IMG/VR virus record: IMGVR_UViG_3300021961_000249
Location: 1 to 38,308 of that record
Strand: one strand, 5' to 3'
Length of the DNA: 38,308 bases
Source: a virus
Below, one piece after another: positions 1 to 38,308 of the stretch. How positions within the stretch are numbered: the first letter of the stretch is position 1; each line of letters opens with the position of its first letter. The notes beneath the pieces are model-generated. The model did not search any database, was not told where the DNA came from, and worked only from the letters and a program-made list of their open reading frames with translations. The position numbers and the translations under genes were made by a program.

Positions 1-2983
1 TAGAATTTTGAATTGATATTATATTATTGAAAACTGCACTGGACCCGCTCATCTTGACACTCAAAATTGGAGTAACTGCAGTTGATGAAATATTACTTCT
101 GTCAACTCCAATTCCACCACCTTTTAAATGAAGTAAATATGACGGATTAGTAGTTCCTATACCAACATAACCAGAACTATTGATACGCATTGCTTCACTC
201 AATGACGCTATACTTCCAACCGCAACTGTTTGTGCTGCTCCAACATACCAACGGTGTGTATCGCTGCCTTGAACATAAGCCATTCTACCTAAATTACTTG
301 CTGGAGTAGAACTAAAGAATGATGCGGCTGATGCAGTCGATGGAGATACGCCATAACCTAAAAATGGTCCACCACTACTATATTCAGAACCAAATACTAC
401 TATGTTGCCAGTATCATATGCACCTTGAAGTATTATTGCTCCTTGTGGAGATGTTCTGTTTCCTGCGGTAATGTATCCTCCGCTTACTTCTAATTTTGAT
501 ATTGGAGATGATGTGCCTATACCAACAATTCCAAAACTACCTGTTTTACTTGCACTTATATTACTGCAAGTAATATTTGCAGTCATTACACTACTTCCAC
601 TGATATATCCTGATACTGTAATTCCGTTTCCATCTTCTGATACAATTGAATCTCCAATGATATTTACACCAGTGGCTTTTGTCAGTCTTCCACTTGTTAA
701 ATTAGTTTGTTGGTCAGGCCCTACAATTATTTTACTATTTACACCGCTGCCTGTTACAAAGAAATAATCTCCTTGACCATCCCACAAGAAACTACTTAAA
801 TTGCCACTTCCACTATCATACATTTCTATACCGGCATATCTTTGATATGGACTTAACGCATTTAGAGTAATTATATTGTCAGTAACAACCAAAGTGCTTG
901 AAGTAATATAAATGTAACTTGCACTAAATAATGAAGCAAAAATACTACCGGTAACAGTTAAATTTCCATTGATAAATGCGTTACTAGCAGTAATTTTTGA
1001 AGCAATAATATTTCCACTTGCACTAATATTACTTGCAGTCAAATTTGTAAGTGACAATCCATCACTCAAACTTACACTACCTGTAAATTGGTGAGTATTG
1101 GTTGATGTAAACCCGTGTCTACTGCTTCCGCTTACGTCCAACAAGAAAGCAGGACTTGTTGTACCTACACCAACATTTCCATTTGTATCTATTGTTACTC
1201 TTCCAGTTCCATTAGTTTCAAATATAAGTGCGGACGCATCATTTGTTCCTAACAATGCAGTTGTTCCAAAGCTATTTCCACCTTGAACAAATGCATTTCC
1301 GCTTGGAGAAACATAACTTGCAGTTGATGCGTTATTAGCCCAACTAGCAGTTCCAAATAAACTTGCAGTAACTACACTAGCACTAATATTTCCAGTTACA
1401 TCAAGTGTATTAACAGGGACAGTCGTACTTCCTATTCTTGTTTTACCCGCAAATATATTTAAATCACCTGTATCAGCTTGATAAATACCCCATCCATTGG
1501 TAACAATATTTGTTGTTTTTTGTTTATTAATATAAACACCATATGAATTAGTAACAGTTATACCACCAGCACCACCGCTGGGAAATGGTGACCCAATTTG
1601 ATGATTATATAAATTATTAATACTACCAGTAGAATTTCCTGTAATTATATCAATAAAAGTTCCTGTTCCAGCAATCCAATTAGGAATGCTAAATGTTGGA
1701 ATATTTGGACTGATTTGATTGGTCAAATATGTGTTTGTTATGTTTCCGCCTGAATCCAATGATGCTGTATTGGATAATAAAGTTCCATTTCTTGATGCTC
1801 TATAACTTCCACTAAAACTTCCACTTCCGGCGATAATTATCTGATCAAAACTTGCTTGATTTTGAATTGCGGTGCTTGAAGTGAAATTATTAACATAATA
1901 AGCATTATTTATACCACTATCATTTGCACTAGTAGCCAATCCTTGGTTTTGATTTTGAACTGTAGTAATAAATAATGATGCTGAACCCAATGATCCATTA
2001 TGAGTATCTGCTATATTAAGTCTGTATAATCCACTGGTAGATGTATTTATTGCAACATTACCATTACTATTAATGGACATTCTAGTAGTGCCATTGGTTT
2101 CAAGTGCTAATGATTGTGCATCATTTGTTCCTAATAAAGCAGTTGTTCCAAAACTATTTCCGCCTTGAACAAATGCATTTCCACTTGGTGAAACATAACT
2201 TGCAGTTAAACTATTATTGGCCCAACTACTTGTAATATTATATGTTCCAACAGGTAAAAATGAAGCAGTTGATGCGTTATTAGCCCAACTAGCAGTTCCA
2301 AATAAACTTGCAGTAACACTACTTGCCGTAATATTACCAATTACATGTAATGTTCCTTTGGGATCACTAGTTCCAATACCAACTTGACCACTGCCACTAA
2401 TAGAAATACCACCGGCAGTTGCACTCCATGGCGCAATAAAGAAACATTGGCTAGAAGAAATTGAAGAACTTAAAAATATTATACCACTATCACCGCTTGC
2501 AACAATTGGATTATAAGAACTGCCGGCGGCATTGGTTAAGAACAGAGTTCTTTTTTGATTTGCACTTGCAATTTCTATTTGGTGTGCAGAACTTGGCGTT
2601 GTAGATCCGGTATAAACGTGTAAATTAGAATTTGGAGAAGTAGTTCCTATACCTACATTTGAACCACTTTCGTATATACTACTCGTTCCAACTGAAGTTG
2701 AAGAAATAAATTTTGCTATATAATTTGTAGTTCCTGAAACAGTTCCAGAACCTCCGCCTGCATTTAATGCAAATGAAGCAGTTAAAGCATAACTGGAACT
2801 TATTGCATTTCCTACTGTAAGACTATTTAATGAAGCACTTGTAAGACTGGCACTATTATTAAATAAAATAACACTACTGGTAGCAGCTGATATCTTTGTT
2901 TCTAAAAAAGTATTGCCGGATGAACTAACCGTGCTTAGGATTAGATCCCCTGCATTATAAATTACTTGACTTCCAATAGGCAT
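1..2983 (-). CDS. Tail-fibre-like repetitive virion protein, C-terminus outside window
   Basis: The frame is open from the ATG at 2983 to the left window edge (994 whole codons), so the 3' end is missing. The protein is rich in Ser, Thr, Gly, Ala and Asn, with no signal peptide or membrane segment. Five copies of a motif close to VGIGTTSP, each followed by a short L-x-V strand, are spread along it. Such repeats are typical of trimeric tail fibres and often precede a C-terminal S74-type intramolecular chaperone, but that region is not visible, so a chaperone is only a guess. A segment around RYAGIEMYDSGSG matches RYAGIDVYDSGSG in the next gene upstream, so the two are related. Internal duplication is strong, including an exact 53-base repeat. 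The start is preceded by the ATATTTATA-like element and has no Shine-Dalgarno sequence. Likely role: receptor-binding or distal tail fibre. Confidence 0.75.
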   Translation of the reverse strand, partial: MPIGSQVIYNAGDLILSTVSSSGNTFLETKISAATSSVILFNNSASLTSASLNSLTVGNAISSSYALTASFALNAGGGSGTVSGTTNYIAKFISSTSVGTSSIYESGSNVGIGTTSPNSNLHVYTGSTTPSSAHQIEIASANQKRTLFLTNAAGSSYNPIVASGDSGIIFLSSSISSSQCFFIAPWSATAGGISISGSGQVGIGTSDPKGTLHVIGNITASSVTASLFGTASWANNASTASFLPVGTYNITSSWANNSLTASYVSPSGNAFVQGGNSFGTTALLGTNDAQSLALETNGTTRMSINSNGNVAINTSTSGLYRLNIADTHNGSLGSASLFITTVQNQNQGLATSANDSGINNAYYVNNFTSSTAIQNQASFDQIIIAGSGSFSGSYRASRNGTLLSNTASLDSGGNITNTYLTNQISPNIPTFSIPNWIAGTGTFIDIITGNSTGSINNLYNHQIGSPFPSGGAGGITVTNSYGVYINKQKTTNIVTNGWGIYQADTGDLNIFAGKTRIGSTTVPVNTLDVTGNISASVVTASLFGTASWANNASTASYVSPSGNAFVQGGNSFGTTALLGTNDASALIFETNGTGRVTIDTNGNVGVGTTSPAFLLDVSGSSRHGFTSTNTHQFTGSVSLSDGLSLTNLTASNISASGNIIASKITASNAFINGNLTVTGSIFASLFSASYIYITSSTLVVTDNIITLNALSPYQRYAGIEMYDSGSGNLSSFLWDGQGDYFFVTGSGVNSKIIVGPDQQTNLTSGRLTKATGVNIIGDSIVSEDGNGITVSGYISGSSVMTANITCSNISASKTGSFGIVGIGTSSPISKLEVSGGYITAGNRTSPQGAIILQGAYDTGNIVVFGSEYSSGGPFLGYGVSPSTASAASFFSSTPASNLGRMAYVQGSDTHRWYVGAAQTVAVGSIASLSEAMRINSSGYVGIGTTNPSYLLHLKGGGIGVDRSNISSTAVTPILSVKMSGSSAVFNNIISIQNS
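1320..1372. repeat. Exact 53-base direct repeat, copy 1
   Basis: It is identical to 2265-2317, inside the same tail-fibre-like gene and in the same reading frame. It encodes the module around LFGTASWANNASTA. The neighbouring segment encoding SPSGNAFVQGGNSFGTTALL is also present twice, with a few base differences. This points to recent duplication or recombination within the fibre gene. Confidence 0.9.
2265..2317. repeat. Exact 53-base direct repeat, copy 2
   Basis: Second copy of the 53-base unit at 1320-1372, about 945 bases away and in the same frame. Confidence 0.9.
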
Positions 2984-2987
2984 ATAT

Positions 2988-2995
2988 TATAAATA
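2988..2995 (-). promoter_or_regulatory. TATTTATA element upstream of fibre gene
   Basis: The sense strand reads CTATTTATA, then ATAT, then the ATG at 2983, a gap of 4 bases. This is one mismatch from the ATATTTATA element seen before most operon-leading genes here. It lies just downstream of the terminator-like hairpin at 3041-3070, as expected for a new transcription start. Confidence 0.45.
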
Positions 2996-3040
2996 GTTAT
3001 GATAATAAATATACGATTGATATAGTATATTACAATATAA

Positions 3041-3070
3041 CAACCCAAGAAACCGAAATTTCTTGGGTTG
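3041..3070 (-). terminator. Hairpin terminator after long fibre-like gene
   Basis: A perfect 12-bp stem (CAACCCAAGAAA with TTTCTTGGGTTG) closes a 6-base loop 30 bases past the stop codon of the minus-strand gene ending at 3100. The following minus-strand sequence (TTATATTGTAAT) is T-rich but not a pure T tract, so termination may be weaker than at the other hairpins here. Confidence 0.65.
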
Positions 3071-3099
3071 CCAGAAACAACATACTCTTGATTTTTATA

Positions 3100-6000
3100 T
3101 TAATTGAACCACTGTGATAATGGAACTCTCTTCCAAACTTGATTTGTATAAACGTATATAAAATTATTATCTACATTTATTTGACCAGGCATACCACTAG
3201 AAGTTGGTGTATTTGGCACCAAACCAGGTGCATTTCCTGGGAAACTGCCTGTGCTTAATGTCAATGTATTAAATGAACCTGTTATATAAGTAACCAAAAC
3301 TCCAGTTGCATATGTTATACTTCCAGTTAATTCAACTCTTAAATTGGATGAACTAATTACGGAACTTGATATGTAATTAGAATAAACATTAGTTAATAAT
3401 GCGTTTGAAGCAGTGATTCTTGAACTAGAAACGTTTGTAGAAAATACGTTTGTATATAATGCATTGGAAGAAGTAATTTGAGAAGCACTGATACCTGTTC
3501 CTGTGTATGACAATGTAGTTCCATTATCACTCAACAAACTGTTTGTTATATTCTTTCCACTTGATTGGACTTTTGGAATTACATTTGTTGTCAATGTAGT
3601 TTCACTGCCAAATTGGCTTAAAGGACCACCAATAATTATGGAACTTGCAGTTGTATATGTTCCAGATCCACTATTTGCACTAAATATAATCCAGTTATCC
3701 GTTAAAGAGTCCCACAAGAAAGAACTAGTAACATTACTTTGTATACCACCGCTTCCGCTATCATATACATCAATACCTGCATATCTCATTATTGGACTAG
3801 CAGCATTCAATAAAATTCTATTATCACCAATAATAATCGTGCTGCTACTAATATTTACGATTGAACTTGACCCATAAATTGTCAAATCTCCATATAAAAA
3901 TGTAGAACCTGACACATGTAAATCTTTACCAATTCCAACACCGCCATTGACCGTTAATGCGCCTCCATTAGTCCAACTTGTAGCATTTGTCGTATTGCTA
4001 AATAAAATTTTATTACTTGCAGATACTGGCAGTTCTGTAATAACGCCGGTATTGGCACCTTGGCCAGTAAGCACTCTAAACCCATTAGAGTTTTTTCCAA
4101 CATACAATGATGCTGTTTCATTACTTATTGGTTGACCAATTTGGATTGTGGCACCTCCTGTATCGCTAAATAATGATATATAATTAAGATTTGTGCCATT
4201 ATCATTACTTATCAATAATGACCCACTCGTATCTCCTATTTTTACTGTATTAGTATTTGGATTATAAGACAATACATTACTGTCTGTTAAAATAGACTGA
4301 GCGCTTCCTGTATTTTCAACAAACGCAACATAATACGTAGAATTGGTGTTAGGTATATTTGTTACAACAACCTTACTTGCAGTTTCAACTGTTCCTATTA
4401 TAGACCCCACCACAGATAAACTTCCACTAATACTCAAACTTCCAGTTACTTTAACGGAATCACTTGTAGCATCTCCTAAAAGTGTATTTCCAGTAGCGGT
4501 AAGATTTGTAAATGTGGCCGCTGCTGGAACAACTCCACCTATTACGGTGTTATTAATAGTGCCACCGTTTATAGTAGCATTACCAGTAGAAACGCTACTA
4601 CCACTCAATGCACCTGTAATTGATGTTATTATTGCATTACCAGTAACATTTATATTACTTGAGGTTATTGCAGTTGCAGATAAAACACTAGTAACAGTTA
4701 CAGTGCTTGAGGTTATTGCATTTGCAGATACAATCAAAGCCGCCCCGCTCAATACATTAACACCTGTTATACTCGTAAGTGTAGCATTTCCAGATTGAAT
4801 GCTACTACCGCTCAATGCGCCTGTAATTGATGTTAATGTAGAATTACCAGTGACTGACAAAGACGACCCAGTGAATTGTGTTCCAACAATGATACCTCTA
4901 CTTGCACTAATCGCAAACGCTGTTCCTGATGTGCCGGATACGCTGTCTATCAATAATGCAACCGAACTACCAGTTGATACCAAAGAAGTTATACTAAACA
5001 CCGTATTAGAAGATGTTACGGCTGAAGCACTTATATTAACGCCTACAATTGTACTGCTACCTGTTGACATCAATTCAACAAAATCAACACGGTTAGTAAA
5101 TAATGCGGCGCTAGAGGTTATTTGAGATGCAATAAATGCTCCGCTGCTACTCAATGTATTTGTAGTTGCATCCCAAGTTAGTGTTTGACTATCGGTTCTT
5201 AACGATCTTGCACCTGTTGTGCCATCTACAAAAGTTACATAATAAGGCCCTACTCCTGTAGTTGTATCTGTAAGTATAACCGTGCTTGAAGTAGCTGCGT
5301 AACTTGAACTTATTGCATTACTTGAAGTAGCATTTAATGTTCCAACGATAGATAAACTTCCACTAATACTTGCGCTACCTGTAACTACTATTAAATCACT
5401 TGTCGCATTTCCTAAAAAGGTATTTCCAGTAGCGGTAAGATTTGTAAATGTGCCTGCGGCAGGTGTTGTTCCACCAATGACAGTATTGTTAATATTACCG
5501 CCATTGATTGTTGCATTACCGGTGGAGACGCTACTTCCGCTTAATGCGCCCGTGATTGTGGTCAAATTAGAGTTACCAGTGATCGTCAATGATGATCCTG
5601 AAATAGAACCTACTACCGAAAAACTACCTGTTAATGATGCAGATCCTGTAATTTGTAATGTATCAGTTAATGCGTCACCTAAGACTGTATTTCCCAAAAC
5701 AGTTAAACTTCCACCATCAACAATACTTGAACTTACGGTTAGAGTATTTGATCCCAAATTACCTGTGAAATTTGCACCAGATGCACTAATTACAAGATTT
5801 GCCCCATTCAAATATGATGTAGATCCTGAAAATAACATGTTGCCACTTGCCGTGACATTGGTCAAGTTAGTAGCACCAATTACAGTTAAAATGCCTGAAT
5901 CATAAATTCCACTTGCACTTAACGTAGAACTCATTGATACCGGACCAGTAAACGTTGCTGCTGCGGAAGTCAATGCGGTGCTTGCGCTTATTATACTTGC

Positions 6001-6204
6001 TGTAAGAGTAGTAACAGTTAAATTAGTAATCGTTACACTTGGAAGCGTATTACTGCCGGTAAGATAACCTGACGCATCTGTCAATATAAGAAGGTTACTT
6101 CCGCTTATAATTCTCTCTGTAAATGGAAATTTTCCAAATCCATCCGCACTTGCACTCGTTTGTGCGATTATTACATTTAATTGATTGTCATTTGGGTAAG
6201 GCAT
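3100..6204 (-). CDS. Long repetitive tail-fibre-like virion protein (1034 aa)
   Basis: A 1034-residue Ser/Thr/Gly/Asn-rich protein built of short beta-type repeats (many copies of SGSLS, TGSAS, SSSV and ITGALSGSS). A module containing NNTVIGGTTPAAGTFTNL occurs twice as near-identical copies, a pattern common in phage fibres. A later segment (RYAGIDVYDSGSG, then SSFLWDS) is shared with the downstream fibre-like gene. The C-terminus, YVYTNQVWKRVPLSQWFN, resembles the end of the gp15-like protein just upstream. No enzymatic motif is visible. The leader contains ATATTTATA 26 bases before the ATG, and a minimal ATG-TAA start-stop lies between the two. A hairpin terminator follows the gene. Likely a long tail fibre or baseplate-attached structural protein; the exact role is unknown. 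Confidence 0.75.
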   Translation of the reverse strand: MPYPNDNQLNVIIAQTSASADGFGKFPFTERIISGSNLLILTDASGYLTGSNTLPSVTITNLTVTTLTASIISASTALTSAAATFTGPVSMSSTLSASGIYDSGILTVIGATNLTNVTASGNMLFSGSTSYLNGANLVISASGANFTGNLGSNTLTVSSSIVDGGSLTVLGNTVLGDALTDTLQITGSASLTGSFSVVGSISGSSLTITGNSNLTTITGALSGSSVSTGNATINGGNINNTVIGGTTPAAGTFTNLTATGNTFLGNATSDLIVVTGSASISGSLSIVGTLNATSSNAISSSYAATSSTVILTDTTTGVGPYYVTFVDGTTGARSLRTDSQTLTWDATTNTLSSSGAFIASQITSSAALFTNRVDFVELMSTGSSTIVGVNISASAVTSSNTVFSITSLVSTGSSVALLIDSVSGTSGTAFAISASRGIIVGTQFTGSSLSVTGNSTLTSITGALSGSSIQSGNATLTSITGVNVLSGAALIVSANAITSSTVTVTSVLSATAITSSNINVTGNAIITSITGALSGSSVSTGNATINGGTINNTVIGGVVPAAATFTNLTATGNTLLGDATSDSVKVTGSLSISGSLSVVGSIIGTVETASKVVVTNIPNTNSTYYVAFVENTGSAQSILTDSNVLSYNPNTNTVKIGDTSGSLLISNDNGTNLNYISLFSDTGGATIQIGQPISNETASLYVGKNSNGFRVLTGQGANTGVITELPVSASNKILFSNTTNATSWTNGGALTVNGGVGIGKDLHVSGSTFLYGDLTIYGSSSIVNISSSTIIIGDNRILLNAASPIMRYAGIDVYDSGSGGIQSNVTSSFLWDSLTDNWIIFSANSGSGTYTTASSIIIGGPLSQFGSETTLTTNVIPKVQSSGKNITNSLLSDNGTTLSYTGTGISASQITSSNALYTNVFSTNVSSSRITASNALLTNVYSNYISSSVISSSNLRVELTGSITYATGVLVTYITGSFNTLTLSTGSFPGNAPGLVPNTPTSSGMPGQINVDNNFIYVYTNQVWKRVPLSQWFN
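4484..4516. repeat. 33-base direct repeat, copy 1, inside fibre gene
   Basis: Identical to 5420-5452. It forms the core of a longer, diverged duplicated module (roughly 4440-4630 and 5360-5580) that encodes TFTNLTATGNT and its surroundings. Confidence 0.85.
5420..5452. repeat. 33-base direct repeat, copy 2, inside fibre gene
   Basis: Second copy of the unit at 4484-4516. The flanks are diverged but clearly alignable. Confidence 0.85.
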
Positions 6205-6230
6205 ACGTAGATTACATAAAGGTTAATATC

Positions 6231-6239
6231 TATAAATAT
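6231..6239 (-). promoter_or_regulatory. ATATTTATA element upstream of long fibre gene
   Basis: Exact ATATTTATA on the minus strand, 26 bases before the ATG at 6204, in the short AT-rich gap after the gp15-like gene. A candidate phage promoter. Confidence 0.45.
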
Positions 6240-6273
6240 ATAAATTTTATATTAAATTATAAATTTTATATTA
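6239..6273. repeat. Tandem 16-base AT repeat in intergenic gap
   Basis: TATAAATTTTATATTA occurs at 6239-6254 and again at 6258-6273, a 19-base period. The second copy contains the stop codon of the gp15-like gene. The unit is close to self-complementary and could fold weakly. No function is evident. Confidence 0.7.
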
Positions 6274-7455
6274 GGATGTCCATTGTGCGATATCTTGACG
6301 TAACCATCTTCCGCTGACATAAATATAATGATAGTCTCCGTCATATGCCATCCAACCTTCTTCACCATAATCAGATGGTGTAGATGGAGCTGGATGCCAA
6401 ATTGGACAACATGCTGATCCTGTGCCTGTTCCGCCATTTATCGTTTGTTGAACTATTAATGCAGCATAACTTGCACGTATTTTTTCCAAAATTTCCCCAC
6501 CTTCTGTGGTTGATTTTTCTGTTACAATTGTAGGTTTTGGAAATCTCCAAATATCATTATTTGATGATATTGGATTAATATCATAATATGGATTTGCTGG
6601 ATTACTATAACTGTTCTTTTTGATATCTTTTTTGACCGCATTCATTTGAGTGCCAGACACCAATTCAGAAGTTATACTTATTTTTCTTGGAGTTAAATAC
6701 TTTTGAACGGTTTTCTTTCTGTCCTCAAAACTTTCAGGTAACAAATACGCATATACAGTTAAATTAAAAGTAGAGCGTATAATTCTATCTTTTTCAGTTG
6801 GACTTTCAGATGTATTTGTATAATCATTTATACTAACTCTGAATTTAAAATTTTGAGGATCTCCCCAATAATCTTCGCTTGCATAATTAATCTTTTCTAA
6901 AACCGCATTCATTTGTTCAATATATTCTGTCCATACCATAAATTCATATTCAACCTTAACATGATCAGGCAAAGACAGACTATAGATACTGTTAACTGGA
7001 GCAACTGTTTGATTTAATACACTAAATTTATCATATTTATTTTTTTCACTAAACTTAGTCAAAACAGGATAAGAAAGATATCTATTTAATGTCATCATAC
7101 TTTCATTTTTTGCAAATGAATTTCTTTTGAACATTATTATAGGTAATTGTATTTTTCCTTGGTTATCACGCAGATATCCATCTACTTTAGCAGATTTCCA
7201 TTTTTCTGGGTTTCCATAAATTATTGGGACTTTTACATTTTCACCCGCATCAATAATTGTAGGATTTATTACATCTTCAATGTATTTGACAATGGCAGTA
7301 TCAATATCGATTAATGATATTGTAAAATTTTTCTTTGGGTCTTGGTCACGGCGAACATCAAACGCACGATTTGTTGTATTTGTAAAATACTTATTTTCTT
7401 GCGTTTTGTCCTCATTTGTTGGGACTGGATTATTTGTATTGCCTTTCCACGACAT
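6271..7455 (-). CDS. gp15-like tail sheath stabiliser / tail completion protein
   Basis: The 394-residue protein matches the pattern of T4 gp15 (272 aa), which caps the tail tube and sheath and joins the tail to the neck. Shared traits are an N-terminal helix and strand followed by VKVPIIYGNPEKW, a Pro/Leu-rich IQLPIIMFKRNSF strand, then YSLSLPDHVKVEYEFMVWT and a segment about the two-residue-per-strand fold (NFKFRVSINDYTN). It lies directly after gp14-like and gp13-like genes, in the T4 order 13-14-15. It is longer than T4 gp15: the last 60 or so residues add a Gly/Cys/Pro-rich tail (ACCPIWHP) and an end module, YHYIYVSGRWLRQDIAQWTS, that resembles the end of the adjacent fibre protein. The start is 2 bases after the stop of the gene upstream (TAA-TT-ATG). 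The assignment rests on recalled family pattern plus gene order. Confidence 0.65.
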   Translation of the reverse strand: MSWKGNTNNPVPTNEDKTQENKYFTNTTNRAFDVRRDQDPKKNFTISLIDIDTAIVKYIEDVINPTIIDAGENVKVPIIYGNPEKWKSAKVDGYLRDNQGKIQLPIIMFKRNSFAKNESMMTLNRYLSYPVLTKFSEKNKYDKFSVLNQTVAPVNSIYSLSLPDHVKVEYEFMVWTEYIEQMNAVLEKINYASEDYWGDPQNFKFRVSINDYTNTSESPTEKDRIIRSTFNLTVYAYLLPESFEDRKKTVQKYLTPRKISITSELVSGTQMNAVKKDIKKNSYSNPANPYYDINPISSNNDIWRFPKPTIVTEKSTTEGGEILEKIRASYAALIVQQTINGGTGTGSACCPIWHPAPSTPSDYGEEGWMAYDGDYHYIYVSGRWLRQDIAQWTS

Positions 7456-7457
7456 AA

Positions 7458-7928
7458 TTAATATTGTCTATTTACCAAGTTAATTTTACTCAATCTGCTA
7501 TAATGTGTATTGCAAATTATACTAAGTGAATTGTCACTTTGACCACCTAAAAATTGTTCTTGAACTACATTATCAATTTCATGATAACGGTCATTAAAAA
7601 ATATCAAATCTCCAACTTCTGGGAAAAAATTAGCTTCTTTCAAATCTAATTCTCTGAACTTATATACAACTGTTTGGTCTCTGTCAGGTCCAAATCCTTC
7701 ATCGTCTGTTGTTGGGTCTGTTCTATCAATTAAAGCATTAATTTCAATGCCTGGATAAAAACTTTTACCTTCTGACCCAGCTTCTCCATATACATTTGTA
7801 TTAGTTTCAGATGCGGCAATCTTAAATAATACAACAAAAGTTTGGATTAAATCCTCGTTTAATTCACGGTTTATGCCGTTTATATAAGCTAGGTCTCTTG
7901 AACTAAAATATCTTCCGTATAATCCCAT
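7458..7928 (-). CDS. gp14-like neck protein (putative)
   Basis: A 156-residue protein. Its C-terminal half has the neck-protein pattern of a Pro-x-x-Gly-Asp-Leu-Ile-(F/Y)-Phe turn (FFPEVGDLIFFNDRYHEID) followed by VVQEQFLGGQ, similar in style to T4-like gp14, which closes the head-tail joint. It is shorter than T4 gp14 (256 aa). Position between the gp13-like and gp15-like genes supports the call. An AGGA lies about 8 bases before the ATG, one of few Shine-Dalgarno-like sites here. It starts 3 bases after the preceding stop (TAA-TTT-ATG). It could instead be another small head-tail adaptor. Confidence 0.5.
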   Translation of the reverse strand: MGLYGRYFSSRDLAYINGINRELNEDLIQTFVVLFKIAASETNTNVYGEAGSEGKSFYPGIEINALIDRTDPTTDDEGFGPDRDQTVVYKFRELDLKEANFFPEVGDLIFFNDRYHEIDNVVQEQFLGGQSDNSLSIICNTHYSRLSKINLVNRQY

Positions 7929-7931
7929 AAA

Positions 7932-9125
7932 TTATCCTACGTAAATTAAAAGTGGAACGGATCGCAACGTATCTCTCATTTTTTCAGCTTCAGTAGCTTT
8001 TGCTTCCATCAAAGCAGTTCTGCCTGTCGCTTCAAGATTTTCTCTCAATTGAGTAATTAATGCTTCCTTTTCTGTTTGAGCTTCATTTCTCAATTCTCCA
8101 CCATCTAAGGTAACTTCTCCGCCGGGTATTGGCACAATATTATATTTTTGTCTTATTGCACCCAATAATTCCTTACATAATGCTAAGAAATACTTTTTAA
8201 TCCACTGTTTACCCACAGCATTTAATTTGTTATAAACTACATTTTGATAGGGAGCGTTACTATAATCGCTGACTTCATCATAATTATCCGCAGGTGAAAC
8301 TGCACTATTAAACTTATCTTTTTCTACCACATATTCAACATAAGCATCATGGTCATATGTTGGAATTGGAAAAATTTTTAATTGATTATTTGTTATTTCA
8401 AAACTATATGCACTCTTACGAACCATGTCGTTAAATTCAATGGCTTGACCACGAAGCAAATCTTCAAAGATTGGAGTCATTAAGAATTGAGTAGCAGGAC
8501 TATAACCAGCAAATCCCATTTCATTTAATATATTACTATAACTCATACCAGTCATACTGAATGGGTCATAAATACGAGCAAACGCTGGAGCTGGTCCGTG
8601 AAATAATCTTCTAATTTCTACCTTGTTTCCACATTCACGTTCACATTCAATTAACTGATTTAAATCGTAATTTTGTTGACCCTTTTTCAAATGAACAGGA
8701 ACTCTTTTTACTGGAACATCTCCGCCTACATCAATTTCGCTTCCATATTGACGAGACAATTTTACAACAAATGGAAGGCCTGATCCTTGTATATTTTTAC
8801 CTGTAATATTTGGATTATCAGTTGTATTTAATCCTTGCAAATTCAACAAATTATTTCTGATATTGAACTGATTTACTTGTGCGCCATATTCGCTGACAGC
8901 TTCTTCAAAACAAGCGTAAAAACTGACATCTTTCAATTCAATGTCAATGATTGGATATCCTAATCTTTTTGCTGCCCATTCTGCACTTTTCTCACAATCA
9001 TATTCAAATTTACCAATACTGGCAGTATTGGAAGTTTCACTCAAATAAAATCCAAAGGGAACCGTAGTTAAGTTAACTGCGCTTCCACTGCCGGGCCATC
9101 TAATTGTGGTAGGGTCAAATGCCAT
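7932..9125 (-). CDS. gp13-like neck / head-tail connector protein (putative)
   Basis: A 397-residue soluble protein. Residues of about 45-85 (CEKSAEWAAKRLGYPIIDIE, then LKDVSFYACFEEAVSEYG) follow the pattern of T4-like gp13 neck proteins: a short helix, a (L/Y)G-x-P-hydrophobic turn, and an acidic helix. The middle is mixed, and the C-terminal third is a long charged helix region (KEALITQLRENLEATGRT) suited to packing against the portal. It opens the 13-14-15 block. The start is preceded by ATATTTATT, 4 bases upstream, so this block may have its own promoter. Confidence is moderate because the assignment relies on remembered motif style and synteny. Confidence 0.5.
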   Translation of the reverse strand: MAFDPTTIRWPGSGSAVNLTTVPFGFYLSETSNTASIGKFEYDCEKSAEWAAKRLGYPIIDIELKDVSFYACFEEAVSEYGAQVNQFNIRNNLLNLQGLNTTDNPNITGKNIQGSGLPFVVKLSRQYGSEIDVGGDVPVKRVPVHLKKGQQNYDLNQLIECERECGNKVEIRRLFHGPAPAFARIYDPFSMTGMSYSNILNEMGFAGYSPATQFLMTPIFEDLLRGQAIEFNDMVRKSAYSFEITNNQLKIFPIPTYDHDAYVEYVVEKDKFNSAVSPADNYDEVSDYSNAPYQNVVYNKLNAVGKQWIKKYFLALCKELLGAIRQKYNIVPIPGGEVTLDGGELRNEAQTEKEALITQLRENLEATGRTALMEAKATEAEKMRDTLRSVPLLIYVG

Positions 9126-9129
9126 ATAT

Positions 9130-9138
9130 AATAAATAT
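9130..9138 (-). promoter_or_regulatory. ATATTTATT element upstream of gp13-like gene
   Basis: One mismatch from ATATTTATA, 4 bases before the ATG at 9125 on the minus strand. It would serve the 13-14-15 block. Confidence 0.35.
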
Positions 9139-9161
9139 TAAAACAATTAGATTTATTATAA

Positions 9162-9839
9162 TTATAATCCAAATCTAGATTTAGTTGCATTATAGTTTTG
9201 TAATACTTCACCGGCAGATAATACTCTGTTATAGATCCTGGCACATCCCATAGTCATGTTTACAAAGTAACTTGCATATGTTAACCTTGCAATCATTAAA
9301 GAATTACTATTCGCACTTGGTGATAATGCTGTAGTTGCACTTCCAACTTGAACTCCATTGACATATGTTCTCTGAGAACCATTTGTTCCTGTTGCTGCAA
9401 TATGATACCAAACTCCATTAGTAAAATTAGTATTAAATCCTGCCGCAGCATTGTCACCAACATATCTAAATACCAAATTTGTAGTCGATGCTGTATATGA
9501 ATCTACTCTTATTTCATATCCATCCGCGTTACTCAATGTTTTGCTTATAACTCCACTATATAATTGTGTTTGAGTTCCAAATTTTACGAAACACTCTAAT
9601 GTTAAATTAGTTAAATTTGATAATACATTGCCAAAATCTACATTGCTGTTTGTCCCATTAAACACTAATGTGCCTGTGTTATTACTGCTGAAACTGGGAT
9701 TGTTTATTGTTCCGGTATAACCATTTCCACTCAAATCTCTCAATACCGTTCCCGAACCAGGATAACTCTTAGTATTCGCAGCGTCAACTGCTAAAACTAA
9801 TCCGTTTGTTACTATTTTTGGTGAATAATTAAATGCCAT
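9162..9839 (-). CDS. LamG / concanavalin-A-like domain virion protein
   Basis: A 225-residue protein that is essentially one LamG-type jelly-roll domain. The markers are GLVLAVDAANTKSYPGSGT near the N-terminus, LRDLSGNGYTGTI, LVFNGTNSNVDFG, then GVWYHIAATGTNG, RTYVNGVQVG and the final ARIYNRVLSAGEVLQNYNAT. Such domains bind carbohydrates or other surface ligands and occur in phage fibres and head decorations. It sits between the capsid gene cluster and the neck genes, next to a related protein ending in LSASDILYNYNLFKSRYI. The start is 3 bases after the stop of the small gene upstream. Whether it decorates the head or the tail cannot be told. Confidence 0.85.
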   Translation of the reverse strand: MAFNYSPKIVTNGLVLAVDAANTKSYPGSGTVLRDLSGNGYTGTINNPSFSSNNTGTLVFNGTNSNVDFGNVLSNLTNLTLECFVKFGTQTQLYSGVISKTLSNADGYEIRVDSYTASTTNLVFRYVGDNAAAGFNTNFTNGVWYHIAATGTNGSQRTYVNGVQVGSATTALSPSANSNSLMIARLTYASYFVNMTMGCARIYNRVLSAGEVLQNYNATKSRFGL

Positions 9840-9842
9840 AAA

Positions 9843-9989
9843 TTAAAAACACTGTTCGCCAGAGTCAGTTGCACCTACTCTTGTTTTCCATTTTATATAA
9901 CCTTCAGCTTCTGCTAAAGTTTTTGCAACATAAAGAATTTCTTCTCCGTTTTTTACTAAAAATTGTCCGTCTTGTTCTGTTATTTCCAT
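9843..9989 (-). CDS. Small acidic protein, 48 aa, unknown
   Basis: A 48-residue protein starting MEITEQDGQFLVKNGEEILY and ending in EQCF. I chose the ATG at 9989 because it follows the upstream stop by one base (TAA-T-ATG), exactly as at many other junctions here. A longer reading would need a GTG inside the upstream gene. The sequence suggests a short beta hairpin followed by one helix. I do not recognise a family. It is sandwiched between two LamG-like genes and probably cotranscribed with them. Confidence 0.6.
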   Translation of the reverse strand: MEITEQDGQFLVKNGEEILYVAKTLAEAEGYIKWKTRVGATDSGEQCF

Positions 9990-9990
9990 A

Positions 9991-10710
9991 TTATATATAT
10001 CTAGATTTAAATAAATTATAATTATACAATATATCACTTGCACTTAATGCAGAATTAAAACTGTGGATTGGTCCTAAATAACAATTATGCGTTGCAGTTG
10101 TTATACACCCAGTAACTCCTCCCAAATGTAAATTTTCATAAGTTCCGTCATTGCACGCTGACGATGTATATCCTTCTTGAACCCCATTTACAAAAATATA
10201 TAATCCTGACGGTGATCCATTTTGCCATTTACAACAAATATAATTCCAATTTCCATTGCAAACATTTGTTGTTGAAGTGGTTGTTATATTGCCAGCGCCG
10301 CTATTATCATATCCTAAAAAAGTAAAAGTGCCATTTGAATTAAGATATGAATTGATTCTATAACATCCAGACGGACCTCTATTTGATTCCGTATAAAAAG
10401 AAGTCGCATTTACTGCACCAATATATCTCATCCACCAACACATTGTCATATTTCCAAACCAACCAGTATTGGTTGTATAAATTCTACCAGAATTTAATCT
10501 TAAATCACCAGAAACTTTTTGTGTTGTGTCTACTTCATAACCAACAGTTCCTTCAAATGTAAAATTCAAATTAGACACATTAAATTCTGAAAATCCATTT
10601 ATTTGTGTAGAAGTAGACGCTCTACTCAATCTATTACGAGGATCGATATAAATTCGAGGAGAACTGCCTCTTAATAATTTTGCATATGTTGGACCACCAG
10701 TTAAACCCAT
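9991..10710 (-). CDS. LamG-like, cysteine-rich virion protein
   Basis: A 239-residue protein whose C-terminal half follows the LamG pattern: NGNWNYICCKWQNGSPSGLY, then IFVNGVQEGYTSSAC, then GPIHSFNSALSASDILYNYN, ending like the neighbouring LamG protein. It has eight cysteines (for example YICCKW and SACND), unusual for cytoplasmic phage proteins and suggestive of disulphides or metal binding in the mature particle. The N-terminus (YAKLLRGSSPRIYIDPRN) is typical of small phage decoration proteins. No signal peptide. Probably a surface-exposed ligand-binding protein; diverged paralogue of the gene ending at 9162. Confidence 0.65.
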   Translation of the reverse strand: MGLTGGPTYAKLLRGSSPRIYIDPRNRLSRASTSTQINGFSEFNVSNLNFTFEGTVGYEVDTTQKVSGDLRLNSGRIYTTNTGWFGNMTMCWWMRYIGAVNATSFYTESNRGPSGCYRINSYLNSNGTFTFLGYDNSGAGNITTTSTTNVCNGNWNYICCKWQNGSPSGLYIFVNGVQEGYTSSACNDGTYENLHLGGVTGCITTATHNCYLGPIHSFNSALSASDILYNYNLFKSRYI

Positions 10711-10722
10711 ATGTTATATATA

Positions 10723-10941
10723 TCAGTTGCCGCAATTAACGCACGGCATTTGTTGTTCTGTTGTCAATAATAATTGTTTATCGTTTTCTGCAACTGTAAT
10801 GCTACCGGAAGGATAATTGTTAATTATATAATTTATTGCAACTTGAGTATCAGTGTTATTTTGTGGCCAATCCCAATTTCTATGCATGACATCACGCCAA
10901 AAATTGTCACGGTCTCTTATCATTATTATTTCTGTAAACAT
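10723..10941 (-). CDS. Small protein with C-terminal CxxC, unknown
   Basis: A 72-residue protein. The ATG at 10941 follows the upstream stop by one base (TAA-T-ATG), so I prefer it over the internal Met at codon 7. Residues 7-30 (MIRDRDNFWRDVMHRNWDWP) are Trp- and Arg/Asp-rich and predicted helical; the end is QQMPCVNCGN, a CxxC pair. The Trp/Asp-rich helix recalls small phage tail-assembly or chaperone-like proteins, but I cannot assign a family. It lies between two cysteine-rich proteins. Confidence 0.55.
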   Translation of the reverse strand: MFTEIIMIRDRDNFWRDVMHRNWDWPQNNTDTQVAINYIINNYPSGSITVAENDKQLLLTTEQQMPCVNCGN

Positions 10942-10942
10942 A

Positions 10943-11629
10943 TTATTTAGCCCATACTATTAATTTATTAGCTCTATCAACTGGACATGCACAACAATGA
11001 TTATAAGCAGGTCCACCTTCACATCCTGCAAACCAACTTCTTATACAACTTTGTTCATAATAATTACTCCATCCACCTACATAACTACTACATCCGCCAG
11101 TAGAAGATGTAACCCATGTTGATGGATAATTGGCTTCATTGCCGTCTCTTCTTTTGAAATATCCATTTGTAGTTGTAAAAGCATCACTAGACCACAAAGA
11201 CGGATCTAAAAATAAATTATACATAGTGTCACTATTATTTAAAGAACCAGATGCCCAAACACTACCATTTGCTTCAGATATATGCCACCATTGAGTTCTT
11301 GTTTCTTTTGTTCCAGAATTTAAAAATAAACGAATATCTGCATCTGAAAATTTATTCATTGCAGTATCATTTTCAGTTGGTAATGAACCTGCAGTTGCTG
11401 ATACAGAACCAGAAATATAAGGACTTGTGCCTCTAAATACAGTAAAAACACAAAACCACGCTGAATTTGCATCATTTTTAATATCAGCCCATACCTTTGT
11501 TGCGGGATTATTAAGTCCGCCTAATCTAACGCCCACATATCCATTTTGATTTAATCCATTTGAAGTAAATCTTACTTTATTTTTTAAATTGTCTCCGTTT
11601 ATTGCGGCTGGTCCTACTTGTGATCCCAT
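10943..11629 (-). CDS. Cysteine-rich virion-type protein of unknown fold
   Basis: A 228-residue protein with many aromatic, Gly, Ser and Asn residues and seven cysteines, five of them in the C-terminal 40 residues (EQSCIRSWFAGCEGG, then NHCCACPVDRAN). The overall texture (beta-rich, surface type, no signal peptide) matches the neighbouring LamG proteins, and its position suggests the same adhesion or decoration cassette. I do not recognise a specific domain. The start is 4 bases after the stop of the cupin-like gene. Confidence 0.6.
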   Translation of the reverse strand: MGSQVGPAAINGDNLKNKVRFTSNGLNQNGYVGVRLGGLNNPATKVWADIKNDANSAWFCVFTVFRGTSPYISGSVSATAGSLPTENDTAMNKFSDADIRLFLNSGTKETRTQWWHISEANGSVWASGSLNNSDTMYNLFLDPSLWSSDAFTTTNGYFKRRDGNEANYPSTWVTSSTGGCSSYVGGWSNYYEQSCIRSWFAGCEGGPAYNHCCACPVDRANKLIVWAK

Positions 11630-11633
11630 AAAA

Positions 11634-11900
11634 TTATAATTTTGTTATTTTAATTTTTAATTCACCTGTCCCTTTTATAACTCTATGCCAAGTTTCTTTT
11701 GGTATAAAAAATTTACCAGACATATTTTTCGGCAACTCATTATCCATTTGAAGTTTCCAATCAGTATCGCCAATTACCTCAACGATTCTGTCTTCTCTAT
11801 CTCTGTGCCATTCAAGATCATCCACATCTACAGATTCTTCAAACTCTCTGAGATATAAATTATCTTTAACGTGAGATTCTTTAAATGGAAAGTCAGACAT
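11634..11900 (-). CDS. Small cupin-like protein (88 aa)
   Basis: An 88-residue protein with a compact cupin-type pattern: WHRDREDRIVEVIGDTDWKL, then LQMDNELPKNM, and FFIPKETWHRVIKGTGELKI. The two His residues (in WHRD and WHRV) and the acidic residues between them could hold a metal, as in small single-domain cupins found in other marine T4-like phages. Substrate unknown. It starts one base after the preceding stop (TAA-T-ATG) and lies between a head-associated gene and the LamG cassette. Confidence 0.6.
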   Translation of the reverse strand: MSDFPFKESHVKDNLYLREFEESVDVDDLEWHRDREDRIVEVIGDTDWKLQMDNELPKNMSGKFFIPKETWHRVIKGTGELKIKITKL

Positions 11901-11901
11901 A

Positions 11902-12513
11902 TTACCAATATTTACCTTTACTTTTTGTTCCTAAACTACGAATTCTATGACTACGACAACTCCAATAACCGGCTGTTGTGCGATCTTTCTTTTGAGCACA
12001 TCTGTGTCTTGCTCTAAAACTTTTTCTACGAGCCGCACTGCTCGCACGTATTCTCATTTTTGGGTCGCCAAACGATACCTTTTTAATTCTACCACCTTTA
12101 CTCTTTACATAAACTGCAAATTTTTTTGGTCCGCCCGGAGTTCTAAACGGTCTATTTAATTTAACATTACGTCCTCTGTGTTTTACTTCATTTATTAATT
12201 CTTCGTCATCTTCTTCTTCAATAGGAGCATCTAAATAAACTTCTCTACCTTCATAAATTGCAGTTTCTCCGATATCACTTTCAACTAAATCTGCATCTTC
12301 ATCATTCAACTCAATTAAATCTTGTTCATATAATTTACGAACTTCTTTTATTAATTCAAAATACGCATCACTATATGTTCTGAATACATTTCCTTCAAGA
12401 GTAAGATTATGATCCAAATGATATCTCAGATTAGAAGTAATTGCCGCATCTTGGACCAATTTCATTGGTGCAGGTGGATTTTGCAATTCGTTTAAAATTT
12501 CTTTCAGTTTCAT
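11902..12513 (-). CDS. Basic C-terminal protein with RRKSFRARH motif, head-associated (putative)
   Basis: A 203-residue protein. The start is the ATG at 12513; an in-frame TTG 21 bases upstream overlaps the promoter-like element and is rejected. The N-terminus MKLKEILNEL looks like a capsid-targeting peptide with an L-N-E cleavage site for gp21. The middle is acidic. The C-terminal 80 residues are strongly basic and contain VSFGDPKMRIR, RRKSFRARHRCAQ and TTAGYWSCR, a conserved motif (DUF5872-like) often found in T4-like marine phage proteins; the two Cys with His may bind metal. It follows the gp23 terminator and has its own ATATTTATA element 6 bases before the ATG. Possibly a DNA-binding protein carried in the head. 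Confidence 0.65.
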   Translation of the reverse strand: MKLKEILNELQNPPAPMKLVQDAAITSNLRYHLDHNLTLEGNVFRTYSDAYFELIKEVRKLYEQDLIELNDEDADLVESDIGETAIYEGREVYLDAPIEEEDDEELINEVKHRGRNVKLNRPFRTPGGPKKFAVYVKSKGGRIKKVSFGDPKMRIRASSAARRKSFRARHRCAQKKDRTTAGYWSCRSHRIRSLGTKSKGKYW

Positions 12514-12519
12514 ATAATA

Positions 12520-12528
12520 TATAAATAT
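12520..12528 (-). promoter_or_regulatory. ATATTTATA element after the gp23 terminator
   Basis: Exact ATATTTATA on the minus strand, 6 bases before the ATG at 12513 and 23 bases past the gp23 terminator. It would restart transcription for the 12513-9162 cassette. Confidence 0.5.
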
Positions 12529-12550
12529 CTTCAAAATATTATTGACCGCA

Positions 12551-12582
12551 AAAAAAACTCCCAGTATTTCTACTGGGAGTTT
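12551..12582 (-). terminator. Rho-independent terminator of the capsid gene
   Basis: The stem CTCCCAGTA / TACTGGGAG (9 bp, extended by A-T pairs) with a TTTC-type tetraloop is followed on the minus strand by seven T residues. It lies 24 bases past the gp23 stop codon. Confidence 0.92.
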
Positions 12583-12605
12583 CGATTAATTATTTAAATC
12601 AAATA

Positions 12606-14306
12606 TTATACTTGATCCAAATCGGCAACATAAATCTTGCCGTAGAATTCAGGACGTACTACCTTCTTGGCATAACGTGTCATCACACCACGGCGTGGAG
12701 TGAAGTTCACTGGGTCATAGACCAATGGGGTTTGAACGAGTGGGATGTATGGGGCATACACAGCACCGGTTTCGAGGAAGTTATTTCCACGGAAACCAAC
12801 CAAGATGACGTTTTCAGTCATGTATGGGTTCTTGTAGACTTGGAAGCGACTTGCGAAGCTACCAACACGACTTACACCCATTGCAAACTTAGCACTGTCA
12901 CCATCGGTGTTAACAACATATCCTGGGATTGATTCCAAGATGGTTGCTACGTCTGGGGAACAAACCAAGAAGTTTGCACCACCACGGAGAGTCAATTGGT
13001 GAATCTTGTTAGATACACGTTGAATCTTGTTACCCAAGGTTTGGAACCAGGTGCTCTTTACGTAAGCAGTGCGGTTTGTGGTATCGGTTGTGCGATTGAA
13101 GGTGACTGAACCATTGCTGTTTACAGTCTTACCAACGAATTCGGTTCCGATAGCAGCAGACCAAGCTTCAGTGGTTGAGCCTGGAGCAGCATTGATCAAC
13201 ATGTCAAGGATTTCGAGATCGATTTCCATTGATACGTATTCGCTCAAGAGAGCAGTCAATTCGGCTTCGGCATCAATGCTGTGGTAAGCATTCAAGTCTT
13301 GAGCCAATTCTGGGGTCCAGACTGCCTTTAACTTACGAGTCTTAGCAACGATTGGTTCGCTCTTAAGTTCCAAGTTAACTTCTGGAATACCAATATTATC
13401 GACCAATCCGGTTCCTGCACCTGTTCCGGTAGCAGTGGTGGTAAACTTATCTTCGAAATCACCACGGGTTGAATCAGTTGGTTGCTTGTCATAATACAAG
13501 AATACGCTCTTGGTAGCACCTGCGGTTGTATTAGAACCACTTGCTACGAATACGATAGAATAAACTGGAGATGCAAGAGTTCCAGTATTAATTACCTTGG
13601 TAAATTCACCCAAAACGTTTGTTGCGGTCAAGTTTGATCCAGTAAGAGTGAATGAACGAACTGCATTCAAATCGATACTTGCACTTGCATCATTTGCACC
13701 AATTGGGACGGTGAGAGTAAAATAATTACCTCCGCCTACCAATGTGCTTGAAGTATAAGCCGAATCCCATTGGAGATCATTTGCAGAAGCAGTTGCGACA
13801 GTGGCAGTAAAGCCTAATCCAATTTGCTTTGCGCTATATCCATAACGGTTGTTACCGTAGAGACCGTTTACAGCTTCATCGGTAGAACCGAGTTTAGCAT
13901 TACCTGTTCCACCAAACAATGAACCGCTATAAGCATTATCATTGCCAGATGCTGGAACGTTGGTGCCATACTTGAAATCAAGATAGAAGATAAGACCGCT
14001 TGGGAGATTCATTGGTTGAACACTAACGAATTCCTTTGCACTGATTTCAGCGAATACACGACGAACTAATGGAAGAGCTACGCCAGCCCATTGTTCGCTG
14101 TTTGCTGAAGTACCAGTTGAGGTAGCTTCATCAAGAAGTTGTTTTGCTTGGTTTTCCAAAAGAATGGACATGTTGGCTTTTTCTACGCCGTTAAGACCTT
14201 CGAGCAAGCCTGTCTTGTCCCACTTTTGTTGCAATCCACGGGTTTCAGCCATCAATTTGGCTTGTGGATTCATGTTGTTTGTCAATAGACCTTTAATATC
14301 ACTCAT
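12606..14306 (-). CDS. 23: Major capsid protein, gp23-like
   Basis: The 566-residue protein is the T4-like major head subunit (T4 gp23: 521 aa). The N-terminal 60 residues are helical and end in NQAKQLLDE-ATSTG, matching the gp21 cleavage rule (L-x-E, then A); the mature protein should start at Ala61. Next come WAGVALPLVRRVFAEISAKE and VQPMNLPSGLIFYLDFKYGT, hallmarks of the family. The C-terminal part (ELAQDLNAYHSIDAEAELTA, LRGGANFLVCSPDVATILES, FVR-type loops and YAPYIPLVQTPLVYDP) completes the HK97-type fold. An inserted Ser/Thr/Gly-rich region lies at about residues 125-290. GC content and use of C-ending codons are higher than in most neighbours, as expected for the most abundant protein. 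It is followed by the strongest terminator in the window. Confidence 0.97.
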   Translation of the reverse strand: MSDIKGLLTNNMNPQAKLMAETRGLQQKWDKTGLLEGLNGVEKANMSILLENQAKQLLDEATSTGTSANSEQWAGVALPLVRRVFAEISAKEFVSVQPMNLPSGLIFYLDFKYGTNVPASGNDNAYSGSLFGGTGNAKLGSTDEAVNGLYGNNRYGYSAKQIGLGFTATVATASANDLQWDSAYTSSTLVGGGNYFTLTVPIGANDASASIDLNAVRSFTLTGSNLTATNVLGEFTKVINTGTLASPVYSIVFVASGSNTTAGATKSVFLYYDKQPTDSTRGDFEDKFTTTATGTGAGTGLVDNIGIPEVNLELKSEPIVAKTRKLKAVWTPELAQDLNAYHSIDAEAELTALLSEYVSMEIDLEILDMLINAAPGSTTEAWSAAIGTEFVGKTVNSNGSVTFNRTTDTTNRTAYVKSTWFQTLGNKIQRVSNKIHQLTLRGGANFLVCSPDVATILESIPGYVVNTDGDSAKFAMGVSRVGSFASRFQVYKNPYMTENVILVGFRGNNFLETGAVYAPYIPLVQTPLVYDPVNFTPRRGVMTRYAKKVVRPEFYGKIYVADLDQV

Positions 14307-14356
14307 ATATTTCTGTTTATTAGTTGTTTTTGTTTACTATTACTCACCTGTTAAAA

Positions 14357-15400
14357 TTACTTCTTGATTCCGGCGAGTTTTTGGAATCTTGAAGCCATCA
14401 CGTTGCTGTTTTCAACAATAACTTCCTTTGCAGGAGCGGTTGAAGCAACTGGTTTACTTGCCAAACCTTCGGTGATAGTTTTTGCAGTTGTATTAGTCTT
14501 TTTGACAACTGATCCACCGGAACTATATGATTCGGACAAAATTGCATAACTCAACTTGACTTCGCGGATGGACTTAGCCAAGTCGAATGTTTCAACTACC
14601 TTGGTCTTTTGTTCCTTGGTTAAGCTGAAAGTATTAAACAACTTGTTGGTATAAAGCAACTTGCTGTTCAATAAATTGATTTCGTTAATTTGAGTGCGAA
14701 GATATTCGATTACCTTATAAGCTTCTTGTAATTCTGTTTGAACAGATTCATAAGCTTCTTCTTTCTTTTCATCATCTTTACCTTCTTCTCCTTCTTCGCC
14801 CTTACCTTCTTCAATTTCACCTTCTTCAAGTGATGCAAGAAGTTCGTTCAAATCGATTTCTTCTTCCATTGATTCTTCGGCTACAGGAGCTTCTGGAGTT
14901 TCTGGAGCAGCAGGAGCTACTGGAGCTTCTGGTGCGGCTGGAGCCATAGGAGCTTCTGGTGCAGCAGCTACTGGAGCAGCTGGTGCTTCTGGAGCAGCAG
15001 GAGATGCTGGAGCGGATGGTTGTTCTTCGCCGTCTTCTTTTAATTCGCTTTCCAATTCTCTCAAAATTTCTTCAATTTCTTCATTGGTCACGGTTTCTTC
15101 TTCCATTGTTTCGCCAGCAACTTCTTCACCTTCTTCGAAGGCAACAGTCTTTGGACCACCTTGAGGATCTTGATGAGTTACTGCACCCTTATCAGGAGCA
15201 TGTGATGCACCAACACCACCTGAACCAATATCTGAAGAACTTACAGCTTCATCAGCTGCGATTTCTTGTTTTAATTTTTCGGCCAACATTGCTTCTGCCT
15301 TTGTATTAAAGGCTTCTTCCAATGCGGCTTTTGCATTTGCGAGTGCAGTGGCACGCACAGCCTTCGCGTCAGCAATAGCTTCTTTTAGTAAGTTTGACAT
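14357..15400 (-). CDS. 22: Prohead core scaffold protein, gp22-like
   Basis: A 347-residue acidic, helical protein just upstream of gp23, the T4 position of the scaffold. The N-terminus MSNLLKEAIADAKA is helical and contains an L-K-E site. Residues 128-174 are a long Ala/Pro/Glu repeat linker, followed by Glu-rich stretches. The C-terminal third carries the pattern of T4-like scaffold proteins: VIEYLRTQINEINLLNSKLL, YTNKLFNTFSLTKEQK, then VVETFDLAKSIREVKL, ending in SRFQKLAGIKK. Scaffold cores are broken down by gp21 during maturation. The leader is about 90 bases long with an ATATTTATA element at its far end and a small CGGC/GCCG hairpin. Like gp23 it has raised GC, in keeping with high expression. 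Confidence 0.85.
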   Translation of the reverse strand: MSNLLKEAIADAKAVRATALANAKAALEEAFNTKAEAMLAEKLKQEIAADEAVSSSDIGSGGVGASHAPDKGAVTHQDPQGGPKTVAFEEGEEVAGETMEEETVTNEEIEEILRELESELKEDGEEQPSAPASPAAPEAPAAPVAAAPEAPMAPAAPEAPVAPAAPETPEAPVAEESMEEEIDLNELLASLEEGEIEEGKGEEGEEGKDDEKKEEAYESVQTELQEAYKVIEYLRTQINEINLLNSKLLYTNKLFNTFSLTKEQKTKVVETFDLAKSIREVKLSYAILSESYSSGGSVVKKTNTTAKTITEGLASKPVASTAPAKEVIVENSNVMASRFQKLAGIKK

Positions 15401-15491
15401 AATGTTATTTGAATTTTCTGAAGTTATTGAGGATAAACTTCAATACGGATTTATTTAATCTTGAGCGGCAAAGGAAAGCCGTAATATTGTA

Positions 15492-15500
15492 TATAAATAT
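15492..15500 (-). promoter_or_regulatory. ATATTTATA element of the gp22-gp23 operon
   Basis: Exact ATATTTATA on the minus strand, 91 bases before the gp22 ATG, in the divergent gap 15401-15546. It faces away from the plus-strand copy at 15533-15541. The leader between holds CGGCTTTCCTTTGCCG, a possible 4-bp hairpin. Confidence 0.45.
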
Positions 15501-15532
15501 GAATAAAAAAATGAAAATAGCAAAATAATTAG

Positions 15533-15541
15533 ATATTTATA
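15533..15541 (+). promoter_or_regulatory. ATATTTATA element of the plus-strand genes
   Basis: Exact ATATTTATA on the plus strand, 5 bases before the ATG at 15547. It shows that the element follows gene orientation rather than genome strand. Confidence 0.5.
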
Positions 15542-15546
15542 ATATT

Positions 15547-16200
15547 ATGCCGTATTATTACAAAAAAGTAGATGATAAATACTGTGTCTACAAAAAGTCT
15601 AACAATGAAAAAGTTGGATGCACAGATGGTGATAAAGAGAGTTTAAATAAGTATTTAGCCGCGTTAGCAATTGCGCACAAACGCAAACGTAGAAAGAAAA
15701 TAAAAGAACAACTCAAAGAAACTTTCCGTAAAATAGTATTAAAAGAAACATTATTAAATGAATTAACCGACAATCATAAAGATAATGTTTCAATTGAAAC
15801 TGAATTAACAAATAATAAGGGATTGGATTTTACTCCAGAAGAAATTAAATTTGTAACTGATGTTTTGAAATCAAAAGACCCTACTTTACATTTAAATGAT
15901 GAAAAACCTATAACAAGAGGTCATGAATTAAGTTTTCAAAAAGAAATAAATACCAATAATTTTTATTTTATAGTAAAAAAATTAGCAAACAAATCCGACA
16001 GTAGTGGACAATCTATTAAATACGGAATATGGTATATTACATATTCGAATGAAGAAGATTTGAAAAAACCAACCACGGTATATTATAAACTTTCAAATGC
16101 GGTAAATTTAAAAGATAAAAATGGAAAACCAAATCAAATGGAAATTGAAAAAACATTAACTGATTTAGTATCTACTACTATTAACAAAGTAAATCTATGA
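15547..16200 (+). CDS. Unknown protein with N-terminal KYCVYKK motif
   Basis: A 217-residue protein on the opposite strand from its neighbours. The N-terminus (YYYKKVDDKYCVYKKSNNEK, VGCTDGDKESLNKYLAALAI) is a short beta-hairpin and helix pattern with two Cys that recurs in phage proteins (a K-x-C-V-Y-K-K, then G-C-T motif). Next is a very basic run (HKRKRRKKIKEQLKE), then a mixed domain without recognised motifs (about residues 75-217). It might bind nucleic acid, but no function can be assigned. It overlaps the next gene by ATGA, so the two are translationally coupled. Confidence 0.6.
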   Translation: MPYYYKKVDDKYCVYKKSNNEKVGCTDGDKESLNKYLAALAIAHKRKRRKKIKEQLKETFRKIVLKETLLNELTDNHKDNVSIETELTNNKGLDFTPEEIKFVTDVLKSKDPTLHLNDEKPITRGHELSFQKEINTNNFYFIVKKLANKSDSSGQSIKYGIWYITYSNEEDLKKPTTVYYKLSNAVNLKDKNGKPNQMEIEKTLTDLVSTTINKVNL

Positions 16201-16541
16201 CACATTTAAAATCTTTTATTAAAAAAGAATATTCCGAAATGGAAGAGTCGTTTGAATATAATATTAACGATATTGATAATCCAAATGGATGGAACTGGAA
16301 AGAAATTGATTGGTTGGCCAACATGGGATTTGAACCAGAAGGTGAAACTCGTTTAACATATACTGATAAAGATACTGCAAAAAATGTTAATCATAGTGAT
16401 TTAAGAAAAGACCCATTGAAAGTAACTGTGTATAAAAATAAACAAGGTTATTGGTTATTGATTAATAATAGAAAACATGTGTTTAGAACATTTACACAAA
16501 TGATGAATTTCATTGATGACCGAGGATCTGTTCCTTTATAA
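16197..16541 (+). CDS. Unknown acidic protein, 114 aa
   Basis: A 114-residue protein whose ATG overlaps the stop of the previous gene (ATGA, 16197-16200). The N-terminus MTHLKSFIKKEYSEMEESFE resembles the short amphipathic starts of several head-associated proteins here but lacks a strict (L/I)-x-E site. The middle has NPNGWNWKEIDWLANMGFEP, and the C-terminus a beta-rich stretch (VTVYKNKQGYWLLINNRKHV) followed by a helix. I do not recognise a family. A terminator shared with the convergent minus-strand gene follows 5 bases after the stop. Confidence 0.6.
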   Translation: MTHLKSFIKKEYSEMEESFEYNINDIDNPNGWNWKEIDWLANMGFEPEGETRLTYTDKDTAKNVNHSDLRKDPLKVTVYKNKQGYWLLINNRKHVFRTFTQMMNFIDDRGSVPL

Positions 16542-16545
16542 AAAA

Positions 16546-16576
16546 TAAAACCCACCAATTTCTTGGTGGGTTTTTT
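16546..16576. terminator. Bidirectional terminator between convergent genes
   Basis: The stem CCCACCAA / TTGGTGGG with loop TTTC is flanked by A4 on the left and T6 on the right, so both strands carry a T-rich tail. It serves the plus-strand pair ending at 16541 and the minus-strand gene ending at 16594. Confidence 0.92.
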
Positions 16577-16593
16577 ATTGCGTTTAACTGAAA

Positions 16594-16998
16594 TTATTGT
16601 TTATCTGAATCTTTGATTTCAAAATATTTTTCCAAGATACCGCCCATATCTTCATACAATGAAGTCATATGAATATTCTTTTCATGTGCTTCTTTTGCCA
16701 TTTTCTTAAAAGCTTCTGCATGTTTCTTGATTTCAGCAAAATGACGTTTTGCTACATTTGCTTGTGTCCAATCGTTACATTCATTTACAACATATGTTTC
16801 TGCGTATTCAGAAATCTTCTTAAGAGTATCTGCTACTTCCATGATTTTACCATATTCATGAAGTGACTTACCATATTCGTTGTAATTATGAACCAATTCC
16901 GCCAATGCTTTCTTTTCTTCTTTTGACAACTTACGAGGAGCATCATCTGCGGTTGGAAGATTTACTGTTGATTCTACTAGATTCTTTAATTTAATCAT
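16594..16998 (-). CDS. Small helical protein, possible internal head protein
   Basis: A 134-residue, Lys/Glu/Ala-rich, almost wholly helical protein. The N-terminus MIKLKNLVE-STV fits the gp21 cleavage rule (L-V-E at residue 9), as in T4 internal head proteins. The rest (KLSKEEKKALAELVHNYNEY, and KRHFAEIKKHAEAFKKMAKE) looks like a coiled or bundled helix. It lies between the protease and the scaffold gene, where T4 has small core proteins nearby (67 and 68), so a prohead-core role is plausible but unproven. An ATATTTATA element is 4 bases before the ATG. Confidence 0.6.
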   Translation of the reverse strand: MIKLKNLVESTVNLPTADDAPRKLSKEEKKALAELVHNYNEYGKSLHEYGKIMEVADTLKKISEYAETYVVNECNDWTQANVAKRHFAEIKKHAEAFKKMAKEAHEKNIHMTSLYEDMGGILEKYFEIKDSDKQ

Positions 16999-17002
16999 AT
17001 GT

Positions 17003-17011
17003 TATAAATAT
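17003..17011 (-). promoter_or_regulatory. ATATTTATA element before the helical protein gene
   Basis: Exact ATATTTATA on the minus strand, 4 bases upstream of the ATG at 16998. Confidence 0.5.
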
Positions 17012-17029
17012 AAATCGTATAGGTTAAAA

Positions 17030-17650
17030 TTATTTAATTTCGCCTAAAATATCACGAATAATATTTTCGACCTTTTCCCATTTATTTGTTTCTGGGTTTT
17101 TCACAACGCCTTCTTGAAGACTTACTTGTTCTTCTGGATACATAAATGCACCTCTGGTTGAAGGATTGCTTACGAAATCAAATGCAATAAGTTCGAAGTC
17201 ATCTTGAACTTCATCAGCGGCTTCGTGGACATTTTTACGAACACTGCCCATGCCTCTTGAACTAATACCAAGTCTGATACCAGATGCAAATAATTCTTTC
17301 AAGATATTTCCGCTTGGTGTAGGAAGAACTTCAACTTCTCCTACTAAATTATCACCATCCCAAGACATTCTGGTAACATTGTGACTTACATTCTTTAAGT
17401 TTACAACGCTACTTTCTGGATGGTCTAATTCACCAAGAGCACGACGTTCTTTGATAAAATTTTGTTCATATTTCTTTGATTCTCTTTCCAAAATTTCTCT
17501 TGGATAAATACGTCCATTTTGGTTTTTTGCATTTGCACGTTGAAGAACACCTTTTACCAAGAAAGGTCCGTTTGTCTTCATAGCCTCACTAATTACTTCT
17601 CGGCTAATTTCAAATGACATGCAATCTACAATTAATCTTTTTTCATTCAT
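17030..17650 (-). CDS. 21: Prohead maturation protease, gp21-like
   Basis: The 206-residue protein is the T4-type prohead protease (serine peptidase family S77, herpes-assemblin-like fold; T4 gp21: 212 aa). His77 in ALGELDHPE and the serines at 130-131 in LGISSRG occupy the catalytic His and Ser positions; a conserved Asp lies in IAFDFVSNPST (about residues 155-165). NGRIYPREIL (45-54) is also typical. It cleaves scaffold and capsid proteins after (L/I)-x-E; candidate sites are seen in gp23 and several other proteins here. It starts one base after the upstream stop (TAA-T-ATG) and has AAAGGA about 9 bases before the ATG. Confidence 0.93.
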   Translation of the reverse strand: MNEKRLIVDCMSFEISREVISEAMKTNGPFLVKGVLQRANAKNQNGRIYPREILERESKKYEQNFIKERRALGELDHPESSVVNLKNVSHNVTRMSWDGDNLVGEVEVLPTPSGNILKELFASGIRLGISSRGMGSVRKNVHEAADEVQDDFELIAFDFVSNPSTRGAFMYPEEQVSLQEGVVKNPETNKWEKVENIIRDILGEIK

Positions 17651-17651
17651 A

Positions 17652-18209
17652 TTAAATTCCTTTAGTTGCTACATTTTGTGTAGATGTCGGAACCGGTGCA
17701 GTAGGAGCAACTGTATCTTTTTTCTTTGATGGAACAGTTGCCGCACCTAACTTCTTAATCGTATATGGATATTTAATAAAATATTCACTTTGTTTTTGTT
17801 TGTTAGGTTCACGACCTTTGATAACAACTACATAATTTTCGTAATAAAAATCAATGCTAACGTCATCTACGTTAACGATATAATCCTTCTCAGGTTGACC
17901 ATATCCCTTTGAAGCACGAAATTGTATTTTTTGATTTGCAATTTGACTTAAAATTTTTTCTTTAAATTCATTTTTTACAGTCTCAGTTGCTTGTGACAAT
18001 TTCTTTTGAAAATCTTCTAAATCAAATCCTAAATTATAAGTATTACCTTGACCAGAAGATTGTTTTTGGTCTTGTTTAGGAGATTCTTGAGGAGGTTGTT
18101 GAGGAGTAGTAGGTGCAGCAGCGGGTGCGCCTTGTGATGGAGGATTAACTCCTTTGCCGGCTGGTTGAGGTTGGTCTGCTTCTAAAAATCTCTTCAAAAA
18201 GATAGGCAT
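17652..18209 (-). CDS. Accessory head protein, Pro/Gln-rich N-terminus, unknown
   Basis: A 185-residue protein. The first 12 residues (MPIFLKRFLEAD) are an amphipathic start; residues of about 13-55 are a Pro/Gln/Ala/Ser-rich flexible stretch; the rest is a compact alpha/beta domain (LGFDLEDFQKKLSQATETVK, then VSIDFYYENYVVVIKGREPN), ending in a Pro/Thr-rich tail. Together with the two genes upstream it occupies the portal-to-protease interval where T4 carries 67 and 68, but I see no clear match. Joined to both neighbours by TAA-T-ATG junctions, so cotranslated with gp21. Confidence 0.6.
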   Translation of the reverse strand: MPIFLKRFLEADQPQPAGKGVNPPSQGAPAAAPTTPQQPPQESPKQDQKQSSGQGNTYNLGFDLEDFQKKLSQATETVKNEFKEKILSQIANQKIQFRASKGYGQPEKDYIVNVDDVSIDFYYENYVVVIKGREPNKQKQSEYFIKYPYTIKKLGAATVPSKKKDTVAPTAPVPTSTQNVATKGI

Positions 18210-18210
18210 A

Positions 18211-18789
18211 TTACTTCTTGTTTTTATTTTTTGCGTCTTTAGCAGCTTGTTTCATTGGTTCCGTCTTATTACCGTCACCGTCTAAATCTAGGAAATCTGG
18301 TTTTGCACCTTCTTCCCAACATTCATCACATTGCATTTCTTCCATCATCTTTTCAACATCGGCTTCTTCTAATGTTCTACCAACATTTCTGCTAAGTAAA
18401 TTTTTTAAACGGCCGAGCAAATTTACATCTTTGTCATCGCCCTTAAATTTGTTTTCTCTTTCACGACTTGAAATTTTATCAATGAGACCAGTTGTAATTT
18501 TAGTATCATCTTGTTTCTTTGGTGCAGCTGGTGCAGCTTTCTTTGCTACTGGAGCAGGTTCTGATTTTTTTGCTGGTTTCTTTTCAGCTTTTTTACCTTC
18601 TTTTACAAGTTCATAATCAGTTGAGGCAGTAGCAGCACGTTCATTGCCTTTGCCTGATTTAGCAAAAGCATATGGTGTTGATGGAGCAGCAACTGCGCCA
18701 GTGCCTGTTCCTTCTTCCATTTCTTTTTTGATAATTTCCTTAAGTTTTTCCTTAAGTCTGCCGATGAGAAGTCTCTTTTTTTCGTTCAT
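18211..18789 (-). CDS. Accessory head protein with EF-hand-like DLDGDGNK motif
   Basis: A 192-residue, very charged protein. It starts with a basic helix (KKRLLIGRLKEKLKEIIKKE), then GTGTGAVAAPSTPYAF, a motif recurring in T4-like phage head-region genes, then an Ala/Lys/Pro linker (about 80-95). The C-terminal part has MQCDECWEEG (a CxxC) and PDFLDLDGDGNKTEPMKQAA, a calcium-loop-like Asp/Asn motif. A structural or prohead-core role is suggested by context only. TAA-T-ATG junctions on both sides. Confidence 0.6.
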   Translation of the reverse strand: MNEKKRLLIGRLKEKLKEIIKKEMEEGTGTGAVAAPSTPYAFAKSGKGNERAATASTDYELVKEGKKAEKKPAKKSEPAPVAKKAAPAAPKKQDDTKITTGLIDKISSRERENKFKGDDKDVNLLGRLKNLLSRNVGRTLEEADVEKMMEEMQCDECWEEGAKPDFLDLDGDGNKTEPMKQAAKDAKNKNKK

Positions 18790-18790
18790 A

Positions 18791-19660
18791 TTATTGAATT
18801 TTATTTTGAAGTTCTTTAATTAATTCGTAGGAAAGCAACAACACTGTAATTTGATTATCTTTCACTGACTTTTTACAATTAATGGTATCAATTTGCTTTG
18901 TTACTTCATTAATTTTAATTTTAATTACATTATCATTGATAGAATTAACAAATTTTGATAATGTTTCTTTAATATTAACAATTTCTTTTTGAACAAATTC
19001 ATTCAATGAATTGGTATTGCTAATATTGTTGATGTATTCCTTTAACAATCTCTTTTGATTGTTATCTAAATCTTTATACTTTTCGTTTAATGATTCGACG
19101 AGTAATTTATAGCTAAGTAAACGAACTTCTTCATTTTGTTGTTTATAAAAATTAATCAAATCGTCTTCGGATTCATTAACAGCAACCTTTTTACCGCACA
19201 AATTTTCAGTAATTGTATTTGTTGATTGAAGAATTTCTTTTACATCAAATTTGATTGAATTGTTTATATGATTTTCAAACAATTTGTAAATAGAAGCGTG
19301 AATCTTATAATTCTTGATGCTTGACTTTAACAAATCATCAATTGGATAATTTTCTCTAATTTCTTTGATTAGGTTGTATTTTTGTTCTGTTAATTTCTTT
19401 GAATCTAATTTTTCTCTTTGCTTCAAAATTACGTTTATATATTTCTGAGATTGCAATTCATCTTTTGCTTTTTCATTAAGCAAGAAATTATATAATTGCC
19501 ACTCTTTTCCTAATTCTTTGTTTTCGGTGAAATATTTAAATAGTAAATCCTTAGCAATGGATTCATCCTTACCTGCCAAAATATCTGCAGTTACTTGACG
19601 AGTAAGTAGTTCAAATAATATTCCTGTGTTTTTAAACTTGGAATGTTTAGCTTTTTGCAT
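18791..19660 (-). CDS. Conserved helical protein next to portal, unknown
   Basis: A 289-residue, predominantly helical, Lys/Asn/Glu-rich protein. The N-terminal KHSKFKNTGILFELLTRQVT resembles a conserved family I recall next to the portal gene in marine T4-like phages, with no known function. No cysteine-rich or catalytic motif is seen. It heads a four-gene run down to the protease, linked by TAA-T-ATG junctions. ATATTTATA lies 22 bases before the ATG, so the run may start here. It may take part in prohead initiation or the core. Confidence 0.6.
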   Translation of the reverse strand: MQKAKHSKFKNTGILFELLTRQVTADILAGKDESIAKDLLFKYFTENKELGKEWQLYNFLLNEKAKDELQSQKYINVILKQREKLDSKKLTEQKYNLIKEIRENYPIDDLLKSSIKNYKIHASIYKLFENHINNSIKFDVKEILQSTNTITENLCGKKVAVNESEDDLINFYKQQNEEVRLLSYKLLVESLNEKYKDLDNNQKRLLKEYINNISNTNSLNEFVQKEIVNIKETLSKFVNSINDNVIKIKINEVTKQIDTINCKKSVKDNQITVLLLSYELIKELQNKIQ

Positions 19661-19682
19661 ATACTAGTATAATGTCTCAATT

Positions 19683-19691
19683 TATAAATAT
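19683..19691 (-). promoter_or_regulatory. ATATTTATA element after the portal gene
   Basis: Exact ATATTTATA on the minus strand, 22 bases before the ATG at 19660. Confidence 0.5.
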
Positions 19692-19727
19692 AATAAATTA
19701 TAGATAAAATTCATTTAATTATAATAT

Positions 19728-21641
19728 TTATTCCTCAATTATGTTGCTTTCATCAAGCATTGATTTTGAATTTACTTCCTTAAGCAAATCCCGTTTAACA
19801 TCTTGATGTGTTTGTAAAAATTGTTTTAATCCTTCAAGATGTTCCATGCTTAACGCAGATTTTATTTTTGTTTTACTTCTGAGAGGATCTGTTTGTGATA
19901 TACGTGTATTTTCTTTATTTCCCATTGGGTCATATCCAAATGTGGAATCTTTTCTATACTTATGTTCACCTGCTTGTGACGCTCTTTTTGATTTTTCCGT
20001 CAATGATGGAGGAGTTTCCGCACCTGCGCCAGGTTCACCGACTGGACTTGGTTCACTTCCACCGCCGCTTGGTGGAGTTCCTTCTGGCGAAGGTGGTTCA
20101 CCTGATGGAGCGCCGCCACTATCACCGGATGATTCTGGTGGTTTAATCTTATTAAATGGCTTAGCAGGATCAATACCTTCTTCTTCAATTTGTTTAAATC
20201 TATAATTGTCTTTTGCATCTTCAACGATGTCGTTCTTTTGTAAGTCAACATCTTCATCTGACAATTTAAATACGTTATTATAAATCCATTTTCTGCTGAA
20301 CATTTTTTGTTCAACCATATCTTTCGCCAAAGTAACTTTATCTGACCAAATTTTAACCTTTTCAGTCTCTAAAATTACAGATGGATTAGTTAATTCTAAG
20401 TCAAAATTTACTAATTGGTCATCAGTATATCCTTGTGAATATAAATGGACAATTGCAATCTTTTTAAGTTCGCTTACTAATATTTTTTGAATACGATTGA
20501 TTGTTTTTGCGAATCTAACATCTTCACTTGCAAGAGTTGCTTTGCCACTCAAATCTTCTTCATAACCCAAAAATGCTTTTGGAATTTTTAATGCGGCCAA
20601 CATCTTATTTTTTAGATAATTGATATCATCAATACCAGTAAATTCCATGCCACTTAATGGTTCGATGCTAGTTCCACTATCACTGCCACGAACTGGCAAA
20701 TAGAAATCTTCTACCATGTTTTGAAGATTGAATCTCAAATTATAATCGCCAGTATTTGGGTCAAGATATGGAATTTTCTTGGTCTTATTCATCAATTTTT
20801 CCATGTATTGATCGACCTCTTGAGGCGGAATATTACCAACGTCTACTTTAAATACTCTCTTTTCAGGAGCACGCATTACACGATGAATTAACATTGCGTC
20901 TTCCATCAAACTCAACTGTTTCCATACTCTTCTACCACCTTCAATCATGCTTTTGCCATATGGCAAGAAGTTACTATCACTCAACAAACGGAAATGTGCT
21001 ACTTGATAATTTTCTAATTCTTCAATCTTACCACCCTCAGGCAAATTGATTTGGAACTTGGTATAATTCTTATTATTTAAATCACTGTTTTCTACACGGG
21101 TAACATTATAAGAACTAATTGGTTCAATCATGTATACACCGTATTCTGGACTAATATACATTTTTAAATAGAAATCTCCATATTTTACAAGATTTCTAGT
21201 CCAACTCCACATGTTAAATTCGATATTAAGAATATCATAAAACAAATTTTCTAGGATTTGTTTAATATTTGTATCATTAGTATGGACCGTTAAAATTTTA
21301 CCCATTTCATTCTTAGTGACACATTCGTCTGCGTAAATATCTAATGCAGATGAAATAATTGGGTCCATATCCATCGTATCATAATCTCTAAACAATTCAA
21401 TACGAGCTGCTTGATAACTAAGTGTAAAATCTCTACTATATTGATTATATGCACTTGTGCGTATTCTATTAAATCTGTCACGTAATGTATTTCTATCAGT
21501 AGCATACATTACTTCGTCTGTATCTACTACCTTTAATTTTTTGCCACCAATATTACGAACTATTACATCGGTGGAAAACAACCGTTTCAACCTTGAATAC
21601 AAGGAACGTTGTTTTAATATTTGAAATTCTTCTGATGGCAT
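19728..21641 (-). CDS. 20: Portal (head vertex) protein, gp20-like
   Basis: The 637-residue protein is the T4-type portal, the dodecamer through which DNA enters (T4 gp20: 524 aa). Family markers include FRDYDTMDMDPIISSALDIY, ADECVTKNEMGKILTV, LFYDILNIEFNMWSWTRNLV, KYGDFYLKMYISPEYGVY and PEKRVFKVDVGNIPPQEVDQ. The central LSGMEFTGIDDINYLKNKML and the PKAFLGYEEDLSGKATLASE loop are also typical. The extra length is a C-terminal extension starting near residue 500: a Pro/Gly/Ser/Glu-rich flexible stretch and then a charged region ending in NSKSMLDESNIIEE. An ATATTTATA element is 8 bases before the ATG. The gene lies 24 bases after gp17. Confidence 0.96.
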   Translation of the reverse strand: MPSEEFQILKQRSLYSRLKRLFSTDVIVRNIGGKKLKVVDTDEVMYATDRNTLRDRFNRIRTSAYNQYSRDFTLSYQAARIELFRDYDTMDMDPIISSALDIYADECVTKNEMGKILTVHTNDTNIKQILENLFYDILNIEFNMWSWTRNLVKYGDFYLKMYISPEYGVYMIEPISSYNVTRVENSDLNNKNYTKFQINLPEGGKIEELENYQVAHFRLLSDSNFLPYGKSMIEGGRRVWKQLSLMEDAMLIHRVMRAPEKRVFKVDVGNIPPQEVDQYMEKLMNKTKKIPYLDPNTGDYNLRFNLQNMVEDFYLPVRGSDSGTSIEPLSGMEFTGIDDINYLKNKMLAALKIPKAFLGYEEDLSGKATLASEDVRFAKTINRIQKILVSELKKIAIVHLYSQGYTDDQLVNFDLELTNPSVILETEKVKIWSDKVTLAKDMVEQKMFSRKWIYNNVFKLSDEDVDLQKNDIVEDAKDNYRFKQIEEEGIDPAKPFNKIKPPESSGDSGGAPSGEPPSPEGTPPSGGGSEPSPVGEPGAGAETPPSLTEKSKRASQAGEHKYRKDSTFGYDPMGNKENTRISQTDPLRSKTKIKSALSMEHLEGLKQFLQTHQDVKRDLLKEVNSKSMLDESNIIEE

Positions 21642-21649
21642 ATATAATG

Positions 21650-21658
21650 TATAAATAT
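21650..21658 (-). promoter_or_regulatory. ATATTTATA element between gp17 and gp20
   Basis: Exact ATATTTATA on the minus strand, 8 bases before the ATG at 21641, in the 24-base gap after the terminase stop. Confidence 0.5.
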
Positions 21659-21665
21659 AAAGTGG

Positions 21666-23255
21666 TTACAATAACCACGTAAGATTTTCTGATTTATCGT
21701 TGAATTGTCCCGTTTTCATAATCCATGCATCATGTGCGGAAATTGATTTTGGAGTATAAACTTTATCATTTGCAACTCTAGAAATACCTCCTAACATTGA
21801 TTTATTCAAATCCATAGTTTGTTGTCTGAGTCTCAATGCGGTATCTCTCACCCACAATCCAATACAAAAAGACATAACTAAATCGTCATTATATCCTTTC
21901 ATTGCAACCGCTTTATTACCGTCCCAAATAAATACTGATAGTTCATCTAATAGTCTTTTTGAATAAATAACCAACGATTGTTCTCTGAAATATGTATCCA
22001 ATTTAGATATTAATAACGGTCTTGTTTTCTGACTATTTGTGAAGCCAGGAACCATTCTTTTATCTTCACGATTGTATTTGTTTGTCAATTGACGTTCAAC
22101 ATCAACGTATTGTAAATCTGCACTACTATAAAATGTATTGGGATATTGTCTATCAATTATCTGTTGTAATACTGCCCATCCAATATTATTGTTTTCTACT
22201 ATCAATAAAGCATTGTTATATTCAGTCGCAACACTGACTAACATATTACCATAATCTTTAGTGTTTATTTGACCTCTATACTCGGCCACTTGTGTCAATG
22301 ATTCTACATCAATTACATGAAATGCACTATAATCGGTGCTATCACCTCTTGCAACGTCTGCTGCCACAATATAATTTCTACTATAATCTGGGTATTCCCA
22401 TATCCAATAACCATGGTCTACTCCACGCATTTCAACTGGGTCTTTTGCTTTGGTTTGTTTATAAAATTCAACTAAATGTGACTCAATTACAGTATTTCCT
22501 GATGACAAAAATTCAGTGTCACATTCTTGTGCTGCTCTTTTTGGACCTAATTCATCAGTTTGTCTGTTTCTCCAAGACTGGTCTCTTTCTGGATGTCTAT
22601 CCCACTTTAAACGTATTGTTTTGAACGTATTTTTCTTGGCTTCTGCGTCAACCCACATTTGATGGAAGAAATTACCAACACCATTTGGTGTAGAAAGAAG
22701 AATTGCACGACCACCGGTTGCCATTGTCTGTTGAGCAGATGTCCAAACTTCTTCTGCGTTATCAATAAACGCACATTCATCCATTACAAGTAAATATGAA
22801 CTGAAACCACGAGCACTATCAGCGGCAGAAGAAGCTGCCAAAACTCTAGATTCGTTTTTAAATTTAAGAGAAAGTCTATTATCTTCTACTGTTGGGACTT
22901 TTAACCAACTTGGCAAACTATTATTTGCTAATCTAATTTTTGATACGATTTCTTTTGATGTATTTTGAACTGTAGATAATATTAAAACGTTTTTGCCTGG
23001 ATTAAATATCATAGTCCACAATGCATATGCGGAAACCAATGTAGATATACCCATCTGGCGTGATTTTAAAACTATATTTCTGTCATTATCAATGAAATCT
23101 TGAAGAGTTTCTTCTTGAAATTCATATAATTCAAATGGAATGATGCCTCTTGTTTGATGTTGAATTTTTACGTATTTCTTCATGAAATACATGGGATCAA
23201 CCAAACACTTTTTATACTCTTCTTTGATTATTTCTTTAAGTGTTTTTTCACTCAT
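21666..23255 (-). CDS. 17: Terminase large subunit, gp17-like
   Basis: The 529-residue packaging motor is an N-terminal ATPase plus C-terminal RNase-H-like nuclease. The Walker A-type loop is SRQMGIST (65-72), Walker B is YLLVMDE with Asp159-Glu160, and the coupling motif STP is at 188-190. The nuclease acids are Asp300 (VAADVARGDSTD), Glu354 (LIVENNN) and Asp457/Asp458 (YNDDLVMSF), in the same order as in T4 gp17 (610 aa). It docks on the gp20 portal and pumps DNA into the prohead. It overlaps the upstream zinc-ribbon gene by ATGA. The C-terminal portal-binding tail is shorter than in T4. Confidence 0.97.
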   Translation of the reverse strand: MSEKTLKEIIKEEYKKCLVDPMYFMKKYVKIQHQTRGIIPFELYEFQEETLQDFIDNDRNIVLKSRQMGISTLVSAYALWTMIFNPGKNVLILSTVQNTSKEIVSKIRLANNSLPSWLKVPTVEDNRLSLKFKNESRVLAASSAADSARGFSSYLLVMDECAFIDNAEEVWTSAQQTMATGGRAILLSTPNGVGNFFHQMWVDAEAKKNTFKTIRLKWDRHPERDQSWRNRQTDELGPKRAAQECDTEFLSSGNTVIESHLVEFYKQTKAKDPVEMRGVDHGYWIWEYPDYSRNYIVAADVARGDSTDYSAFHVIDVESLTQVAEYRGQINTKDYGNMLVSVATEYNNALLIVENNNIGWAVLQQIIDRQYPNTFYSSADLQYVDVERQLTNKYNREDKRMVPGFTNSQKTRPLLISKLDTYFREQSLVIYSKRLLDELSVFIWDGNKAVAMKGYNDDLVMSFCIGLWVRDTALRLRQQTMDLNKSMLGGISRVANDKVYTPKSISAHDAWIMKTGQFNDKSENLTWLL

Positions 23256-23932
23256 ACATCAAATTTACGATCTTCTCTGTTTTTTATAAATTCCAACGTC
23301 ATTTCTCTTGCCTTTTTTTCTATAGAAGAATCATATTCTATTTTTTTAAGTTCGTCCTCACATTCTAATATTTCTTTTTCTACATTAATGATGTCTTTTT
23401 TTAAGTCTTCTAATACTTTTAATCGTGTATCGGTATCATCTGTCCAAGTTTCATATGAACCATCTTCATTAAAATATTTTAATTTTGAATCATAATTTTC
23501 AAGATACTCAATACTTTCTAAAATTTTTGTTTTAAAATCTTTTAATTGAGAATGTCTTGTAGAAAACACGACATATTTTGCATATTCATTAAATTTCCCC
23601 AGTATTTTTAATCTACTATCAAATACTATACTACAGTCATAACATTTTCCACATCTACTATAAACCCTTTGATCTAAATAATTTCCAAATTTAACATCGC
23701 CATTACAAATAGAACATTTCTGTTCATTTTTAATTTGTGTAACTTTTGATACTCTTTTTTTGACTCCGTTTTGTTTTTTCCATTTATTTCCCTGACTATC
23801 TTCCCATTCTTCACCTTCTTTTCTGTTTAATAATTCCGTATTTGAATCGTAACCTACTTGAATAAATGGTCTACTTCCATCTAAATAATCTTTTATGATG
23901 GATAAATTGCTTTTATCAGATGCTCTTTTCAT
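23252..23932 (-). CDS. Zinc-ribbon and coiled-coil protein, possible small terminase
   Basis: A 226-residue protein. Residues 73-100 contain four or five cysteines in CxxC pairs (CSIC at 73-76, CGKCYDC at 94-100), a zinc ribbon. Residues of about 140-215 form a long charged coiled coil. The N-terminal region has EGEEWEDSQGNKWKKQNGVK, a motif I associate with T4-like phage proteins near the terminase. It lies directly upstream of gp17 with a 4-base ATGA overlap, the T4 position of the small subunit gp16, which also has a coiled-coil core. That makes a DNA-recognition subunit plausible, but there is no direct sequence match, and a late regulator is an alternative. Confidence 0.65.
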   Translation of the reverse strand: MKRASDKSNLSIIKDYLDGSRPFIQVGYDSNTELLNRKEGEEWEDSQGNKWKKQNGVKKRVSKVTQIKNEQKCSICNGDVKFGNYLDQRVYSRCGKCYDCSIVFDSRLKILGKFNEYAKYVVFSTRHSQLKDFKTKILESIEYLENYDSKLKYFNEDGSYETWTDDTDTRLKVLEDLKKDIINVEKEILECEDELKKIEYDSSIEKKAREMTLEFIKNREDRKFDV

Positions 23933-23966
23933 ATAACATTAACTATTTTTAATAGCATTAAATAAT

Positions 23967-24722
23967 TTATTTTAAAAATGTATTATCAAAAACTTTAATT
24001 GACTTTTTATATGAACTTAAAGTTTCATCATTTGAATTGTCTGTAAATTGCCAATTCCAAAATAATTCGTTCGGAGTATTAAATCCAAAAAACTGAAGCA
24101 CTTCTTTTTGTGTTTGTGTAACATCTTTACCGTTCCAATTTTGTCCCGTCGCAATAAATCCAGAATCAATATCTTTTATAATATTACTTTCTCCTAAACT
24201 TGAATGTCTATTTTCAATCCAAGTTAGTCTTTCTATTAATTTTTGATAATATCCATTGGCTTGACCCCATCTTATACTTGCAAAAAACACCACACAATCA
24301 CTTTCAAATAAATCTTTACTTACTTTCCACAATTCGTCATTCTTATTATTAATACTAGCCCAACAACGATGGTATCCACTTGGATTTTTTTCTTTATCCT
24401 TCAACACAGAATCTTTTGTTCCACAGTGATTTCCCCACTTAGAAGATACATTACCTTCACATGGAAAAATATTTAACTTTGTAGTATCAATAATTGTTAC
24501 TTTTTCTTTTCCTAACATTTCTTGAATCTTAAATGCTAATTGTGTGCTTTTGGCACTATCATCTTTGTGACCACTCCATCTATTGCTAGTAGTCAATAAC
24601 AATACTTTATTTTTACCACGAAGATAATCTATAGTTTTTTTATACTTACGAGCATACATATCCATCTCAGATTCACTGGATGGAATTTTAGCTTCATTTA
24701 ATAAATCAATTAGACTAATCAT
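23967..24722 (-). CDS. Flavodoxin-fold NAD(P)H-dependent FMN reductase-like protein
   Basis: The 251-residue protein has the features of the flavodoxin-like NADPH-dependent FMN reductase superfamily: strand VLLLTTSNRWSGH (40-52) followed by a Ser/Lys-rich phosphate loop (DDSAKSTQLA), VTIIDTTKLNIFPCEGN (75-91), and the second flavin loop VVFFASIRWGQANGYYQKLI (144-163), where others have P-x-x-W-x-N/S-x-x. Cys88, Cys100 and Cys120 lie in the variable region. Residues 1-11, MISLIDLLNE-A, look like a gp21-cleavable capsid-targeting peptide. An ATATTTATA element is 4 bases before the ATG, after the sheath terminator. The electron donor and substrate cannot be predicted. Confidence 0.75.
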   Translation of the reverse strand: MISLIDLLNEAKIPSSESEMDMYARKYKKTIDYLRGKNKVLLLTTSNRWSGHKDDSAKSTQLAFKIQEMLGKEKVTIIDTTKLNIFPCEGNVSSKWGNHCGTKDSVLKDKEKNPSGYHRCWASINNKNDELWKVSKDLFESDCVVFFASIRWGQANGYYQKLIERLTWIENRHSSLGESNIIKDIDSGFIATGQNWNGKDVTQTQKEVLQFFGFNTPNELFWNWQFTDNSNDETLSSYKKSIKVFDNTFLK

Positions 24723-24726
24723 CTTA

Positions 24727-24735
24727 TATAAATAT
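24727..24735 (-). promoter_or_regulatory. ATATTTATA element before the reductase-like gene
   Basis: Exact ATATTTATA on the minus strand, 4 bases before the ATG at 24722 and just past the sheath-gene terminator. Confidence 0.5.
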
Positions 24736-24740
24736 GTTTA

Positions 24741-24773
24741 ATAATAAAAAACCCCACATTTTACTGTGGGGTT
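24741..24773 (-). terminator. Rho-independent terminator of the tail sheath gene
   Basis: The stem AACCCCACA / TGTGGGGTT with a 6-base loop is followed on the minus strand by a run of T residues (TTTTTTATTATT). It lies about 22 bases past the sheath stop codon. Confidence 0.92.
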
Positions 24774-24794
24774 CTGTTTTTATTTTAATTCTTA

Positions 24795-27700
24795 TTAAGC
24801 TCCTGGGAATTGAGCACCAGTTGGCAACACATTGAAATCAAGAACAATGAATTCTGCTGTTCTGGTTGGTTGGATATAGATTTGTCCATAGAGGATGTTT
24901 CTATCAATAATGTCTGGGGTATTATTGGTTTCATCCATCTTAACTTGGAAGGCATACAATCCACTACGTTGTTGAACAGATTCTAAGTATGGGTTGACAA
25001 TACTCAAGAAACGGTTTCTTGTAGCAGCAATGTTTTGTTCGAATACCAAATATCTACTTGTGCTTGCGATGAATTTCTTCAAGGCAATCAACAATCTACG
25101 AACATTGACTCTATCAAGAGCACTTGACTTTTGTTGAAGTGTCTTTTGACCCCATACACAGATACCTTGACCAGGAAATGCTGCGATTGGATTTACACGA
25201 CCTTCATAGAGTGTATCACGTTCACCGTGTGTAGTTCTATCAAGAACTTGAACTGCTTGTGGGATACCACCACGATTCAAACCGGCAGGAGCAAACCATT
25301 CAGCAGCAACATTGTCATTAGCAGCATATACTGAAGGTAATACAACTGAAGGAGGAACACTTATAATCTTATTAGTGTTTGTATCCAAAATACGAACCCA
25401 AGGATAATAGGTTGCCACATAGTTACTATCGATTGTAGATATATCACTTACAGCAGCATCAATCAATCCAACAGATTGTCCACTATTTGGGAACACTACG
25501 TTATCCATTATGTAGAAACAATCTCCACGGGATTCACACATATCGATTGTCAAATCGGCAACATAACTATGTTGTTGATGTAAAATGCCAGGTGTCACAA
25601 TCAAATTGATATCGAATTCATCAGCATTTCCGAGAGCCCCAATTGATTGTTTATAAGCAACTGAACCTGCACTTGAAATGTTTGTACAATCCAATCCTTG
25701 TGTATTGCCTGCTACGATATCACCTCCCAAGTTTATCTTAACGGCTGGTGATTGACCGTCAAATCCACCTTGGAATCCGAATATAAACTTACGCATCTTG
25801 GCATATGATGTTTCGTTCACATCATCAGGATTTGTAGAAGGTATACTTCCACTCAAACTTGCGGCCAAGAATGATCCTGTATTTGAACCTACAATTACAT
25901 TATCCAAAGCAAATCCGACATTTACGCCTGATGATGGATTACTTGGAATTGGAGCAAAATATTGAGCATTATCATTATATACTGGAACACCAGTTGATAC
26001 TGTTGGATATAATCCTACAAGTTCAGTATCAGTTGAAGGAACATCATTAAATACTACACCTGAAGCGTATCTTCCCAAAGCTTGTCCATACAACGAAGCA
26101 TTACTATATTTCATTGTTGGGGCAACTTTAGCAATATCACCTGAGAGAGGAGTATAATATGCTTGGAATCCGTATGGAACAGATGCCACAGGATATTCAT
26201 TTGTGGACATTTCGATTCTAATATATTTACTTACATTAGAATAAATTCCATATTCAACAATCTTGCCAGAATAAGTTATAAAATTATATCTATCACCGAT
26301 TCTGCGAGCAATAAAGTTTGCACTATCTGGATCTAAACTTAAATTGGTGAATGTTTCAAGATACTTAGGACGTTTGTCTGTATCATTATAATCACGAACA
26401 GAAAGTGTGAAAGATCCCCAATCACTTCCTGGCACTGAACCTGCCAATTTAACGTCGCTGATTTCAATCTTATACAATTTATTAGCATTTGTTCCATCAG
26501 TTAATGTATGGATTTTAAATAAATCGTGTCTTGTTGTTGTGCCATCAACAGCTGCAATCTTTTGAGAAACAACATATGGTGTATAAGCATTAGTCAAACT
26601 GAATTGACTATCACCATCAGCAGGATTAAACGAATTTGCATCAGTGAAATTTAATGGATTTCCACCACCAAACGTATTGGAATTTGGAAGAACTGCAATT
26701 TTAATTCCATATTTTGTTGGATTTGCAGCAACTTTTGCCATCGAATCTTCAAATGCTTTATAAAGATATGCATTTACAGTGGAATCAGTGGTTTTTGCTG
26801 ATTTTTGGAATACATTTGTAATATATTTTTGGTTTGCCTTATCCAATGAGAATTCATAGATACCGTATCTACCAGCAGAACTACCGCTCAAATTTAAATA
26901 ATAATTTGATTGTATGCTTGAACTGTTAGAACTCAAAATCGAAGTCAAACTTAAACTTGAACCACTAAATCCAGGAGATTGTAAATCGGTTCCTGGTGAA
27001 TGATTTGTTGTATCAGCCAAAACTGCCAACAAAATTTGATTTGCATTTGATTGTGAAGTCCAATTTCCACAACTATCTACACTTGATGATCCAGCAGAAG
27101 TAAATGCACCGGTGAATTTACCAAATGATCCTGATACTAAACCTTCCAATCTAAATACTGGATCTACGCAGTTATCTTTATATGAAATAAATTTTGCAGA
27201 TTTTAATGTTACACTAGTAAATGGTTCATCGGTTCCATATACAATTTTTTCAGTCAAAGATCCTGTGACTGAAAAGTTTTGTAAACCGTAATTCAATAAT
27301 TCGGCTGCAGTCATTGATGATGCTGTAGGAAGTGTGGTTGATCCTGCCCAACTCATTGTAATGCTTGTATAACCATATCCAAAAGATGGAATATTTATAG
27401 ATGATCCTGCAAAAAGTTGACTGCCACTTGGAGATGTCGCTGATGTAGCAGTTCCTGAACCAGCTGCAAATGTAAATATAAATGAAGAAGTAGGAATGTT
27501 CGCAGTGAATGTTACACTATCTATATAAGTTGCGCCAGTAGCAGTTGCTGTCAACGAAGAGAATCCAGCAAAAAATGAACCACTTGATAATGATCCTGAT
27601 GGAATAAAGAAAGAAGACCCGGTAACTAACGCACCAGCGTCAATATTTCTAGTATAACTTCCTGATTCTGCATAAATTGCAATTGGATATCTTTGATCGT

Positions 27701-27998
27701 AACCAGTTAAACCGCCAACGCGGCAAACAGTTACGAATCCTTTTTCGTTAAGATATTCTTTGGCGGTGTATGGTCCATAATAAGTTCCATCAGCAATACC
27801 AAACTTTTCTTCTAAATCAGCAGTGTTGGTAACCAAAGTTGGGCTAAATCCTGGACCTTTTGCGAACGGTGCAACGACTACGGCTCCAATATCAGCTACA
27901 CCTTGAACAATGCCTGATAAATCATTTTCTCTTGTAAAGACTCCTGGGCTAACAATAGTGTTAACAGGACTAAATCTTCCACCTTCTTGTATTGGCAT
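24795..27998 (-). CDS. 18: Tail sheath protein, gp18-like, oversized
   Basis: A 1067-residue contractile tail sheath subunit (T4 gp18: 659 aa). The N-terminus (NTIVSPGVFTRENDLSGI, then GAVVVAPFAKGPGFSPTLVT and EKFGIADGTYYGPYTAKEYL) and the C-terminus (GQGICVWGQKTLQQKSSALD, VNVRRLLIALKKFIASTSRY, FEQNIAATRNRFLSIVNPYL, and ending FIVLDFNVLPTGAQFPGA) are classic sheath regions that build the inter-subunit arms. The middle, from about residue 110 to 700, is a Ser/Thr/Gly-rich expansion probably exposed on the tail surface. It has a good ribosome site (AAAGGAAA, about 9 bases before the ATG). ATATTTATA lies 39 bases upstream, so the leader is conventional. In T4 the tube gene 19 follows 18; here it does not. 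Confidence 0.95.
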   Translation of the reverse strand: MPIQEGGRFSPVNTIVSPGVFTRENDLSGIVQGVADIGAVVVAPFAKGPGFSPTLVTNTADLEEKFGIADGTYYGPYTAKEYLNEKGFVTVCRVGGLTGYDQRYPIAIYAESGSYTRNIDAGALVTGSSFFIPSGSLSSGSFFAGFSSLTATATGATYIDSVTFTANIPTSSFIFTFAAGSGTATSATSPSGSQLFAGSSINIPSFGYGYTSITMSWAGSTTLPTASSMTAAELLNYGLQNFSVTGSLTEKIVYGTDEPFTSVTLKSAKFISYKDNCVDPVFRLEGLVSGSFGKFTGAFTSAGSSSVDSCGNWTSQSNANQILLAVLADTTNHSPGTDLQSPGFSGSSLSLTSILSSNSSSIQSNYYLNLSGSSAGRYGIYEFSLDKANQKYITNVFQKSAKTTDSTVNAYLYKAFEDSMAKVAANPTKYGIKIAVLPNSNTFGGGNPLNFTDANSFNPADGDSQFSLTNAYTPYVVSQKIAAVDGTTTRHDLFKIHTLTDGTNANKLYKIEISDVKLAGSVPGSDWGSFTLSVRDYNDTDKRPKYLETFTNLSLDPDSANFIARRIGDRYNFITYSGKIVEYGIYSNVSKYIRIEMSTNEYPVASVPYGFQAYYTPLSGDIAKVAPTMKYSNASLYGQALGRYASGVVFNDVPSTDTELVGLYPTVSTGVPVYNDNAQYFAPIPSNPSSGVNVGFALDNVIVGSNTGSFLAASLSGSIPSTNPDDVNETSYAKMRKFIFGFQGGFDGQSPAVKINLGGDIVAGNTQGLDCTNISSAGSVAYKQSIGALGNADEFDINLIVTPGILHQQHSYVADLTIDMCESRGDCFYIMDNVVFPNSGQSVGLIDAAVSDISTIDSNYVATYYPWVRILDTNTNKIISVPPSVVLPSVYAANDNVAAEWFAPAGLNRGGIPQAVQVLDRTTHGERDTLYEGRVNPIAAFPGQGICVWGQKTLQQKSSALDRVNVRRLLIALKKFIASTSRYLVFEQNIAATRNRFLSIVNPYLESVQQRSGLYAFQVKMDETNNTPDIIDRNILYGQIYIQPTRTAEFIVLDFNVLPTGAQFPGA

Positions 27999-28037
27999 AT
28001 AATATATTTCCTTTCAAATTTTATAAAAAATCTTAAA

Positions 28038-28046
28038 TATAAATAT
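28038..28046 (-). promoter_or_regulatory. ATATTTATA element before the sheath gene
   Basis: Exact ATATTTATA on the minus strand, 39 bases before the ATG at 27998. Here the leader is long enough to hold a Shine-Dalgarno sequence, unlike at most other sites. Confidence 0.5.
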
Positions 28047-28084
28047 TCCCAAAAATTTGAAGATGTCAATATTTATAACTTTTT

Positions 28085-31000
28085 TTAAATAAAGGAAACC
28101 TTACTAAACCCATTTTCTTTACGAATTTCTATTCTACTATCAACCATATCTTTCATGCTATCCAAATGACTTACAATCCATACAAAGTCAAAGTTTGTCT
28201 TCAAAAAGGCAAACAAAGTGCTCATAGATGATAAATTATCGGCATCAGCGCAGCCAAATCCTTCATCTATAGCGATAAAGTTAGGTCTAGGCAGATTGCT
28301 AATATTGATTAATGCGACTCTTATAGCCAACGAACTTACAAATTTTTCTAAACCACTTGATAATTCCAATGGCCATTTTTTGTCTTCATAGTTAATAAAA
28401 GTGCTTACATTTTTACCATCTGTTTGTAAAGATATATTAAATTCTACTATTTGATTCAAGATATTATTAACTTCTTTTTCAATAGTAGGTAGTGCTTGAC
28501 TAATCAATTCGTATGGAATACCGTCTCTACCTATAGCTGAGTTATACAATTCGTATGCTTCAGAGACGGTTTCCAACGATTTTGTTTCTTCAATAGTCTT
28601 TTCAATCTGAGACTTTTGGTCAATGGAAGAGTTAAGATTAGACTTTAAATTTATAATTTCCGTATTCTTTTGTTTAATTTTACTGTCAATCAATTTAATA
28701 CTTGATTTTATAGTTTCAATAGTTGATTTAACAATATTATTACTTTCGATATTATCTTTTTGTTTATTAAATCTATCAATCTTTTCCACGATTGTATTTA
28801 ATTTAGTTTCTTCTTGTGAAATTTTATTTTCAGTCGAAACAATTGAATTATTAAACTTGTTTAACTTATTTTCGATATTAGTTTTATTAATTTTAATATC
28901 TGTATACTTTTTATATTCGACTTCAATATTGCCATATCCATTAATTTTGTTTTTCAATTCATTGTATTTTTGAAAAACAATTAACGCATTTGATTTGTCT
29001 TTTTCTAAATCTTCTTTGGTTTTTATGGCATCTTTTACAAACACATTGTTTGTGCAATATTCACAATTTGGGTCATATTTGTGTTGTTCAAGAGTCTTTA
29101 ATTTTTCTAATTTGGTATTGACAATGATTTTGAAACGTTCTATTTCATTTTCTTTGGCAGTAAATTCTTTTTTAACCAAAACATATTCATCATATTTGTC
29201 GCTGATATTATCAATCAGATATGATTTTTCTAAATCTATAGAACTAGACAATTCAGTCTCTATTTTTTTAGATTCGTCTTTGAAATAATCAAGTTCTTTT
29301 ACCAATTTCTGTATAGTATTCTTACAAGAAATTTCAGCTTGAGTCAAAACCGTCAAATCTCCAATATCATTATCAACTGAGATAAGTTTTTTTGTTTCTT
29401 CGAGCAAAGAATTGTTTTTAATGTCTCTATCAGACATTAATTGTTCTAAATTTTCACTTTCATTCTTTATTAGACTTGATGAAACTTCAATTATATTTGT
29501 CAACTCATTCAATTTCTGAGTATAATCATTTTTCTTGAAATTTCTGAGTAAAACATTAATTTCTTTGATTTTTTCTTGTGATGTAGATGACAATTTATCA
29601 AAAATATCAAGTCCCATAAATTGTGCCAACAGTTCTTTTCTTTCTGTTTGACCCATGTCAATAAAGGAGCCGGTTTTATTATTTTGAATACTCAAAACTG
29701 TCAAAATAAAATCATCATAGGTGCCTACATAATCTCTGATAATGTCATTTGTGCTTCTACGAGCCTCACCGTTGAGTTCAATTACTTTACCACCCTCTTC
29801 TTTCCAGAATTTAACATCAACTTTAACATTACCTTTTTTATCGGCATTTCCTACTCTTTCGATGAAGAAGTCTACACCATTTACTTCAAAATTAAATTTA
29901 CATCTAAATGTCATTTTTTGAGTATTCAAAACATGAGATGCTTTAAATGCCCGGTCACATTTATCAAAAATACAAAATGATAATGCGGATAAAATACTTG
30001 ATTTTCCTGCTGCATTTGACGCAAATAATCCAATAACATTATGCATCTTGGTAAAATCTATAACATTACCTTCACCATAACTAAACATATTGTCAAATTC
30101 AAAAATCTTTGGTTTCCATCTAATATTTTTGACAATTTGTTCTTTGCCTAAAGACGCATTCAATTCTTTATTGATGGTATAAACTTTTTCTAACACTTCT
30201 TTATCATCAATATCAAATTTATGTTTGATATAATCCGTGATAAGTTTATTTTGATAGTCTACATCAACGATGCTATTAATATTGAGATTAGTATTGTCAA
30301 TAATATTTTTACTTTGAGTAACTAAACTATCAACCCTAACATATGAAATATCCACCACTTCAGATATTTCTCTGATTTTAGACAATACGGATTTAACTTC
30401 TGTGGCAACACTCTCACAACACTTCATTCTAAGTCTGACCTTCTTAGGAATGTCAGAAATATCAGTTGCAAGTTTGCCTTTATTTACATCTACAGTATAA
30501 AATCCATAATCATTAGGAACTTCAAAGTGCTTGAATGCCTTTGTTTTCAAATCCCAATATACAAATCCATGTCCTTTTAGTTCTTCACCATGAGATTGTT
30601 GGATTGTAGACCCTGCATACACAATCACAGGTTTTTCTTCAATATTGTTGTATTGTTGAAGTATTTGATAACGGTGAATATCACCAAGAAGAGCGATTTG
30701 ATGACCATCAAACAATTCGTTTGTAATTGTTCTATTAGACACTTTGTAACCAACATCAGTAATTGCGTCATTTACAGCGCCATGAAACAATACAACATTA
30801 TAACGTGTTTCATTTAGATAGTTTTTGGGAATATCTTTGAACTTTACATATTTTTCATGTTCATCAAATATAGAAAAATGATTGAAAAGAATATCACCGA
30901 GTATAAAAATGCCAGATTCTTTTAGATAGAAGAGGTTTTCGTGATTTAATGCGTCTACAATTGGTGTTAGACTGTCCAATCTATTTTTATTCGCCAAAGT

Positions 31001-31285
31001 TGCATCATGATTACCCGCAATCAATACAGTAGGTCTTCTATCTGCAAGATTTTGAAGAAAATCAGAAGCAGTTTTGACACATTCTGGACTCAAATCACTT
31101 TTACTATGAAACAAATCACCCAATACGGCAACCACAGTTGACTCTGGTGTTTTTTCTATTGCTTTATAGAGCTTCTGAAATACTTCATTATATTCATCAT
31201 GTCTTTTTGTAAGACGAATATGAACATCTGCGATATGAAATATGTTTGTAAACTCCTTTACACTACATGATAATTTTGTTGCCAT
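28085..31285 (-). CDS. Fused SbcD-SbcC (gp47-gp46) recombination nuclease
   Basis: One 1066-residue polypeptide carrying both halves of the Mre11-Rad50-type complex, which T4 encodes as gp47 (339 aa) and gp46 (560 aa). Residues 1-250 are the calcineurin-like nuclease: D20-x-H22, GDLFHSK (D57, H60), GNHD (91-94), H168 and GDIH (201-204). From about 388 begins the ATPase: the Walker A-like ASNAAGKSS (422-430), in which the usual first Gly is Ala, then long coiled coils with a zinc hook C-x-x-C at 741-744 and the SSGLEKFVSSLAIRVAL signature near 976. Walker B is NFIAIDEGFG with D1007/E1008, and the last part has IVSHL. It resects DNA ends for recombination-dependent replication. It starts one base after the primase stop. 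Confidence 0.93.
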   Translation of the reverse strand: MATKLSCSVKEFTNIFHIADVHIRLTKRHDEYNEVFQKLYKAIEKTPESTVVAVLGDLFHSKSDLSPECVKTASDFLQNLADRRPTVLIAGNHDATLANKNRLDSLTPIVDALNHENLFYLKESGIFILGDILFNHFSIFDEHEKYVKFKDIPKNYLNETRYNVVLFHGAVNDAITDVGYKVSNRTITNELFDGHQIALLGDIHRYQILQQYNNIEEKPVIVYAGSTIQQSHGEELKGHGFVYWDLKTKAFKHFEVPNDYGFYTVDVNKGKLATDISDIPKKVRLRMKCCESVATEVKSVLSKIREISEVVDISYVRVDSLVTQSKNIIDNTNLNINSIVDVDYQNKLITDYIKHKFDIDDKEVLEKVYTINKELNASLGKEQIVKNIRWKPKIFEFDNMFSYGEGNVIDFTKMHNVIGLFASNAAGKSSILSALSFCIFDKCDRAFKASHVLNTQKMTFRCKFNFEVNGVDFFIERVGNADKKGNVKVDVKFWKEEGGKVIELNGEARRSTNDIIRDYVGTYDDFILTVLSIQNNKTGSFIDMGQTERKELLAQFMGLDIFDKLSSTSQEKIKEINVLLRNFKKNDYTQKLNELTNIIEVSSSLIKNESENLEQLMSDRDIKNNSLLEETKKLISVDNDIGDLTVLTQAEISCKNTIQKLVKELDYFKDESKKIETELSSSIDLEKSYLIDNISDKYDEYVLVKKEFTAKENEIERFKIIVNTKLEKLKTLEQHKYDPNCEYCTNNVFVKDAIKTKEDLEKDKSNALIVFQKYNELKNKINGYGNIEVEYKKYTDIKINKTNIENKLNKFNNSIVSTENKISQEETKLNTIVEKIDRFNKQKDNIESNNIVKSTIETIKSSIKLIDSKIKQKNTEIINLKSNLNSSIDQKSQIEKTIEETKSLETVSEAYELYNSAIGRDGIPYELISQALPTIEKEVNNILNQIVEFNISLQTDGKNVSTFINYEDKKWPLELSSGLEKFVSSLAIRVALINISNLPRPNFIAIDEGFGCADADNLSSMSTLFAFLKTNFDFVWIVSHLDSMKDMVDSRIEIRKENGFSKVSFI

Positions 31286-31286
31286 A

Positions 31287-32231
31287 TTAAACTGTAACTT
31301 TTAACTTAAATAGTTTCTCAAAGTCTATAGTATCACAACTATCTATCAAATCCCAAGTTTTTTCAAAACCCATCACACTAGGATCTTTGTCGTTCAATAC
31401 TACAAGTCTTGTTTTAATGTTGTTTTTTATCAAAAATTCACAGATTTTTATAGAATCTGTAATTGCATCATTGTCTAATAATACATTTACCATAGGAACG
31501 TCATATTCCAACAGTTTCATTTTTAATTTATTACTAAGAGTTTTGCCAAAAAGAGGAATTGTATTTGTTCTTAGACTAATTGCATCAAATGGACCTTCTA
31601 CTAAAGTAATGGGTTCTTCAAAATTAACAAGTAATTCAAAGCCAATTATATTTTTTGAAAAAGCACAACTGACATATTTCAGTCCTTTGGTATCATAAAA
31701 ACTTCTAGCAGTATAAAAATTTAACATTCCACTTTCATCATATGATGGAATAATTATTCTATTCTTCAAATCTCCCTCAGTTGCATATCCTATACAATAA
31801 CGCAGAATATCTTCTTTATTTATACCTCTATTTTTCAGATAAACCAATGCGTGTCTATATTCCAATTCTGAAGATGGTTCCCACATTGGTTTGAATTCTT
31901 TTGGTAATTGTAAAATTTGATGACACTGTTCTTCTGGTTCATCGAATGATATTTCGAATTCTTTATTTTGTTTAAAACTCTTGCTCTCATTTAAAAAAGT
32001 ATAATATGAAGCAGGTGCTCCTAACTTTTTAAACAAAGTTTTGAAATTTAAACCACCAAATCCACATACCCAACAATGATACTTTCCAGTCAATATGTTT
32101 ACTTCCAATTTTCTTTTATAATGTTTACATATTGGACAAAAATAAACCGCATCAGTTCCCTTTCTAATCTTGGGAGTCTGATTTAAAAGTTTATTTAAGT
32201 TACTTATTATATTTTCTTGGTATAATAACAT
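31287..32231 (-). CDS. DNA primase (gp61-like)
   Basis: A 314-residue DnaG-type primase (T4 gp61: 342 aa). The N-terminal zinc ribbon has CPIC (32-35) and CWVC (53-56) in YHCWVCGFGG. The TOPRIM core has LVEGPFDAISL with catalytic Glu212, and NVLLDNDAITDS with Asp253 and Asp255. RIIIPSYDESGMLNFYTARS (about 158-177) is also typical. It makes RNA primers for lagging-strand synthesis, working with the replicative helicase, which is not in this window. It is joined to the SbcD-SbcC gene by TAA-T-ATG and follows the DUF2786-like gene by 3 bases. Confidence 0.9.
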   Translation of the reverse strand: MLLYQENIISNLNKLLNQTPKIRKGTDAVYFCPICKHYKRKLEVNILTGKYHCWVCGFGGLNFKTLFKKLGAPASYYTFLNESKSFKQNKEFEISFDEPEEQCHQILQLPKEFKPMWEPSSELEYRHALVYLKNRGINKEDILRYCIGYATEGDLKNRIIIPSYDESGMLNFYTARSFYDTKGLKYVSCAFSKNIIGFELLVNFEEPITLVEGPFDAISLRTNTIPLFGKTLSNKLKMKLLEYDVPMVNVLLDNDAITDSIKICEFLIKNNIKTRLVVLNDKDPSVMGFEKTWDLIDSCDTIDFEKLFKLKVTV

Positions 32232-32234
32232 TTA

Positions 32235-32933
32235 TTATAGTATATCACCACTATCTTCGTCTATCAATTTTTTATTACGGTCAACTTTTACCCATGGGTT
32301 TTTTTCTAATGCAACCGCAATCTTCATTAATTTAATTGGGTCTATCGGTTTTTCGACATCTTCGTTTTTACGTTTAGATTTTTTGTTATCTTTTGAATCT
32401 TTATCGTTAACTCCACCAAAAGTCTCAGATTTATTATCTTCGGAAACATCTTCGGATTGTTCAGATTCTTCTGGTTGTGGAGGAACTGGAATATCCGGTT
32501 GAACAACATTTTCTTGGGTGTATGTTTGTTGTTTGGGTATATAACATATGGAATTTCGGGCAATTATCCCCTGTATAATATATCTTTTATAGTCATCATA
32601 CATCGTTTGATAATAAGAAAATGCACCATTAATATCATTGAATTGAGTTTCTGTTAATGAAATTTTGACGCAGTTATTTCTTTCTTTCCATTTTGTTACA
32701 GGAACATCCAATACCATACAAACGATATTTGTCAATAAATCCCGTTCATTTCTATCTCGTAATATAAAGAAATAATCTCGTTGTTCTTCTATCTCTAGTT
32801 CTTTTTCGTCAATGTTATACTTCTCACAAAGAATTCTAAGTTTTTCTTTTGCAGATATAGATTCGCCACCCACCCCTTTATCGGCTAGAGCTTTTACTTT
32901 TTTTATTAATTCCCGTATCTTTTCTGGTGTCAT
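32235..32933 (-). CDS. DUF2786-like protein
   Basis: A 232-residue protein whose first 45 residues (PEKIRELIKKVKALADKGVG, then ISAKEKLRILCEKYNIDEKE) match the helical DUF2786 pattern seen in bacterial and phage proteins. A mixed domain follows to about residue 140, then an acidic, Pro/Ser/Lys-rich disordered linker, then a short C-terminal helix (PIDPIKLMKIAVALEKNPWV). Function unknown; its place between a RuvC-like nuclease and the primase suggests DNA metabolism. The start codon lies inside the end of the RuvC-like gene, a 56-base overlap in another frame. Confidence 0.7.
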   Translation of the reverse strand: MTPEKIRELIKKVKALADKGVGGESISAKEKLRILCEKYNIDEKELEIEEQRDYFFILRDRNERDLLTNIVCMVLDVPVTKWKERNNCVKISLTETQFNDINGAFSYYQTMYDDYKRYIIQGIIARNSICYIPKQQTYTQENVVQPDIPVPPQPEESEQSEDVSEDNKSETFGGVNDKDSKDNKKSKRKNEDVEKPIDPIKLMKIAVALEKNPWVKVDRNKKLIDEDSGDIL

Positions 32934-33432
32934 ATAATGAGCAAACTATACCATCATACATATCACCATTTCTCTCATCCCAATTACCCTTTTTATTAAG
33001 AATGGAAAATTTAATTACATCAGGATACAATGACTCCAATTCTGATTTTACAAATTCTTTAGATTTTACGCCTTTGATTCTACATTTACCAAACAATTGT
33101 TTACGCATTGTATTTACAGATAATAAATTGACTTTTTTCTTATAATGTTCTTCTAAAATATACGCAAAAACTGCATTGTGACGGGCCAATGTTATAATTG
33201 TTTGTTGACTTGTAAAACCACCTGCAAAACCACTTAATGCAGCTTCAAGATTAATATGTTCAAACGTATCTATGTAACAATTTTTTGATAATTCTGATAT
33301 AACGTGATATGTTTTTTCTTTGGTGGTTTCAAATTTTTTTGTATCTATAAACCCTGCATCAAGAATTTTATTATCTTCACTAAATGCCCATCCTGTTACG
33401 GATGTTGATGAATCCAATCCTAATATAACCAT
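32878..33432 (-). CDS. RuvC-like Holliday junction resolvase / RNase-H-fold nuclease
   Basis: A 184-residue protein with the RuvC-type RNase H fold. Acidic catalytic residues are Asp7 in ILGLDSSTSVTGWA, Glu63 in INLEAAL, and Asp157/Asp160 in NGDMYDGIVCSLYD. ALSGFAGGFTSQQTIITLAR and the LLSVNTMRKQLFGKCRIKG segment are typical of phage RuvC-like enzymes. T4 itself uses a different resolvase (gp49, endonuclease VII), so this is a non-orthologous replacement or addition. It may cut branched replication intermediates before packaging. The last 18 residues overlap the next gene in another frame. Confidence 0.85.
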   Translation of the reverse strand: MVILGLDSSTSVTGWAFSEDNKILDAGFIDTKKFETTKEKTYHVISELSKNCYIDTFEHINLEAALSGFAGGFTSQQTIITLARHNAVFAYILEEHYKKKVNLLSVNTMRKQLFGKCRIKGVKSKEFVKSELESLYPDVIKFSILNKKGNWDERNGDMYDGIVCSLYDTRKDTGINKKSKSSSR

Positions 33433-33464
33433 ATACTATTATATAGTATACTTATTATTAAAGA

Positions 33465-33761
33465 TTATTTATATTTCTTTGTATTCAAACCTTTAACTAA
33501 TGCAGATGTCATTTTAGAAGAACTGTTTAATCTATCAGGAACATCTTTATAATTTGAAAGACCGACTGGTTGTTTAACTCTAAATCCACCTTTATCAATG
33601 GTATATTGTTGACCGTTATATGATGGTTCTGACTGAATTGAAATAGTATCTTGAGTGGTGTTGATTTTTCTAGCATTAAAAGCACCACCTACAGATTGTG
33701 TTTTGTATCTGTCTTCAAGTGTTTTGACTAAAGATTCTCTAGAAATTGTGTTATTAGGCAT
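33465..33761 (-). CDS. Small unknown protein, 98 aa
   Basis: A 98-residue polar protein (Ser/Thr/Lys/Asn-rich) beginning with a charged helix (SRESLVKTLEDRYKTQSVGG) and followed by a flexible, beta-type region (YNGQQYTIDKGGFRVKQPVG). No Cys and no membrane segment. I do not recognise a family; the composition fits a small structural or DNA-associated protein. An ATATTTATA element lies 15 bases before the ATG. Confidence 0.55.
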   Translation of the reverse strand: MPNNTISRESLVKTLEDRYKTQSVGGAFNARKINTTQDTISIQSEPSYNGQQYTIDKGGFRVKQPVGLSNYKDVPDRLNSSSKMTSALVKGLNTKKYK

Positions 33762-33776
33762 ATATTATTCTTTTTT

Positions 33777-33785
33777 TATAAATAT
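33777..33785 (-). promoter_or_regulatory. ATATTTATA element before the small gene
   Basis: Exact ATATTTATA on the minus strand, 15 bases before the ATG at 33761. Probably the start of transcription for the small gene and the nucleic-acid genes that follow. Confidence 0.5.
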
Positions 33786-33787
33786 CA

Positions 33788-36124
33788 TCAGATATCCCAT
33801 TTTACTAAAATATTTAATGGGAACTCTCCGCCATTTTTAATAGGAGTTCCTAACTTTCCTATTGCAACTAAGTCTGTTCCATTATATAATCCAACTGTTG
33901 TTATATAAGGTGCAAGATACGATCCCGTATTATCAATTGAAGAGCTATATTGATACTTAAAGAATTCTGGTTTGATATATGACGGATTTATTTTATTAGT
34001 TTTAACGTCCAAAAATTTAACCAAATCAGAATATTTCGATCTCTTGGATTTTATGGTAGTATATTTTTTATATAAATTGTCAGTCAATTGATTTGAGAAA
34101 TATTTCCACAAAATAAACATGTCATTTATATCAATATTGCCAGCATTATCAAAATCAAACAAAAATTTGTTTTGATTGAAATATGTAGTGTAATCAGTTG
34201 TTAATAAAGAACCACTGAAATAATTTAAAGTGTATGCAGATACATTTGACTTGTATACATCTCTTTGAAGGCCAGTATAATAATTAAATAGACTGGTTTC
34301 ATAATTGTTTTCAATAATTACTGTCCACCATTTTTCATGTCCTAAATTTAATTTGCAAATATATCTCAAAATTAAATCTACATCTATAAAATCAAAATGT
34401 TGGTCTCCATTTATATCATAGTCAAATGGTAATTTATATGTTGCAGTTGGGTTTGTGCTTACATTAAATTCCCCTGGTTCTACTGTGCAAAATATCTGAT
34501 TTTCATAAAGTGTTATTCTAGAATCAAAATTAATATCATAATAAGGTATAGGATCTGAATATAATCCTCTTCTTACAGACAGATCATTGAAAATTGATTC
34601 TGTTGTTTTTAAGATAATATCGCCTGTTCTATAAAATACGTTTCCAATTTGTATATTATCACTAAATTCATTAAAATCATATACGTATGAATATCCTCTA
34701 ATATTTCTATAATTTGAAATAGATTGACTTACTGTTCTATTTGAATCTAAAAATAAACACGGAGATCCTACAACCAATGATTGTGTTGACAATGCAACAG
34801 AATTTCCAAACACGGAATATGGATATCCGTATTCTTTTCTTCTATAGAGATTTTTCAATAAGCTCCAAGTCCCTTCCGTGTTTTTATAAATGTAAACATA
34901 TCCAAGTGTATTATTTAAATCTTTGTAAGATTCATCGAACAATACAGAATTTAATGTTCCGGTTATATAACTTGAACTGAATGGGAAATTATATTTTAAT
35001 GATGATGCTACTATATAATCTCCAAATATATCTACACTATATCCAAATTTGTTATCTTTGAAAAATGTACCTGATTCATCTAATTCTCCATCATATATTT
35101 TTTGAATTTGATTCCATTCATTTTTTGAATCACATCGTTGATATATAAAAATACATCCTCTTTTTCTTAAATTTGATCCATTATATTCATAATACTGTGA
35201 TTCATTTGGACATCCAATCACTAGATAATTACCATAAATTGATAAACTTTTTCCAAAATTATCATAACTTTGAGGTGAGGATGAACTTGGATAAAAATCT
35301 AAATATTGTAAATTATAATTGTAATTATTATCTCCAACAAATTTTTCTATTTCAATCCATCCTACAGAAGATGATTCAAACAAATACACAGTTCCATAAG
35401 TTGAATTTGAAGAACTATTTGCAACTATCAATCGGGTGCTGCCACTTACATCAATTTTAACACTTGTTCCAAAATAATCACCGGCAATACTATCACTTCC
35501 TGTCAATGATGTAAGATATGACCAAGTATTATTTATTTTTGTATATAAAAATACCTCTCCTTTGTTATTAAAAGATTTATTAGCTCCTATTGCAATTATA
35601 TTGTTACCTAATGAAACATCGCATCCAAAACTACCACTTTCTCTTTTAAATGAACTAGTTATGGTATAATAAGGGATTATATTTGTAGTGGATATATCAT
35701 ATATATCGACATTTGAACCTGTTATTAATGTAGCAGGATTTGGTGCATAAACAGAACAGCTAAAAAATCTAGTAGCGACTGCCAAGTCTGTTCCATAAAT
35801 AGATAATGCATTTCCATATTCATTTTCTATTTTATTTACACCAAAATTATCTGTAAAATCATAAAAAAGAAATTGTGATGTCTCTGTAAGAAGATCGTCT
35901 GCTTGAGATAAATTAAATGCTGTAGAATTATCTTGATCCAATGTTTTTTGAAGAGTCAAATAAAATTCATAATCGTTTGTAGTATAACTATATTTTTTTA
36001 CAGAAACTTCTCCAAGACTAAATCCCGACCCAGATCTAAACGATGGTGGCGAACCTATAGCGATATAATCACCATAAGCAGCGACTTTGTATCCATAATT
36101 TTCATTTCTGATATTAAAATTCAT
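33788..36124 (-). CDS. Beta-propeller (FG-GAP-like) virion protein with dockerin-like loops
   Basis: A 778-residue protein. Residues 1-490 hold seven repeats of the type x-F-G-x-(S/D)-V-x-(I/V)-x-G-(D/N)-x-I-V-(A/I)-G, each followed by G-x-V-(Y/F)-(L/I)-Y and a short W strand, as in seven-bladed integrin-alpha-type propellers. Examples: NYGYKVAAYGDYIAIGSP, NFGKSLSIYGNYLVIGCP and KFGYSVDIFGDYIVASS. Two EF-hand/dockerin-type loops follow: DINGDQHFDFID (D570, N572, D574, D581) and DFDNAGNIDIND (657-668). The end, ITTVGLYNGTDLVAIGKLGT and FPLNILVKWDI, is a module I recall in baseplate or fibre-associated proteins of T4-like phages. Joined to the upstream gene by TAA-T-ATG. Likely tail or baseplate adhesin. 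Confidence 0.7.
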   Translation of the reverse strand: MNFNIRNENYGYKVAAYGDYIAIGSPPSFRSGSGFSLGEVSVKKYSYTTNDYEFYLTLQKTLDQDNSTAFNLSQADDLLTETSQFLFYDFTDNFGVNKIENEYGNALSIYGTDLAVATRFFSCSVYAPNPATLITGSNVDIYDISTTNIIPYYTITSSFKRESGSFGCDVSLGNNIIAIGANKSFNNKGEVFLYTKINNTWSYLTSLTGSDSIAGDYFGTSVKIDVSGSTRLIVANSSSNSTYGTVYLFESSSVGWIEIEKFVGDNNYNYNLQYLDFYPSSSSPQSYDNFGKSLSIYGNYLVIGCPNESQYYEYNGSNLRKRGCIFIYQRCDSKNEWNQIQKIYDGELDESGTFFKDNKFGYSVDIFGDYIVASSLKYNFPFSSSYITGTLNSVLFDESYKDLNNTLGYVYIYKNTEGTWSLLKNLYRRKEYGYPYSVFGNSVALSTQSLVVGSPCLFLDSNRTVSQSISNYRNIRGYSYVYDFNEFSDNIQIGNVFYRTGDIILKTTESIFNDLSVRRGLYSDPIPYYDINFDSRITLYENQIFCTVEPGEFNVSTNPTATYKLPFDYDINGDQHFDFIDVDLILRYICKLNLGHEKWWTVIIENNYETSLFNYYTGLQRDVYKSNVSAYTLNYFSGSLLTTDYTTYFNQNKFLFDFDNAGNIDINDMFILWKYFSNQLTDNLYKKYTTIKSKRSKYSDLVKFLDVKTNKINPSYIKPEFFKYQYSSSIDNTGSYLAPYITTVGLYNGTDLVAIGKLGTPIKNGGEFPLNILVKWDI

Positions 36125-36125
36125 A

Positions 36126-38308
36126 TTATGTTATTGTATCAACATTATATATTGAAGATCCATTTAAATAAATTTCGTATAACAAATTTGATCCTGTTAT
36201 AACGTAATTGCCTCTCATTCCGTTTGGATTAGTATTATCTCCACCACGGCCATATTTTTTAAAAAATACATCTGACACAGATAAATCTACAGAAGATCCC
36301 CCAACAGGATCATCATTCGTATACAGTCCTGATTTTCCATTTATCGCATCATTATATCCAATAGGAATATTATTTCCATAATTTCCTGCAAATATATTTG
36401 GATTTGAAGGATAAAATTGTCTCTGATATATGTCCCAGATGTTACTTGTCACATAATAAGGTTTTGGATTTTGAAATATATTATAATAGTCACGTTGTAT
36501 GTCTGTATAAGTTCCAGTTGTAGTGAACAATTTACCTTCATAACTAGTATCTAATATGGATGCGGTTCCATAATTATCATACGTTGGAATACCGGAACTA
36601 TCCATATTTATCGATTCTCCACCGCCTGCAATCATGTCTAAGAAAGAATATTGTGGAGTAGTAAACGAACCGGTAATCATATAAGTATTACCACCATTAT
36701 CAATTGAACTATTAACGGTCTGATATATTTCTACAGTATTATTAAAAGTAGTTGGGAAAATGAATTTTATCTTACATTCCGCATCTGAACCATTAGGCTT
36801 TTTTAACACTTCATAATATAATTGTTTATCCCATCCGTTAGTTTCAACTGTGATTACATTATTATCACTCTTAACCGTTCCTCCATTGGCTACACTTGCA
36901 TTTGAAATTATTGAAGAATCTATACCACTTGCTTGAGTTCCATTCAAAACAAATTGCATTTCTTTTGAGGGAGTGTTATTTGTTATATTAAATGAATAAA
37001 CTAATGTTTTTTTGATAGGATCTGGAATATTACCCTTGCCAGATTTTCCTACCACAAATTTTACATTTTGTAAATCTTTATCAATAATATATTGAGATGG
37101 GAGAATAAATCCGATTGATGCTCCTGATCCACCTCCAATATTTGGTGTTGAATTACTTACCCATTCAATTCCAAGTGTATTTAATAATCTGTCAACCAAA
37201 ATATTATATGAAGAATATGGTGATCTCTTTTCAAAACTAAATTCAAATTTATGATATCCATGATCTAAAGTTAAAGTCACTTCATCTGATTTTACATTAG
37301 GCGTTACGCTAGTATAATTACCAGGCCCTTGTTTTCTATCAGTTTCAACTGTAGTATCATCTACTTCCGATGCAAATACCTCACCTTCATTAATATATAA
37401 TATCAATGTAGTAAGTCTAATATTCGTAAATTTAAATTTAAATGTATAACTATCAGTAGGAACGTAAAATATTCCACGTTGAATTACTTTATTGGTACTA
37501 GCAAGATTGCCTGCAAATGATAATAGATTTGAATTTTTAGGAGCAAAAGAATATTGTTTAGGAGATAATAAACTATCTACATTATAATATGCAATTTCTA
37601 TATTTTTTTCAGTAGATGTATAATTATTAAACTTTAAAGATCCGCCGCCAGCACCTGTTAAATTAATACCCAAATAATTTTTATTATATTGATTTAAATA
37701 ATTATTAAATTTATCTTTTATTAAATTTGCACTTGATCCAGCAACAGTAGTCCATGTTGGAAGAGTATATGGATCAAAATATTTTCTCAAATTGTATTTA
37801 GAACTTACTGTATTTGATTCTAAAACATCAGATAACGGCGAAGTTTCATTTACATCTTTAACTATGATATAAATAAAATCTCCAATTTTCCAATTTGAAT
37901 TATTATCATTATAATACAAATTTTGACTTTCAATCTTAGTTATAAGTTTATATACGCCAGAAACTGTAGGTTTTATAGTTGGAAAACTGTATTCCGTAGC
38001 AGGAGATCCACTTATGAAAGAAAATTTTACAAGATTATTATAATTATAATGTTTATTTATAACACCATTTCTATTTCTGAAAGAAATATATGAAACTACA
38101 GGCGAACTAATTTCATCTTCAAACGATTTTACAGTATTAGTTTTGTCTTTAAATAAAATAATCTCATTTTTAAATTGAGTATAAAATTTATCAGGATTTT
38201 CTAAAGTAACTGAACTTACATGATTTTGTATTATTTGAACAGTAAATGATTGATTAGGTAATGCTCCAACTCCATTACTATTATCTGTAATTGTTAATTG
38301 GTATGTGC
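36126..38308 (-). CDS. Large virion protein, N-terminus outside window
   Basis: The frame is open to the right edge, giving at least 727 codons; the true start lies outside. An internal TTG at 37919 is not a credible start because coding-like sequence continues upstream (for example TVSGVYKLITKIESQN, an Ig/PKD-like strand pattern). Farther on, RGIFYVPTDSYTFKFKFTNI, TTLILYINEGEVFAS and LDHGYHKFEFSFEKR resemble a PA14-type beta domain, though weakly. A Gly-rich stretch (NIGGGSGASIGFILPSQYI) and an Asn/Gly-rich C-terminus (GRGGDNTNPNGMRGNYVI) follow. It is cotranscribed with the propeller protein; a tail-fibre or baseplate part is likely, but no function can be fixed. Confidence 0.65.
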   Translation of the reverse strand, partial: TYQLTITDNSNGVGALPNQSFTVQIIQNHVSSVTLENPDKFYTQFKNEIILFKDKTNTVKSFEDEISSPVVSYISFRNRNGVINKHYNYNNLVKFSFISGSPATEYSFPTIKPTVSGVYKLITKIESQNLYYNDNNSNWKIGDFIYIIVKDVNETSPLSDVLESNTVSSKYNLRKYFDPYTLPTWTTVAGSSANLIKDKFNNYLNQYNKNYLGINLTGAGGGSLKFNNYTSTEKNIEIAYYNVDSLLSPKQYSFAPKNSNLLSFAGNLASTNKVIQRGIFYVPTDSYTFKFKFTNIRLTTLILYINEGEVFASEVDDTTVETDRKQGPGNYTSVTPNVKSDEVTLTLDHGYHKFEFSFEKRSPYSSYNILVDRLLNTLGIEWVSNSTPNIGGGSGASIGFILPSQYIIDKDLQNVKFVVGKSGKGNIPDPIKKTLVYSFNITNNTPSKEMQFVLNGTQASGIDSSIISNASVANGGTVKSDNNVITVETNGWDKQLYYEVLKKPNGSDAECKIKFIFPTTFNNTVEIYQTVNSSIDNGGNTYMITGSFTTPQYSFLDMIAGGGESINMDSSGIPTYDNYGTASILDTSYEGKLFTTTGTYTDIQRDYYNIFQNPKPYYVTSNIWDIYQRQFYPSNPNIFAGNYGNNIPIGYNDAINGKSGLYTNDDPVGGSSVDLSVSDVFFKKYGRGGDNTNPNGMRGNYVITGSNLLYEIYLNGSSIYNVDTIT

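Follow-up and report, generated by a model that had tools for sequence, protein, structure and literature searches.

What is the function of a short word that recurs, in gene orientation, a few nucleotides before many start codons of a phage genome? The DNA analysed here (38,308 nucleotides in all, referred to as the window) is part of the genome of a T4-like myovirus, a 38-kb piece with a G+C content of 33%. It encodes a gp23-like major capsid protein (12606-14306, minus strand), a prohead protease (17030-17650), a portal protein (19728-21641), a terminase (21666-23255) and a tail sheath (24795-27998), together with an SbcCD-like nuclease, a primase and a RuvC-like resolvase. Judged by the capsid protein, the nearest named phages are Mel-JY01, Flavobacterium phage immuto and Rhodothermus phage RM378, and from these relatives we infer a host among the Bacteroidota. 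Over 37 kb the window is matched at 99.98% identity by the 65-kb contig G001, which runs 28 kb further right. Mel-JY01 (PP395634, L173), which carries both the word and the sigma-like gene discussed below and also encodes a bS21 ribosomal protein (22183-22410), is recorded as a Microcystis phage yet groups with phages of Bacteroidota, and its host label deserves a check.

The word takes the form ATATTTATA in the window, around the core TATTTATA that is common to the wider family. The window contains 12 exact copies of ATATTTATA, where 2.70 (sd 1.67) would be expected and none of 100 shuffles reached 12. Ten copies are intergenic, in sense orientation and directly upstream of a gene, and no sense copy lies within coding sequence. 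The remaining two, both on the plus strand and both absent from the initial annotation, are an antisense copy within the sheath gene (27391-27399) and an intergenic copy directed away from that gene (28069-28077). The annotation had listed ten genes preceded by the exact 9-mer, in gene direction on both strands, and we recovered every site.

Four of these exact copies lie within a few nucleotides of the ATG on the minus strand, at 12520-12528 (gap 6, ATG 12513; box in 15/24 orthologues), 17003-17011 (gap 4, ATG 16998; 31/41, 19 of them at gap 4), 24727-24735 (gap 4, ATG 24722; 12/15) and 21650-21658, before the portal gene (gap 8, ATG 21641; an intermediate 14/52). A fifth, at 15533-15541 on the plus strand (gap 5, ATG 15547), was found in exact form in 9 of 19 orthologues, every one at gap 5. 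Two minus-strand one-mismatch forms, noticed previously, are also real and each sits at gap 4: CTATTTATA at 2988-2996 (ATG 2983), before a gene that runs off the left end, and ATATTTATT at 9130-9138 (ATG 9125), before the head-tail adaptor-like gene 7932-9125, whose orthologues carry the exact core TATTTATA in 25 of 30 cases, 17 with gap 4. Once these two are counted, the earlier figure of seven sites 4-8 nt from an ATG is correct. The boxes before 12513 and 24722 lie just past a terminator, as had been described for many sites; in the wider family this association is modest (21/276 boxed versus 33/1040 unboxed upstream regions, Fisher p=0.002). In two orthologues of the 7932-9125 gene (L017, L021) the short-gap ATG opens a leader ORF of 9-12 codons that ends in a TGA overlapping the main gene's own ATG. 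The short-gap genes 11902-12513, 16594-16998 and 23967-24722 share a similar N-terminus, M-I/K-x-L-x-[DEN]-L-x-x-E, which is reminiscent of the capsid-targeting sequences of packaged T4 proteins.

Across 160 related contigs, TATTTATA emerged de novo as the top sense-biased upstream 8-mer, with 221-222 sense copies in upstream regions versus 45-76 antisense, and coding sequence contains far fewer copies per base. At 3-6 nt before an ATG it was found 112 times where a first-order Markov model of the same upstream regions predicts 1.58, an enrichment of about 70-fold, although many of the contigs are closely related and the counts are not independent events. The spacing peaks at gap 4 (n=59), and gaps of 0-1 are not seen. 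The only single-base variants common at short gap are T4->A and A8->T, and the T4 late promoter core TATAAATA occurs there 6 times versus 1.8 expected. No strong positional consensus for a -35 partner was seen upstream (about 150 effective sites). In immuto (NC_055915, L171), the coding-frequency control proposed in the initial annotation found 15 sense copies between genes, compared with zero across roughly 150 kb of coding sequence. The TATTTATA sites of immuto precede its terminase, portal, sheath, tube and tape-measure genes; none of 25 carries a TTG at -23, versus 17 of 17 early-type TATATTTAG sites. Between 60 and 76 kb of the same genome, numerous small genes are preceded by early-type promoters of the form GTTG-N19-TATATTTAgGTAT, which resemble host promoters and form a class separate from the late box. 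Gaps are mostly longer in immuto (10-33 nt) and Mel-JY01 (8-52 nt), so short gaps are typical of some members of the clade and not of all.

The orthologue comparison is nearly all-or-none. Orthologues of the boxed window genes keep the box, often in 75-100% of cases, and those of unboxed genes do without it (capsid 0/54, protease 0/53, terminase 0/48). The box is also kept where its distance from the gene varies: upstream of gene 18791-19660 (19683-19691, minus strand, gap 22, ATG 19660) it is present in 42/47 orthologues at gaps of 9-26 nt, and upstream of the sheath gene (28038-28046, minus strand, gap 39, ATG 27998) in 13/13 at 39-54 nt. Two further minus-strand copies have intermediate gaps, at 6231-6239 (gap 26, ATG 6204 of gene 3100-6204) and 33777-33785 (gap 15, ATG 33761 of the 98-aa gene 33465-33761). 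The sheath leader also contains a Shine-Dalgarno-like GAAAGGAA before the ATG, unusual for a phage of Bacteroidota, and a conserved TATAAATATT(A/G)ACATCTTGAATTTTTT lies about 30 nt upstream of the sheath box (28047-28084 in the window, and in relatives).

The longest gap belongs to the gene in the scaffold position (14357-15400), which directly precedes the major capsid gene; here the box at 15492-15500 on the minus strand lies 91 nt from ATG 15400 and diverges from the plus-strand site at 15533. All 33 relatives examined have a box here, about 90 nt from the ATG; the leader alignment was cut at a box, and the core is kept in the 30 aligned relatives. The intervening leader (15401-15491, minus strand) is conserved and folds into two covarying stem-loops, the first of which starts some 12-14 nt downstream of the box. 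In the stems, 93.6% of cells are paired versus 33-54% in slid controls, and 38 double changes were counted versus 12.5 in shuffled and at most 11 in slid controls. The loop is rich in TTCTTTG and the second stem is formed by TGAAGTT/AACTTCA. An Rfam search of the window, this leader included, gave no match; possibly it is an mRNA stabiliser or a regulatory RNA of the scaffold/capsid operon. The capsid gene itself, with no box of its own, is presumably read through from the 15492 promoter.

The initial annotation had suggested that a gp55-like sigma factor be sought elsewhere in the genome, and a candidate was found outside the window. A profile search with T4 gp55 gave a weak match to immuto gp118 (78174-78872; E 0.008). 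The family of this protein, annotated as 'hypothetical', is present in 15 of the 23 records searched, including G001 (53276-54151), and has a homologue in RM378 (p020). Sigma70_r2 is the commonest Pfam match among family members (11/34, best E 0.01). AlphaFold predicts a confident four-helix N-terminal core (pLDDT >90). Fold neighbours of the candidate in the PDB are mostly sigma factors, gp55 among them (7d7c; prob 0.84, TM 0.56 on target), with no Foldseek match to the PDB below E 0.001. Aligned by hhalign with a profile of nine gp55 sequences, the candidate profile was colinear (E 6e-5, probability 65%); comparison with the single T4 gp55 was uninformative, profiles being needed on both sides. 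At its C-terminus the predicted structure adds a helical domain that has no counterpart in gp55, and a PDB sequence search with the candidate profile returned no matches. No single one of these lines is decisive by itself; the gp118 family is a candidate gp55/sigma-2-like group and the probable reader of TATTTATA. Searches with Sigma70_r2 (PF04542) and phrog_1740 matched only RM378 p144, which rules out an easily recognised phage sigma in the relatives other than RM378. A window protein (32235-32933) was also considered as a sigma on account of its location close to the RuvC, primase and SbcCD genes, and gave no match to the immuto candidate.

How else might the box be explained? In a genome of 33% G+C a word of pure A/T could recur by chance, and we regard this as negligible: the roughly 70-fold excess at gaps of 3-6 nt, specific to strand and to orthologue, refutes it. 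A more serious proposal, raised as the alternative in the initial annotation, is an AU-rich element for translation initiation in the mRNA, a counterpart of Shine-Dalgarno or Kozak sequences with a preferred gap of 4. The sharp spacing peak 4 nt from the AUG would suit such an element, as would the host group, since Bacteroidota are without Shine-Dalgarno sequences and, in F. johnsoniae, the presence of an A at -3/-6 is important (PMC6847099). However, the same genes keep their box at gaps of 9-26, 39-54 and about 90 nt, and neither internal operon genes nor the gene for the most abundant protein, the capsid, has one. T4 and immuto, moreover, have comparable boxes with leaders. An RNA structure that starts just past the box is what a promoter predicts, and the covarying scaffold leader therefore favours a promoter over a translation enhancer. 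We consider the translational reading improbable.

Somewhat less improbable, though still unlikely, is a promoter that the host itself would read, either by sigma-A through a variant of its -7 box (TAnnTTTG changed to TATTTATA), by an alternative sigma or by sigma-A with a phage activator. The position from -12 to -5 is the same, TA/T bases are held in common with the host -7 box, an activator would remove the need for a -35 partner, and the homology of the phage candidate to known sigma factors is remote. Against this, immuto has a separate host-like class whose TTG is absent from TATTTATA sites, single-element promoters that have no -35 are typical of phage sigmas that lack a canonical region 4 (T4 gp55, phiEco32 gp36), and a gp55-like gene accompanies the box, with a homologue in RM378. 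The phage-promoter reading of the initial annotation is the one that the comparative data support. We think it quite likely that a clade of T4-like Bacteroidota phages uses TATTTATA as its single-element late promoter, probably read by a phage gp55-family sigma, with many of the mRNAs leaderless.

Under this promoter model the box would be a variant T4 late box at about -12 to -5, with no -33/-35 element, recognised by a diverged phage-encoded gp55-family sigma acting with host RNA polymerase. At about half of the sites, where the box lies 3-7 nt from the ATG, the RNA would start at the AUG or within a few nucleotides of it. The promoters of the sheath gene, gene 18791-19660 and the scaffold/capsid operon would give leadered RNAs. 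Late timing is suggested by the functions of the genes served. The model would probably hold for the window phage and for many of its freshwater relatives.

The case for leaderless messages comes from position. The sigma-A box of F. psychrophilum, a species in which just 5.5% of mRNAs lack a leader, spans -12 to -5 relative to the point where the transcript begins (PMC9723704). A box at gap 4 spans -12 to -5 from the A of the ATG, and because this matches the position of the flavobacterial box, many late mRNAs should be leaderless, with the transcript predicted to start at the AUG itself. In most of the short-gap families checked, conservation of the protein begins at the boxed ATG, the N-terminus of the 7932-9125 family being more variable. 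The earlier corollary that many transcripts would lack a leader gains support from the comparative data, and such messages would fit a host ribosome that works without Shine-Dalgarno pairing. We would give even chances to a broader proposal, namely that in a large and environmentally common clade of T4-like Bacteroidota phages leaderless mRNAs carry much of the late programme, with the diverged gp55 initiating many virion-gene transcripts at the A of the start codon, such that the late switch would also be a switch to leaderless translation.

In the literature searched we found no description of a late-promoter sequence for T4-like Bacteroidota phages, and within that scope TATTTATA is apparently the first. 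The analysis also names a candidate late sigma among 'hypothetical' proteins. For the cultured phage immuto, which infects Flavobacterium sp. LMO8, it gives exact predicted positions for late transcript starts, 3-8 nt downstream of TATTTATA and in some cases at the A of the AUG itself (10527, 74579 and 142474 of NC_055915), which makes the model directly testable; under it the box mutants TATAAATA and TATTTGTA would lose activity. If the short-gap messages are indeed leaderless, they would offer a natural system for initiation at a 5' AUG by ribosomes without Shine-Dalgarno pairing, in which promoter and start codon are fused as one unit.

The closest known system is that of T4, whose late promoter is a single 8-bp TATA-like box at -10 with no -35 element, used with gp55, gp33 and gp45 (PMC2988020, PMC7892883). 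Here too a single 8-bp box without a conserved -35 lies upstream of structural genes, its position relative to the RNA start being predicted, in phages with a T4-type capsid, portal, protease and sheath and a gp55-like protein. Six of eight bases are common to both in the same orientation; TATTTATA takes the place of TATAAATA, sharing TAT..ATA and differing only at positions 4-5, where the central AA of T4 is TT. The initial annotation was right that the two are reverse complements, a consequence of the common TAT..ATA frame, and misleading in concluding that the box is not simply that promoter. On its letters TATTTATA is the T4 late box with a changed central dinucleotide and not an inverted form of it, and an inverted T4 promoter giving antisense transcription was rejected, as the sites follow gene direction on either strand. 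The T4 box lies 14-28 nt before the ATG in the regions examined, compared with 3-7 nt at about half of the sites here, and the sigma candidate differs from T4 gp55 in its remoteness and its additional C-terminal domain. A search for the gp45 clamp (phrog_223) found it in T4 and in none of 15 relatives, where a diverged clamp is possible; this result and the extra domain suggest that the activation step may differ from that of T4.

The flavobacterial sigma-A promoter consists of TAnnTTTG at -12 to -5 and an upstream -33 element (PMC9723704, PMC6847099). It resembles the phage box in its 8-bp length and in TA at positions 1-2, and its distance from box to transcript start equals the distance from box to ATG here. 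Unlike it, TATTTATA has neither the terminal TTTG nor a TTG about 20 nt upstream, as the immuto sites illustrate. The middle/late promoters of phiEco32, tAATGTAtA, are likewise a single AT-rich element, read by gp36, a phage sigma without region 4 (PMC8948821), with the start 6-8 bp downstream; sequence and phage family are different, and PMC8948821 makes no mention of leaderless messages. In RM378 (NC_004735), a deep relative, TATTTAA peaks 6 nt before the ATG (11/40), a motif of which the literature searched gave no description; its box ends in AAA rather than ATA. Besides its homologue of the same sigma-like protein, RM378 also encodes p144, a clear sigma-70 factor whose gene lies close to that of the capsid. 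The short-gap habit, seen in RM378 as well, may be old.

Follow-up and report, generated by a model that had tools for sequence, protein, structure and literature searches.

A leader-tagged flavodoxin-fold protein as a candidate injected head protein of freshwater T4-like phages

The window analysed here is the whole of IMGVR_UViG_3300021961_000249 (38,308 bases), from a T4-like myovirus of freshwater, and one of its late genes quite probably encodes a T4-type internal head protein that carries a flavoenzyme as cargo and is injected at infection. The 251-aa product opens with MISLIDLLNEAKIPSSE, and its N-terminus reads MISLIDLLNE-AKIPSSE; owing to in-frame stops upstream of the ORF, no much longer start is possible. 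Sequence-level support for this reading covers the leader, the selection on it, its resemblance to a capsid cut site, the lack of it in cellular homologues, its presence on other phage proteins and the predicted fold of the body. The features discussed below are collected in Table 1.

In the proposed explanation, a prokaryote-derived flavodoxin-fold (FMN-reductase-like) gene would have been fitted with the 10-residue capsid-targeting leader of the phage itself. The protein would be expressed late, together with the structural genes; the leader would dock it into the prohead core, and the gp21-type protease would cut after E10 (LNE-A), the flavoenzyme being retained in the head and reaching the host along with the DNA. 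Inside the cell it would probably act at once, before phage gene expression, and may pass electrons of NAD(P)H on to an acceptor such as a quinone or flavin, in a host-takeover or protective function. Candidate purposes would be protection against oxidative or quinone stress, a change in the NAD(P)H pool, and counter-defence, among which the data favour none.

Table 1. Features of the window that bear on the leader-tagged flavodoxin-fold protein
Feature	Positions	Strand	Basis
Leader-tagged flavodoxin-fold protein gene, 251 aa	23967..24722	minus	ORF; >200 homologous stretches in IMG/VR
Leader MISLIDLLNE, codons 1-10; predicted prohead-protease cut between E10 and A11	24693..24722	minus	conservation
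Variable linker and helix, residues 11-36	24615..24692	minus	pN/pS 0.43 (synonymous sites near saturation); outside matched fold
Flavodoxin-fold domain, residues 37-251	23970..24614	minus	model and fold matches
TSNRWSGHKDDSAKST, presumed FMN-phosphate loop, residues 45-60	24543..24590	minus	conservation; role from fold position
Poorly modelled insertion, residues 86-127, with cysteines C88, C100 and C120	24342..24467	minus	conservation
TATTTATA, probable element of a late promoter, 4 nt from the flavoenzyme ATG	24727..24734	minus	recurrence upstream of gene starts
Terminator-like hairpin, sheath transcript vs flavoenzyme gene	24748..24775	minus	11-bp stem and T-rich tail
Tail sheath	24795..27998	minus	phrog_23, 8.7e-68
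Terminase large subunit	21666..23255	minus	phrog_2, 1.4e-53
185-aa presumptive head-core protein, MPIFLKRFLE-AD, adjoining the protease	17652..18209	minus	blastp to G013 homologue
Prohead protease (gp21 type), presumed leader-cutting enzyme	17030..17650	minus	phrog_207, 1.1e-51
134-aa protein encoded between the protease and the core gene, related N-terminus MIKLKNLVE-S	16594..16998	minus	TATTTATA 4 nt ahead of ATG
Major capsid protein (gp23 type)	12606..14306	minus	phrog_138, 2e-71

The late genes on the minus strand follow the order sheath, flavodoxin-fold gene, 226-aa gene, terminase, portal, core-type genes, gp21-type protease, scaffold-like gene and gp23-type capsid gene. The flavodoxin-fold gene is therefore separated from the large terminase by the 226-aa gene only and has the sheath gene on its other side. 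A sequence-only reading of the window had placed it between the sheath and the packaging genes, in the late structural region, and this is borne out by the phrog_23 and phrog_2 neighbours. Elsewhere in the window, a 1066-aa ORF (28085-31285, minus) resembles, by eye, a fusion of gp47 (a nuclease, SbcD-like) and gp46 (SbcC/Rad50-like). Most of the minus-strand genes have starts without a Shine-Dalgarno-like sequence; the genome being AT-rich, this points to a host of the Bacteroidota type.

The top-ranked 8-mers of the upstream regions in the window are TATTTATA and its one-base shift ATATTTAT. Copies of TATTTATA stand no more than 45 nt upstream of gene starts in 9/18 cases in the window, those of the portal and the sheath included, with a binomial p for this placement that takes no account of AT-rich intergenic DNA. 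On the coding strand this putative promoter, TATTTATA, is the reverse complement of the T4 late motif TATAAATA. Sites in the window include 6238, 12527, 17010, 19690, 21657, 24734 and 28045 on the minus strand and 15534 on the plus strand, often merely 4-8 nt ahead of an ATG, a spacing at which transcripts would be nearly leaderless. Terminator-like hairpins of the type that lies ahead of the flavoenzyme gene were found at two sites, and shuffled sequences give 0.0. Given this hairpin and a TATTTATA element common to late genes, the flavoenzyme gene is probably served by a late promoter of its own.

Conservation of the leader was assessed in a set of group-A phage proteins (54 distinct sequences, weighted at 90% identity). 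In this set L4 and E10 are invariant (100%), L occupies position 8 in 93%, either L or F is found at position 7, and position 11 holds A in 78%, whereas positions 5 and 9 vary, as does the linker; all 54 have [LI]xE inside the first 16 residues. A search of relatives for this N-terminus had been proposed in the sequence-only reading. Estimates of pN/pS, in which synonymous sites are near saturation, are lowest at leader positions 4, 7, 8 and 10 (0.15), against 0.53 for the rest of the leader, 0.43 for the linker and 0.22 for the domain. Where homologues have one residue inserted (LLLQE-A), LxE-A is retained. From these comparisons, the leader is real and under selection. In T4 IPIII, residues 1-10 are enough for packaging; targeting depends on positions 4 and 7, and processing on positions 8 and 10 (PMC9026906).

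A site similar to the end of the leader is found in the major capsid protein of the same phage (LLDE-ATS), where the cut-site-like LLDE-A occupies residues 57-61 (14124-14138). The corresponding column is [LI][LIV]xE in 31/31 relatives, with A, S or, in one case, V as the next residue, and five of the 31 have LLNEA itself at the capsid site. The presumed cutting enzyme, a gp21-type protease (phrog_207), was detected in the window and in all group-A and group-C records tested; no match to it was found in the group-B contigs, which are fragmentary records. With positions 4, 7, 8 and 10 constrained, a pattern shared with the capsid cut site of this phage and modularity across proteins, the proposal of a capsid-targeting-type N-terminus is upheld. 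A strict T4 preference for A, G or S after the cut fails in the diverged homologue L203, in which P1' is R, and in the 250-kb record G011, in which the leaders have varied residues after Glu. The G011 capsid protein (L255:8683-10419) has LIDE-V as its cut site, not E-A or E-S, and, as judged from the capsid site and the leaders, the specificity of the protease may vary together with that of the sites it cuts.

The body of the protein was modelled with AlphaFold using 20 homologues (mean pLDDT 68, pTM 0.71), replacing a weaker model built from 15 sequences, and a flavodoxin fold extends from about residue 36 to 251. Flavin- or flavodoxin-type proteins make up all 50 of the 50 best solved-structure matches listed, the first-ranked by VIA-align being RosB (5mji; Z 12.8, 179 residues, 3.6 A, 15% identity). 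A RosB-like reaction was considered and dropped, as 15% identity to the top fold match gives no basis for it. Within the presumed FMN-phosphate loop, S46, R48, K58 and S59 reach 95% identity or more over phage and cellular homologues together, and the same holds for S149, R151, W152, G153, Q154, N195 and W196. The three cysteines of the insertion are also at least 95% identical in both sets, and pLDDT is below 50 over most of the insertion's length.

Sequence profiles place the protein less firmly. The window protein has no match to PF03358 (FMN_red) and is below every curated family cut-off; the best family member is a diverged phage homologue (E 3e-4, 20.8 bits, against a cut-off of 24), and a cellular homologue gives E 4e-4. 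PHROGs and NCBIfam searches returned nothing usable for the window protein, and a first-profile sequence search of a solved-structure library gave no match. The claim of an NAD(P)H-dependent FMN reductase thus stands in part: the moderate-confidence model has a flavodoxin fold with conserved presumed FMN-binding loops, as the structure prediction suggested for that reading was meant to reveal, and the curated family cut-off is not reached. The assignment as an NAD(P)H-dependent FMN reductase is therefore one at the level of fold; the presumed loop residues are conserved, and the protein may bind FMN and oxidise NAD(P)H.

Over 200 homologous stretches of the gene were identified in IMG/VR, and a search of 50,697 phage records gave no homologue, hence no cultivated relative that has the gene. 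A first scan of cellular genomes also gave none; a second, with a deeper alignment, gave 38 cellular loci with the enzyme body at 50-65% identity, in Patescibacteria, Woesearchaeota, Pacearchaeota, Sulfurovum and others, in gene surroundings that look chromosomal. Two of these (L299 and L297) are within 5 kb of photolyase genes, but a photolyase-linked role was rejected, as this is 2/38 cellular loci and 0 phage loci. Cellular homologues with a readable start begin downstream of the leader columns (e.g., MEKRIAAERKK and MTLDDEQDYKN). Homologues without the peptide, which the sequence-only reading held would count against it, do therefore exist in cells; the phage homologues carry the peptide or an alternative leader, a distribution that is informative about the tag and does not refute it.

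The same leader is found on unrelated genes in the gap between sheath and terminase. These include a 344-aa protein (MIRLNNILSEVIQE-GG; leader MIRLNNILSE), a 173-aa protein (MISLTDILNE), a protein with a DnaJ domain and another of 234 aa; among these gap leaders is MIRLKDLLLE, on a different protein. Longer variants, ending in LNE-A and LNE-G, are present on a 990-aa DUF6267 protein and a 427-aa protein; no mention of DUF6267 was found in the literature searched, which was largely without subscription journals. The 344-aa protein has a KxDG-type sequence and, by eye only, resembles nucleotidyltransferases. In L006 (744-1997), a fusion ORF continues in frame from the 173-aa leader-bearing protein into NISLNDLLLE, the leader of the flavoenzyme, and would seem to have arisen by recombination between two shared leaders. 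A 958-aa neighbour of the flavoenzyme in L218 (5734-8607) has an N-terminal region ending in ILSE-S and a cytidylyltransferase or NMN adenylyltransferase-like domain (phrog_3462, 3e-7), and is a possible NAD-related cargo.

In a second phage group (L373-L378), the same enzyme has another leader (MNLQENIIRIRQMMVSEE and similar). In G022 (319 genes), this second leader type starts four consecutive unrelated genes, the flavoenzyme included, and no others. The run is seen in L383 (G022:84156-86523) and L376, the common leader being MNLQENIxRI..., probably a second capsid-targeting leader type. The two phage groups are well separated in the tree (94/93 and 100/99), and L368 and L371, sisters of group B, have a leader of the group-A type (MIKLKDLLSE). 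L367 (leader MKLLNLIEE) is placed among the cellular rows on a long branch. For this pattern, exchange of leaders or their independent gain is the simplest reading. Since the tag is absent in cells, is found on unrelated neighbours, and is replaced in a second lineage by that lineage's own leader, it follows the phage and not the enzyme.

Leaders are not confined to the gap. In G013, the homologue of the 185-aa presumptive core protein (blastp 38% over 98 aa, 1e-23) starts with MISLVKLLSE; the 185-aa protein is encoded beside the protease, a position in which T4 has core genes, and the leader therefore provides independent support for a head role. In G011, about ten tagged proteins are mostly clustered at 72-87 kb. 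Tagged proteins of this record include one with a PARP catalytic domain (1e-6), one that combines GNAT and lysozyme parts (4e-11) and several short ones weakly similar to KptA, and a 2H phosphoesterase passing the Acb1 anti-CBASS model (5e-7) has a looser match (MIHIAKLVTE). At least eight small genes in L254:12646-17449 and L255:4620-7108 of this record have MIKLxxIIxE-type starts, and this run, which includes the Acb1/2H phosphoesterase, the GNAT-lysozyme fusion and the weak ADP-ribosyltransferase-like (KptA) proteins, is a candidate island of injected effectors.

The leader on the presumptive core protein could also be taken to mean that it docks proteins to the head core or structural assembly, and that the enzyme serves assembly, through redox or cysteine chemistry, instead of being delivered to the host; the three near-invariant cysteines would suit such a role. 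However, the gene is absent from a relative in which the gap between sheath and terminase is empty (L090), which makes it dispensable for assembly, and the other leader bearers look like host-acting effectors. T4 proteins with such leaders (the IPs and Alt) enter the cell (PMC9026906), and an assembly function is accordingly held to be unlikely.

The specificity of the leader was assessed against internal methionines. The strict form M..L..[LIF][LIVF].[ED] is present at 9/365 gene starts from five phage contigs vs 0/1373 internal methionines (p=7e-7), and E or D occupies position 10 in 20/34 of the surveyed M..L starts with hydrophobic residues at 7 and 8 vs 5/75 of the others (p=9e-9), both p-values being indicative because related contigs are not independent. 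In G011, the leader was found at 10/344 genes, two of these at alternative starts, vs 0/1119 internal methionines. The motif [hydrophobic]2-x-E-[AGS] near the N-terminus is by itself weakly enriched; the discriminating signal is the position-specific leader, not this simple motif.

These counts bear on a second alternative, in which the protein is an ordinary auxiliary metabolic flavoenzyme whose N-terminus is a translation-friendly, AT-rich start without a targeting role. The flavodoxin fold, the existence of cellular homologues and the AT-rich genome would be in keeping with this, as would the location of the G011 copy, which is not among the head genes and is separated from that of the protease by about 73 kb. 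However, the constrained residues are E10 and positions 4, 7 and 8, the acidic residue at 10 is tied to the M..L..hh pattern, and the leader is absent in cells and clustered on adjacent phage genes, so that we consider this alternative quite unlikely. That the leader is an amphipathic peptide for some other site, such as the host membrane or a cytoplasmic partner, is highly improbable: a short amphipathic helix is predicted at residues 4-8 (low confidence), but the invariant acidic E10, mostly followed by A, gives a pattern identical to the capsid-protein cut site, and the presumptive head-core protein has the leader as well.

Beyond the injected flavoenzyme, it is possible that interchangeable leaders in freshwater T4-like phages, of at least two types on one flavoenzyme, are a general delivery tag for head-loaded enzymes that strike host metabolism and immunity, a broader proposal for which we judge the chances to be evenly balanced. 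The panel of such enzymes would comprise the flavin reductase, a PARP-like ADP-ribosyltransferase, an Acb1/2H phosphoesterase, the GNAT-lysozyme protein, a DnaJ protein and possibly ligase-like proteins. Co-injected proteins are known for very few phages, and a conserved tag bearing the cut-site signature of the phage's protease marks candidates in unculturable genomes; if the proposal is true, injected phage repertoires could be read straight from metagenomes. The tag would also flag counter-immunity candidates such as the Acb1-like (anti-CBASS) protein, and a redox flavoenzyme as head cargo, if true, would add a new kind of activity to that known from injected proteins such as T4 Alt. No report of a flavin reductase as phage head cargo was found in the literature searched, largely without subscription journals.

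The delivery principle is already T4's, and what would be new here is the predicted flavoenzyme cargo, the leader sequence type, the apparent exchange of leaders on one enzyme and the tagged repertoire of uncultivated phages. As in T4 IPII and IPIII, both of which open with MKTYQEFIAE-A in the T4 record, there is a 10-residue leader with key positions 4, 7, 8 and 10 and a (here predicted) E10-Ala site, on unrelated bodies. The leader is M[IV]xLxDLLxE here and MKTYQEFIAE there, the body is a flavodoxin-fold domain here and a small internal protein there, and the phage is uncultivated and distant from T4. T4 Alt, an ADP-ribosyltransferase, is carried in the head, is injected and has a prohead-protease site near its N-terminus (PMC9026906); the window protein would likewise be an enzyme as head cargo with such a site, whereas the bodies are different enzyme types, with redox flavoprotein chemistry predicted here. 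The ejection proteins of the giant phages SPN3US and phiKZ are head-packaged and cut after x-x-E by a relative of gp21 (PMC5694885), but most have propeptides of more than 100 aa and A-x-E or S-x-E motifs, unlike the window leader. Finally, the body resembles FMN_red (PF03358), RosB, ArsH, MdaB, AzoR and NQO2 in its fold (36-251) and its conserved presumed flavin-loop positions, and differs from FMN_red and related reductases in being below the Pfam cut-off, in its 10-18% identity, in the extra Cys-rich insertion at 86-127 and in the phage leader.
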